Under the pieces are notes generated by a model. It saw nothing but the letters and a program-made list of their open reading frames with translations. It ran no database searches and was not told where the DNA came from. Positions 1 to 64,000 of a stretch of 64,000 nt of DNA are shown piece after piece; positions within the stretch are counted from its first letter, which is position 1; every line of letters begins with the position of its first letter. The stretch covers positions 496,001-560,000 of the forward strand of contig JAFCMP010000552.1 of the NCBI GenBank assembly GCA_017506865.1, in the 5' to 3' direction. Source of the DNA: Tribonema minus. Taxonomy: Eukaryota > Sar > Xanthophyceae > Tribonematales > Tribonemataceae. The position numbers and the translations under genes were made by a program.

Positions 1-179
1 ACCAGGACCTCCGAGTCCATGGGCGATGATGATAGAGTGTTCAAATGACTATGTACACATGAAATGAGGGCCCGCATGAACGACGCTTCTGCATGAACGA
101 ACGCTTCTGAATCACAGCACCCCATTCAAAAGACGGTCGTGTACTGCTGGTGCACATGTAGTGTACAAGCTGCCCTCAC

Positions 180-2816
180 CTCTGAGCCCAGGAAGCCGCC
201 GCCAATGACGGTGACGTGCCTGTGGAGCGTCACAGCCAGCAGCCACGGGGGGGGGGGGGGGGGGGGGGGGGGGTGAGCGTCATCTGATGCGCTGTGTCGC
301 GCTTTCGAGCATGCGCACGGCCAGCGTCCGCGGCAGTGTCAGCTGCCCTGTTGCGTCAGCTTCACGGTTAAAACGTGGTAACCTCAACTGCAAATTCGAC
401 AGCACGTTCAACACTGCACCTCGCCGCTGAGCGACGCGGTCGCAGCGCCTTGCTGAGCGGTGCGCTCTCAATGCTGAGCCGTGTCTCATGCATAGTCACG
501 CAGCGCTGGACCACCCACGCAATGTGTCCTCTCTCTTGTCCTCCTCCAGTCGCGGTTAGTGGTGCGTGTCTCAATGCGGCGCACTGCCACATGACACGAG
601 TCATGAGTCACTCACTTGATGTGCTCGCTGTCCTTGAGGCTCTCCAGCGCCTGGAAGTCCTCGAGGTCGCTGAGCGTGTTGATCATCTGCACCGACAGCA
701 GCAGATGGCATGAGGGAACGGCGCGGTCGCTGCGTGAAGTTTTGAAAGGGACTTGCGGCCTCACGAGCAGCAGGTCGGCCATCCGTAAGGCTGATGCATG
801 CAGCAGTGCTCAGTGAGACATGACGCACGCGCACACGTGCTGCAGACTGCCGAAATCAAGAGCTAATGCATGATTGTGGCGCACTTCCAACATCAACTTC
901 GAAGCATCGCTGCTTTCAAAAACGGTTAGTGCTTGAAGGTTCTTCTACATCACACCCATGCATCCGGTGGCGGTGATAGGTCCGGCAACATGGAAGTTCA
1001 AGTGGGTGACGCACCTCGCTGAGCTGCTGACGCGTCTTCTCGGGGTCGAGCACTGCAGCGCACAGGCAACACGGCAAGCACGGCGAGCGCGCAGACTTGA
1101 GATGGCACTCAGCACAGTGCCTTCGACGATCACCACATCTGTGTTGTCAAAATCTGTGAGCTCAGAAGCCAGCAGTACTGTAGTAGGTTTCAAAGTGCCC
1201 CGTGGACGGAATGAGCCAGCTAGTGTTGAATAGCAGCTCAACAAATCACTGAGCGTGAGAGCTGATGGAAGCGACGGCCAAAATAATTAGAGTTGAGCTC
1301 TGTAAAGCTGACAACATTGTATGCTGCAACTGAACGTGATCGGTGAGCGCTCGATACGGCCGACAGCAGGTGTCAAAGCGAAGCTGTCTGTCGCCGGTCA
1401 CCGTCAACGGCACTATCGTGCAGTGACCACGCACAGGCACGTCACCGTGGCGGTGAACAGGATGCAGTACCACTGCACTTTCATGATGCCGCTCAAGGGC
1501 ACGAGCATCAGGTGTGTGTACTTTGTAGAAGCAAGCCTCCCCACTGCACTGGCACTGTGTTGACCTCTTTCACGTGTGACAACACTGCCACGATCGCTCG
1601 ACCCCGGTCTCAATTTCGGCCACACAGAAGGACTTACCGTACAGCCTCCGTGGCTTCCCGGGACACGCAATGAGGCACTTGTCGTAATACACCATGCTGC
1701 TCCCATCATCCAGCAGTATGCGCCGCCTGTCCGCATCTATCTTGATGCCCGCGCGCTGCGCCACGGTGACGGGGCCGCCGTACCCTCCCGGCTGCAGGTC
1801 CGGCAGCCTGCTGCTGATGTCTGCGGGGGCAGGTGGGGGGCGCGTGCGCACAGCAGTGCTCTCTGGTGAGAGAGGGTATGGGGCAAGCAAAAATCAAGCA
1901 GGGTGTGGGTGCACAGACTGATGTGGCTGCTGCTGCTGCGCTGCTCTGCGCGGCGAAGATGAGGTAGCGCTACGGCCGCACGTCAGCAGGCGGCAATCCC
2001 AGTTCACTCAGTGCCGGCCGGCAGCAGCAGATGGGCACAGCAGCAAGGCGATGCCGCAGCGCTACTCACGCCGGCGCCACTCGTTGTAGCTGTGCAGCAG
2101 GTCGGGCCCCATCTGGGAAGGTCCTTCAGGCTCCTGAGGATCGGCGACATCCTGCTGGTTGTGGAAGGCCGGCGAGGCCGTCTCGTCCGTCAGCAGCAGG
2201 ATGTCTGCATCGGGCTGCAAGTTCAATATGCTCTCGATGGCGGCCGAGGCTGTCGTGCCGGATCCTATGATCACGTAGGTGTACTTGCGCTTCGGCAGGG
2301 CGCTGGGTGCCTTCCGCATGTGCGCCGACAGCGCTCGTGCGGGCATGCCATCGCTGTAGGTCAATGGTTCTGCCTCGCCTTCTAGCTTGGCCTTCTGCAC
2401 GAGTGCGCCGGTGGAGGCGCAGGCGAGTGCTGCGAAAGCCCTGCGGCATACGAGCAGCAATCCATCGACTATTGGATCAGTAGGCCACGGACAAGTGCAA
2501 GTGCCTTAGGAAACAGCGGCACGTCGAGCACACAAGCTACTGCAACCAAGTTGGAGCATACGTACAACATGGTGCGAAAGACTACAGATCGCACACTTCT
2601 CAGCTGCAGGTCATGCCAGCGGCATCATGAAGATAGCAGCAGCACTTACCACCCGGATCTCCCGCTACCCTCGTGCCGTCTCTCCCTTCCTCCCACTGTT
2701 GCTGCTGCAGGCACAGTGCTGCTACCCTGCTGCCTTGAGCGCCTGGCAGAGGTGTGCAGCCTGCTCCTTCCGCATCGGGACAGCTGGCGGGCTGCAGCGA
2801 TGCATGATACAGCCAT
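180..2816 (-). CDS. Apoptosis-inducing factor (AIFM1-like), 3' end outside window
   Basis: Flavoprotein oxidoreductase of the mitochondrial intermembrane space. Exons read right to left: 2816-2650, 2440-2070, 1820-1638, 1052-1015, 686-616, 219-180; all junctions are GT-AG and phases join. Exon 1 starts with ATG and encodes an Arg-rich presequence (MAVSCIAAARQLSRCGRSRL), then a hydrophobic segment WAFAALACASTGALV near residue 56, matching the import signal plus membrane anchor of animal AIF. The FAD-binding motif is YVIIGSGTTASAAIESI. YYDKCLIACPGKPRRLY, SDLEDFQALE and the second Rossmann motif VTVIGGGFLGSE (about residues 277-289) follow in AIF order. The C-terminal half lies beyond position 1. 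Several exons are only 38-71 nt. The ATG is 243 bp from the divergent TATDN3 start. Family assignment is firm; a role in cell death is inferred from the family only. Confidence 0.88.
247..273. repeat. Poly-G run of 27 bases in an AIF intron
   Basis: On the gene (minus) strand this is a C27 tract about 25 nt upstream of the acceptor of the exon at 180-219, so it acts as a pure-C polypyrimidine tract. Confidence 0.9.
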
Positions 2817-3059
2817 GAGACGACAGCAAGGTGCCAGGCCTTCCCTGCGCGGCCTGGCAGCGAGCGTTGGGCAGGAGCTTATTTTCAGGTCTAGACTTCA
2901 CTTCAAGTTGGCGTGAACTTGAGAAGAAAAAAGAGATCTAAAACCCTCCAGGGGCGGAGATGTTCGCACGTTGATGGCTTGCTGCTGTTGCTGACGCTGC
3001 TGCCGAACGCCGCACCTCCGGACTGCGGCTCAATCCCTATGAAGGGTGACTGAAACTCG
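2817..3059. promoter_or_regulatory. Shared divergent promoter, AIF / TATDN3
   Basis: 243 bp separates the two start codons, which point away from each other, so the region must hold both promoters and 5' UTRs. It contains a near-palindromic CACTTCAAGTTGGCGTGAAC segment around 2897 that belongs to the TTGAAGTT motif family recurring in this window. No TATA box is evident. Confidence 0.5.
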
Positions 3060-4686
3060 ATGGCAGGCTCTAAGATCGCCCTCCTTCTCAGTCTATCCTG
3101 CCGCGGCGGCACAGCATTCGCCCCCACCTCGCACCTCGCAGCGATGCTCGACTGCCACGCTCACATCAGCGACGAGTCCTTCGATGCCGACAGAATCGAT
3201 GTGCTTCGAATAGCAGGCGCTGCCGGCGTGAGGGGCATCGTGGCTGTAAGCGAAGGCGTTCATGATGCACGTGCTGTGCTGGACCTTTGTGCCAAACATT
3301 CTTCATCTTCACCAAGGCTGCACCCTTCAATCGGCATGCACCCTTGCCGCGCCGATCTCTCGGCGTTGCCAGAGATGCTCGAGCTGATCGACCGTCATCA
3401 CGCTGCGTTGGTGTGCGTGGGAGAGGTGAGAGGTTGATGCTGCAAGTGTTTGTTGATACCTGCACTTCATCCGTTATGAGTCTCTTGTGACTGCTTTGTC
3501 CACATTTTCATCACATTCTCATTGGAGTTATCCACTGACTTCTACTTTTTCAGCAATGTAAGCAGCATGGTGTCGCTGGCAAGGCGAGCGAGCGGGCGCT
3601 TTTGTTGATCGCCGGCTCTCGCACCGCCGGCCAACTCTCAAGACAGCAGTACCCTCCATGCGCTGCGCAACTGCAACACCCACTAACGCCGCATCACGCA
3701 ACGCAACACGCGCTGCCGCCGCCGCAGGTCGGCCTCGACTTCAGCCCGCACGTCGTCGGCGACGGCGACGCCTCGCACGCCGCGCGCGACGTGCAGCGCC
3801 GCGTCTTCTCCGCGCAGGCGCAGCGCGCCATGCGCTACGACCTCGCCGTGAACGTCCACTCGCGCGCCGCCGGGCACCACGCTATCGCGCTCCTGGCGGA
3901 GCTCGGCGTGCGCCGCGCGCTGCTGCACGCGTTCGACGGCAAGCCCAAGTACGCGCAGGCCGCGTTCGAGCGCCACGGCTACGCGTTCTCCGTGGCGCCG
4001 AGCGTGTGCCGCAGCCCCGGTCTGCAGGCGCTGGTGCGGCGGCTGCCGCTGGAGGCGCTGGTGCTGGAGACGGACTGCCCCGCGCTGGTGAGCCATTGCT
4101 GAGCGCTGCTGTGCTGCTTGCTTCCGAGCGCACGCCGACGCGCGGGCCATAGCACGCGGCGGCGGCGGTGTTGGTTGAGGCGATGATGCCAGCTGGCTCA
4201 GAGGGTCATGATCGTGCAGCGGTGCTCGCCAAGAGCTCATTGTAGCCCCGGAGCTCTGCTGCTGTTGCGCGCTATACGTAGATACTGCACTCACCTGGCA
4301 GTGGCACTGGCGCCACCTGGCACATGCGTTACTTCATAGAAGCGCGTATTGCCTGCAGGCGCACACTGCAACCACCCCATGCTCAATCCCCCAGTCACCT
4401 GTGCATGTCAGCCGGTTCTGTAGGCAATACGCGATCTGGCTGTCTCGCAGCATGTGTACCTCATGTTTGGGTGTCTATAAAGACAGCAAATTCGTCACCC
4501 AGCCGCTGATCCGTTGCTGTGCGTTCCTGTGGATTGCAGGGGCCGGTGAAGGGCGAGCGCTGTGTCCCAGCGGACATAGCCGTCGCGTGTGAGTGGATTG
4601 CCAACATCAAAGAGGTGTCCGTCGAGCGCGTCGTGGAGGCAACGCAGGAGAATGCAAGACGGCTGTTTCCAAGAGCCTTTTTGTGA
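3060..4686 (+). CDS. TatD-family metal-dependent hydrolase, TATDN3-like
   Basis: Three exons, 3060-3425, 3728-4087 and 4540-4686, all phase 0, give 290 aa. The TatD metal ligands are all present: DCHAHI near residue 30, GEVGLDFSP with the Glu across junction 1, NVHSRAAGH, LLHAFDGKP and LETDCPAL. The wording HSRAAG, HAFDGKP and ETDCPAL, and the ending TQENARRLFP, are closest to TATDN3 rather than TATDN1/2. Family members are 3'-5' exonucleases or phosphoesterases using two metals in a TIM barrel. The protein has about 28 extra N-terminal residues (MAGSKIALLLSLSCRGG then TAFAPTS) before the second ATG at 3144, where the family normally starts. This may be a targeting presequence. The ATG at 3144 is the alternative start. 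Confidence 0.9.
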
Positions 4687-5350
4687 CACTTGCTGCCCCC
4701 AGTGTGTGAAGTTTTGTGTGCTTGCTTGCTTGCGCATGTTGCTGACGTAGAGCGCACCGATTTCTGTGGCGTTGTGCTTGTTGAGTGCGAGCCTTTGTTG
4801 GCTGTGCAAACTCAATGGAGGTATTCTAATACTATTCTTACTGACAAAAAATCAGCAATGTTTGCACTTGCAATAACGGCTTCGACAACATTGCGCCATC
4901 TCTCAGCAGGATGCTTGAGAGGCAAACTGAATTATACGCCAATGGGAGCTATGAGCATCAGCGGTACGGCTATTGTCGTTGACAGCTGAAAGTCTTAGAG
5001 CAGGTGGGCTGCTGCAATGCATGCAAACTGATCTTCTCTCTTCTGTCGAAGATCCGTACACGTTTCTGAGGAGACCTGGACACCGGCTCGTGCCCGTGGG
5101 CTCTTGACAAACGCGCCCCGCACCACGGCGTGCGACGGCGATAAGCTGGGCCCGCCGGCACCAGGATCTATCTTCTTCAAAACGCTTGAAGTTGATTTCT
5201 GGAATGGTTGAAGTGACAATTGTTGTGAGCTGTGTTGCGACCATGGTGCTTAGTTGGTGAAGGCGTTCTTGTGCTGGTTGCCGTCTCTTATACGTGGCAG
5301 CAGGTGATCATCTGTTACACGTCTCCGAGGCCGCTTGACCAAGTTGAAGC
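4687..5350. other. Intergenic, no gene seen
   Basis: Contains the 3' end of TATDN3 and the promoter and 5' UTR of the next gene. Two TTGAAGTT-family motifs occur (near 4709 and 5187). I see no coding exon or RNA gene. Confidence 0.5.
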
Positions 5351-8300
5351 ATGGCCGATCTTGGCTCAGGCGAGCCTGATCCAAGAGGACTGGCATTTGC
5401 GGACCCGGAGCAGACAAACGGGACAGCATCGCCTCAACAGCCTCAAGTTGACGCCTCGCAAACTCCAATCGAGCACCCAGTTGACTTGTCCGATCAGGAG
5501 CCATTCCAAACGTCGATAGACAGCAATGGAGGCACCATCAGCGATAGCGGTGTCGGCAGCGCTGTTGACAAGGAGCCTGACCAGACTGCTGATGCAACAG
5601 CCGCACAAGATCCGGCGGCGCAGCAGGCGCAACCACCACCACCGTCGTTCACCTCCATAGTTCTGAGCCGCCACAACGCAGACATCACCTTCGGCGAGGC
5701 ACTGTGGGAGAAGCTGGATGGGATCAGAGACAAAGGCGCACACGGCGTCAAGGTGAGGATGTGACTGCTCAGCATTCCTGCATGCATGAATAACCAAGCA
5801 TTTTACGTTCAGGCCTAGCATCGCTTGAACCTTGACCCTACCCCTCGGACGTCAGCGGCCTCGCACTCTTAGCAGCCTGCATAGCACGGCCGGTGCAGTT
5901 CGTCCGCTCATTCACATCGCATGCAGCAGCTCAGCTGACCAACACCTGCCTCGTCGGTTCCACACGGCCGGGGCGGTCTGTCTGCTGTACTCAGCGCACG
6001 CGAATCGCGCACAAGCGCACCGTCTCGCTGCGCACACACTCCTGGCACTGCTGCAGCCCTCACCGCCCGGAGAGCGGGCACGCCACGGGCCGACACCTCA
6101 CTCGCACCTGCGCTGTACACGCGCTGCGCAGGTGTGCCGCGCCGTCGCCGCCTTCCTGCACGAGCGCGCGGACGTCGAGGAGGCGTTCGGCAAGGCGCTG
6201 CTCAAGGCCGTCAAGAATGCCAGCGCGGCGCTCGGCGGCTGGGCGCCGCGCCTGTGCGGGGGGGACGGGTGGGGGGGCGTCCTGGCGGCGCTGCGCAGCA
6301 TCGGCAAGCAGCACGTGGGCCTCGGCATCTGCGTGCGGCAGAACCTGAGCCGCGTGCTGGAGGTGTTCACGGCGACGCAGGCGCAGGAGGTGCAGCGGCT
6401 TGGCGACCAGGCGAGCTGCGTGGTCAAGGAGATGGAGGTGAGCGCTGCCGCGCTGAGCGCTGCCACATGGGGGGGCAGGGGCGGGGGTGCCGCAGTATCA
6501 GTTGGACAAAGCGGAGGGAGCCTGCGGCATTGGCGGCTTCTGCGCTGCGGTGCTTACTGCGTGTTCACGCACGCCAGCAGCCTGTGTGACAACAGGTCAT
6601 TCGTGCTGGCACACTGTGTGACGAAACGTGCCCACAGCATTGCTGCAGCTGCACGTGCTGCGCTGCGCAATCCGCAACGCCGCGCCGCTACTGACGCACG
6701 ACTCGGCACCGCGCACTGGCAAGAATGCACACCCCTACACTGCGACAATCGTGCATTGTGGGCAAGCGCGCGCTGCGCCATTATTCTGTCGCCGCTGCTG
6801 CACGTGCCGGCCCCCGCACACGTTGTTCACAGTAACGCGCAGTACAATATGCCCCCGCCCCCGCGCTCCGCAGGCGCTGCAGGCGCGCTACTACAAGACC
6901 AAGAGCGCATACGAGAAGGCGTGCATCGACGCCACGCGTGCGGTGGAGGCGCGCAACAAGGCGCAGGCGGAGGCGGCGGCGGCGGGCGCGGATGCGAGAG
7001 TGGCGGCGGCGGCGGCGCCCACGCCGCGCAGCGGCGGCGCCAAGGGCGCGTCGCTGATGCTCAACAAGATGCTGTCCAAGGCGGGCGAGGGGGTGACGAA
7101 GATGGGCATGGCCAAGGGGCAGGTGTGACGCTCCGCTATTGTGCTTATGCTTGTTAGTGCGCTTTTGTATGCTTGTGTGGCGTCAGGGATGCCATATTCC
7201 TGCTGCGGGTGTTGATTGCGAGAGACTGCGGTGCCTCCCTTCCGGCTGATGTGGAGCTGTTTAGCAGAAGCGCGCTGACTCAACATCACGTCAAGCTTCA
7301 TGCTGCATGATGCATGATAGCCTCGCTCAGATAAGTCAGTGGCGCCTTTACCTGCCGGTTTCCTCTACTACTACTTGCTGCTGGCATTGGCCACATGCTG
7401 CAAAGCCGCACCAGCATGTGGAATTCAGTATTCATCAGCATGGACTTTATCAGCATTGCATGATGACTTTGTTGCTTTCTAGTATGCAGTCGTGCATGCT
7501 CTGAAAAAACTCATAGTATGCGTTGTGACGTTTCTGCTAGTCTGTGTGCATTCAAGTACACCTCAGCTGCTGTGCAATGCATCGCTTACATACATGCGCA
7601 CATGCATGAACGTTATACGTCTATGTGTAGTACTGCGCAGGGGACCGCAGAGCTGGAGGAGTGCACACTGGTATACTGTGTACTGAACGTATATTGTACT
7701 GCTGGCATGTATGCTTTAAAATTCTTGCAGAATGTCAAGTAACACATCATTTACACACATGCGCATATACATAAATTGTGAACACATGTATTGTATTGCA
7801 CAGGGGACTGCGGAGCTGGAGGAGCGCGCGCGCACCCTGGCGGCGCAGGTCGACGGCAAGGAGCAGGCGTACATAGAGGCCGTAATGCAGGTCAACGGCT
7901 TCTGCGCGGAGTTTCAGGCGGTAATGGAGGCCAAGGTGAGCGGGCACCCTCAGCGCCGGAGTTCACCAGGAGTTCATCAGAGTTCAGAGGGCGCGGTGGC
8001 GAAGACGTGCTGAACCGCGGCGCTCTCACTTCTTTTTTGTGCGTAGCGGAAGTGTGCTGTTGAGCGCAGCTGGCGGCGGCGGTTTCGTGGCTTTGATGGT
8101 GTCTGCAGTCGGGGCCCATGATGAAGGAGTGTCAACTCGTGCACTTGCAGCTGAAGTTCCAGTTCTACACAACTCATGTGCCGCAACTTACGGTCTTGCT
8201 GACGCAGTACCGCCTTGAAACCCCGCTCGCGCCGCCGCGCGCCGCGCGCCGTCGCCGCCGCAGCTCATCAGGCTGCAGGGCAAAGAGGGGATCGCGCTTG

Positions 8301-11300
8301 CGTCTCCGCGCGCCGCTGCCGTCCCACTACAGTCCGCACTAACACACCGCCGCATAATCCGCTCGCGCCGCCGCGCGCCGCCGCCGCAGCTCGACAGCCT
8401 GCAGGGCAACGAGGAGGCGCGCGTCGCGTTCCTCAAGGACCTCTTGCTGCGCCTGCACAGCGCCGCCGAAGGCACGCTGGAGAACCTGACGGGGGCGGGC
8501 GCGCCGCTGACGCTGAGCGCTGCCGCGCTGTCGTCGCTCGCGCCGCGCGCCGACGCGGAGGCGCTCGCGGAGTTCATGCGTGCGCGCTGCGGGCAGTGGG
8601 GGGCCGCGGCGCTGGGGGGGGGGGGCGGGGGGCTGTCGCGGGACACCACGGGGGCGGGGGAGGAGGGCGCGAGGGCGGTGTTCGAGGGGGTGCGGGCGTG
8701 GGGGCTGGAGGCGGCGCGCGCGCTGCAGGCGGTGTGCGGCGTCCTGGGCGACGTCGCGTCGGCGCAGGAGTCGTACAGCAGGTGAGGTAGGGCGCTTAGT
8801 GTCGTCCGCAATGAGTAGTTGTTGAAGTTGTGCACGTGTGTTCGGTGCGAGCTTGCTGCGCCGGCGCAGGAGTCGTACAGCAGGTGAGGGGCGCGGAGTG
8901 TCATCCGCAATGAGTAGTTGTTGAAGTTGTGCACGTGTGTTCGGTGCGAGCATGCTGCGCCGGCGCAGGAGTCGTACAGCAGGTGAGGGGCGCGGAGCGT
9001 CGCCCGCAATTAGTAGTTGAAGTTGTGTACTGGAGTCGGTGGTGTGAGCATGCTGCACCGGCGCAGGAGTCGTACCTACAGCAGATGAGGCCCGGGAGCG
9101 TCGACCTCGTGAGCTGTTGAAGTTGTGCGCTTCTGCCGGCACGCGCAGCTGCGCCGATGGAGGCGTCGTACAGGTGAGCCACGGAGCGTCACCTTTGTGG
9201 GTTGTTGAAGTTATGCACCACCTGCGGATGCGTGCGCACACCGTGTCTGCTTGCGTACGCTGTCGCGTGCCAGTGATGAGGCAGCGCCGGCGGCGCAGGC
9301 GGCGCACAATGGCGTCATGGGAGACGCCGCGGTGGCGCTTGGGGATAAGAAGGCAGACGCAGGCGAGGCTGAGAGTGCCGGTGTGTACACCTCTGCCTTC
9401 AACGTGCAAATGCACATTGTATGTGTATAGTGCAGGCGTTGCGCAACCTGTAGCAGGTAGCCCACTGCACTTTGGTTGAAGTGAAGGTGAAGTATAGCAC
9501 TGGACATGGGAGGCACCCGTTGCAGATTGTGACAAAGCCCGCTCGGTTCTTATATCATGTGCACCCTTGTTCACCTAGACCCTCCAGCATTGCACGCAAC
9601 GGCATGCGCGCGCAGTGCCACATTCCCCGCTTCCCCAGGCCCGCTACCCCTCCTATCGCGTTCCGTGATGCCACGATGGCCGCGCTGTGCACCTGAGCTA
9701 ATTTCAGTTGCCATGACTGCCCCCGCCTTCCGCAAGGTCCCTTCTGCGGCTGTTGGAGCACCACGGCTACGCTGCGCCCGACATCACCCCTCTGCCCGGC
9801 AACGAGCTCGGGGACCTCTTTGCCAAGGGCATCATGCAGCAGCAGCAGCGCGACGTGTGCGCGGCCCTCATGGCCGCCGAGGGGCCCAGCCTCCGCGCCG
9901 GCTGGGACGCGATAGCGGTGGCGACGACGGTGGCGGCGGCGCGCTCCTCGCAGGTGAGCGAGATGATGGTACTGCTCTGCAGCAGAGCATGTGCCTTGAG
10001 GCACCCGCCGAGCACTGTGTCGCGTGCTGCGTGCGTGGTGAATGATGGCGGTGGCGACGACGGTGGCGGCGGCGCGGGCAGCGCAGGTGAGCGAGACGAT
10101 GGCAGCGGAGCATGTGCCACGTGCGCTGAGCGCTGGGTGGCATGCTGCGTGCGTGGCTCGTGATTGCGGTAGCGGCGGCGGCAGCGTCGGTGGCGGCGGC
10201 CGTGGCATGCGCCGCGCAGGTGAGATAGATGGTGGCATTGCTCAGCAGCGGAGCGGAGAGCGGCGTGCTTCGCGCATGCGCTGTGTGGCATGCTGCGTGC
10301 GTGGCTCGTGATGGCGATAGCGGCGGCGGCGGCAGCAACGGCGGCGGTGGCGGCGGCGGCGACGGCGGCGGCGCGCCCCGCGCAGGTGAGCGAGATGATG
10401 GCACTGCTCAGCAGCGGACAATGTGCCTAGAGGCGTGCGCTGAGTGCTGTGTGGCATGCTGGCACGCGGCGAATGATGGCGATAGCGGCGGCGGCGATGG
10501 CGCGCGCCGCGCAGGTGAGCAACATGTTGGCATCGCTCAGGAGCAGAGCGGAGTGCCTTCGCAGCGCGCCCGCCATGCGCTTCGCAGCGTGCTGCGTGCG
10601 TGGTCAATGATGGCGGTAGCAGTGGCGGCGGCGGCGGCGGCGGCAGCGCACGCCGCGCAGGCGATTGAGGCGCTGGCGCCGCTCGGCAGCGCAGCGTGGT
10701 CATGCAGCGCGCGTGCTGGGCGCTTTGTGGCATGCTGCCAGCGCAGCTTATGACAGCAAGGGGACGGAACAGGCGGCAGTGGAATGCGTGCGACAGGATG
10801 GCGACGGCGGCGTGCGCTTGGGGCAGAACACGCGCTCTGCGCAGTGCGCCATTCATGTGCTGGTGTCATGGTGCCATTCATGCCTGGTTGGCCATGGTGA
10901 CGCGTCAGGGCACACTTCGGGTCACAGGTAGGGTTAGGGTTCGCGACGCAATGGTGGCGGCGACGGTGGCGATGGCGGTGCACGTTCCATACTGCGAGTT
11001 GGGCTCTGTCTACAGTACTCAGCAGCGCATGTCTTTGAGACTGGAGCGTTACGCATGAGGTGCTACGCACACCGAGAGTGCCCTCAAACTCATGCACGAC
11101 TCATGCTGTCAATGCATCATGCTGTCAATGCATCATGCTGTCAATGCAACATGCTGTCAATGCATCATGCTGTCAATGCACCATGCTGTCAATGCATCAT
11201 GCCCTCGATGACATGCTGTCATATTCTTGCAGGTCATGGCCATGGCGCTGGGGAGCAGCTGGACTTTATGTGGAAGATACTGTGCATATCATAAGACTGT

Positions 11301-14300
11301 ACTATGACCAATGCGCCACTCACCTATTCACGCTTGCTGTGCTGACATATGACTGTCATGTTCTCGCAGGGCATGGCCATGGCGCTGGGGAGCAGCTGGT
11401 GCGTGGCGGTGAGCCAGATGCAGGACGAGGCCAAGGCCAGCAGCAAGCGCGCCGCGCAGGTACGCGGGCGAGCAGCGTCAGTACAGTACAGCGGTACACT
11501 CATTGACTTATTGAACTCCTTTTGAACTCTCTCTGAACTCTGAGCCGTGCCCGGTTTTTCGGTGATGTAACCGAGATGTAGGATGAGGCCAAGGCCAGCA
11601 GCAAGCGCGCCGCGCAGGTACGCAGGCGAGCAGCGTCAGTACACTGTTGCTGGCACAGCTGTACTCTCATTGGCTTTTTGAACTCTTTCTGAACTCTCTC
11701 CGAACTCTGAGGCGCGCGCCCGGTATTGGTGATGTAACCGAGATGTAGGACGAGGCCAAGGCCAGCAGCAAGCGTGCCACGCAGGTACGCAGGCGAGCAG
11801 CGTCAGTACAGTGGTGCGGGCACAGCGGTACACTCATTGACTTTTTGAACTCCTTCCGAACTCTTTCTGAACTCTGAGGCGCATGCCCGGTTTTGGTGAT
11901 GTAACCGAGATGCAGGACGAGGCTAAGGCCAGCAGCAAGCGCGCCGCGCAGGTACGCAGGCGAGCAGCGTCAGCAAAGTGTTGCTGGCACAGTGGTACAC
12001 TCATCAACTTTTTGAACTCTTTCTGACCTCTTTCTGAACTCTGAGGCGCGCGCTGGATTTCGGTTACAGCGCCGAATGACATGGACTTCTCATTGGGAAT
12101 CATTTTGGTACATGTATTTGCGCCACATGGCTAAGGTGAGGGCTTAGAGTCAGCTTCGTCTGGAGTCATGGCCAGCCGCAGTGCGCTGCTGCCGATAGGT
12201 GCCATGATCAGCAACGCAACGTCCCGAAAGCAGCTGCTCAGCGCGCCACCGCATCCATCGCGCAGCCTCCACTGCCAGCGCGTGCACCGCGCATGAGCAG
12301 CAGCAGCAGCAAACGACCAATGCACACCCTTCATTCACTCTCTCGTGCCTTCCACGCGCCGCCGCCGTGTCGCCGCCGCTGCGTGGTCTTGCGCGCCGCA
12401 GACGGTGGCCGACGCCGCCAAGCGCGTTGCGGCGGCGCGCGCTGCGCAGGCCAAGGCCATCGCGCGCCTGGACAGAGTCACGAGGGACATTGCAGACAGG
12501 CAGGACGCGCTCACACGCACACGCACCGGCGGCGACGGCGGCGGCGGCGGCGCGTTCGGCGACTGGGCCACGCACGACGACGCCGCCGCAGGTGCTGCTG
12601 CTGGCGTAGCGAATGGCGCCAGCGCGGCGGCAGCGGCGGCGCTCGACCAGTCGGGCAGCAGCACCGGCGGCGGCGGCAGCAGCAGTGGCGGCAGGGCGAG
12701 TGCAGCGGACGAGGGGTCGCAGGCGGTGGCGGCGGCGGCGGCAGCAGCGGCGGTGGGGCTGCAGAAGGGGCTGGAGTCGCTGGGGCTGGCGCAGGGGGCG
12801 GCGGACAGGGCGCGGACGCTGGAGGCGCGGCTCATGTCGCTGCTGGAGGAGAAGGCGCTGGCGCAGGCAAGCTATACTGTTTAGCTGTATTGTTTGTTGT
12901 AAAGCGTCCCGTGTTTGCGACCATATACACGTATTTCTCTTGGCCACTGCTGCCATGGTCTTCTACATCTGAAACTTGACAGCTTGCTGATTACTCTTCT
13001 GTCAGACGCTGTTAAGCAACGCGCTGTGGCGGCCCGACCACTGCGGCCTGTGCCGTAGCCGCAGCAGCGGCGGCGTCCGATGCTATTGCTGGCAGCACAC
13101 AGTGCGCGCTCTCGCTGCTGCTCTCTCGCGAGCATCTGAGCTCACTCACATGACATTGCAAATCTATCCACCTCATAGCTTACTTTCATCAGCACAGCAG
13201 GCGGTGACGGCAGGCGGGGAGAAGTTGGACACGCTGCCGCCGCCTTCTCTGCCGCCACTGCGCCACGAGACGCGGCTGCGCAGCCCCAGACACAGCCAGC
13301 GCCGCGCGCTCTGCGTAAAAAGGCATGCGCCGAGCTTGCCCGCCATGCCCATCTAACGCGGCGCTCCGCGACTCGCACCCCCCGCTCACCGCCGTGCGTG
13401 GCGGCGCAGGAGGCGGCAGCGGCGCACGGCGACGACATGGACACGGCCGCCGCGGCACTCACCGCCGCCGCCGCGGCACTCACCGCCGCCGCCGCGGCAG
13501 TGCTCGACGCGTCCTTGCAACATGTTATTGGACACTGCCGAGCGTGCCCATTTAACTGCGCTCTGCGACTCCCCCCCCCCCCCAACGGCCGCTCACCACC
13601 GCGGCACAGGAGGCGGTGGCGGCGCGCGGCGACGACATGGACACGGCCGCCGCGGCCCTCACCGCCGCCGCCGCGGAGGCGCTCGACGCCGTGCAGCTCG
13701 AGGACGGCGCGCGCTGGAGCACGCTGCTGCGCGTGCTGTGCGAGCTGGCGGGGAGCGCGGCGGCGGCGGCGGCGGACGTCGCGGCGGCGTGCGCGGCGGC
13801 GGCGCCGCTGCTGCGCGCCGTCGACAGCGGCGGCGACGTCGCGCACTTCGCGGCGGCGGAGGGCGCGGAGACAGCAGCCGGGGGGGGTTCGCCGATACTG
13901 CACAAGGTCCGTCGGCGCGCGAGTGCTGAGGCCCCGGGGGGCGCTGGTGTAAGGCTAGGGCTAGGATTAGGAGATTAGAAGGTTCTGGTGAAGGGCTCGC
14001 ACCGGCGTTTGTCGTGGTGATGGTGCAGTGTTGCGTCTCGAGCCCCGAGACAAGCGCGCAAATGTGCGCTCGCGTCGGTGTGCAGTGCGGTAATGATGGT
14101 GCACCGCCAGAAAGCCTGATGTCGCAATGTGCTCGAGCTTCACGACTGCCCCTGCCCGCATGCACAATGGCAGCGGCAGTGGCCGGCCCTGGTGCACCGC
14201 CCTGGTGCTGCATGATGGTATTGTGCGCGTCTTTGGTAGGGTCAGGGTCAGGGGAACCAGCTGCTGGTTCTTGTCAGGGCGTACGTGAGAAGTGGCGCTT

Positions 14301-17300
14301 CCTGTGAGAGACTGCGATCCCCCGCTACTAAAGGAGCACGAGTATCACTGTGTGCGCTAGTGGCAGCGCTACATACCTACCCAATGGCAGCGCTCAACGG
14401 CAGTTCCCCCTGTACGTGCCCCCCCCCCCCCCCCGCGTGCAGGTCATGTTCATGCGCTACGGCGGCGAGGCGCTGCAGGCGGAGCGCGCGCTGCTCGGCA
14501 GCACCGCGCAGCAGCAGCAGCAGCAGCGGCGCCAGCGCTCGTCCCTCGAGGGCGCTGCCGCCGCCGCTGCACAGCCCACAAAGCGCGGCAGCGCGAGCAC
14601 GCCACCGCCGTCGGTGTCGCCGCCCGCCACGCCGCTGCCGCTGCCGCCGCCGTCGCCGCCGCCGTCGCCACCGCCGCACCAGGGCCTGCCGGAACGCGCT
14701 CTGAGCGTCGCGATCGGCAGCAGCAGCGGCGGCAGCGGCAGCAGCGCGGCAGGGCCGGCAAACGGTGCTGCAGACGATGGCATGCACCGCAGCAGCTCCG
14801 AGCCTCATATCATCGGTCTGCATGACGATGACAGCGGTGCCAAGCACCAGCAGGCATCTGATGGCAGCAAGGGCGCCGCTGGCGGCGGCGGCAGCAGCGG
14901 CGGCGGCGGTCGCAGCAAGCGGCACACGCTCACCACGTCGCCGGCTGGGCTGCAGCCAGTAGCAGAGCCACATGACGGTGACGGCGGGTCAGCGCCTCCT
15001 AGACCTGTGCAGGTGCGTGTGCACCGTGTGGCACCCAAATCTTCTTCCACGTCGCTTTATCATTGCATAGCTGAGAGGGGGTCTTGGCTGCATGACAGCG
15101 CAGGAGCTGACGTATCGCCAGGTAGTAACCTCGTCGCTGGAAGGACTGCGCGTTCGTTCATGGTTTATCATATGCGCGGTTGGACAGAGGCGCCCAGGCG
15201 CTGCTGCCAGGCACAGCCTGTGCCGCCACTGCGCAGGATGCGCGCCCTCGCCGCTTGCGTGCCGCATTGCACTCCTGGCTGTTTTGCAGTGCAGGCGCGC
15301 GTGTACCGTGGCACCTGCTCCAAGACTCACCTGGGCACATGCGGCAAGCCCACTTGCGCTCACATTGCTGTTTTGCGGTGGGGGGGCAATGACAGCAGCA
15401 AAACGCGGGGCCGCCGGGCGAATGCGGCCGTAAAGCAGCTGTTGCTCATCATTGACATCAGCAGGGCGCTGAACCGCCGCCGCCGCTACCGATGCTGCCG
15501 CAAAGCGTGCAGGCGAGGCCAGATGCTCTGCCCTGCAGAGTGGCACCGCGAGCCGTCTTCGCAGCAGCGGACTCTCGCCTTGCTGCACTTCGTTCTACTG
15601 CTTGACAAGTACGCGTTCTCGCCCAGCGTGATTTCAAAAAGGGGGTCCATGATTGCGCAGCATACCGTCGTCGCAGCCCCCGCCCCCCCCCGCGCCGCAA
15701 TGCAGCGCCGCCATCAGCGCCTGCGCAGCAGGCCCCTGCCTGGGGCCGCTGTCTGACGCGTCCTTGCAGTCATTCCGTACACGCGCACTGCCACGGCGAA
15801 CCTGCCTGCTGAATGCATTTGTTTTGTTTCCTGCTGCGCTACGTGCTGCTCGTGTCGCGCCGTGTGCAGGCTCGCGGCGCACCATCGCCGCATCGCTTAG
15901 CCACAACGAGCACCGACGCAGCAGCGATCACTGCCAATGGCGACCAGAGCCGCGCGCTGCCGCCCGCGTCGCCGCTGCCCTCGCCGCTGCCGTCGCCGCT
16001 GCCGTCGCCGCCGTCGTCGCCGCCGCCGTCGCCGCCGCCGCCGTCCGTGCCGCATTCGACGTCATCGACGCCGCGGCGCCGCAGCCGCACGCCGCGGTTC
16101 GGCTCGCCAGAGGTGCGGGGTGGGGCGTGCGTGGCTTGTCTAGAGCAGGGCGCATGCAGCGAGGCCTTAGGATAGGTCGGGGTAGGGTTAGTGTTAGGGT
16201 TGGGGATAGGTTAGGGTAAATGTGCTGAGCGCCTTGCAGGAGTTGCACTTTCATCTGGGCTTCAAGAAATGGCAGCACAGCGGCAGCAGTAGCGGTTTTC
16301 GTATGGGATGCAAGATGATCTCCTTACAACAGCGCTCCGCATGTTGTGTGCACTTCAGCCCTTGCGGTGGCGTCGCAGTGCAGGGAATGGCGTGCGCGCA
16401 GCTCGTGTGTATGACCAAACATATGCGTAGATGACCACGCCAGTTGACATGCCTGGTCCCTCGCATCCTGGCGTCGCACACCCCCGTCTCTCACGCGCCG
16501 CAGTCCGCCGCTGCGCGCTTATCACACACGCATCCCCCCCCCCGCCCCCCCTATGCTGCCCGCTGCGCGCAGGTGTACGACGGCGGCGACGACGATGCCG
16601 CTGCCGCCTCCGCCCTCGCCGCTGCCGCGGCAGCGCACCCGGGCGAGCGCGTCATCGAGTCGTACTCGTGTGCGCTGTACCTTGGCGGGCTGCCGATGCA
16701 CGGGCGCCTCAGCGTCTCGGCCGACGCGGTGCGCTTCGCGGGCTGGCGCAGCACGCGCTTCGACCTGCCGCTCGCGCAGCTCGCCGCGGCGGAGCGCACG
16801 ACGCTCATGGTCGTCATGGCGAACGCGCTCACGCTCACGACGCGCGCGGGCGAGAGGATCATCCTCGGCTCGTTCCTGTACCGCGACGACTGCCTCGCGC
16901 TGCTCGTGCGCCTCATCGGCGTCACGCACGGCATGGCGGACGTCCAGGGGGGCCCGGGGTACCCCATCTCCCCCCCGCCGCCAGTGCTGCCCGCCCCCTC
17001 GACCGCCCCCCCCGCGCCCCCCTCGCAGCTCCCCCCCGACCCCATCGGCAACGCCGACCAGTACGAGATCATGATGGACATGGAGCTGCGGTGTCACCCC
17101 GAACAAGCGCTGGAGTGGCTCTGGGGGGCGAAATCGTCGTTTTGGACGGATTTTTGCCGGCGGCAGGGGGAGCTGGAGCTGGAGGTCGGGGGGTGGCAGG
17201 CGGTGGAGGCGGGGTTTGAGGGGCTTGCGGCGGGGTGCTTCAAGGGGGAGGCGTTCGACGTGCAGCGCACGGTGGCCTTCCAGCACCCGCGCACGAGCAT

Positions 17301-18401
17301 GCTGATGGTGAGAGGCGCGCGTGCCGGTGTGCGCGTGCGCGCACATTCTTCATCTGCTTGAAGTTTGTACCGCGCTTGAAGTTTGTGCCGCGACGACGGC
17401 GCAGCGTTGCGTCCCGGTGACTGACACTCCTGCCCTGTATTTGTTGCATACCATCTTGACCTGTGTGTGACCACCGTTCATATCCACCTATCCTGCTCCC
17501 CCCTCCCCATCGCGCTGCCCAGATTGGCCCGAAGCACGTGCCGACCACGCAGCGCTGCGCGCTGCGGCGCGACGGCGACGGCGCCGAGCGCTGCGTCGTC
17601 TGCCTCACCGCCACCATCAGCGGCGTGCCGCTCTCCGACTGCTTCGTCGTCGCGCAGCGCGTCGTGCTGACCGCCGCCAGCCCCGCCCCTGGCCTCGCTA
17701 TGCCTAGCGCGAGCGCCGCCGCCGCCGAGAGCAGCGGCGCGGACGGCGCGCAGCCGCGGCAGCGGCAGGCGGAGGCGCGCTGCCGTGTGCGCGCCGGCAT
17801 GGAGGTGGTGCTCGTGAAGCCCACCATCATGCGCGGCAAGATCAAGAGCGCGTCGCTCGACGAGACGCGCGCGACGTGGGCGGCGTGGGCGCCGCTCGCG
17901 GCGGCGGCGGTCGAGCACCTGCGCGCGCGGCACGGCGCCGCCGCCGTCGACGCGCGCGCCGCGCCGCTGGAGCCGCCGCCGGACCTGCTGCGACGCGCCG
18001 CCGCCGCAGCGCAGGCGGGCGCTGCTGCAGAGGGGGCGGCGCGCCCCGCAGCAGCGCTCATCATGGGGGGGAAAGCGGGGGGGGGCGCGGCGGGGGCGTA
18101 CCGGGGCGGGCGGGCCACCCCCCGGGCGGGGGGGGTGGCGGGGGGCGCGGAGCGGGGGTTCTGGGGGCGGGTGGGGCAGGCGGCGCTCGCGGTGCTGTCG
18201 CATCCCGTGGGGGTGAAGTGGGTGGCGCTGGCGGTGCTGGTGTGCGCGCTGTGGCGGCAGAGCGCGCAGCTCGGGCGCGCGGCGCGCGGCGCGGAGGAGA
18301 CGGCGGCGGCGCTCGGCGAGCTGCGCGCCGCGCACGCGCGGCAGGAGCGCCTGCTGGCGCAGCTCCTGCAGCAGCAGCTGCCGCCGGCACAGAGGCAGTA
18401 G
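5351..18401 (+). CDS. F-BAR + GRAM + VASt + C-terminal TM protein (Lam/GRAMD1-like sterol transporter candidate)
   Basis: Exons: 5351-5752, 6132-6437, 6874-7122, 7804-7935, 8390-8781, 9737-9953, 11370-11459, 12402-12866 (GC donor), 13610-13906, 14443-15012, 15870-16112, 16573-17307, 17523-18401; about 1,660 aa. Candidate extra exons are 13006-13101 (phase 0, GTGCGC donor) and one from 16240 with unclear end. F-BAR: FGEALWEKLDGIRDKG, then FLHERADVEEAFGKALLKAV and charged helical exons 3-8. After Ser/Pro-rich linkers comes a GRAM domain (YLGGLPMHGRLSVSADAVRF to RIILGSFLYRDDCLALLVRL) and a VASt domain from YEIMMDMELRCHPEQALEWL to GVPLSDCFVVAQRVV. A TM helix WVALAVLVCALW and short coiled coil end the protein. 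GRAM-VASt-TM proteins anchor in the ER and move sterol at contact sites; the F-BAR part would bind curved membrane. Sterol transfer is inferred. Confidence 0.82.
7630..7668 (+). repeat. Decayed acceptor-side copy of exon 4
   Basis: The sequence GCGCAGGGGACCGCAGAG and following bases repeats the acceptor and first ~20 nt of exon 4 (7804 onward, CACAGGGGACTGCGGAG). It sits about 165 bp upstream in the intron and is followed by a GTATAC that could act as a weak donor. Confidence 0.7.
8220..8305 (+). repeat. Decayed acceptor-side copy of exon 5
   Basis: CGCCGCAGCTCATCAGGCTG resembles the exon 5 acceptor and start (CGCCGCAGCTCGACAGCCTG at 8384-8403). The C/G-rich tract upstream is copied too, with a period of about 125 bp. 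Confidence 0.7.
8782..9180 (+). repeat. Tandem array of exon 5 donor-side copies (~100 bp unit)
   Basis: After the true donor at 8781/8782, the exon end and intron start are repeated with donor positions near 8883, 8982, 9084 (decayed to ATGAGG) and 9173. Each good unit holds CCGGCGCAG, a 14-nt exon fragment GAGTCGTACAGCAG, then GTGAGG and a TTGAAGTTGTGCAC box. Each unit could therefore be read as a 14-nt microexon with both splice sites. Confidence 0.85.
9954..10665 (+). repeat. Tandem array of exon 6 donor-side copies (~130 bp unit)
   Basis: The end of exon 6 (GTGGCGACGACGGTGGCGGC ... CGCAG) plus GTGAGCGAGATGATGG recurs with donor points near 10086, 10219, 10385, 10514 and 10660. The units diverge, mostly by expansion of GGC triplets. 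The last has lost the GT. Confidence 0.85.
11101..11206 (+). repeat. 15-bp tandem repeat, CATGCTGTCAATGCAT type
   Basis: Six to seven copies of CATGCTGTCAATGCAT lie in the intron before exon 7. It is a simple minisatellite with no spacer structure, so not a CRISPR. Confidence 0.9.
11210..11270 (+). repeat. Acceptor-side copy of exon 7
   Basis: TTGCAGGTCATGGCCATGGC and on repeats the true acceptor and start of exon 7 (TCGCAGGGCATGGCCATGGC at 11364) about 140 bp upstream, through GCGCTGGGGAGCAGCTGG. Exon 7 thus has copies on both sides. Confidence 0.85.
11570..11965 (+). repeat. Three donor-side copies of exon 7 (~165 bp unit)
   Basis: GAGGCCAAGGCCAGCAGCAA through CGCGCAG and GTACGCAGGCGAGCAGCGTC recur, with donor points near 11617, 11784 and 11951 after the true one at 11459. 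The intron part with repeated TTTGAACTC is included in every unit. Confidence 0.9.
13190..13515 (+). repeat. Two acceptor-side copies of exon 10
   Basis: Acceptors ending at 13200 and 13409 precede the true acceptor at 13609, at roughly 200-210 bp spacing. Both are followed by versions of GAGGCGGTGGCGGCGCGCGG ... GACATGGACACG. The nearer copy retains the GCC-rich Ala codons and then diverges. Confidence 0.8.
16160..16218 (+). repeat. Degenerate TTAGGG-like tract in intron
   Basis: Contains several GGTTAGGG/GTAGGG units just upstream of a candidate exon at 16240. It is too short and impure to be a telomere. Confidence 0.6.
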
Positions 18402-19111
18402 CAGCGGCAGCGGCGGCGGCGGCGGCGTGGCGTCGCCGGAGCCGCAGCAGCCGCAGCGCTGATGCTCAGGCAACTGAAGCTGCTGCTGCACGCAACGACG
18501 GGGCCGGCTTGGCAGCACTGCATGCTGCTCGGCGAACTGAGCCTGACGGCTCCGCTTCTCTTTCCCCCTGCCCCCCCGCCACCGCGCACCGCGCGCTTGT
18601 GTGCTGGTCAATGGCGCGGCCTGTACCTTACACAAACGGCTTCAGTATATATATATAAAGCCCTCCCGCGGTTCGCGGAAAGCAAGTGCTCCATGCCGCC
18701 ATTTATGCCAGATGGGTGGCTGTGTGCGTGAGTTTGACTCAGCGCTGCCGCTGTATGGACCGCTTATGTAGCACCACATGGCGTTGTCATCATGTCCCTT
18801 TATTGTCGATGATGCTCGTCGCTTTACAAATACTTCTGCTGGTACACCTTGCAGGGCATTTTGCTGTGCATTTGCACGTCTGGTGCACCTGTCTTGGTTG
18901 TGGGGTTCCAGCAAATACTTGAGCGTGTGGGGTACTTTGGAACAGCAGAGTAAGCTGGTAGTACATGCAAACGTCAATTTTTGCTCTGAAATCAATTCGA
19001 ACTGAAAAAACGTCATTTTTGGTGTAAGGTCCCCCCCCCCCACTCAAATTTGAACTTCAGGGAAGATGTACACTTCAACTGTTGTCTTTTGAAGTTTGAG
19101 TGGGGCCCACA
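18402..19111. other. Intergenic, 3' UTR and (TA)n, no gene seen
   Basis: Holds the 3' end of the F-BAR/GRAM gene, a (TA)6 stretch at about 18645-18656 and TTGAAGTTTGAG near 19089. No convincing exon on either strand. Confidence 0.5.
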
Positions 19112-19165
19112 CGACAAGCTTTCAGTTAGCCGTACTTTGCAGGCTGAAGGTCGACGACCGCATCT

Positions 19166-21183
19166 ATGAACACCGCTTTCAGAATAGGCATTCTTACCGC
19201 CGCACGCCGCGTCCCGAAGGCAGCAGCGATCTCTGCGCCTCGCTGTGTAGGATGGCGGCAAGCGGTCCTACTAACTGGCGTTGACACGCCGTCCAGGCTG
19301 TCAAGCGGGCAGGGACGGCCTGTGGCCCGACAAACAGCCAGGACACCTGCGACACCCTGGCTCAAGGAACAGATACGCTGGAGCAGCCGCAGGCTCATGC
19401 GGAATTGCAAAGAGTGATGGCCGCAGAGGACAGGATGAAGGCGGGCAACGCAAATCTCATCGGCGCCAGGAACAAGAAGCCCGTCGTCTTCAGATATAAG
19501 ACGTGCGTTGATGTCGATGACAGGGGCAACCAGTGCAGGAAACGGCGGACCTACGGCATGCCCGGGGGTAAGGCCGCCACGCACTGTGCCGCGCATAAGA
19601 CGCCGGGCATGGTCGACGTCAAAACCAAGAAGTGCGTTGGTGTGGACGAGGGGGGCGTCCAGTGCTCGAGGCAGCCGACCTTTGGCGTGCCCGGGGGTAA
19701 GGCCCCCACGCACTGCGCCGCGCACAAATCGCCGGGCATGGTCGACGTCAGAAACAAGCGGTGCGCTGGCGTGGACGAGAGGGGCACCCAGTGCACAAAG
19801 TTGCCAAGCTTCGGCGTGCTCGGAGGGAAGGCCGCCACGCACTGCGCTGCGCACAAGACGTCGGGCATGGTCAACGTCACGAACAGGAGGTGCGTCGGCG
19901 TGGACGAGGGGGCGCCAAGTGCACGAGGGTGGCGGCATTCGGCGTGCCCGGTGTTAAGACCGCCACGCACTGCGCCGCGCACAAGACGCCGGGCATGGTC
20001 AATGTGAGATACAAGAAGTGCGCTGGAGTGGGCGAGGGGGGCGCCAAGTGCACGAGGGTACTGTGCTTCGGCGTGCCCGGGGGTAAGGCCACGCAGTGCG
20101 CCGCGCACAAGGAGCCGGGCATGGTCAACGTCATTAACAAGCGATGCGCTGGCGTGGACAAGGCGGGCGTCAAGTGCACGAGGCACCCGGTCTTCGGCGT
20201 GCCCGGGGAAAAGGCCCCCACGTACTGCGCTGCGCACAAGACGCCGGGCATGGTCAACGTCAAGCGCAAGAAGTGCGCCGGTGTGGACGAGGGGGGCGTC
20301 AAGTGTTCGAGGCAGCCGACTTTTGGCGTGCCCGGGGGTAAGGCCGCCACGCACTGCGCCGCGCACAAGACGCCGGACATGGTAGATGTCAAAACCAAGA
20401 AGTGTTTGGTGTGGACGAGGGGGGCGCCAAGTGCACGAGGGTGCCGTGCTTCGGCGTGCCCGGGGGTAAGGCCACGCACTGCGCTGCGCACAAGACGACG
20501 GGCATGATCAACGTCATCGACAAGAGGTGCGTCGGCGTGGACGCGGGTGGCGCCAAGTGCACGAGGATACCGTCCTTCGGCATGCCCGGGGAAAAGGCCC
20601 GCACGCACTGCGCCGCGCACAAGACGCCTGGCATGGTCGACGTCAAGCACAAGAAGTGCACCGGTTGTGGTGCCACTGGGTAGTGTCACCTGCTTCAACT
20701 CTCTGTTTCCTCAGGATTGGGACAGTCTGCTCAGCCAGAGACAGTTCTTGGTTGACGGTTACAGGAAGTTGAGTTTGGTTGGTTGTTTTCTGTCACTTTG
20801 GAGTGAGCGACAGCCTGATAACACACACACACTTGCTGGAGTGCTGCTGTGGGTGTCAGTGTGCTGTCTGCTCTGTTTGTCAGTGCTCACGTGCAGTGCA
20901 AGCACGTCACGGTGTGGACGAGGGGGGCGTCAAGTGCACGAGGGTGGCGGCCTTCGGCGTGCCAGGTAAGGCCGCCATGCACTGCACTGCACACAAGACG
21001 CCGGGCATGGTCGACGTCAAAAACAAGCGGTGCACCGGCGTGGACGAGGGGGGCGTCGAGTGCACGAGGCGGCCAACCTTCCGCATGCCCGGGGGTAAGG
21101 CCGCCACGCACTGCTCCGCGCACAAGACGCCGGGCATGGTCACCGTCCAACGCAAGCAGTTCGCAACGCTCGAAGGACACTAG
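19166..21183 (+). pseudogene. EsV-1-7 cysteine-rich repeat protein gene A, frame broken
   Basis: About eleven tandem repeats of 43 aa (129 bp) follow the pattern C-x9-C-x15/16-C-x2-H-x12, for example CAGVDEGGVKC then FGVPGGKAATHCAAH and KTPGMVDVK. This is the EsV-1-7 repeat, first seen in Ectocarpus virus EsV-1 and in the brown algal developmental protein IMM. The usual form has C-x4-C; here the first spacing is x9. Function is unknown. The repeats do not stay in one frame: single-base losses appear near 19911 (a G run) and 20403, and a 248-bp insertion lies near 20666. Upstream, the ATG at 19166 opens an 83-codon frame that does not join the repeats. The last repeat ends with GMVTVQRKQFATLEGH and TAG. 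Either a decayed gene or assembly indels; RNA would decide. Confidence 0.75.
20666..20913 (+). mobile_element. 248-bp intron-like insertion in an EsV-1-7 repeat
   Basis: One repeat is interrupted exactly between two copies of CGGT (20662-20665 and 20910-20913). Removing the insert with one CGGT leaves the normal repeat sequence in frame. It resembles an insertion with a 4-bp target duplication. It also holds a possible GT-AG pair, 20664-20896, whose removal keeps the frame. No terminal inverted repeats or coding capacity seen. Confidence 0.5.
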
Positions 21184-21400
21184 GCGCAGTGCTGCTGGAG
21201 ACACCTCCTGCCAGTACAAGGGAGCTTGTTTCCCTGCAGGAAAAGTTGAAGGACAGTGCCCAAGCACTGCATGCATGCTATCAGGTTGCTTGGGGTGCTG
21301 ACAACTCTATTTGCACCCCCCACACCACCTCTCGCCCCCATCGTATACTTTGTGTTTAGGCCCACAGTGCCGTCGTACACTTCATTGATAATCATTTTCG

Positions 21401-23514
21401 TCACTGCATGGAAACGCTGTACGTCTACCTTTCCTTGGTTGCGTGTTTGTTGCTCCGCTGCAAGTTGATCTAGTCAATCATGTGTTTGTTGAAACGGGTC
21501 ATCTCAGGCATCACTTGTGATGATACCAGCGGCGATCGTGTGCGTGTCGCACATTGCATGTCATGTTAGCGCGCACTTATTGTAATTCTCATTTCTACAG
21601 AACAAGTTTTGGAATACAGAGCATCCAGTAAGTGGGAGCGTGTTGAAGATGAAGTTGCGCCACTCTGGCCATCTCCTTTGGGACTCTCCAAGACATTGGT
21701 CCTATGTACATATGTTCGGCTGTCTTTATGCAGTTACCACAGCGCGCTGACACGTGTACACCACCGAGCTTGCCATTCACGGCAGCAACAAACTCGTGCA
21801 GCAGCAGATCCCCTGCCCTCGTACTGAGGCATTTTCATATCATGTACTTTGAGGCTCGCGACGCTCGTCACTTTGCGGGTTCTGCTCAGTATGAACACTC
21901 CGACACCTGAAGCGACCTGCGTTAATAATGCACACAAGCTGCAAGACGCATGCTAACCCTAATGCGCACGTATTGTAGGGCGCCAGCCCCTCTCCCACCC
22001 TACCGCTAGGTTTGTGAATCAGCTTGCTTACTCACAGTGTGTGTGTCATGCGCCTGTTACAGAGGCAGCCTGCTCCGGCGCGCCTCGCGGCAGCTGCAGA
22101 GGTGAGAGAGATCATCTTTTACAGTCCTGCTACCAAGACAGCGCATGAGCGTCGCCATTTGCATCGCAGATGCAGATGCATGCACACAGCCATCTGTCGG
22201 TGAAGCAGCACTAACAGCATATATTTTTTGCGTAGCATTCGATTGCTTGTGCGCTGGTCCATTAGCGTTCTGTTCACAGTCTCTTGCCATGCGTTTGCCG
22301 TGTTCTCAGCCACTGCAGGAGGTTCTCGCGAGCCTGGCACCGACCTCTCGGGTGCCTGATGACGAACTCAAATCGACAGTGCAGTGTGCAGCTGCGCTAG
22401 CTGGCGCAAGTCGCAGCACCAGCTTGATGATCAGAGCGCAGCAGGCAGACACGAGCTGACAACGGCACAGGCGTGCCTGATGTTGCGGCAAGCCGCATTG
22501 TTGGCGGTGTCGGCCTGCTTGCTGCCCTGTCAGGCTGGTGCGTGCATAGACAAAAGCGCTGCCACAGCTAGCAGTCGAAACACGTGTGATGCGCCGGCGT
22601 CGCCGCACGTGTCGGCATCACACATTGCCATCGCATGCGCGTTATAGCAGAAGCGCACCTGCCAGGACTGCGGCTCACATGCTCACATGCCGCCCTTGTC
22701 GCGCACGTCGTCATGGCCCATGTGCACCAATTGCAATGGAGGCGCCACTGCTTGCGATGCAGGTGCAGCTTTTAGTGCCGTTGCTGTCATGCTCAGTTAC
22801 ACTGATCATCTTCAGATGCCTGATTTGAATCATCTATTCATGACATGCATTTCGGATTGCTGCATAAACAGCGCAGGTGTTTAAAACCCGTGACTTGCAT
22901 AGTGTCCAGTAAGAGTTGCTACGGCATCTGTCGGCTCTGGTCCTCTGCTCACTAGCACATGGCAATGGAGAGCATTGGTGGTGTAATGGGGCAAGGGCAT
23001 TGGCTTTGCACGTTGTCGCCAGCAAAATACACTTGCTTTCGATAGCGCTCACTCCTGTCAAGCCCATGGGCAGGATGTCCGAATTGTGGTGCCGCAAAGG
23101 CTATGCAACTCACGTGTTGGCTGGCGCTGTCAGCTCGAAATTGCGCACGGCCCTCCACCAACCGGCGTGTCCCTGTAGAACGGAGACCTCTGCCAGCTGG
23201 ACACGAAGTCCTGCTTACCGCAGCCAAGTGTCCTTACAGATTAATTCACTGCTCACACGCTGACAGTCCAGAAGGTCCTAGGTGCAGCCGCGCGCGATGC
23301 GCCACAGGCCAATAGGCGTGCGTTCTGAAGGGCCTGCTATCTGTACACCGCTTTGCGTGTTCACCCTTCCTGATCAGCACGCTTCGCTAGTTTACGTGAA
23401 ATCCCGCGCCCACTTCCAACACAGTTGCCGCTTTGCTTCGCCTTCCTGATCACGAGCACTCCACGTGAACCCACTTCAAACGCATGTTGAAGTTCAGATG
23501 GGGAAAAGCAATGC

Positions 23515-23563
<49 letters not shown>

Positions 23564-23601
23564 TGCACGATCTAGAGCTATCAGTCTTTCCTCGTCCTCC
23601 T
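21401..23601. other. Long intergenic stretch, no gene seen
   Basis: About 2.2 kb between the EsV-1-7 loci. It has no exon with coding-like composition and no family I recognise. GC content is lower than in the genes. TTGAAGTTCAG occurs near 23487. Confidence 0.45.
23515..23563. repeat. (GA)n microsatellite
   Basis: Nearly perfect GA dinucleotide run of about 49 bp, broken once by AAA, about 40 bp before duplication copy B. Confidence 0.95.
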
Positions 23602-25195
23602 GACGACAAGCTTTTCATTAGTCGTAGAGTGCAGGCTGCAAGCCGACGAACGCATCGATGAACTACGCGTTCAGAATAGGCTTTGTTACCGCGGCACGCG
23701 TACCGAAGCCAGCAGCGGTCTTCGCTGCACCTCGCTGTATAGGATGGCAGCGAACGGCCCTACCAACTGTGATCGTCGCGCCATTCAGGTTGCTGTCAAG
23801 CAGTCAGGGGCGGCCTGTGACCCGGCGAAGAGCCAGGACACCCTCGCTCGTCATGGGCACAGATACCCTGGAGCAGCTGGCTCATGCGGCATTGCAAAGA
23901 GTGATGGCCGCAGTGGACAGGATGAAGGCGGACAAAGCAATTTTTTTTCGGCGCCAGAAACAAGAAGCGCGTCGGCTTCAGATATAAGACGTGCGCCGGT
24001 GTCGACGAGAGGGGCATCCAGTGCGAAACGTGGCCGAGCTTCGGCGTGCTCGGAGGGAAGGCCACGCACTGCGCTGCGCACAAGACGCCGGACATGGTCG
24101 ACGTCAAGCACAAGAAGTGCGCCGGTGTCGACGAGGCGGGCGTCAATTGCACGAGGCGGCCGAGCTTCGGCATGCCCGGGGATGAGGCCGCCACGTACTG
24201 CGCCGTGCACAAGACGCCGGGCATGGTCAACGTCACGAACAAGAAGTGCGTCGGTGTGGACGAGGCGGGCGTCAAGTGCACGAGGCACCCGGTCTTCGGC
24301 GTGCCCGGGAATGAGGCCACACACTGCTCTGCGCACAAGACGCCGGGCATGGTCAATGTCGTGAGCAAGAAGTGCACTGGTGTGGACGAGAGTGGGCGCC
24401 GAGTGCACGAGGCTGGCGAGCTTCGGCGTGCCCGGGAGTAAGGTTCCCACGCACTGTGCCGCACACAAGACGCCGGGCATGGTAGACGTAAAGAACAAGC
24501 GGTGTGCTGGTGTCGACGAGGGGGGCGTCAAGTGCACGAAGCGGCCGACCTTCCGCATGCCCGGGGGTAAGGTCGCCACGCACTGCGCCACGCACAAATC
24601 GCCGGGCATGGTTGACGTCAAAAACAAGAAGTGCGTCGGCGTGGACGAGGCGGGCGCCAAGTGCACGAGGATACCGTCCTTCGGCATGCCCGGGGAAAAG
24701 GCCCCCACGCACTGCGCTGCGCACAAATCGCCGGGCATGGTCAACGTCAAGCACAAGAAGTGCGCCGGTGTGGACGAGGGGGGCGTCAAGTGCACGAGGC
24801 GGCCGACCTTCCGCGTGCCCGGGGGTAAGGCCACGCACTGCTCCGCGCACAAGACGGCGGGCATGGTCGACGTCCAAAGCCAGCAGTTCGCAAGGCTTGA
24901 AGGACACTAGGCGCTGCTGGAGACACGTCCTGCCAGCGTCATGGCACTTTGGCATGTCCCTGCAGGCGAGGTTCTAGGACCTGAGGCAGCCTGTGTCATG
25001 TTGGCAGCCTGCCTGCTAGAACAAGCTTTATGGCGCGGATGTCCGCAGCAGTCTGTGATCAGTGCCCTAGCGCCGCGTGCTGTTAGGTTGCTTGGGGTGC
25101 TGATTTTTATGTGTTTACACGCCCCCGTACCACCCCTCGTCCCCATGGAATATTTTTGTTCGAGCCCACAGTGGCTTCGTACTCTTCATTCCTAG
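23602..25195 (+). repeat. Segmental duplication, copy B (EsV-1-7 locus)
   Basis: Matches copy A from GACGACAAGCTTTTCATTAG through CACTAGGCGCTGCTGGAGAC and the downstream GGTTGCTTGGGGTGCTGA. Direct orientation, about 4.5 kb from copy A. Confidence 0.8.
23658..24910 (+). pseudogene. EsV-1-7 cysteine-rich repeat protein gene B, frame broken
   Basis: Paralogue of gene A with about seven to eight repeats of the same 43-aa C-x9-C-x15/16-C-x2-H-x12 type, ending GMVDVQSQQFARLEGH and TAG. The region before the repeats is conserved in both copies (TDTLEQ, then LQRVMAA and DRMKA). This suggests it is, or was, translated. Two breaks shift the frame: a run of eight T at 23941-23948, where copy A has mixed bases, and an extra base near 24390 (GACGAGAGTGGGCGCC). 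The ATG at 23658 opens 109 codons that end just past the T run. Either a pseudogene or homopolymer errors. Molecular role unknown; in brown algae one family member regulates early development. Confidence 0.75.
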
Positions 25196-27176
25196 GGACG
25201 AAGTCACTAGGTCGCCGTTTGCACATGGTGCAAAAGACCCTAAATTGCAACAACTTCTGAACTAGAATTTTCTTTCTCGTTCTTTGTGGTGTCATGATGT
25301 TAGTTATGATGATGATGCAACAGATCTGCAGCAGACCAGGTGTGTGATGCTGTGGGTAATTGGCTTTGTAAATCCTCAAAAGGATTAAGGCGAGGGACCC
25401 TTCAGGCAATAGCGTTCTTAGGTATGTTCGGCGCGCGTGCGATTCTTGCCTACCGATGCATTTTGGGTTGCTATTTTTGCGTTGACGGGTACGCGTACAT
25501 GCAAGTGTTCTCCAACCAGCGCGCTAGGGTCTTACACAGGAAGTAAAGTTGACCTTGAAGTTTGCGACAATGCATTAGTCATGGGGCAGGTGAAACCTCA
25601 AGAGCACTGGTGTCAACAACATGATCATGTGGCATGTGAGAGCAGCTGAGGCGCAGACCATGCACAGCAGGACGTGATAGCACACATCTGAAAGTGCCAG
25701 AGTAAGCCTTGGGGCATTCCTCTGGACGGTGTATGCACCTGATACTACATAAAGTGGTACCATCAAGTCTGGATCACTCTCCTTCTTGTGTGCGTGCCCT
25801 TGTGCGATCTGTTGCCTGACCTGCAGACCTCGACCAGTGGTATCATGGAGCTGCTGGCATACAAGCAACTGAGGTAGACTTGCTCAACATCATACACTCA
25901 TGACAAGACGTTGCGCCCTTGCTGCTGTGTACTGGTTGGTCAATGCATGCTGTCCTTGAGCACTGTGATGCATACAGAGTGCGCTTGCCCAATATGGTGC
26001 AAGTACCAACAAACAACAATGGTGGGCCGCATCTGCGCGGGATGGCATCGGCGCCGCTGCCGGCGCTGTCGCGCGCAATGGGCCGGCACGGCTTGCATCA
26101 GTTTGCGCATGAGCGAGTGAGTGCACCACACCAAACAGGCAAAGCCGCACATGTGTGCACTAAGCTCAACAAAGGTGTCACCTTGCAAATGCCATGCTCG
26201 CTGCAGATGGTGCGGCAAAGCAGCTGCAAAGTCACAAGCTCACAACAACGACCACTTATTGCTGAGGGATCTGTTGAATTACCATATGACTGCGTCATAC
26301 AACACAGATTGACAGCGCATGCAGGGAATGGGAGTGAATGGTATTCATTTACCAAGTGCGAATTGGGGTGTGTCATGCCGGATTCTCCGGAATTGCAGTC
26401 TATATCTGTGGATCATGCTGCCCCCCATGTGTTGTTGTGTGGCGGCTACCGTTGCCCGTTGTATGTGCTGATGACCAGGCTGCTTCATGGCAGAGCTGCT
26501 TCAATAGAGCAAACGTGCTCAAACCAATGTACTCATACCAATGCTGTCCTTGCAGGCCCTTTGTGCAGTGGTTTATACCTGTGCTTACGCACTTCACTAC
26601 ATATCGCTTCCAAACACGCACTCCTGTCTAGGGTGCAACACCTACATGGCTGCAAAGTCTGTGCGCCTGCCTGCGGCCTTAGGCACCCTTCAGAAGGCTA
26701 GCACCTCACCAGCAGCCAAGCTGTAAGTGTAAGCAGCTGGTCAACCTGAAAAACAGGGTGCTAACATGGTGACGTAGGCCGCGCTGCTGAGGCTGAGCAC
26801 TGCTGCAGAAGGCGTTCGCAGCGCTCCGCACAGCACCGACCATGGTCGCGTGCCACTGGCCCTCATGTGGTCGCTATGCAAGGCTGGCGGCAGCAGTGTC
26901 TTGATTGTGTGTAGAGGTCAACTGCAGGCGGACGGACCATCACCGGGTGCGTATAATGGCGACCTGCCGACTACTGCATCTGCCACGCCGACAGAAGCAG
27001 CAGCAGCAGCAGCAGCGGTAACTGCAGCAGCAACACTGGTCAGCGGAAGCGGCGGCAGCTGTGGACGGTGAAGCACTGGGAAAGGTGACACACTACCGCC
27101 GCAGCCGCCAGTGCTGCCGCTGCTGCTGCTGCCATCCAGATTGCATCATTGCATTGTCAACGCCGCCGCCACCACT

Positions 27177-27212
<36 letters not shown>

Positions 27213-27304
27213 GCTGCCGTGGCCGTTGCCACACCTTTGTGCTGCGGACTCACTGCCATCAAGATGGTGCTGCCTCTGGTGCTGCTGCCTGTTGAGCCCC
27301 CTTG
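25196..27304. other. Intergenic, no gene seen
   Basis: About 2.1 kb between EsV-1-7 gene B and the stop codon of the minus-strand HVA22-C2 gene. It contains a CAG-rich stretch near 26998-27040 and a CCG microsatellite at 27178-27209. No convincing exon. Confidence 0.45.
27178..27209. repeat. (CCG)n microsatellite
   Basis: Uninterrupted CCG triplets about 100 bp beyond the stop codon of the HVA22-C2 gene. Confidence 0.9.
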
Positions 27305-30300
27305 TCATCCCTTCACCATCAACTTCAAGTAAACCTCCCCGAACACTTCATTCGGCGGAACAGCGGCGGCAGCGTTCGCGGCAGCCGCGGCAGCGGCAGC
27401 GGCAGCATCAGAAGCGGCGGCGTCAGCAGCGCCGGCGCTGCGCTCTGCGGCGCGGCCACGCTGCTGCGGCTGCGGCGCCGCTGCCGCCGCCGCTGCCGCC
27501 GCCGCTGCTGCCCCCACTCTCCGCCGCCGCGGATCTTTGAGCTCGAACCAGCCCTCGTGCTGACTGCCGTCCATGAGCGCAGTGAGCGGAACGGTGAATT
27601 CACCGATGAACGGGTCGGGCCGCAGCGCGTCGTAGCTGAAAACTTCAACTTGAAGCCGCGTCCACGGCGCCTGCGGGTTCTTGTAGTCGCCCCTGTCGTT
27701 GATGTAGCCTGCAGGGAAGGGACGTGACATGGCGCAATAGTGTGTGAATGTTCAGCTGCCGCAGTGGCGCATGGTCCAGTCTTGGCTACCCAGCGGTGAC
27801 TGGTGTATGTATCAGGGCGATGCCGATACGAGAGCCGCGCATGGCGTAGAATCAGGCATGGTGTGTTGCAGGACAACATGCCAAAGCAGCCGGTTCAATG
27901 AATCGTATGACCTCCCCTCTTACACGAGCCACATGTGCACGCGGCTCTGACCCTCCAGGTGTGTTGCGGGCGTGAACGCATTGTACAGGTTTGGGTTAGG
28001 GTAAGGATGAGTAACAAGTACATACATACCACCTAAATCTGCCGCTCCAACACGGGTGCAGCCCCCAGGTCTGAGGGCTAGGGTTAGGGTTAGCCCCAGC
28101 TCCTGCGATCCCAGTACGGAGCGCACACCCTTCTGCCCGTGCCTTGCGCAAGCAAGCTCGATACAATACTCACACAAACGAGCTGCACGCAATGCGCGTC
28201 GGTGCAACTGCTTGCGCACCCCGAGCGCGCTCACCCCCCCTCCGCATGCAGCTCCGCCTTGTGCCAGCACAGCAAACTACGGTACCATCGAGGGAGACAT
28301 GCACAACTGCTTCTTGAAGTACTGTATCACTGCAATCATACATACATACACCCCCCCAGCGCGCTCACCTCCCTCAAGGTACTGAAGTGCTGTGTCACCG
28401 ACCACTAGAAATTGCTTGGACACTTACGCCAGCAGGTTTACTATTACGCAATGCACAGAAACATGCTTCAAGTATAATCACTTGAACTGTATACCTACAT
28501 ACATACGCCCCCAGCGCGCTCACCTCCCTCCAGATACAGTTCCAGCTCGTGCGCCCACTCCGGGAACCGCGTCCCCTTGCACACCCTGCTCTTGGTGCGG
28601 CAGTACAGCGCCCCCCCCTCCGTGCTCTCGCGCTGCGCGTGCTCTGGCGACAGGGGCACATGTGGGGCGTCGTCGCCGCCGTTTCGACTGCTGTAACTGC
28701 CGTTCGCCTCGCCGTCGTCATCCTGCAAATTGGATGGAGAGCGCATGCGCAAGTTGCCTCTGTTGAAATGTGTGTGGTCTTTCAGGAGGTGAACAGCGAA
28801 CCATCTGCCAGTTGTGGAGATAGGGGGTGGCTACCATGCCCTACGCACTCAGTGAAGCGCAATACCAGCCGTTGAAGATCGATGTGCTTTTAGGCTACGT
28901 CGCGTGACATGCGCGGAGCAAGCGCGTTCGGCCGGAGCAATAGTGCATAGCGGCGCGGCGTGGCGCAACATGCGCTGCCGAGCAGCTCAACATGACAGAA
29001 AGTGGCTAACGTTAGGGCTCGGGAGTTAAGTAGGGTTCAGATATGGCCAATCGTAGCCGCAGTCCATGCCTGCTGCTGCGCGGCGCGGCACTTTCATTCT
29101 GCTTGTAGTACCATCGTAAGGCTCTCGTAGCAACGACGGCGGACGGACCCTCTGATGATGTGGACCAGTTTGCTGCCACTGCGCGGCATGGCATTGGTGC
29201 CAGTGTCCACATCAGCCCTACGGCTTCGCCCTGCGCAATACATCAGCCAGCAGCATTCCAACCAGGGCGCACTGTAACGGGCAGGCAGCAGAGCGCTCAG
29301 CGCCTTCATCCGTAGCAACGCTCACCGTGCAGATGGAGGGGCGACGCCTGCGCAGCGCCGGCGGCGGCGACACGTCATCCGCCGCATCCAGCGTCTGCGC
29401 TGAGCCTGATCGCGACAGCGCCACTGCTGCCGCCGCCGGCCCCGCCTCTGCCGCAGCACCTGCGTCGGCGCCGTGCGCAACGACGGTGCCGGTGTCGCTG
29501 GCAGCATCATCGGCGACCTGCGCCAGCTCCGCGGCATCCGCCACCGTGGTGCCGCCGCGCGTGCTGCCGCCGCTGCTGCTGCCGCCGCTGCGGCCGCCTC
29601 CACCTACGCCGCCGCCGCCGCTGCCACCCTCAGGCGTTGCCTTGGCCGGCTGCAGGTCGCCAGTGCCCTCGTCGCCAGAGCCGTCCACACTGGCGTCATC
29701 GTGCAACTGCAGCAGCGCCGCGGTCCCGGTCTCGCTGAACGCGCGTGAGTGCTCCGCCGCCGCCGCCGCCGCGCCGGCGCCGCCGCCGCCGCCGCCGCCG
29801 CCGTCCGAGCGCGTGTGGCGGCGTGAGGGACTGAGGGAGCGCAGCAGGTCACGCACGCGCGTCGGGCTCAGATCCGGGCTGCGCAGCAGCGACGACATGC
29901 TGCGGCGCGCGCCCTCCTTGCGCAGCTCGCGCAGCACCGCCGCCGCGGGGCGCCTGAGGTGGAGCACGGCGTACGCGTTGCAGGCGCGCATTCCGCCGCC
30001 AACCCTCGTGCCGCTGCCGCCGCCGCCGCCGCCACTGCCGCTCTCGGTGCGACCCCTGCTGCTGCTGCTGCCGCTGCCGAAGGACCAGAAGCTGCTGCGG
30101 CCGCCGCCGCCGCCACCGCTGGCGGGGACCGTCAAATCGCGCGCGCGCACGACGTGCGCCACCACGTAGCGCGGCTCCAGCTCGTCCCACAGCGCCTGCA
30201 GCGCGGCGTACGCGCCTGCGCCGAAGCGCGCCTCGACGCCCCACGGCGACGGCAGCGCCGCCGCGACGGCCGCAGCGCCGCGCCGCCGCGCCGCCGCCGC

Positions 30301-31943
30301 GAGCGCCGCGAGGCGCGGGTCGCGCGAGAGGCGCGTGAGGTAGGCCTCGCCGGTGACGAAGGCGTCTGAGGCGGTGGCGCCATCAGCAGCGGCGGCGGCG
30401 CGGCCGCATGCGCGCGCTGCCAGGCGCTGAGCGCTGACAAAGGCGCGGTGGACGCGGCGGTAGACGAGGTCGGCGCCGCGGCCGAACATGAGGTACAGGA
30501 CGGCGGCGAGCTTGGCCTCGTAGTAGTGCGGCGCCCAGCTGAGGAGGACGTCCACGAAGCGCTCGAGGCTGGGGGGGGGGGGGGGGGCAGGGGGGGGGGG
30601 CTGGTATTGAGGCAGGGTGAGGCATGGGGTGGGGGTAGGGGGCACATTTGGGACCAGGGGACTGGGGACTACGAGCACATAGTGAAGTATGAACTTCAAC
30701 TGCCCGGGTACATAGGGGAGTGGTGGCGGACGAAACAGAGGGGCCCGCTCAGCAACACAGCTCACGTTAGAAGGAGGAGGGCGGGTAATGAGGGGGTGGG
30801 ATGATCAAGCGACGTTGGCATCAGATGCTGATCTGCCGGTTGCGGCAGTGCCCGCTCGTTTTTGTGCAGTCTGCTCACGGGGCATGTTAAAGTGTCGTGA
30901 GCACGCAAGCAAACCAAAGGCATGTCTACTTCAACAGGCAGATGTACATCAACAGGAGGCTCCACGGCGCTCGTGTGAGCGGCCAACATGGTGACGTCAA
31001 AGGCAAGCCCCCGGATGCATCGCCAGGGGGTGCGAAGGGTTAGATGACAAACACTACGGATTGACTACATAGAAAAGTACGGGCACTTATCCGGGGCCAC
31101 CTCTGCAGCACATGTGCATAATTGTCTCATACTCATGCGGCTACACAATTTCAAAGCGGTAGCCTCTACTGCCGACATGGGTTCTGCATGGCGGTAGCTG
31201 AGCCATGGCACACATAGCGATGAGTCACTGGGGAACACGTGTGTCTGGCAATTCCGCGTGCACCTTTGCGCGTGCTTGCCACTCCACCATTCACTCACTC
31301 TGCAACTTTCAAAGGTACATGATGCCAGATTCTGGCAACAACCTTGACATCAAGCCACCCTATGCAGCAACCCTACGCAGCATGTTCAAATTGGTGCCCC
31401 CTCTCACGTGAAGGACCCAGAATGATGATCCCGAAGGCGATCCACTGGCGGTCGTCGTCGCCGCCGGGCGTCTCCAACTGGTGACCCTAACCGTAACCCT
31501 AACCCTAACCTCAACCCTACCCCCTGACCCTAACCTCAACCCCACACGAAAAAACATGTCAAGCGGTGCCCCCTCTCACGTGAAGAAGCCGAACATGATG
31601 ATCCAGAAGGCGAGCCACTGGCGGTCGTCGTCGCCGCCGGGCGTCTCCACGGCGCGGACCGACTGCCACACGCCGACCACCGACACGAGCGCGTAGCTGA
31701 CGACCATCGCCGCCCACCCCGTGCCCGTGGGCTCGTTGACGCAGAACGTCGCGTGCGCGCCCGGCTCACCGCAGCGCGGCAGCTCGCGCACCGCGCGCGC
31801 GAGCGCGCCCGTGTTGCGCCGCAGCGCCTGCGTGTAGTGGTTGAACTCGAGGAAGCCGGGCTTGAGTTGGCACGAGGGGCGCGGGAAGCGCAGCTTCATG
31901 TAGCAGGGGCCCTCGGGGAGGCAAGAGCGCTGCTTCCAGCTGC

Positions 31944-31974
<31 letters not shown>

Positions 31975-33315
31975 CAAGATGTGTGGCGCATCTGGCACGA
32001 TGACATCAATTGAGTGCCATCTCGGCAGCTGCTTGACGAGGTCCTATGGACAGCTGTCGACTGACGCGCGCTGGAGGGGACGGAGGTAGGGGGTGCGGGA
32101 GAGCGCACACATGGATCGTCCGCCACCTATTACTGTGCTGCTGGTGTGCCGTGCTGTTGAGACAAGATGTTGGGGCTGTTTGCATGACTGGTGGGGGATG
32201 TACTGCTGGGCGCTGCTGCTGCGTGGCCGCTGGTGCAAGACATTGTTGCGCTTCGGATCTGCATGGAGCTGGTGCGACATGTCACTGAACGTCAAGTACT
32301 ACAAGCTCCGCTGCGCTGCACTGTAGGCCACGCCTGTTGCATGCGCATTTGCAGGGCGACATGCGCACGCAGACAGTGCAAGCCACATCTTGCCGTGACG
32401 GGGCCCAAAACTGACAGCCGCTGCAGACAGACCATGCCGACGCAACACGTCACTGCACCACGCTTCGAGCACCAGAAGCATGTTGTTTGCGCGTGCGTGC
32501 GCGACACAGCGAGGCCTGCCAGGGACAGCATCCTCTAAAGTCGAGCGCGCCCTGCAGTCATGTCATTGATCACTCACCTGTATAGGCACTGATCCACCTG
32601 AGCACTGATTCACCTGTATGAGCACTGATTCACCTTGAGCACGGATTCACCTGAGCACTATTTCACCTTATCGCTCGCTCACCTGTATGAGCACTGATTC
32701 ACCTCGCCGTACGCATCCGACGCGGGGCACATGCCCGCGGCGACGCACGGGTAGTGCGAGGACTCGCTCAGCGCGCGCTTGATGCGCTCGCACGTCTTGA
32801 TGCACCTCTGGAAGCGCCACAGGCAGATGGCAGAGCACTCTATGGCGTCGGGCGAGCCGTCCTCGAGGTGCAGCAGCAGGCTCGTGATGTTGTCGCAGAG
32901 GCCGCACTGGCCGCCTTTGCCGGTGACCGTCATCAGCAGGTTGCCGCCGATCTGCGGGGGAGTGGGAGTGGGAGAGTCTTTCGGCACTGTCGTGGCCACG
33001 GCGCATCATCGACACACACAGCGACACACAGGCCTTGCTACAGGGTCAAATCCCTCAACCCAGGGTCACAACAAACATGAAGCAAAATGTGAAGTTTGTG
33101 ACATGGCGAAAGTTGATGCTATATCCACCAGCAGGAGCCGCAGTGGCCAGGCCAGCAGCAACGAGTGTTGTCAACAGCTGCGGCAGGCGAAATAAGCCGC
33201 GTGTGACTTGGTGATCTGCGACTGCCCTTGCCTCTTTCCATTTTGTGAGATTGTCACTGATTCCCACCAGGAAAGCAAGCAACACCCATGGCGGCGGCAG
33301 TGGTGGCAGCCACAT
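27305..33315 (-). CDS. Signal peptide + saposin-like + HVA22/REEP (TB2/DP1) + C2 protein
   Basis: Exons right to left: 33315-33268 (MWLPPLPPPWVLLAFL), from 33177 (LLTTLVAAGLATAAPAGG, end uncertain), 32951-32703, 31939-31580, 30568-29326, 28722-28524, 27708-27305; about 870 aa. One small exon is probably missing between 32703 and 31939, because the phases do not join. Exons 1-2 make a signal peptide. Exon 3 looks like a saposin B fold (CGLCDNITSLLLHLEDG, IKTCERIKRALSES, YPCVAAGMC). Exon 4 has the first HVA22 membrane hairpin (ALVSVVGVWQSVRAVE, WLAFWIIMFGFFT). Exon 5 completes it with LSWAPHYYEAKLAAVLYLMF. C2 strands follow: YVVAHVVRARDLTV, NAYAVLHL, a Gly/Ser/Ala insert of over 250 aa, FPEWAHELELYL, RLQVEVFSYDAL and GEVYLKLMV. 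HVA22/REEP proteins shape ER tubules; C2 domains bind membranes. Confidence 0.82.
28205..28540 (-). repeat. Copies of an HVA22-C2 exon donor edge (~150 bp unit)
   Basis: CAGCGCGCTCACCTCCCTC at 28513-28531 holds the true donor (gene strand GAGGGAG/GTGAGCGCGC). Similar segments lie near 28220 and 28355, the latter with CATACATACA upstream as in the true copy. Confidence 0.75.
31385..31520 (-). repeat. Decayed donor-side copy of HVA22 exon plus CCCTAA tract
   Basis: CACTGGCGGTCGTCGTCGCC and neighbours near 31441 repeat the 3' part of the exon at 31580-31939, including the CTCTCACGTGAA donor edge. The copy is followed by CCCTAACCCTAACCCTAACC at about 31495. Confidence 0.85.
31944..31971. repeat. 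Poly-G run of 28 bases at an acceptor
   Basis: On the minus strand it is a C28 tract ending in GCAG, directly at the acceptor of the exon that ends at 31939. Confidence 0.95.
32565..32702 (-). repeat. Array of ~20-nt donor-like units
   Basis: Downstream of the saposin exon donor, the minus strand repeats GTGAATCAGTGCTCATACAG or shorter forms about seven times, each starting with GTGA and ending in AG. The first unit is the true donor at 32703/32702. Confidence 0.85.
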
Positions 33316-33431
33316 GCTGCCAACAGCGAGTTATAAAAAAAACGAACCCCAAGCAACTGGTTGAGGTTTGAGGTTGAGAAGTTTGAACTTCCGATCATCA
33401 TCTGGAGCAGAACAGGGGACTGCTGCTAGCG
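33316..33431. promoter_or_regulatory. Shared divergent promoter, HVA22-C2 / SLC25 carrier
   Basis: Only 116 bp separates the two start codons. It has an A-rich stretch (TATAAAAAAAACG near 33333) and GAAGTTTGAACTTCC near 33378, a near-perfect inverted repeat of the recurrent GAAGTT/AACTTC motif. Confidence 0.55.
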
Positions 33432-33529
33432 ATGTCTACTTGTGCATCAGACAGCAGTGCCGCTGTGGATACGCATAGCTTCCAGCGCCAAGAGCCACAA
33501 CAGGCCCTGCACCAGCAGCAAAGCCAGCA

Positions 33530-33560
<31 letters not shown>

Positions 33561-36063
33561 CAGCAGCGCAATACGGTGCAGCACTTGATCGCGGGCACTG
33601 CTGCAGGCCTTGTATCCACCACTGCTTTCTACCCTCTCGACTTGGTCAAAACGCGATACCAGGCATACCATCAGGGTGCCTCGCCGTACGCCTCTCTGTC
33701 CTCGGCGTTTAAGACAATAGCGGAGCAGGAGGGGTGGAGAGCGCTGTATGCGGGCCTGGTGCCGTCTGTATGGGGGGGAGGGCTGGCGTGGGGAGCCTAC
33801 TTCTATCTCTATCAGATGTCCAAGGATGCTTTACAAACGGGCACCGGCGCGGAGCAGCTGAACGTATCGCACCACCTCACGGCAGGTGTACTTCTCGAAC
33901 TCTATACGCGTGAGCTGTCGCAAAGCCCAGTATCTCTAGCGCTGTCTGGGTCAGGGTGACTGTAGTCGGTCAGCAGGTGCTTGGAGAGCATCTCTCACTG
34001 CATGCGGCATGACTCAGTGAATCATCGACTGTCAAATTGAAACCACGGCTCTTTCCAAACAAGACGTGTCTGTCGGCATTGGTGGAGGTGCGAGTGCACT
34101 GACTGCTGAGTACGATATGAGCGGTAGGCAGCAATTTCATTCTCAACGCTTCAGAGTCGCTCAGATTCACACAAATGCAACAACGCTTTGCAGTGCTCAT
34201 GGACACAGCGCAGTTGTCACATTGCAACCATGTCGCACAAAGTTCTTGATTCCTTGAGGCCTAGTTGAGGCTGTGGTGCGCGGCATCAGTTTGCGGTCAG
34301 TCGCAGTTCCGCTGGTTGTGGCATCCATCGCGCCTTGTCCTCTTGCGCCTGTGCGCAGGTTTAATGGCAGGCAACATTCTGGTCCTCCTGGGCAACCCCG
34401 TGTGGCTGGTCAAGACGCGCCTGCAGCTGCAGACGCGTGACAACACTCAGCGCCTGGGCCGGCGCCCTTACAGGTGCGAGGAGGGCCCGCTGGCGTTCAA
34501 AGCAGTTTTGTTGTTGAGCCTCGCTCTTTGGCCCCGCCCCCCCCCTTGCAAGGCCTTCACGGACGAGCTGGCGACCATTACGCGAGATCAGGGCATGCTA
34601 GCACTGGAAGCAGTGGCCATTATCACAGGTCACTAATACTCCCCCCCCCTCCCCCCCGTGCAGGGGCTCCATGCTCTACGTCTTCTTGCTCCCTTGTCAT
34701 TGGTCGGCTTGCTTATGCTTGCCAGCAGCGATACACTGCTGCTTCTCCACTTGCGGAGCACTGACACTGTCCAGGGGTCCAGAAAAAGGCCTTCACGTTC
34801 CACGTTCTGTGAGCGCCAACCTAAACAGCCCCCCCCCTCCCCCCCCCCCCCCTTTGCAGGGGCTTCACGGACGCGCTGGTCACCATTGCGCGCGAGGAGG
34901 GCGCTCTGGCGCTCTACAAGGGCATCGTCCCCGCCATGCTGCTGAGCACGCAGGGCGCGCTGCAGTTTGCGGCGTACGAGTGGCTCAAGGGCTGGGTGCC
35001 GCGCGACCTGCAGCAGAGCAAGCCCGTGGAGAGCCTGGTCATGGGCGGCGGCTCCAAGATCTTTGCGTCCGTGGTGAGCGCTGCTGCTCCTGCTCAGCCC
35101 TGACAGACAGAACTGTGCACACACTCTCTCTGGGCGCGGGGTGGGGGGATGGGGGAGGGAGAGGGAAACCCATGGGGGGGGGGGGGGGGGGAGGGAGAAC
35201 CCCATGGAGGCGCCTTGTTGTTTGGCCTGGCACGACCATGAGCGCCCTGCCACGATCAAGAGCCCGCTTGTATGCTGCAATAGACGAGGGTGGCCACAGT
35301 ACCTCTCTTGTCATGCACTTGCGCGTCGCGGGTGACATTTCCCCCACATGAGCAGATCATTACCACGTGTCAGCGCTCCGCGCCTCAGCGCTCAGCGCCG
35401 CATGTGCCACACCGCTCAGCGCCCCCCCCCCCCCCCCCCCCCTCCCCTGTCTGCAGGTGACGTACCCCACGCAGGTCATAAAAACGCGGCTGCAGGACAG
35501 GGCAGCGGCAGCGGTGAGCGCTGCTGCCGCGGGCCGCTCCATCTACACGGGGACCGCGCAGTGCGCCGCGCTCATCTGGAGACAGGAGGGCGCGCGCGGG
35601 TTCTTCAGGTATGCGTCGCAACCTCAAACATGCCTGCATGCGTGCGTTTGTTGCCATGGCTCTTGTGGCTCGGTGAACGTCGCTGCATTCTTGACAGGGA
35701 GGTGGCTTACTATGGCATCAATGCTGCCGGCGGACGTCGGTCCTAGCTGCGCATACACAAACACCGCTGTCTGTTTTTGCAGCGTTCGGCGCTCCCTTGG
35801 CACCAGGCGGGCGCGTGCGGGTTCCTGCGCCCCTGTTCCAATGCCCCTTGTTTCTGTACCTCGCAAGTACGACAGACTGCGCGCTGGTACATGCTTTGAC
35901 ATGATTAACACGTCACATTATCTCCGCTGCGTTGATCAATGCCAGGGGGTGCGTGCCCTATGCGCTGCGCGCGGCGCCGGCGTCCGCGGTCACTTTCGTC
36001 GTGTACGAGGAGGCCATGCGGCTGCAGCGCGACGCAGGCGGCAGTGGCGGCGGCTGGGGCTAG
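33432..36063 (+). CDS. Mitochondrial carrier, SLC25A32 (folate/FAD) type
   Basis: Exons 33432-33885, 34359-34473, 34860-35073, 35457-35608 and 35946-36063 join in phase to 350 aa. Three carrier repeats are visible: FYPLDLVKTRYQAY, GNPVWLVKTRLQLQ and TYPTQVIKTRLQD, each the Px[DE]xx[KR] type or its variant. The second (NPVWLVKTRLQLQ) and the ending GCVPYALRAAPASAVTFVVY are characteristic of the SLC25A32/FLX1/NDT branch, which carries folate, FAD or NAD across the inner mitochondrial membrane or plastid envelope. The exact substrate cannot be told. The N-terminus has a poly-Gln run of about 15 before the first helix. It is divergently paired with the HVA22-C2 gene. Confidence 0.9.
33525..33567 (+). 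repeat. CAG/CAA repeat coding poly-Gln
   Basis: Imperfect CAG/CAA run inside exon 1 of the carrier, coding roughly 15 Gln in a row. It lies in the poorly conserved N-terminal extension. Confidence 0.9.
34535..34800 (+). repeat. Acceptor-side copies of carrier exon 3
   Basis: CTTGCAAGGCCTTCACGGAC at about 34545 and GTGCAGGGGCTCC near 34658 repeat the true exon 3 acceptor and start (TTTGCAGGGGCTTCACGGAC at 34853). The first copy also retains GAGCTGGCGACCATTACGCG. Confidence 0.75.
35422..35442 (+). repeat. C21 polypyrimidine tract
   Basis: A pure C run followed by TCCCCTGTCTGCAG, the acceptor of carrier exon 4. Confidence 0.95.
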
Positions 36064-37067
36064 TGAGCCCGAGCCAGACGATGAGACTTAAAAGACAAGT
36101 GATTGGGCGCGAGTCGCGCGCGTTGACGCGGCGCGCTGCAGAGGCACGACAGTCCATCATGGCGACGACGGGTTAAACCATGCACTGAGCTGAGCACCGA
36201 GGCCCTTGCAACCGTTGTGACGGACCTCGACGGGCCGGATTCAAGTTCGGTGCCCAGGCGCTGTGACGCGTGCGGCGCCGCGAGCGGGGGCTGCTGCTCT
36301 GGATTTGGAATGGGGACCAGGGTCAAAGTAAGGGCGGGGCCACCTCCACTCTTACACCCAGCATGCGCCCCGCGCTGGCTCATGTCAAAGACGCGCTGCA
36401 GCTGCAGGAATGACATGTGCCGTCCCATGTCCTGTGGCACCACCAATGAGTCACTGAGTCAATAAGGGAAGGGAAATCTCAGTGAGGCTGTGCAGTCTCG
36501 GGCCTGGTGCTGAGACCCACACACATCCTGAGTATGTTCAAGGGCTGGGGAATCTGCAGGCAAGCAGTGAATTTGACATGGATGGCACACTGACCATCAA
36601 ATTCAACGGTGACACAGCAGCATCTGTTGCTGCCTTTCATTTGTTTTTGTACACCTTTGCATGCTTTGCTTGCATGTGCTCCTCCCAGCATGTCTGTCAG
36701 CCATCATCGAGATGAAATTGCTTCGTGCTCGGATTGGAAGTTGTTGCTGCTGTGAGAGAGTGGCAATGGGTGATGTTCTTGTTGCCTTGAAAGCCTCGAC
36801 CGTATCACCGATTTAACGCGTATGTATATGTTGAATATACTATGGTTAATACGCGTGACAATGTTATGCAGCACGCGGTTGCATGCTAACTTACTTGCCC
36901 AATGGGAACGGGGGCGGGAAAGGTCCCCGATTTGTGCAACCGTTGGCGCAACTGTAAACTTCTCTTGTTGAAGTTGTTGCTTGGAGCGTGGCAGCGTAGG
37001 TACCGCATAATGGCCCACATGATGGGCTATTACCCTAAACGAGAAAAATCTCTTTCAGGCAGGCCGC
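36064..37067. other. Intergenic, no gene seen
   Basis: Between the carrier stop and the IQ/PH gene. CTCTTTCAGGCAGGCCGC just before the ATG at 37068 could be the acceptor of a 5' UTR intron. TTGAAGTTGTTGC occurs near 36968. No exon recognised. Confidence 0.45.
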
Positions 37068-40000
37068 ATGCTGTCAAAAGCAGCGTTGCAACAGGCATCC
37101 GGCGATGACTCAACCTCCTGCATCCTACAGAACTCTACGATGACGGAGCGCGGGGGGGACTCCATAGACTACGGCGAGCTATTCACGCCTCCTGTGACGC
37201 CTCCTCCGCAGAAGAGGTTCTTCGCAAAGCTGCTGGGAGATCTTGTAGGCTCGGCATCAGATGAGCAGCAAGCAGGCACCCCCAGAGCGGAGCAGAATCC
37301 GGTCGTCGCCAACTACTGGCAGAACTATGACCTCTCCACCAGCACAGAGCCAGATCTGTTCAAGCCAGAGGACCTGTCCTCCGTGATGATCCTGAAGAGC
37401 GGCCTGAATGCCATGCTGATGCGCTTGCATGTCCAGCGCCGCATTGACAGCAAGGACAGGAGGCACCAGGACAGGGCCGCTACGAGGATACAGGCGCTGG
37501 CGAGGCAGTGGCTGGTGATGAGGAGGCTGCCGGAGCTTGCGGCTGCCATTGAGAAGCACATCAAGCTCACTGGCAACATCAGGTGCTCATCTTGATGTGG
37601 TTTTCAGGCTGCTTGCGCTGCTCTTACTGGTTCTCCCTGTGCCGCAGGCTGCAATCAGGCGCGTTCACCTGTTGCGGGCCTGCTTTAGATTAAGAATTCT
37701 CACGCGGCAGCGAGCTTCAAGTGCAGTCATGCAATGGCGGTGAGCCCTCGAGCTGCCGCTCATGCAGCACACGCCATACTCAGTGCCACTGGCAGCGGCC
37801 CGAGCCCTGCCACGTCCGACTGCATTTTTCATTCGCTGCACAGCAACGTGCAAGCTGTCCCTGGTCAGGTGTATATGCAGAGAACTGAGGCTCCCTATAG
37901 CACAGCACCAGCATTGTGTGTCAGGCAATCCACATGGGTGTCCTTGCCTGCAATGAGCACAACGCCATATGTGATGCGAAATACCTGCCACAGCCTGCGG
38001 CCGCAAAGTGCCAGCACGTAAAGCAGGGACTGCTGCAGAAGAGGCGTCCACAATCACAACTTCAAGTTGGGGAGCGTCAGCAAACAACCGATGGCGCTCC
38101 CGCCAAACCCACTCGATCTGCTCCTCCAAAGCGGACGCCGCTTCGCAATACATACGATGTCAGGTGTCGACACAGCGACAGAGGCGGACTGCAAAGACAC
38201 GTGCCACAATGCACACCAAAGTTAGCAGCATCGCGTGGCACATCTTTACACTTTATCATATCTAGTAAGTCCCATTTTGAAATGACATTCATGCCATGCT
38301 GACAGAAATGAATGGTTTCCAAGGAAACGCCTATCACACTGCTGGTCTTGCCGTGATCTTACCCCTGCTTAGGCAATGAGAGTACTCATCTTAAAGGTGG
38401 CTTACTCGCTTGCGCAATGAGAGCTCTCAACTCAAAGTTGGCTTCCATACAAAAGCCCTATTCTGAGCTTGGAATAAAGTGATGAAGTTGAAGACTGCGA
38501 CTCACGACTCACGCAGGCGCTTCAAGCGCGAGCTGCTGGAGCGCGGCGTCCCCCTGGGCGAGTTCAACTGCGAGAGCGGCGGCGTGCAGTCCGCGCTGCT
38601 GCGGCCGAACGCCAGCCGCAACGCGCTCATCTGGCGCAAGAACGCGCTCAGCAAAGACGCCTCCGTCCCCCTCATCAAGCTCAAGGTTAGTGCGTGCCTG
38701 CGCCGTGTGCGTCTTGCAGCAGGCGCGCATGCTTCCTACTCATGTACCCATGAGTGCACTGCGGGTTCTGTCGTTTGCCGGAACATTGTTTCGAAAGCGG
38801 GCTTTGGGTCTGCATTTGCAGACAGCGCAATTGTGGCTTTTGAGAAGACTCTTGCGTTTCAACATGCCCACAGAAACTGCTTTAACGGTCAGCGTGCTGC
38901 TGCATTCGGCCTCTGCTCTCAAGAATACTCTGCACTATACCCCTATACCCTGTGCGGCAGGCAGGCACCGTCATGCCTGCCAGATCTTACATACCCTGCG
39001 CCTTATACTACCCTCCCCCCTTGCCTTGTATACGTGCTAACTCCTTCCCTACACACTCACGCACACCTCATGCCTTGCGTACATGCCCGCCCCCCCAGTA
39101 TACATACCCCCCCCCCCCCTTGCCCAGATCATGCAGCCGCATGCGCCTGCCGCTTGCATCCTCACACACTAACACGCCTCCATGTACTGCAGCTGCGCAG
39201 CGCTCCAGCTGCCGCACCCCCCCTTTTTCAGCACCCGCGCACAAGCACCAGCCAGCGCTGGCCACCACCGCCCCTCTCAACGGCAGGCCTGTGCATTCGA
39301 CGCACGCCGGCTACTTCAGGCCACCCCAGCCGGTCAAACACGCAGAGTGCTCTCCCTCTGCTAAACCCCTACAGTACTTGGCAAGATCCCACACAGCGCC
39401 CACCGCCCCGCCCCCCCCCCCCAGTCTCGCTGACGTTCCGCTGCTCTCTCGTGCGCGCGCGCCGTCGCAAAGTGCAGGCCTGCTACGCGGGCTACCCGCG
39501 CACAGGGTTCCCGACGCCGGCCATGGTGGCGCGGCGCACGCGCCTGCCGGACGCGGAGCGCGCGTTCACGCTGCAGCGCGAGGACACGGGCGCGAGCGTC
39601 GTGTTCCTGGTGCGCGCCGCCAAGGACAGGGCCGCTGTAGTGCGAGGGCTGCAGGCGATCGTCAACGAGGTGCGTATGTGGTTAACAACTGGTTGTGCGA
39701 CGTGTTTATTAGGGTTAGGGTCAGTGTGCAGGGTTAGGATGAGGGTGAGAGCGTCGTGTTCCTGATGCGCGCCGCCAAGGGCAGGGCTGCTGTTGTGCGC
39801 GGGCTGCAGGCGATCGTCAACGAGGTGCGCGTGAGTTTGCAACGCGCTACTAGGGTTAGGGTAAGGGTTCACGCTGCAGCGCCAGGACACGGGCGCCAGC
39901 GTTGTTTTTCTGGTGCGCGCCACAAAGGGCCGCACCGCCGTCGTGCGCGGGCTGCAGGCGATCCTTAACGAGGTATGTAGATATCGAGGTACGTAGGTAT

Positions 40001-43000
40001 TCAACGCGCCTAGGGTTATGGGAGGGTGAGGGTTCAGCGTCAGGGTCAGGGTCAGGGACAGGGTCAGGCGATCGTCAATGAGGTACGTAGGTATCTGACA
40101 CGCTTAGAGCTAGGTGTAGGGGCAGGGTTAGCCCTAACCCTAACCCTAACCATGGGGTCAGGGCTGGGGTTTGGGTTAGCATTGAAACAGGGGTAGGTCT
40201 AAGGTCAGGGGTGTAGGGATAGGGAGAGGGTTAGAGTTAGGGTCAGGGTGTGGGACGAGGGTCAGGGTTGAGCAGGCGGCGGTGCGCGAGGACAGCCCCC
40301 GCAGCGGTGCGGGCCTCGCAGGCATCAACGCGGAGCACTGCTGCCGCTCGATCGTACTGCGGGTTGGCGATGCTCAGCAATTACGCACGTCATGCGCCGT
40401 TTGATCACGTCATACTTGCAAACACGCTTCTTCCGCATGCCCGCTGCTCGTCTCGCTCGTCCACCGGGTCCGCCGTGCTTCTGACTGTGTCAGGCACCAG
40501 CGCTCGACTGCCGCTCAATGACGTGCCTGCTGCGCAATGATGATCACAAGCTGGGTCTGGGTTGCTCTGAGCACTGATAGAGCATGCTGATCACTGCCAT
40601 TTGGTTGCTCAACGCGCGCTGGGGTGGGGTTGACTCCAGCCCTGTTGTGGACCCTAACTGCCTGACCCTGCGACATACGCACGTGATCGCATCAGCAGTA
40701 GCAGCACAGTTGGCGGCACTACGCTCGGCAGCAGCGCGCTCCGTGCACGAGGGCTAGGGTTAGGGCTAGATTTAGAGGCAGGGCTGAAGCTAGGGCTAGG
40801 GTTAGGGTTAGGGTTAGGTTTAAGACCGAACCGACGTGCGCTGCCAGGTCAGGGCTAGGTAGACAGGCAGGGCCAGGGCTGGGGCTAGAATTGCGATCAG
40901 ACGTCCAACAACCCATGTGTGCTGCCAATATCTGCAGGTGAGCAGCCCGGAGGCCTTCTACTTCGATGAGGGCGGCTGCGTACGACACGCCCCGCACTCC
41001 ATCTTGGGGCTAGGGTTAGGGTTAGGGTTGGGGTTAGGGTTAGGGTTAGGACCAGGGTTAGGGTTAGGGTAACACTCAGGCGCCCAACAAATCACGCGTA
41101 TGCTGCCAAAATCCACAGGTGAATAGCCCAGATGCCTTCTACTTTGATGAGGGCGGCTGCGTGCGGCGCGTCACGCGCTCCATCTTCGACCCCAGCGGCA
41201 ACACGGCAGTGCGCGAGGCGCGGCGGCGCGCGCGCGCGGAGCGCATCGAGGCACGCCGGTGAGCACTGGGCGCAATTCATATATTTACTTGAATACTACA
41301 AAGTATACATACACGAAAATGAATACTTCGAAGTATAAAGATCGTAGAGCTCTAGGTGACAAGGGGTGGTTGGCCGCAAGTGCCTTCCACCAATAACCGT
41401 GGTCGCCGCTGCTGCAGCAATTGGCCACGAGGCTATAGAAGTATGTGTGAAAGGAGGCGTGCTGATAAGTATGCACGTGTACTTTATCATAGAGCGCATC
41501 GAGGCGCGCCGCTGAGCACCAAGTAGGCGTACTTTATGGGAAAGAGGAGTGCCTGTATGTATGCACATCTACTTTATCGAGGCCGTGCGCGAGGCGCGGC
41601 GGCGCGCGCGCGCGGAGCGCATCGAGGCACGCCGGTGAGTACTGGGCGTACTTCATATATATGTACTTCGAAGCATACACTTCTATGTATATATCAGGGC
41701 GCGCCGGTGAGTACTGGGCGCACTTCATGTAGAAGTATGCATGTATATGGGAGGAGGAGTGTTCATATGTATGCACATGTACTTTATCGAGGCGCGCCGG
41801 TGAGTATTAAGCAGGCGTACTTAGGGTTAGGGTCAGGGTTAGGGTTAGGGTTAGGGTTAGGAGTGCATGTATGCGCAACTGATTTGAAGCGACGTATGTG
41901 TACAGGGGGGGGGGGGTCAGGATGTAAGAGCGCTTGATATGAGAGCAGTCATAAAATGAGAGCGATTCGGCGGCTGGACACATATCTGGTGTATGCATGC
42001 ATTGTTATTGTGAGCATGCACGTGAGAACACATTGGTCGTTGCGAATAACACCAAAAAGGACTCGTGTATATGTATATATACTTCGCAAAGAGCGCATGG
42101 AGGGGAGCACCTGGCGTTACATGTAGCTTGACTTGTAATGAGTGAATGCCTGTGTTGTCATGCAGGTAGACTATCGTACCATGAGCATATGAGTACAACA
42201 TGAGGCAGCACACTTGTGTACGGCAGCAAGTACTGTGAATTGTGCCTGGAGCCATGCGCGTGCGTGGAGATGTACGGTAGCGGATGAGCGCTTTGCAAAA
42301 TGCCACAACAAGACTGTTGTGGTGGTGCAAGGCCTGAGAATGGAGGGAAGCTGCCCATGGACTGCTATTTCTGATTGTTATCAGCGGCAGTGGGCCTCGT
42401 GTCCGTTCTCTGCTTCATCTCCGTTTTCTGCGAGCACAGAACGCGCGACAAACCACATGGACAACCTCCGCGCTCTGCCGTGCTCCCTCGCAGGGCGCAG
42501 CTACTTGAGGAAGCGTGCTTTCAATCACCATAACATGATCACATCTGCCACGGATGCACATAGTACAATGCGGTCAGCTGCGCTGAGCATGGATGCCCCG
42601 ACCGCACTCCTGCAGGAAACAGCTGGAGGCGGCGGAGGCGGCGCGGCAGCAGCGCGCCGAGACGCTGCGCGCGCGCCGCGAGCGCGCCGCCGCGCACGGC
42701 AGCGGCAGCACCAGCGCTGCCGCCCCTGCCGCCAACGACAGCGGCGGCGGCGGCGACGGCGGCGATGACGTGCTTGCAGCGCTCACGAGCAGCCTCGATG
42801 ATGCCTGCAGCGCGTCGCCTGAGCGCCGCAACCGCACGCGCCACTGGAGCCAGCGGCTGTCGGGGCTGCGCAGCAACGGTGTGGTGTCGCCGCGCTCGCT
42901 GCGCCTGCGCGCGCCGTTGCTGTCGCTGCCGGGCCTGTTCAACCGCCGCCGTAGCCGCACGTCGGCGTCGGCGGCGGCGGCAGAAGCAGCTGCGGCGGAG

Positions 43001-43431
43001 GCAGCGGCAGCTGCGCCGCCGCCGCCGGCGCGCAGCGCAGCGGCGACGGGCCCGTTGCTCAGCAGCAGCGCGAACCTCGCGCTCAACGGCAGCGTGGACT
43101 TGGCGGCGGTGTACTTGAACGCCAGGCTGTCGCTTGCGTCGTCGTCATCGGCGTCGTCCGCAGCCGCACCCGAGCAGCAGCGCCGCGGCAGCGGGGCTCA
43201 GAGAGGGAGGGCTGTTGAGCATCCCAGCAGCGGCGGCGGCGGCGGCGGCGGCGGGGGCGTGATGCGCGAGGGCAGCAGCAGCAGCAGCAGCAGCGGCGGC
43301 AGCAATGGTAGCTATGCCAGCAGCAGCCTGTCTAGCGGTGAAGCCTCGTTTTGCAGCCAGGACTTTGATTACGGAATCAGAAATGAAGAAGCCGGCGGCA
43401 GCGTTTACGAGGGCGACGGCAGCGGCGCTGC

Positions 43432-43468
<37 letters not shown>

Positions 43469-43549
43469 ACGGAGACCTTGGAGGAGGACAAGTCAGAGTC
43501 AGAGTCTGAGTACGAGGAGGAAGGGGAGTACGGCGCGTCCGCCACGTGA
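37068..43549 (+). CDS. IQ-motif and PH-like domain protein
   Basis: Exons 37068-37582, 37659-37739, 38517-38685, 39478-39669, 41119-41258 and 42616-43549 join in phase to about 676 aa. A second in-frame ATG at 37140 could be the start. An IQ motif lies near residue 140 (AATRIQALARQWLVMRRL), and a second basic helix in exon 2 (LRILTRQRASSAVMQWR) may be a degenerate IQ. Exons 3-5 form a PH-like fold: PLGEFNCESG, NALIWRKN, SVPLIKLK, FTLQREDTGASVVFLVRA, VRGLQAIVNE. An RNP-rich basic helix, a Ser/Ala/Gly-rich tail and an acidic end (ESESEYEEEGEY) follow. IQ motifs bind calmodulin or myosin light chains and PH folds bind phosphoinositides or proteins, so a calcium-linked membrane scaffold is a reasonable guess. 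No named orthologue recognised. Confidence 0.75.
39670..40085 (+). repeat. Three donor-side copies of PH exon 4, spaced by TTAGGG-like DNA
   Basis: The end of exon 4 (GGGCTGCAGGCGATCGTCAA then CGAG/GTGCGT) recurs with donor points near 39824, 39972 and 40082 after the true one at 39669. The second extra copy reaches back to TTCACGCTGCAGCGC. Between copies are GGGTTAGGG-type tracts. Confidence 0.92.
40124..40150. repeat. Inverted GGGTTA / CCCTAA tract
   Basis: GGGTTAGCCCTAACCCTAAC: a TTAGGG unit meets CCCTAA units head to head inside the same intron. Confidence 0.85.
40752..40823 (+). repeat. TTAGGG-like tract
   Basis: Degenerate GGCTAGGG units leading into four consecutive GGTTAG units within the intron between PH exons 4 and 5. 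Confidence 0.85.
40925..41005 (+). repeat. Acceptor-side copy of PH exon 5
   Basis: TCTGCAGGTGAGCAGCCCGG and GCCTTCTACTTCGATGAGGG repeat the true exon 5 acceptor and start (CCACAGGTGAATAGCCCAGA, 41113 onward) 181 bp upstream. The copy decays after GCACTCCATCTT into TTAGGG-like DNA. Confidence 0.92.
41008..41071 (+). repeat. TTAGGG-like tract
   Basis: About nine GGTTAG/GGGTTA units between the exon 5 copy and the true exon 5. Confidence 0.9.
41490..41810 (+). repeat. Four donor-side copies of PH exon 5
   Basis: GAGCGCATCGAGGCACGCCG/GTGAGTACTGGGC is repeated with donor points near 41510 (mutated to TGAGC), 41634, 41706 and 41799, after the true donor at 41258. The 41634 copy extends back through the GGCGGCGCGCGCGC stretch. 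Confidence 0.92.
41821..41861 (+). repeat. TTAGGG-like tract
   Basis: Six to seven GGGTTA units, one mutated to GGGTCA, immediately after the last exon 5 copy. Confidence 0.9.
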
Positions 43550-46123
43550 GGGGAAGGGGCAGCTGAGCACTGATGCTTGACATCGAGGAATGTCTTACTT
43601 GACCATGGCGGAGTCGCGCGCTCCTCCGCTGTGCGAAGCGGTGCTGCGCGCAGCCAGGATGCACAGCGCTCAGCGACGCTTTGCTGAGCTGCGGGCGCAG
43701 GGTCGCTCTGCCCGCCTGTCCCCACCAGACGTGAACAGCACCGGATCCACGGGCTGAGTCCGGGTGCCTGTACGTCTCGCGCAGATGGGGCGGTAGCATG
43801 GCGCATTCGTTGACAGTGCACTCAGCACCCACTGGAATCTCTACCTTCGCGCAAGGTGTGCTACCGTGGCACTTGGGGTATTTTGGAGCGGAAGCAGGGT
43901 GGTTCCATGGGGTGGCGCCGGGGGGCGTCCTGCACCTCCTTCCGCTGCCGCACTGCCCAAGTTACTCTGCTGCCGTGCCTGGCGCTCGGAGTGGATGCCG
44001 AACCCCCCATTAGGGTTAGGGGCCCTAACTTAGGGCTACATTTAGGGTTAGCGCTGCACCGGGCACGCATCGCCAATAAGCGCGAATGCATATGTGCGGT
44101 ACACTTCAAAATGAGCCTGTAATCTCAAGCAATGCGTAAGCGTTCAGCAGGTGCTCAGCACTCACAAAGAGGCGGATTTGCCCAGCAGCAGCGCTCAAGC
44201 AGCGTGCGGGGGGTGCGGGCTTTGCATCAGAGTTGTTGCATCTGTTGTTGTTTCGGTTTGTTCAAGGCGGGAATCATTATTTGCTTCCGGACGCAATCCA
44301 CAGAGCCTAATTCCAAGCACGTGACTATGATGGGCACCATGTCATCATGATGTCATCATGATGTGACTCATACATTTGACACTGTTCCGCTGCTGGCTGC
44401 AGGCACCTTGAGCCATAGTGCAATGTTGTGTCCGCCAAACCGAGGTGGGCGATCTCACCCAATGCTTCACGCAAGCGGAGCGATGAAGTTTGGCAGCTCA
44501 GATTGGCTGACACTGTGCTATGTTGTACGTTTGGCTATGACCAACAGTTCTCTTGCTTCCATCCGCTGTGCAACTTCAAGTTCATCGCCATGACGCATCA
44601 CAATGTTGCATGCTGAACAGTAGGCGACGATGCATCACAGCAGTGCCAGGCACACTCTGACTCCTGCATGAGATTCATTGCATGATGCATTCCAGTTCAA
44701 CAATACACAGCAGGGATAATGCGGATGCCCTTTGGTTCAATGCACCATGACACGGTATTATTTGTGCGCGCTTGCAGCCGTTCAGTGCAACGCTGGTTCC
44801 CTTCGACAGAATTGCGCACTTACAACTCTGGCATCAGTTTGAATGGCATTATCTCAGGGCAGCAACTGGCCTGCATCAGATCTGTGTTTCCCTCAAACTG
44901 GCTGCACATTGGCTGCACCAGCATCTGAGGCGTGCCATCATGTGACTCCACGTGTGCGCAAACGTGCTTGCGCCGCACTGATGGCAGAGGCAAACGGTAT
45001 TCTTGCGCAGATGCCTCTGACACAGCACCCCTGCCCTTGACTGCGGGGCTGAACATTTTCAAGTTGAACATTAGGGTCACGGTGGCTGTACCGAACATGT
45101 GTGTGGGGGGGGCGTGCAGCAAACCAAGAAGAGCGGTATTTCCGGATACGAAAGTTGTGGGCCTGCCTGCATGTGCCGAATGCTGCGACGCCTGACCGTG
45201 TCTGCCCATGTCGGAGAGGGGGTGGCGGCGTGCACATTGTGGCAACGCTCAGTGCCTATGCTGTAGCAGTGCTCAACTGCTGTAGCAGTGCTCAACTGCT
45301 GAACTTCGTGTAAGCGTCACTCGGTGGAGTCCTCGTCCGTCCCTGCGCACAGATGAGCACACATGGGGGCGCAGACCGTCAGCAGGTGGAGACACGCGGC
45401 AATGCATGCGCGCACAGTGACACTGGCACGCGCCGCTTCTAAAAGCAGCACCTGAGACACGCGGCAATGCATGCGCGCACCGTGACACTGGCACGCGCCG
45501 CTTCTAAAAAGCAGCACCTGAATGCCTGACGCCGTGTACGCCATTGGCGCTGAACTGAATTCTGCGGTTTTCAGGCGTGCCGCATGAAGTCAGGGCAATG
45601 GTAGCTAGCGCATGGACACAAGGACTCCACTGGACAGCGGCGGCCAGTGCACAGACAGCAGCACCCGGACTGAGCCAGCGCGCATTCATGCAGCACACCT
45701 ACAGCATGTACCGGGACGGGGCACCACGAGACCACGGCATCGGCGTTGTGAAGAGCTACGCGGCAGCAGTGGCAGCCTGCTTGCAGTGCATCCGCAAAAA
45801 GCGGTGATGTTCAGCACAAAGCACTGCAGCTGCGCTCCCCGGCACTCGCTGAGCAATGCTTGGTGGCGCCCACTGAGAATCATTGACGGCACCTGCTGTG
45901 CCGCTGCTTTTTGTTCAAGCTGAGCAATGCCTCGCACGCGCCAAGAGCTGCTCGCCTGCGCTCTGTGTACACAGCTCAAACTCGTTGAAACTGGAAAGCG
46001 GAGGCCTAGCTGCACCACCTGGTGAAACTTATACGGCACCAACAGCGCGCAGATCCGCATGTTGATTCATTGCATAGAGGAACTGAAAGTTGTGGGATAC
46101 CTGGCAAGTGCGCCGCTTGAAGT
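43550..46123. other. Intergenic, no gene seen
   Basis: About 2.6 kb between two convergent genes (PH + and P450 -). It contains CAACTTCAAGTTC at 44571, a doubled TGTAGCAGTGCTCAACTGC near 45260-45298 and the 65-bp repeat below. No exon recognised. Confidence 0.45.
45391..45521. repeat. 65-bp direct tandem repeat, two copies
   Basis: Starts GACACGCGGCAATGCATGCG at 45391 and again at 45456, each ending near GCAGCACCTGA. The copies differ by about two bases, so this is recent. Confidence 0.92.
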
Positions 46124-49100
46124 TTACACCGAGCAATGCTGCGCATCCGCTGAGCACTGCTCACCTGCGCCATCGTTCGCGCCGCGCTCGGTGAACACGA
46201 GGCGCACCGGGGGCGGCCCGTAAGAGGAGCCTGCAGTGGGCACCGGCTCGTCCTGCCACTCGGCGAGCGAAATGGAGAAGCGCTGCAGCAGCGTCGCCAC
46301 CGCCACCTGCGCGTGTCGATGTAAAAATGATAGGGTTTAAGTTCCTGAGTGGAAGAACAAGCTAAGATTTGCTTTCTGCCTGAACCAAAGTGTTTTTTTG
46401 TCTGCTGTACTTGGGAAGCAGTCGTGACATCGCCAAGCAGTGTGATTAGGCGACGGAGAGGTACATGGGCGAGAGCCTGATGTTGGGCCGGCTGTTGATG
46501 AGCAGCAGCGCGTGCCGTTGCGACATCTCTGGGTGCAAGTCATTACGCGCATAATTTCGTCAAGGGCTTCCAGCGATTGCCGTGAGAGAAGTGCAAATGG
46601 GGGATCGACCCCAACCCGCACATTCCACTTTCGCTCCACACTTCACAGCGCGGCACACGCCTTCAGCTGCGGCTCCGCCACCGCCCGCGAGGTCAACCAC
46701 TACAAAGGCAGTATACACCCCACATACCCTAACCTGCTTATCGCACTTCCACACTCTGCGGCTCGACACTTGCCTTCAGCTGCAGCTCCGCCAGCACCTG
46801 CCACGCGCACGCAGCCGCGCCGTGGCCGAAGGGCATGGACGCGTCGCCGCGGTGCCGCTGCCGCCGCTGCCGCGCGCGCCGCGGCGGCTGCTCGGCAGCG
46901 GCGAGCCAGCGCTCAGGCAGGAACTCCGCCGCCTTGGTGAAGTTCTCTTCGCTCCTGCGCATAGGACAGGGGGGCACGACGGGGGGCGTGGCAGCGAGCG
47001 GCAGTCAGTAGAGTGCTCGGCAGTGCGGCAGCAGCGTGGGATGCGCGTCAGCGCTCGGGGCAGGGCGCCGCTGCGAGTTTTGACAGCGGCACTAGGTGCA
47101 GGGTGTAGCAGCGAGCAGCGCGATACCTACGGTAGAGTCGGTTAGAGCACAGCGTGGCGCAGAGCACTGCCGCCCTGTTGAGGTTTTCAGTGCTCCGGTA
47201 ACTACACAGGTAATTAATCACGCAGCATGACGTCGCAACAGTCAACAGCAGTGCTCGGAATCCGTCAGAGCCGCCAAACTTCTCATGTGATGCGGTTCAC
47301 CGCTTTGCAATGAGCAGATGAATCGCACAGGAAGGCCCCGGAAGCTGCTGCCTTCCACAGCCGCACCGCATGCATCGCTTCCTTCTTGAACCTCTCTGTT
47401 GCATCATGCAGCTGGCAATCAATGCAGAAATCCCCTTCAAAACCCATGCCGCCAGTCCGCCCGAACGCATTATGCACTCACGCGCGCCCGTCCCGTCTCA
47501 GCAGCACTCAGCAGCAGCAGCGCTCACCTTGCCGCCGCCCCCGTGAGCAGCACGACGTCGGTGCCGCGCGGAGCGCTGACATGGCCCACCGCGGCATCAG
47601 CGGTAGCAGCGCTCAGTGCGATGGCGCCGCCGCCGGGCGCGTGCAGCCGGAGCGACTCCTGCACGACGGCGCTAAGGTAGGGCACGCCGCCGCTGACCTG
47701 AACAGCGCAACGGGCGGTGACGTATGAATTTGCGCAAAGTGGATGGTGCTGTTGCTGCTGCAAATGCACGGTTAAAGCGGTTTCTTGTAATGGTTTCATG
47801 GATGCTGGTTTACTGAATACGGAGCCTGAGCGACTCCTGCACGGCGGCGTCCGGGTAGGGCACGCCGCCGCTGACCTGCACAGCGAAATGGGGGGTGACG
47901 TATGCGCGAGTGAGCGGCGCTGCTGCTGCAACTGCATGGCAAACCGGTTTCTTGTAGTGGCTTTATGAATGCTGGTTTACTGAATGCAGAGCGTGAGCAA
48001 CTCCTGCACAAAGGCGTCCAGGTAGGGCACACCGCCGCTGGCCTGGACAGCACAACGGGGGCAACGCTTTTGTTGAACGGCGTAAGCAGGCGGCGCTGCT
48101 GCTGGCAACTCCCCTGCAAGTTTCATGAACGCTGGTCGACTGAATGCAAAGCCTGAGCGTCTCGCAGGGCGCGTTCTGGACAGCGCATGCTGATTCGCGC
48201 GTGGGCGGCGCTGCTGGTGGTGAATGCGCGGCAAGGCGGTTGCTTCAGCGTTGTGGTTCGTGAATACTGGGTAACTGGATGTGGAGACCTTGAGTGACTC
48301 CTGCATGTTGGTGTTCGGGGCCGGCGCGCCGCGTGCATACATATGCGCAGGTGAGCGGTTCTGCTGTCTGTGATGGCAATGCAGTCTCTTGCCCTCAGCA
48401 TAGGTGAATTTGCAATGCCATCTTTGCGCATTGCACAATCCCCCCCCCCCCCCCGGCCCAAGGTCATGGTTTCCTACATGCTTCGGTGCCGTATGGCCCA
48501 GCATGGGTGCTGCGCGCTCTACGCCTCTACTTTTAATATCACATGTAAGCATATTAGCCCAGCTACACACAAAGGCACTGAGCAGTTGACGCGCAGGGGC
48601 TGAAGGAGAGCCATACACAGCCAGATCGGCCCTGGATTTCAGGTACTCCAACACCCTAACCGTGCACACAAATCCCACCTATCCACTGTGACTCTCCGTT
48701 GATCACAACTTCTAGTAAGCGTTCAAGTCAGCGCACAGGTAATCCGCAAGATGGCGTGCCCACTCGCCTGCTGCCAGAGCAGTGCGTCCGGTCCCGGCGG
48801 CGCGCTCGCGCCACCGCCGCCGCTGCTGCCGCTGCCGCTGTGCTCCGTCGTGACGCGCACGCCCCCCGCGCCGCCGCCCCCCCCGCCCCCCGTGCCCTCC
48901 GCGCTAATTACTGCCGTTGCGCGCACGGTGACGGCGTCGTGCACGATGGAGTCGCTCACGAGCGTGCGCGGCGGCGGCGGCGCGGCTTGTGCTGAGCGGT
49001 GAGCTGGCGGCAGCGACAGCAGCGCCGCAGCGCGTTCTCCGCTACAGCTGCTGTTGCCGCCGCCGCTGCCGGCAGTGGTGCCGCTCCGTGTAAGGCCTCT

Positions 49101-52100
49101 GTTGGTGGCGGCAAGGCTGGCGGTGCTGCTGCTGCCGTCGACGCCGACGCGGCTGGTGCCGCCGTTGCCGCTGCCAGAAACTTTGGTTGGGCCAGCATTG
49201 CCTGAAGTCAATTGAGCATCGTCACCGCTGATGCCGCGTGCGCCGTCACTGCTGCTAGCGCCATTGCTGCCCTTGGTTTTTGCTCTCGGTGTAGCCTGAG
49301 CAGCAGCGTTGTTTGCGCCGCTGCTCTCAGCATTGCCTTGAGCATGGCCAGCTTGCGTGTCACGCGCAGCGGCAGCATCAGCGGCGTCAGCGGCGGCGGC
49401 GGCGGCAGCAGCGGGCACCTCACGCCGCTTCCTAGCGCTGTGCACCGTGTGAGACGGCGCCAGCTGCAAAGCGCCGCCAGTGCTTCTGCTGTTGCTGCTG
49501 CCGCTGCTGCCCCTGCTCGCATTCTCGGCAGTTGGCGCCGCAGCCGCGGTATCATGCGTGCCAGGCCTGCCACGTGCTTCCGGACTGTCAGGCTCAGGTT
49601 CGATCAACACCGGGGCGGACCCCCCCTCTCTGGCCGACTCCGCCCCCCACTTGCCCTGGTCTCGGGCAGTTTCCCTCTCGTGCTCGAGCAGGGGGTAGGG
49701 GGGGGTCTGGGGGACAGAAGGGGAGGGGGCAAGCGCTGCCTCAAGGGGGGGCTGGCACGTCTCTTGTGAAGTTGAGCGGCCGTACTCGTGGGTCACCACC
49801 AGGCTGGTCTGGATGCTGCAGTTGAGCGATGACATCGAACATCATCAGAAAGAGAGTAGGGCGGAGGTCAGCACTCGGAGGAAAAGGAAAGGGATTGGCG
49901 GGCAAAGCACGGCAGCGAAAGCAGTCGTCAGATTGAAAGCACGCGGCGCGCACGCACTGCGAAGTGAGTGTGCATGCGTGAGCAACGCTGCCAAGTCCTC
50001 ATGAGGTAGTGTGCAGAATTGCCCTGAAAAGCGAGGCATGCTGGTTGGCGCATGCACATGCGGCCGCGAGTCGAGGTGGCTGAAGTGCACCGAGTTGCAC
50101 TTGAACACTGTGTCGACTGGACACCGGCAGTGCACGCGCAGTTGCCGCTGCGGCAGCGGCTGACTGTCTTTGGCGATATGACCACCTCAGAAGTACATAG
50201 CATTACGGTCAGGCTCCGTGCTAAGGCAAGAGACAGAAAGTGGGTCAGGGGCGGGGCCAGGTCTTCAACTCTCTCACCATGCCAGGCTCCGTCACCAGTG
50301 CTGATGTACACGCAACGGCTACCGCACACTCTCTAACCCCAATCCCAAAATAAGCCTGACCTAACCCTACTCTAAACTTAACCCTAACCCTATCCCGCTC
50401 CAGCAGCGACACCCGCAAGACGTACAAGAGACGCACCTGAACCTGATGTCGCCGTGGTTGCTCGATGCCAGTACGTGCCGCGCCGCCTCCGCCGCCGCCG
50501 CAGACGCCGCCGTCGCCAGCACCGCCGCGTCCGGCGCCTCCCTGGGTCCCCCCTCGCTGCCGCCGCCGCCGCGGCGGCTGCTGCGCTGCGCCGCTCGCCC
50601 CGCAGCAGCGGCAGCAGCAGTGGCGGCGGCGGCAGAAGGCTGCATCTGCTGAGCATCCGGCGCTTCCCCGCCGCCGCGGCTGCGCGCCGCCGCCGCCGCT
50701 GCTGTCGCGCGCGGCCGAACTTCAAGCGGCGGCGTAACTGCCGACGGCACAACTGCCGCGGCGCGGGGGTCGCGCAGCGCGCCCGCGAGCCGCTGCTGCG
50801 CCTCCGGGTGCGCCGCCAGGTCGTACAGGACCCACGCGAGCGCGCCGCCGGCTGCGGCGGCAGTTCCGGATGGCGAAACGTTGTTTTGGCAGGTGATGGC
50901 ATGGACGCACTATGTGGAGATATATCGGTCAGATGTGGTGGTATTCGGGGCAGAATGCGGTCCGAGCGGCGCTGTGACAGCTGTTTAAGCACACGAGGCG
51001 ATTGCAGCATACCGTATGCTGCATTTGTGAAGCATGCTATAGCTTCAGGGAGACGCGGCTACCAATGGCCTACCATCACTGGCAGATACATGACTACGAA
51101 TAGCTGCCTGGCTCTGTGGTTTTCTTGCGAGTGCCCCCTTGTAACTTGCACTAACGGTCACACATAGGCCTCATGTCAGAGTGCGCCAGAGTGAAGTTGA
51201 AGTTTGACTGCCGCGAGTGCCGGAATGAAGTTTGTCGCCACTTTCAGTACCTTACCGTGTAGTGTTCAAATTCTGGCGTGCGCATGACAACTGTACCGAA
51301 GGGAACGCGCAGCGATCGACTACTGAGGCTCTGCTGAACATGCCAACACCAGCCAGCAAGCAAGCAACGTGCGCGTGCGCTGGGGAAGATGGCGCATATT
51401 TTTTCAAGTTGTGAGCGGGAGTGTCACCTGTCCACCAGCCAAGCGCCAGCACGGCCATCAGCGCATCCGTGAGCTGAGTCGCAGCAGCGCTCAGGTCATC
51501 CTCCGTCTGCAGCAGACGCAACGAAGGGGAGCACTGTCCGTTTAGTGGGCGCTCCTGGCGCCATGAAAAAAAAAAAAGCGGTCATGTGATTGCTCCTGCG
51601 CCAAGCGTGAGGGCTAGTACTGCAGCGCGCCGCTCATGAAACAGCGCAGGTGGCAAACCGATCGGTGATCGCTGTTCAGCGTTCCGTGGATGGCGCGGGG
51701 CTGCCCCAACGAGACTCAGCCTGCGAATCGGGGAACGTGATGAACGCACCGCACCCGAGGGACAGAGTTCATGCTACCTCGCTGTTCATGCTGCAGCGCG
51801 GCACTGGCAAGTTGCCAGAATCATGGTTCAGGTTTGTGATTGGCCAACGCGCTGCCGTCGCAGTGCGGCACAGGCGCCGCAGCTGCTCATTGAAGCACTC
51901 TTACTGGTGGCAGCAGCCAGGTGCCATGTAACGACTTTGCTGCCGCCGCCACCGCTGCTCCGCCGCCGCTGCTACTGCTACTGCTGCTGCTGCAGCGGCT
52001 GCGCTGCCGCCACCTGCAGCTGCTGCGCTGCCGCCACTGCCGCTGCTACTGCTGCTGGTGCTACAGCGTCGGCAGCAGCTGCTACTACTGCTGGTGGTGT

Positions 52101-52343
52101 AGCTGCTGCTGCCGTCTCGCACTCGAGGTGCTGCCTACGCAGCACTTGCTGTCTGAACCTCTGCGTGCTGCCGCACCGCAACCCCACTTCAACCACAGCA
52201 TCATGTAGCCGCAACACCAGCAGGCCGCAGGAGACAACGCATCTCCTGCCACTCATCACCTTCACTGCGCGACAGAGGCGCCGCTGCTGCTCCTCCAGCA
52301 GACACGAAGCGCTGTCACCTCGCGCGGCCAGCATGTGCTGAGC

Positions 52344-52374
<31 letters not shown>

Positions 52375-55300
52375 CTGCCGTCATCGCTGTGGCGCTCGTC
52401 GTCCGAGCCGGCTTCATCCTCGCTGTCGGCGCAGGGATGCTGGACGCTGCTTACAGCGTGATCGTAGCCACTGGCGTCATCAGACGCGTGCCTGCGGCAG
52501 TACGCGCAGGGGCAATGTACTGTGGGGTTGATGCTTCTATGACATACATACTTGGGGGGAAAAATGAAAACCATGTTGCCTGACTTCTCCAGCTGCGGGG
52601 ACCAGACGGTGTCCTGCGTGAAGTGATGGATGAGGGCTGCGCAGCAGAAGAAGATGAAAAAAGTAGATACGCTTCGCGTCGCTCTGACTCTGCCCACCAC
52701 AGCCAGTGCAAACCGTTGCTGCTCACTGCAAAATGCAGGCCTGACACAGATTGCGACAGATTGCGATACTATTTGACCAACGCGACTCCACACCCTGCGT
52801 GCGGGCATAGTCAAAGGTGGGGGACCGCCCTAACGGCGCATACATCATGCGTGCATCGCCTCACAAGCCCCCTATGACTTGGCGTATGACTCCTGTATCA
52901 CATGACACCTGCCTGTTGCTCACAAACCTGTCCTCCTCTAATCTCTGGCCCTCACATATACATATACATACACATACATTCAGAAGTACATAGGCAGTTG
53001 CAAGTACGCAACAGCTGCCATGCTTCAGAACGGTACGTGCTACATGCAAGTACATGCTGTGGCACGCATGCAACAGCTGCCATAGTAAGTAAAAGTACGG
53101 AACGGCTGCCATGCCCAACAAACAATACGTACCATCCTCCGTTGAGCGCTGCCGCCGGCAGCAGCTCGTCCGCGGCAGCCAGCAGCGTGCGCGCCACAAA
53201 CTCCCGGGCCTGCCGAGCCGTGTCACGCGCGCCGCCGCCGCCGCCGCCGCGCAGCCGCAGCAGCTGCCACCACCGGCGCCGCTGCTGCCGCTGCTGCCGC
53301 TGCTGCTGCTGCACTGTGCCAGGCTGGAGCAGCACGGCAAGGCTGGTGCTGAGGCGGTCGGCTATGGATGGTTTCAGGCGCCAGCCGAATGCCGCCACGA
53401 GGGCGGTGGCGAGGCCGTAGGTGCCGGCGTCGTGGGTTACGGAGATTGCGTCTGCAAGAGAGGGGTGATGTAGGGGGGACAGCCGCGCAGCGTGGGGTAG
53501 GTGGTGTGTGTTGGTATGTATGTAGAGATACATAAACATGCTCAGAGGTGCGCTATCAACCGCCTAGGCTTTTCGCGCCCTCGGTGAGAAATAAAGACAA
53601 AAAGTACCTGAAGCACTGACGACGCTCTCGCAGCGATGGAACTTCCCTCCGCCACGTGAAAGATGCCGCACAAGACGCAATGACAAGGCGCTAACATTGA
53701 ATCAAATGGAATATTGACACATTGATGAGCGGTAGCAGAGGTTAGTCTAGGCTTGTGGTGCGCTGGCACCCGGCGAGGTACGAGGTTGCAGAGCACTGTG
53801 ACACCTGGAGCGTCACCTGCGCCATGCGCCTACTGCAAGATTGCAACTCCTAAGACAAAGACCTACCTTCACTCTGGACACAAGGCGAACACGCGGTGAA
53901 TGCATGAACAAGTGGGGCAGTACTACGATGTGTATTGTGCGCACTGTATGGTTGTCACCTAAGGAGTCACTAGGGAGGCATGGGGTTGCAGGGAGCGCTG
54001 TGTCACCTGGAGCGTCGCCCGTCCACTCACTCACTTCAAGATCAACATGCTGTGCAGACCTCCCGTAGTACAGTACGGGTATGGACTGACCCTGACCCTG
54101 ACAGCAAGCTATCTTGGGTTTGTGCACCGCGTGCTTGTCACCTGGCGAGACATGGCGTTGCGAAGAGCGCTGCAGCACCTTACGTTTGTGCCTGCATGCT
54201 TGTCTCTGTGCAAAAGTAGGCTGCGGAGCGCTGACTCACCTGGAGTGTCACCTGTGGCGTGCGCCGCCTGCAACACGCACTTGTTGGCGAACGCCGCGGC
54301 GGCGTGGTGCAGCGCTGGCAGCACAGCCTTCAGTCTTGACGCCCTGGAAGGAGACGCGCACACAAACGGTGGAGAGAGACGCACGTTCATATCGTGAGTT
54401 TCCGTGAGATGACATGAAACGACTCAGCACGTGTGAAGGTTGCGCGTCCTACCGTGAGTCTTTGTGAGATGACACGAAGGGATTCAGCATTCGACGTGCC
54501 CTGTCGTGAGTCCATGCGTGATGACATGAAGCGGCTGGGCTCTCATGATGGAGTCATACAGGTTGCGCGTCTTATTGTGAGTCTCTGTGAGATGGCACGC
54601 GCAGTGGCTTGGCGCTCATCAGTGCTCAGGCGTCATAGGTAGGCAAGCACTGACGTATCTGGCATGCACTCGCGGACAAGCATCGAAGTGTGGTTGTGGT
54701 GCGTGTGCCAAGGCCAAGCAGGAAGGGCGCACACAAAGATCGGGCAAGTGCTGAGATGTCCGCAGCGGCTTGCGCCTCAGCTGCTGGTGTGCTTTGGAGC
54801 TAACAGTGCCCATGACAGTGTGTGTGGTGCCTTGAGCACTTGCGCAAGGTGAGTGTGCGCTTGAGGACGCTTGCGTGCGCGCGCAGCACCTCCGCAAAGG
54901 GGAGTGTGGGCCTGGGGCGGCTTGCACTCACCCGCAGCCACCACCTACCACTCACCGAGTGCGTTCATGCTGGTGATGTAACGAGCACGCGATGCTCAGT
55001 GTCATTCAGGCAGCTGTACTCTAACGAAGTGTGTCATCGCGGTGCCAGCAGCAACATCATTGCTCACAATTGCAACATTCTGCACGAAGTTGCGCTTGCA
55101 ATTGTTGGCGCATTCGTGCGTGGTCTGCCGGACCTTGGCACGCATGGGGAAGAGACGCTCCCACCTTGGACGCATACCTCAATTCCTTCGTGTCCTGCAT
55201 GCTCATGAGACTAATGTGCACTCACTGGCATTGCGGCTGTCCCAAATTGACTTGCTTGAAGTCGGCGCTGGTCACTGCTGAATGCTTGGGGCGCGTGCGT

Positions 55301-56437
55301 CCGAGGCAGTGCCGCAGCGCAGATGTAGGGCTTGACCCAAGCCCTATGTGGTCTGCGGGCACGAATGCGCCGGGTTGCTCCAGCACTGCCTGCACCCGCA
55401 GAGCAGTTAATATGCAGCATCAAGCACTTGTATATGCGCACCGCTAAACCTGGTGGTACTGTGTGGCAGCCACGCATGGGGTATGCATGTATGTGAAGCA
55501 TGGGGATACAGCGCTCAGCAAAAGGGGGGACACACAAGGCGGTTGTGCGTTGCGGGTCGGCATCATCCGGCTTTTGTACTCGGTTCTGCTTGCTGTTTTG
55601 ACAAGCACCAGCTTCTTTGCGCAGTAGCAGCCACTGAGCATGCGCTGTTTGGTGCGCCGTCACCCTGTGTGCGCACATCAGGTGTGCGCAGCGGCGCCCG
55701 CTTCAGCCGCTCAGCAGCTGGCTACCTTGAGCAGAGGTGAGACATATATGCAAAAAGTGCGTTGCTTATCCAGCGCGTCCGTGCAGGCGCATGCGACGAG
55801 CGCGCCGCTGAGTGTGGACTGAGCACACTTGATGGCCTGCACCACCTCCAAGTTGAAGTTGTGACTGCGCATATCTGGTACCTTTATGGCCGCAACGTCG
55901 GTGATGACGATGGTGTTGCGCTGCAGCTTGACTCTGTACGGGCAGCTCAGGGTCTCCGCCCATGCCTCGAGTTGCGCTACAGTCTGCAAGCAGCGACAGG
56001 ACGGCGCAGACGGTGGGTGATGGGCACGGCAGCACAGCATGCTTTTGCAGCAGACAAGGCGACATGTGTGGTGCATGGGCGATGGCGAGCCTCTGCAATG
56101 CGATGTAGCGCCCGCGAGTGTGCGTTTGGCCGGATCACGCACGCTCGTGTACGAAGCTGAACATTGTTCTAGCGAACTAGCAACAGCGAGCGCGTTAACT
56201 CACTTTCGTTCCTGCTGTACGGTACCGTCGGAGTCTGCGCGTAGCCCACCAGCCAGGTGACGGCAGGCTCGATAATGGTTTTAATGCAGTCTGCCGAGCC
56301 CCACGCAGCTTCCAAGTTGCCAGCAGCACAACCAGCACGAATCCAGCGAGACTCGCAAGCAGTACCAGGTCCTCGGTAGCAAGTGCTTCGGCCGCCGCCG
56401 CCGCCGCATCGTGCGTGTCGCCCGCCACCACCGGCAT
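46124..56437 (-). CDS. Cytochrome P450 with long low-complexity insert
   Basis: Exons right to left: 56437-56204, 55983-55882, 55389-55337, 54343-54252, 53451-53133, 52491-52260, 51506-51428, 50851-50437, 49815 to about 48735, 47697-47528, 46954-46774 (GC donor), 46306-46124; about 1,040 aa against a usual 500. An N-terminal anchor (LVLLASLAGFVLVVLLATW), then PLSSLPSPGWW, RNTIVITDVAAIK and VLEQPGAFVP open the fold. The I helix reads LALGWWTAGGALAWVLYDL with AHPEAQQRL after it. The K helix is YLSAVVQESLRLHAP (ExxR present). FLPERW and the heme loop PFGHGAAACAW with its Cys follow. Between I and K helices about 500 residues of Ala/Ser/Gly-rich sequence are inserted. P450s are heme monooxygenases or isomerases; no subfamily assigned. 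The exit of the insert exon is unresolved in phase. Confidence 0.85.
46630..46790 (-). repeat. Donor-side copy of P450 heme-loop exon
   Basis: CGCCTTCAGCTGCGGCTCCG near 46659 repeats CTTGCCTTCAGCTGCAGCTC near 46770, which carries the true exon end and GC donor. Period about 110 bp. Confidence 0.65.
47740..48330 (-). repeat. Four acceptor-side copies of P450 K-helix exon (~170 bp unit)
   Basis: The true exon start (gene strand CAG/GTCAGCGGCGGCGTGCCC, 47697) is repeated further upstream in the gene at about 47822-47880, 47989-48048, 48140-48180 and 48283-48330, with increasing decay. Each unit also carries the intron piece with TTCAGTAAACCAGC. Confidence 0.9.
51546..51577. other. Poly-A run in P450 intron
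   Basis: CATGAAAAAAAAAAAAGCGG lies inside the intron upstream of the I-helix exon. It is a simple homopolymer and no retroelement features flank it. Confidence 0.5.
53790..54255 (-). repeat. Copies of a P450 exon donor edge (~200 bp unit)
   Basis: CACCTGGAGTGTCACCTGTG (true donor at 54252/54251) recurs as CACCTGGAGCGTCGCCCGTC near 54004 and CACCTGGAGCGTCACCTGCG near 53803. Confidence 0.8.
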
Positions 56438-56621
56438 CGCTAGAATCGCAGTGTGTGCAGCCACCAGCAGCCTGCATGTCAATCTGGTCACGGGGGAACA
56501 TCCATCACATCACATCAACGTTTGATGGTCGAAGAACATCAAAACGGTGACACTCCACAATTTTTTAACGGTTGCAGTTTGGTTTCAAGTGTTTGTGTTG
56601 AGGAAGGAGTGAGGAGGAGTG
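56438..56621. promoter_or_regulatory. Shared divergent promoter, P450 / DNAAF1
   Basis: 184 bp between opposite start codons. It includes CATCACATCACATCAACG and an A/T-rich CAATTTTTTAACGG segment. No TATA box recognised. Confidence 0.5.
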
Positions 56622-58638
56622 ATGGCAGAGCTGACGAGAGAGAGTCTGCGCAAGCTCTGCAAGGAGCACAAGCTCTACCTGACACCCAGCCTCAATGACA
56701 AGCTTTACCTGCACTACAAGGTGAATCACCAGCGCTGAGATGTAGCAAGCACTCAATCGCTGACGGCAGTCAACGACATCACCACTCGTGATGCCAAAGT
56801 TTGTCAATCTCAACAAACTACCCAATTTTTTGCTGCTGCTGTGCTTTGCTTTGCGTTGTCAACGCTCTCAGGGTTTTCGCGAGATCCAGAACCTCGAGGC
56901 CTACACGGGCCTGCGGGTGCTGTGGCTGGAGGGCAATGGCATAGCGCGGATACAGGGCCTGGAGAGCCAGACCGAGATGCGCACCCTCTACCTGCAGGAG
57001 AACCTCATCGAGAAGATTGAGGGGCTGGAGGCCATGACCCACCTCGACACCCTCAACCTCTCCAAGAACTTCATCAAGACCCTCAGCGGCGTGTCCCACC
57101 TCAAGCACCTCACCACGCTGCTGCTCGCGCACAACCAGCTGCGCAGCGCGGACGACGTGCGCGCCGTCCTCGACCTCCCCGCGCTGCAGACGCTCGACCT
57201 GCAGCACAACAGGATCGCGGACGCCGCCATCGTCGACGTCGTCGCCGCCATCCCCGGCCTGCGCGTCCTGTACCTTCAGGGCAACCCCGCGGTGAACGAC
57301 GTGCCGCACTACCGCAAGACCGTCGTGTCGCGCTGCCGCGATCTGCGCTACCTAGACGACAGGCCCGTCTTCGAGGACGAGCGCGCGCGCTGCGACGCGT
57401 GGGCGGCGGGCTTCGCGCGCGGCGGCGCGGACGCGGCGGCGGCGGCGGAGCGCGCCGCCATCGCGCGCCGCCGCGACGAGAAGCGCGCCGCCGAGGAGCG
57501 CCAGCACCTCGCGTTCGAGCGCATGATGCGCGAGGGCATGGAGTTCCGCGCGCGCAAGGACGCGGAGCTCGCTGCCGCCGCCACGGCCGGCAGCAGCGCT
57601 CCGGCGGTGGCGCCTGCCAGCGGCGAGTTCGCATCTCCCAGGAACAGCGGCGATGGGGCTGTGGCAGCGGCGCCGGAAGGAGCAGCGGCGGAGGCGGCTG
57701 TGGCAGCAACGGCATCGGCGGCGGCGGCACCCACAGCGGCGGTCGCCGCAGCGGCGGCGGCGGCTGCGGCGGTGGCGGAGGTCAGCGAGTTCAGCGGCGA
57801 ACCCATTGTGCCTGCCGAAGAGTCGGCGGTTGCGCGACAGGCGCGGGAGGCGCGCGCCGCAGCGATCATGAGCGGAGCGCCCACCACGGAGTCGCTGCCG
57901 CCGCCGCCGCCGCCGAGCCAGCGTTTGAACGGCGCGGCCGCGGCTGTGTCGCCGCCAGTGCCAGCGCTCCCGGTGTCGGCGCCGCCATCGGCTGCTGCTG
58001 CAGGCACGGACATATGGCCGGAGCAGGAGGTGGAGACATTTGAGGAAGCGGAGCGCGCGTTGGATGCCGAGATCAGCTCGGCGATGACGAAGCGCGACGG
58101 CATCATGGCAGCACGCGCGGATTCGATCGCGGCGGAGCAGGAGGAGACGCGCAGAAAAAAGGAGGCGTTCGCTGCGCAGGTGTTTGAACCGCTTCCGCCG
58201 ACACCGCCGGCGGTGCCGACAGCTGCGGACGAATGCGCTGCTGCTGCCGCTGTTGCCACTGCTGCTGTCGGCGCTGCCACTGCTGTCGCTGCCCATGCGC
58301 CGGCTGCTGAGGTCAACGATGAGGGCGCTGATGCTGCTGCTGGCGCGGATGATGCACCCATTGAGAACGGAGGTGCGGCAGTCAATGTTCAGCAAGCAGA
58401 GTTTGGCGGCGAGGCACAGCATGCAGTGCATAGTGATGCCGCAAATTCGCAAGCTCAGGCAGCGGGGCCTGACCAGCAGCAGGGGGATATCGCCGACATG
58501 TCGAACGGATTGGCAGGTGTTACAATCACAAGCAAGCCATCACCAGAGCCCAAGCAGGCTGCTGGAGATGTAAGTACAGAGGTGGTGCATGACATTGCGG
58601 CTATGGAAGAGGCCACAGATGTGTGTGAGCTCGACTAG
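56622..58638 (+). CDS. DNAAF1: Dynein axonemal assembly factor 1 (LRRC50/ODA7)
   Basis: Exons 56622-56720 and 56872-58638 give 621 aa. The start [20 protein letters not shown], then [13 protein letters not shown], is the conserved DNAAF1 N-terminus. Leucine-rich repeats follow: [40 protein letters not shown] and [14 protein letters not shown], then [11 protein letters not shown] and [12 protein letters not shown]. The LRR cap carries [20 protein letters not shown], diagnostic for the family. The C-terminal half is a charged helix and then Ala/Pro/Glu-rich low complexity. DNAAF1 works in the cytoplasm in folding and preassembly of outer and inner dynein arms, so this organism should build motile cilia. 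GATGTAAGT near 58568 resembles a donor but the frame stays open to the stop at 58636. Confidence 0.95.
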
Positions 58639-58945
58639 CTCCATGCTTGTGTATGTTGGTTGTTGAATGTGACTGTGAGGGTTCACCCATCAAAGCATAT
58701 GCAACTATCGGTTCTTCTCCTCTGTGTTTGATCTCGTGTACTGCATGTCGGGGCTACGCTGCAATGATTCACCAATGCAGTGTGTTCTGGTGGTATGAAT
58801 ATGTGTTGTACGAAACAGACCAAAGGAGCAAAGGATTTCAGGTCAGCGCTCAGCCCACAGTCCACAGTGCCACGTGTCGACTCGCCGAAAGTTGCCAAAA
58901 GCAGCAGGACGCGCAGCAGCTGTGGCCAGGCGGCCTTGCCTGCAT

Positions 58946-61817
58946 ATGCGACGGCTGTGGCTCCTGCTGTGGTCCCTGGCTGCAGTGGTGGCGGCTGCAG
59001 AGACAGCTGACGCTCAGGAGCCTGTGGCAGACTCCAATAAAGCAGTTGAAGGAAATCAACAAGGAGCACAGGAGCAGGTGGCTGAGGGGATAGAGGACGC
59101 TCTTGCAGCTGCTGGGGACGCCGATGTAATCGCTGCGGAGGGGCTGGTTGCAGAAACTGCGGACGATGTCGCTGCTGGGACTCCAAAGCAGGTCCCAGTG
59201 GAAGCGACATCTGAAGACGAGGGCAGCGCTGGCGATGCTGGCGTAGCCGCGGGCCAGACTGCTGGCAGCGAAGATGGAGAACCTGGCGGCGGGCCCTCGC
59301 TCGTCGAAGTTGCTGCAATTGTTGCTGACGACTTGGCAGAACAACAGCATCTGCTGCAACAGAAAGCAGCAGTTACAGATCCTGCACCCGCGGGAGTGCC
59401 GAAGCAGCAGCCGACGGAACCGCCGCCTCTGGTGCACCGCTCGCGCGGCGGCGCTTTGGACAAGGCAGCCTCCATCAACGGCGATCGCGACGCCTACAAC
59501 GCCGCTGTGGAGGCGAACGCGGCGAAGTTGGCCATTGCAGAGGTCGATGATGACGGCGACATCGCAAGGGCAGCCACGGAGCTGGCGCCGCAACCACCGA
59601 CCATATTCCGGCGCGCCTTCAGGCGCTACAACGACCTCCTGAAGCGGCACTACCTGACGCTGTCCTTCGTTCAGGCGACGGTGCTGGGGACCCTGGGGGA
59701 CGTCCTGGCGCAGGCGATAGAGCGGTGGGCGGGGGGGAGCCTGGGGGGGGTGGGGGGGCGGGGGGGCGCATGCGCGGGTGGCTCGACGTGCGGCGCATGG
59801 TCGACGTGGGCCTGCTGACGATGGCAATCGACGGCGTGATCACGCCGCGCTGGTACGCGATACTCGAGCGCACGAGCACGAGCAAGGCGCTGCCGGTGGT
59901 CGTCGCCAAGACGGTGGCGAGCAGCCTCATCTATGGGCCCTTCGCGAACGGCGTGTTTCTCGCGGGCGTGCCGGTGCTGCGCTACGGGCGCGCGGTGCTG
60001 GGGCGCGGGTTTGACTGGGTGGCGTGGCGGCGGCAGCTGCTCATCGCGACGATCCGCGACCTGCAGGTGAGCGCTGCTGCTTTGAGATTGGTGGCTTGGG
60101 CAGCACATACTGTTTCTACGCAATCGGCGTCGTCATATAATCGGTGCTGGTGTACTAGCTTGTCTCTCTTGGCTCTGTTGTGGTGAAGTGGAGTAGGTAG
60201 GTATGATCTGCTGCGGCAGCGCTCATCCCCCGCATGCGCCCCGCAGTGAGGGAGCTGCGAGCAAGTGGCACGGGGAAGAGATATCACATGAGCACATGCA
60301 GATACTGCGCGAGTGCCCTTGCTGCGCCCTGTTCTGCAGCGGTGCAGCCGGTGCATGACCTTAGGTGGCCATGTGCCGAAATGCGGAAACAGCAGCACTC
60401 TGATGCAGTAATTGTCGCGCTCCAGCAGACGATGGGCCCCGCAGCGCTCCCGGGTGGCAAACTCTCAAGCATGAACCATTATTCTTTTTCAGCAATTTGT
60501 TGGTCTTGTGTCACTCCAATTCATGTAGGCAGCCTGTTTGAGAGCTGAGTTGAAGTACAAGTTAAGTTCAAGTGGGAAGAGCTGAGTTGAAGTAGAAGTA
60601 CATAGTCTCAACAAAACCGTGAGACCGTGAGGTCGGACAAGCCAAGCCTTACACTGACAGTTTCTCATCACGCCGTCTCCGCGCGCTCCTAAGCCGTCAA
60701 ATCCAAAGTCGGATCGGACATGACAATGTTGAGCACTGCGCTCAGGGGCGGCCGACCGACGCTCACGCAGACACTGGCATTTCGAAGGGTATTGATGCAC
60801 ACTGTGCCTCGATGGCTTGTGGCGACAATGAGCAACCAAGTACAGCGGACCACGCCGTGGTTGGGCACCGCTCTTCTGTGGATGGCATGCGAGACGTGCA
60901 GGAGCCTATGGCGGTTACCACAGTTACATCCGCAGTGTTGAGTTTGTGGTACCTTGCAAGCGGCGCATGTTCGCAGCTGTAGCGCAACACCTCTACCACA
61001 GCGTGCCGCGATGTGCTTGCATTGTTGGCTCCAAGGCAGTGCAATGACCCGCACTTCCGCTGCGCACAGTACATGCGCTGCATATTCTTGCAGAAATGCA
61101 CCTCGCGCTGCCTGAGCGAGTGCTTTTGGCAGCAGTGAGGCTCAGAGCAGATTTTCTCCATACGTGGCGTCTGTTGTCCATATTTGCAGAAGCAGTCTGC
61201 CTCTGCTGAGTGCCTGCGCACGAACAGAGATGCTAGCAAGGCTCCGGCTCTATTTTAGATGCCGGGCGTGAGCGAGCGCAGTAAGCACAAACACACATGA
61301 AACACGTGTCTGTGCTATGTAGACACAGTACAGTACAGTGGCGGCAGGGGCCGGGGGGGGGGGGGAGGGGGGAAGGGGGGCAGGGGCATGGCCAAGCCAT
61401 CTGCTTTGTGCACTGCCACCGCTGCAGCTGCGGCTGCTGCTGCCCCCTCGCCCCCCGCCCCCCCGACCCCCCGTGCCGGTGCGGCGGAGGCGCAGCAACC
61501 GTAGCAGCAGCAGCAGCAGCAGCAGTGGTGGCGGTGCACAGAGCAGGCGGCTGACCCCCCCCCCCCCCTTCCCCCCCCCTCCCCCGCCCCCCCGCGCGCA
61601 GATGTGGCCCCCATTCACCATGCTCAACCTCATGCTGGTGCCGCTGCACTGGCGCCCGCTCGCGGCGAACGCGCTCGGCTGCGCTTTCGTCGTCGTCCTG
61701 AGCTTCACGGCGCTCACGGACGACACGGTGCCGTGGGGCGCGGAGGCGGCGCGCGTCGTGCGCGCCTGGCTCGCCTCGCTGACGCGCCGCCTGCCGCGGC
61801 CGTCGCGGCGCGCGTGA
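58946..61817 (+). CDS. Mpv17/PMP22 family protein with signal peptide, frame break in G run
   Basis: Exon 1 is 58946-60066 and exon 2 61602-61817. The first in-frame ATG starts a signal peptide (MRRLWLLLWSLAAVVAAAE), followed by an acidic, Ala-rich stretch of about 200 aa. The Mpv17 domain then begins: RRYNDLLKRHYLTLSFVQAT and GTLGDVLAQAIERW. It continues as VDVGLLTMAIDGVITPRWYA, SSLIYGPFANGVFLAGVPVL, WPPFTMLNLMLVPLHWRPLA and FVVVLSFTAL. The two halves are in different frames, and the shift falls in the G-rich run at about 59729-59768. That points to a missing base there (sequence error or real lesion) or an unseen tiny intron. Family members form channels in mitochondrial or peroxisomal membranes; the signal peptide suggests an endomembrane or plastid route here. 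Confidence 0.8.
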
Positions 61818-63328
61818 GGCGCGCGCGCGGTTGTTCACGCGCAGCGGGGCGTGGGGCAAGCATTAACGCGGGGAGGGGGGGGGGGGCGGGGGGGAGTTTC
61901 GGGGGAGACACGAGTGCAGAGGCGCTTGCAGCTACTTACCCCCCCCCCTTCTCGAAGGGGTTATTTGTGGCAAACATGAGGCGTGCAGTACAGTGTTGCT
62001 GCACCGCCGTGAGTCCGCTGAAGGTGAAGGGGGGGGAGAGCGGTGTGCAAGCAGCTTGCGAACTGCGTGCGGTATTGCCCTTTTACCTACCAGTAGTAGC
62101 AGCAGACCTGAGACGCATCCGTGCGTCGATGCATACGTACCCCCCCCCCCCCCCTTCATCCCCCTATCCCAGTCCCCCTGTCCCTCTCTCTTACGTGCAC
62201 TTACGTGGCTCTCTTGAGCGGGGGTTGCTCTCAGCAAGTGACGAGGCACAATTAGTGGTGAACATTCAGTGGTTGACTGGGCGGTCCAGACGTTTCTCTC
62301 CAGCGCACACACGGATGTTCCGGCTCTTGCACTGCCTGCAGTGCGACGCACGTGGCCGTGGGACTGCAAGCGGTAGTTGCTTGCCCCGACCCCCCCATCC
62401 CTCCCCTCGTCTGGCAAAGTGGGGTGTGTGCGAATGCTTCACGCATTGTCGTCGTGGCCTCAATCGGTTGAGTGCATAGCTGTGTACAAACCTGACATTA
62501 CATGTAATATGCAGCACATTACACCATGACTGGCGCCATGGCTGTCATTGCCTTGCATGGGTGCCGATGCCTGAACAGCTGGCCTCATCACATGTCAAAG
62601 ATGTCACCCGTTGGCCTATTGTGCACGAAGGGACGAGGTAGCAAACCGCTTCAAGTAGACAGGGGCGGTTGCACTTGAATGCACCACTGCGGTACTTGAT
62701 TAGTTTCCTCAGTGCAGTGCAGAAATGTTATGTGACGGCTGCTGGCCTTCAAACAGCAGAGTGAAGTCAAGGCAATAAGAGAATAATACCATGCTTCAGT
62801 TGCCGCTTACAGAAGCTTTGCAATGCTGGCCGGGTGCTACTGTAAGTCATCTGGGGCAAAAGTTTGTGTTGTGCGCATGGCCGCTCACCAACCACACTTC
62901 AAAGCCGCAACCATGAGTAACACTGATGCCATTTCAGGTGCTGTCACCTGCTGGACGGCCCAAGACCTTAATGGTCATGACATCGCAGTTGACCTAGGTC
63001 TGCATTCAAATGTAGAAGTATGAGACTGTACCAAGCTCAAAAGGCTGTGGCACATGCAGTCATCAGCAAACGCCTGAGCTGCGTACGGCCTGTAAGAACA
63101 GCCACAGCACTCGTGCCATTGCTACTAGTACAGTCTCAAGGTCTCCCTTGGCAATGCACTCGTGCAGTCCACGCGTGCGCGCGCTGAGGCATCTTGTCAA
63201 GTACGTTTTGATGCTAGGAGAAGCAGCACGTGCAGAGCATGCCCACAACGAGTTCAAACTTGAAGGTGCGTCAAACTTAAAGTATGCAATGCAAGACACG
63301 TTGCCAGCTCTCAGTCTCATTCTCACAT

Positions 63329-63362
<34 letters not shown>

Positions 63363-63383
63363 CCCGTGTGCCTGTGTTTGCAG
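61818..63383. other. Intergenic and unresolved 5' part of next gene
   Basis: Contains G and C runs (62141-62154 C14 among them) and no exon I can assign. CTTGTCAA/GTACGT at 63194-63207 is a possible donor of an upstream exon of the gene ending at 63692. Confidence 0.35.
63331..63361 (+). repeat. C31 polypyrimidine tract
   Basis: The longest pure homopolymer in the window, 22 nt upstream of the acceptor at 63383. Confidence 0.95.
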
Positions 63384-63692
63384 TTGGTGACGCCCTGCGA
63401 GTTCTTCAACCAGCTGCTGGTCCCCTTCAAGTACCAGCCGCTGGGGTACCAGTTCTCCGAGATCGGCTTCCACATCGTGCTGAGCCTCATCGCGCACAAC
63501 GAGATGGAGCTGCCCATGAAGTGGTTCTTCCGTGGCCTAGACAACGTCGCCGGCACCAACACGCTGACGCGCCTGCAGCAGATGATGTACGCGGTGGCCG
63601 CGGACGAAGGGGCGGCGGCTGGTGCGATAGACGCGGTGGCAGCAGCGGCGGCAGCGGCAGTGGCGGCGCCACACCTGGGGGCGCAGCCGTAG
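63384..63692 (+). CDS. Last exon of unrecognised gene
   Basis: Follows a C31 tract and TGTTTGCAG acceptor and runs 102 codons to TAG. Composition is coding-like: an ordered part (EFFNQLLVPFKYQPLGYQF, EIGFHIVLSLIAHNEMELPM, KWFFRGLDNVAGTNTLTRLQ) and then an Ala-rich tail. The ordered part looks like a folded, helical domain, but I do not recognise the family. Upstream exons are not resolved. The reading phase is taken from the long open frame. Confidence 0.55.
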   Translation: MVTPCEFFNQLLVPFKYQPLGYQFSEIGFHIVLSLIAHNEMELPMKWFFRGLDNVAGTNTLTRLQQMMYAVAADEGAAAGAIDAVAAAAAAAVAAPHLGAQP

Positions 63693-64000
63693 AGCGCGCG
63701 CGTGTGCCTTGACAATGTCTGCGAAGGTTCAGCTGTAATCTGCAAAGGTTCAGCTGTAATCAGTCGTGTCGTTCTGCCAGAGCACACGAGCACAGATTAC
63801 ACAGGTTACAGCATAGGATCATTGGCGCCCCACGAATGCTTGACACTTGGGAACTCGGTTTTGTCTGGCTTTGTGTGTCATCTGCTTTGCATTGTGATTG
63901 ATTGTCACTGTGGCATGGACGCATCGGGCTGTAGCTTTAGCTTGCGTGATACCCAGGAATTGCAGTGGTATAGAGCAATGCTTGCTGTACTGCCTCCTTC
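63693..64000. other. 3' flank, no gene seen
   Basis: A doubled GCGAAGGTTCAGCTGTAATC / GCAAAGGTTCAGCTGTAATC lies at 63721-63760. Nothing else recognised. Confidence 0.4.

Follow-up and report, generated by a model that had tools for sequence, protein, structure and literature searches.

Tandem copies that span exon-intron junctions, each unit made of an exon edge, its splice site and part of the intron, are confirmed in Tribonema minus. The copies are tandem, occur at many loci and carry no coding constraint, and the exon-adjacent junction is the one used in the genes pinned by protein homology. Close copies of an exon end and its donor lie downstream of about one sixth of donors and are apparently ignored by the splicing machinery. 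Random small tandem duplication, combined with selection for the exon-adjacent splice site, has about an even chance of being the explanation.

The search sample comprised the window (the whole 64-kb stretch of DNA that was analysed) and 18 arbitrary 10-kb stretches of the 158-Mb genome. Repeats in the window were located by self-comparison and Tandem Repeats Finder (TRF). A sequence-only reading of the window had described direct repeats across exon edges in at least five genes, on the donor or the acceptor side, with units of about 90-210 bp. The repeats are present at the places named (Table 1) and both sides are represented; most units measure 100-200 bp, with larger offsets in a few cases (307, 376, 435). 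With a limit of 45 bits, 34 donor-side and 15 acceptor-side families were counted over 179 predicted donor and 182 predicted acceptor junctions (323 kb; one coding repeat removed). The window and stretches together gave 218 repeat pairs (45 bits or more, offsets of 40-1000); the same pair search in five dinucleotide shuffles gave 0 pairs each.

Table 1. Junction-spanning tandem copies in the window. Positions are those of the window. TRF, Tandem Repeats Finder.
Gene	Strand	Positions	Feature	Offset or period	Located by
F-BAR/GRAM	+	7580..7827	acceptor-side copy, intron end and exon start at 7804	offset 165	self-comparison
F-BAR/GRAM	+	8223..8414	acceptor-side copy before exon 8390	offset ~130	self-comparison
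F-BAR/GRAM	+	8756..9218	donor-side array, exon end 8781 + GTGAGG + intron, 3-4 copies	period ~100	TRF, self-comparison
F-BAR/GRAM	+	9909..10753	donor-side array, exon end 9953 + GTGAGC, 4-5 copies	period ~130-166	TRF, self-comparison
F-BAR/GRAM	+	11216..11399	acceptor-side copy before exon 11370	offset 137	self-comparison
F-BAR/GRAM	+	11416..12064	donor-side array, exon end 11459 + GTACGC, 3 copies	period ~158-167	TRF, self-comparison
F-BAR/GRAM	+	13192..13676	two acceptor-side copies before exon 13610	offsets 199 and 412	self-comparison
HVA22-C2	-	28338..28537	donor-side copy	offset 153	self-comparison
HVA22-C2	-	31393..31649	donor-side copy, 92% identity	offset 172	self-comparison
Folate-type carrier	+	34532..34902	acceptor-side copy before exon 3 at 34860	offset 307	self-comparison
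'PH'	+	39564..39974	donor-side array, exon end 39669	period ~155	TRF, self-comparison
'PH'	+	40869..41186	acceptor-side copy, exon start 41119	offset 179	self-comparison
'PH'	+	41205..41822	donor-side copies, exon end 41258	offset 376 (95%) and shorter ones	self-comparison
P450	-	46635..46801	weaker donor-side copy, 44.6 bits (under the 45-bit family limit)	offset 113	self-comparison
P450	-	47645..48332	acceptor-side array, about four units	period ~170	self-comparison
Further predicted gene	-	53783..54273	donor-side family	offsets ~200 and 435	self-comparison

Gene models are ab initio, except for genes pinned by protein homology. A plain self-trained gene finder took copies as small exons; it was replaced by a penalised version, followed by removal of copy exons. 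Coding repeat arrays at 19400-25000 of the window are left out of the junction-reach, native-intron, strict-method, breakpoint, unit-length, codon-position and dinucleotide counts, and the mis-set junction 10086 is left out of the codon-position and dinucleotide counts. The coding array 23978-24890 is counted as acceptor-side in the shares 50/68, 27/45 and 27/55 given below; it is removed from the 15 acceptor-side families (otherwise 16) and from the share 26/44 (otherwise 27/45). Three internal families of one stretch (L036) resemble a mobile or satellite region and are kept in the family counts and in the spanning-share simulations. The domain names of the sequence-only reading stand in part: Pfam matches were found for FCH/F-BAR, VASt, HVA22, C2 and P450 in window genes, GRAM falls slightly under its cut-off (22.6 against 23.6 bits) and a PH domain was not found in the 296 residues scanned of the gene named 'PH'.

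By a strict method, at least one junction with copies was found in 7 of the 18 arbitrary stretches, and copies are commoner at donors (28/178) than at acceptors (11/180; p=0.004). Of 64 copies, 63 have intronic exon-derived sequence that runs right up to the junction, which is what a tandem duplication across the border demands. The native intron that the nearest copy leaves next to the used site is at least 53 nt long at donors and 72 nt at acceptors; together with the donor-side surplus, this is the pattern that a splice-context filter would give. Duplications at start or stop codons were sought at 47 predicted gene ends, which are poorly placed by the gene finder, and 0 families were found; at one locus (L027), copies of an apparent 3' end, including the stop codon, were observed.

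The exon-adjacent junction is shown by homology to give the conserved protein in aspartate aminotransferase (AAT), CPSF73, a CTD phosphatase and the carrier. Read from these junctions, AAT, CPSF73 and the CTD phosphatase show gap-free alignments with homologues of solved structure. The deposited T. minus AAT (P0122) matches with 100% identity across 85% of the query, and the transcript protein P0001 fits the exon-adjacent acceptor of carrier exon 3 (34860). The copies in homology-pinned genes are intronic and have no frame preference. The proposal that existing introns were lengthened holds where homology fixes splicing: exons or their borders are directly duplicated in tandem, as in intron gain, no new intron is found, and the four proteins stay conserved across the junctions examined. 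In the F-BAR gene, a model of 12 exons that leaves out every copy gives a single open frame, its introns being of the GT/GC...AG type. Reading through the copy before exon 8390 keeps the frame open as well; there the gene finder picked 8264 or 8279. The array at F-BAR exon 7 (about 4 units, 88% identity) repeats the whole unit, intron part included.

The copies are free of coding constraint and the exon is constrained: exon and copy differ by 7.3, 6.1 and 13.7% at codon positions 1, 2 and 3 (66 copies). Unit lengths of 0, 1 and 2 modulo 3 number 8, 17 and 14, so that multiples of three are not preferred. Outside the window, two repeats lie inside single non-carrier exons, with offsets of 87 and 72, each divisible by three; the remaining exonic family, the third, corresponds to the repeat native to a carrier. 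Evidence for decay that increases with distance from the exon, as first described, is weak: where a junction has at least two copies (17 junctions), the copy closest to the exon is the more similar one at 9, the less similar at 4 and tied at 4 (p=0.27). Intron parts of units were compared by anchored alignments with shuffles and simulations; global alignment identity alone was uninformative, since gapped random sequence scores high. Copies whose exonic identity is 0.93 or higher show an intronic identity of 0.69 (n=37), against 0.88-0.90 simulated; intron-derived parts are diverged beyond what the exon-derived parts allow. Between two intronic copies, identity is 0.88 in the exon-derived part and 0.73 in the intron-derived part (n=41; the exon part served for ascertainment). 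Selection on the copies as the cause of exon-part conservation was dropped, as codon positions carry no coding constraint; the faster decay of intron parts is unexplained.

A mutational process focused on junctions had also been proposed, to be judged by comparing boundaries with introns and intergenic DNA. Such a focus is not demonstrated by the counts. Among all ages with exons masked, 26/44 families span a junction (26/54 with introns open at a stretch end), against about 20% expected (19-23%). With one coding repeat, the counts are 27/45 against 23% (p=2e-7) and 27/55 (p=4e-5) in uniform simulations, and the masked excess grows if the splice filter enters the null (19% expected). The unmasked spanning share is 50/68 against 40% expected, one coding repeat included. 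Plain uniform duplication as the source of the spanning share is ruled out by these simulations; an earlier hand count (about 16/18 window arrays spanning) is superseded by the systematic counts. Breakpoints in exons are shifted towards the junction relative to uniform placement (scaled mean 0.27 against 0.5; joint p 3e-7, the 53-nt limit having been taken from the same data before testing). High-identity duplications, in contrast, have similar densities in introns and junctions (17; 8.8 per 100 kb) and outside genes (5; 7.8 per 100 kb). The high-identity set is small (n=17) and its selection rule favours multi-copy families. In this set, 6/17 cross a junction; uniform placement predicts 22% (p=0.24), and the addition of a splice-context filter lowers the prediction to 18% (p=0.10). 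With the filter, two subsets drawn from these events give p=0.03-0.04 (6/14 in complete introns, p=0.03; 6/15 without L036). More than 2.5 units are found in 92% of the 26 spanning families detectable with exons masked and in 26% of 27 internal ones; exon masking favours multi-copy arrays, as copy-copy pairs stay unmasked. Over all 49 spanning families, the median is 2.5 units against 2.0 for internal ones (p=0.74), and because array size is alike, re-amplification is only suggested.

The evenly weighted explanation would run as follows. Small tandem duplications, probably from end-joining repair, would arise across the genome. Those that alter a protein by falling within coding exons would be lost. 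A duplication spanning a border may survive as long as the copy of the junction next to the exon retains the splice context that belongs to it. The additional copy would then become intron with a spare splice site, invisible in the conserved protein. Selection would fix the exon side, and the copy would remain recognisable for longer than an intron-internal repeat; anchored by the exon, it may perhaps recombine or slip again. Arrays would become concentrated at junctions and introns would grow. Several findings stand against this explanation: the all-age junction excess exceeds that of uniform-process simulations, masked or not, the high-identity events become borderline once the splice filter is part of the null, and the intron parts of units are more diverged than simulated. 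A rather unlikely alternative is that exon edges act as conserved anchors: homology between exon and copy outlives that between intron repeats, recombination or slippage re-copies the junction, and intron growth proceeds from the ends, with tolerated full splice sites remaining behind.

That mutation is truly focused on exon-intron junctions, for example through breaks or nicks at chromatin, R-loop or composition borders, is possible and somewhat doubtful. The spanning shares and the breakpoint positions favour it, and high-identity events tend in this direction too (p 0.03-0.24, according to the null and the subset chosen). These observations are offset by the nearly equal densities in introns and outside genes, by the non-significant excess in the full set of 17 and by the mostly multi-copy nature of the spanning families detectable under masking. 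The breakpoint pattern is also expected if the used site must have about 50-70 nt of native intron beside it, and alignments that end early shift breakpoints the same way. Selection of copies as spare or decoy splice or U1-binding sites that aid splicing, expression or regulation is improbable. Usable dinucleotides are mostly kept (GT 37 and GC 6 of 45 donors; AG in 19/21 acceptors) and exon-derived parts are the less diverged, between intronic copies too. However, a change of about 7% per site, as at codon positions 1 and 2, would spare most dinucleotides anyway, no frame or codon constraint is seen, and copies accompany a minority of junctions. Retention of sites is slightly above that of flanks, in a comparison biased by alignment ends. 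As regards the decoy selection suggested by the sequence-only reading, copied sites are kept about as well as their surroundings, with neither clear special retention nor purging.

Use of the copies, as tandem alternative exon ends in mRNA or as new introns of the potato RdRp kind, is very improbable and is disfavoured for homology-pinned genes. The gene finder does take some copies as small exons, and in potato a boundary-spanning duplication is described as having created a new intron (PMC4974935). Against this, the conserved proteins have no insertions there (AAT, CPSF73, CTD phosphatase; P0122 by identity and coverage; P0001) and 31/39 unit lengths are not multiples of three. An assembly artefact or chance similarity has a negligible probability: no support for either was found, copies and exon are not identical, many copies diverging by 5-20%, the copies lie at many loci in long contigs, and the shuffles are empty of pairs.

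Ma, Lan and Niu (2016; PMC4974935) describe, in potato RdRp, a boundary-crossing tandem duplication that led to a new intron and an inserted exon, and an 83-bp duplication in a neighbouring intron with no exon changed. Both systems have direct tandem duplications able to cross an intron-exon boundary, splice signals being copied. In T. minus, unlike in potato RdRp as described there, the protein is unchanged and the existing intron is longer (where homology fixes splicing), and the duplications are common in the sample, often in several copies. Schimmel et al. (2021; PMC8355091) describe small tandem duplications that arise when overhang breaks, induced in mouse and human cells, are repaired by end-joining; their introduction gives units below 100 bp. 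The T. minus events, short and direct, may resemble these in having little microhomology: aligned length minus offset is 0-4 bp in six two-copy events chosen by eye.

Intronic minisatellites are likewise tandem intron arrays with copy numbers that differ between loci; in T. minus, the unit holds exon sequence and a splice site, and the functional exon edge forms the outermost unit. With introner elements, a single sequence family occurs at many loci and changes intron content genome-wide. The array at F-BAR exon 7, the single array searched against the whole genome, had one match, its own locus. A search of titles and abstracts, with most subscription papers outside its coverage, gave no description of this pattern. 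To our knowledge, intron lengthening, unlike intron gain, is poorly documented apart from transposon insertion. T. minus makes testable both the choice of the spliceosome between near-identical splice sites separated by 100-300 nt and tandem duplication as a steady source of intron length. If exon edges do act as anchors, introns would grow in a distinct way, with a bias in location that comes from the process itself and needs no special targeting enzyme.

The sequence analysed totals 322,880 bases of the 158-Mb genome (554 contigs) of the xanthophyte Tribonema minus: the window (C549:496001-560000), 22 merged loci surrounding mitochondrial-carrier domains and 18 arbitrary 10-kb stretches. A predicted protein from the window is 99% identical to a deposited T. 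minus protein over 20% of the query. Junctions are those predicted by a self-trained gene finder. Exon-edge tandem copies are a real feature, spread across the sampled genome; 218 similarity pairs were observed, against 0 in each of five shuffles. Families spanning a junction (exon edge, splice site and part of the intron) number 34 on the donor side, over 179 predicted donor junctions, and 16 on the acceptor side, over 182 (15 without the second coding-repeat array of the table). The remaining families lie in complete introns (18), in introns left open where a stretch ends (10), outside genes (17), inside exons (3) or in other positions (2: the first coding-repeat array and an F-BAR family). 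With a stricter alignment method, copies are found at 28/178 donors versus 11/180 acceptors (Fisher p=0.004): window, 5/48 and 4/50; random stretches, 16/82 and 7/83; carrier loci, 7/48 and 0/47. At locus L027, a coding 3′ end reading into TAG has copies in the following non-coding DNA; this duplication is of the type described above but sits at an edge of coding sequence which is probably no splice site.

P0001, a transcript-derived EukProt protein, agrees with the junctions of the carrier, among them the exon-adjacent acceptor at window position 34860. P0001 is 94% identical to the carrier over 53% of the query and thus comes from a close relative or another strain. One of its segments, which resembles a translated sequencing adapter, replaces a few carrier residues. 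The aspartate aminotransferase of stretch L034 aligns gap-free, across 227 residues, with a homologue of solved structure and is 100% identical to a deposited T. minus protein over 85% of the query; alignments of CPSF73 (L041) and a CTD phosphatase (L042) to solved homologues are likewise gap-free. The introns of these three genes hold several exon-edge copies; for them, as for the carrier, the alignments indicate that the copies are intronic and that the exon-adjacent junction yields the protein. The sequence-only reading had proposed that existing introns are lengthened by repeated partial copying of the junction, with a mutational process focused on junctions as one possible cause. The lengthening is borne out, proteins fixed by homology being unchanged; junction-directed mutation is possible (p from 0.03 to 0.24 in the high-identity class).

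The known process is tandem duplication; the variation here is that it acts on intron length. The nearest published case encountered is the potato RdRp gene, in which a duplication over an intron-exon boundary produced a new intron (PMC4974935). The kind of mutation is the same, but the outcome here is a longer intron. Break repair in mouse and human cells is described as producing small tandem duplications at which microhomology is slight (PMC8355091); such an origin is plausible for the present copies. Microhomology is 0-4 bp in six two-copy events chosen by eye.

Nearest copies never leave less than 53 nt of native intron past a used donor, or less than 72 nt ahead of a used acceptor. At least 53 nt are spared in 36/36 cases versus about 25/36 under uniform placement (joint p 3e-7), a limit derived from the same data; truncated alignments would bias in the same direction. 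A used site may need native intron context beside it (branch point, polypyrimidine tract, donor-side elements). This need would produce the 53/72 nt minimum and would also make acceptor-side copies rare, because a complete acceptor upstream should compete with the used one.

Under a uniform null, duplications of unit L fall evenly, only protein-sparing ones survive, and the junction-spanning share within an intron of length I is about 2(L-1)/(I+L-1). Shares simulated from observed unit and intron lengths are 32% (all), 40% (detected; higher because exons conserve their side), 23% (exons masked) and 22% (high-identity); with the 53 nt donor and 72 nt acceptor filter they are 20, 25, 19 and 18%. 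The observed share is 50/68, or 50/78 with open introns (49/67 and 49/77 without the coding repeat); with exons masked it is 27/45 or 27/55 (26/44 and 26/54). The all-age excess at junctions is significant against both nulls. In the high-identity class, 6/17 span a junction (p 0.24 against 22% expected, 0.10 against 18%); the corresponding values are 0.10 and 0.03 in complete introns (6/14), and 0.12 and 0.04 without L036 (6/15). High-identity duplications occur at 8.8 per 100 kb in introns (17 in 192 kb) and 7.8 outside genes (5 in 64 kb). For young events, these densities and p values are compatible with a uniform origin followed by filtering, and also with a modest junction bias.

With exons masked, the 26 spanning families have a median of 4.4 units (92% above 2.5) and the 27 internal ones a median of 2.0 (26% above 2.5). 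Masking favours multi-copy arrays at junctions, since pairs between intronic copies escape it, and over all 49 spanning families (median 2.5 units) array size does not differ from that of internal families (p=0.74), which leaves exon-anchored re-amplification as a suggestion.

Among exon-derived copies in introns, 63/64 reach the junction. The median nearest-copy offset is 155 bp, and multiples of 3 are not favoured (mod 0/1/2: 8/17/14). Exons and copies (66) differ at 82/1128, 69/1135 and 156/1139 sites at codon positions 1, 2 and 3, the pattern predicted for unconstrained copies of a constrained exon. Copied donors are GT (37), GC (6) or other (2) and copied acceptors AG (19) or other (2): copied sites are neither purged nor clearly protected. 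The claimed increase of decay with distance from the exon is weak (9/17 for, 4 against, 4 ties). Where the exonic part of a copy has an identity of 0.93 or more (n=37), the 40 intronic bases from +7 have an identity of 0.69, versus 0.88-0.90 in simulations with equal detection. Between intronic copies, identity is 0.88 in the exon-derived part and 0.73 in the intron-derived part (n=41, with ascertainment by the exon part). Intron-derived parts have thus decayed beyond expectation, which does not fit the favoured reading, random duplication followed by selection. Gene conversion from the exon could be the cause, as could weak constraint or the frequent addition of other small duplications within intron-derived sequence (one, in L042, noticed by eye).

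The repeats named in the sequence-only reading are present in the window (self-alignment, tandem-repeat search, sequence reading). By self-alignment, the F-BAR gene carries seven spanning families for 12 exons; its protein without any copy is a single open frame with an FCH/F-BAR domain. Pfam supports the HVA22, C2 and P450 identities; GRAM scores slightly below cut-off, with a VASt domain adjoining, and a scan of 296 residues of the gene called PH detected no PH domain. The deposited protein P0121 includes sequence from two introns of the present F-BAR model, and this public gene model looks to be in error at that place. GC instead of GT starts 28/171 predicted introns (window, carrier loci, first ten stretches), including the F-BAR intron after exon 8, a share that is high if real and depends in part on the gene finder. 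The coding repeats have Cys and His at regular spacing, lie in neighbouring stretches about 80% identical, and may resemble the EsV-1-7 repeat of brown algae. Several TTAGGG / AGGGTT-like tracts lie inside predicted introns.

Positions of the genes, repeats and tracts mentioned in the text
Sequence	Positions	Strand	Feature	Method
Window	5498-7150	+	Deposited P0121 (JKP88DRAFT_339217)	
Window	13192-13676		F-BAR family	
Window	19483-21164	+	First coding-repeat array, 126-129-bp unit	Tandem-repeat search, self-alignment
Window	23978-24890	+	Second coding-repeat array, 126-129-bp unit	Tandem-repeat search, self-alignment
Window	16170-16217, 31484-31535, 40750-41080, 41821-41861		Interstitial TTAGGG / AGGGTT-like tracts	Tandem-repeat search
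Window	61352-61594		Imperfect inverted repeat, about 240 bp, 74%	Self-alignment
Window	247-273, 61555-61593, 63331-63365		Long G or C runs	Tandem-repeat search
L027	1100-1716	-	Copied coding 3′ end	
L043	3363-8920		Long repeat region, satellite-like or mobile-element-like	
L036	4751-6912		Long repeat region, satellite-like or mobile-element-like
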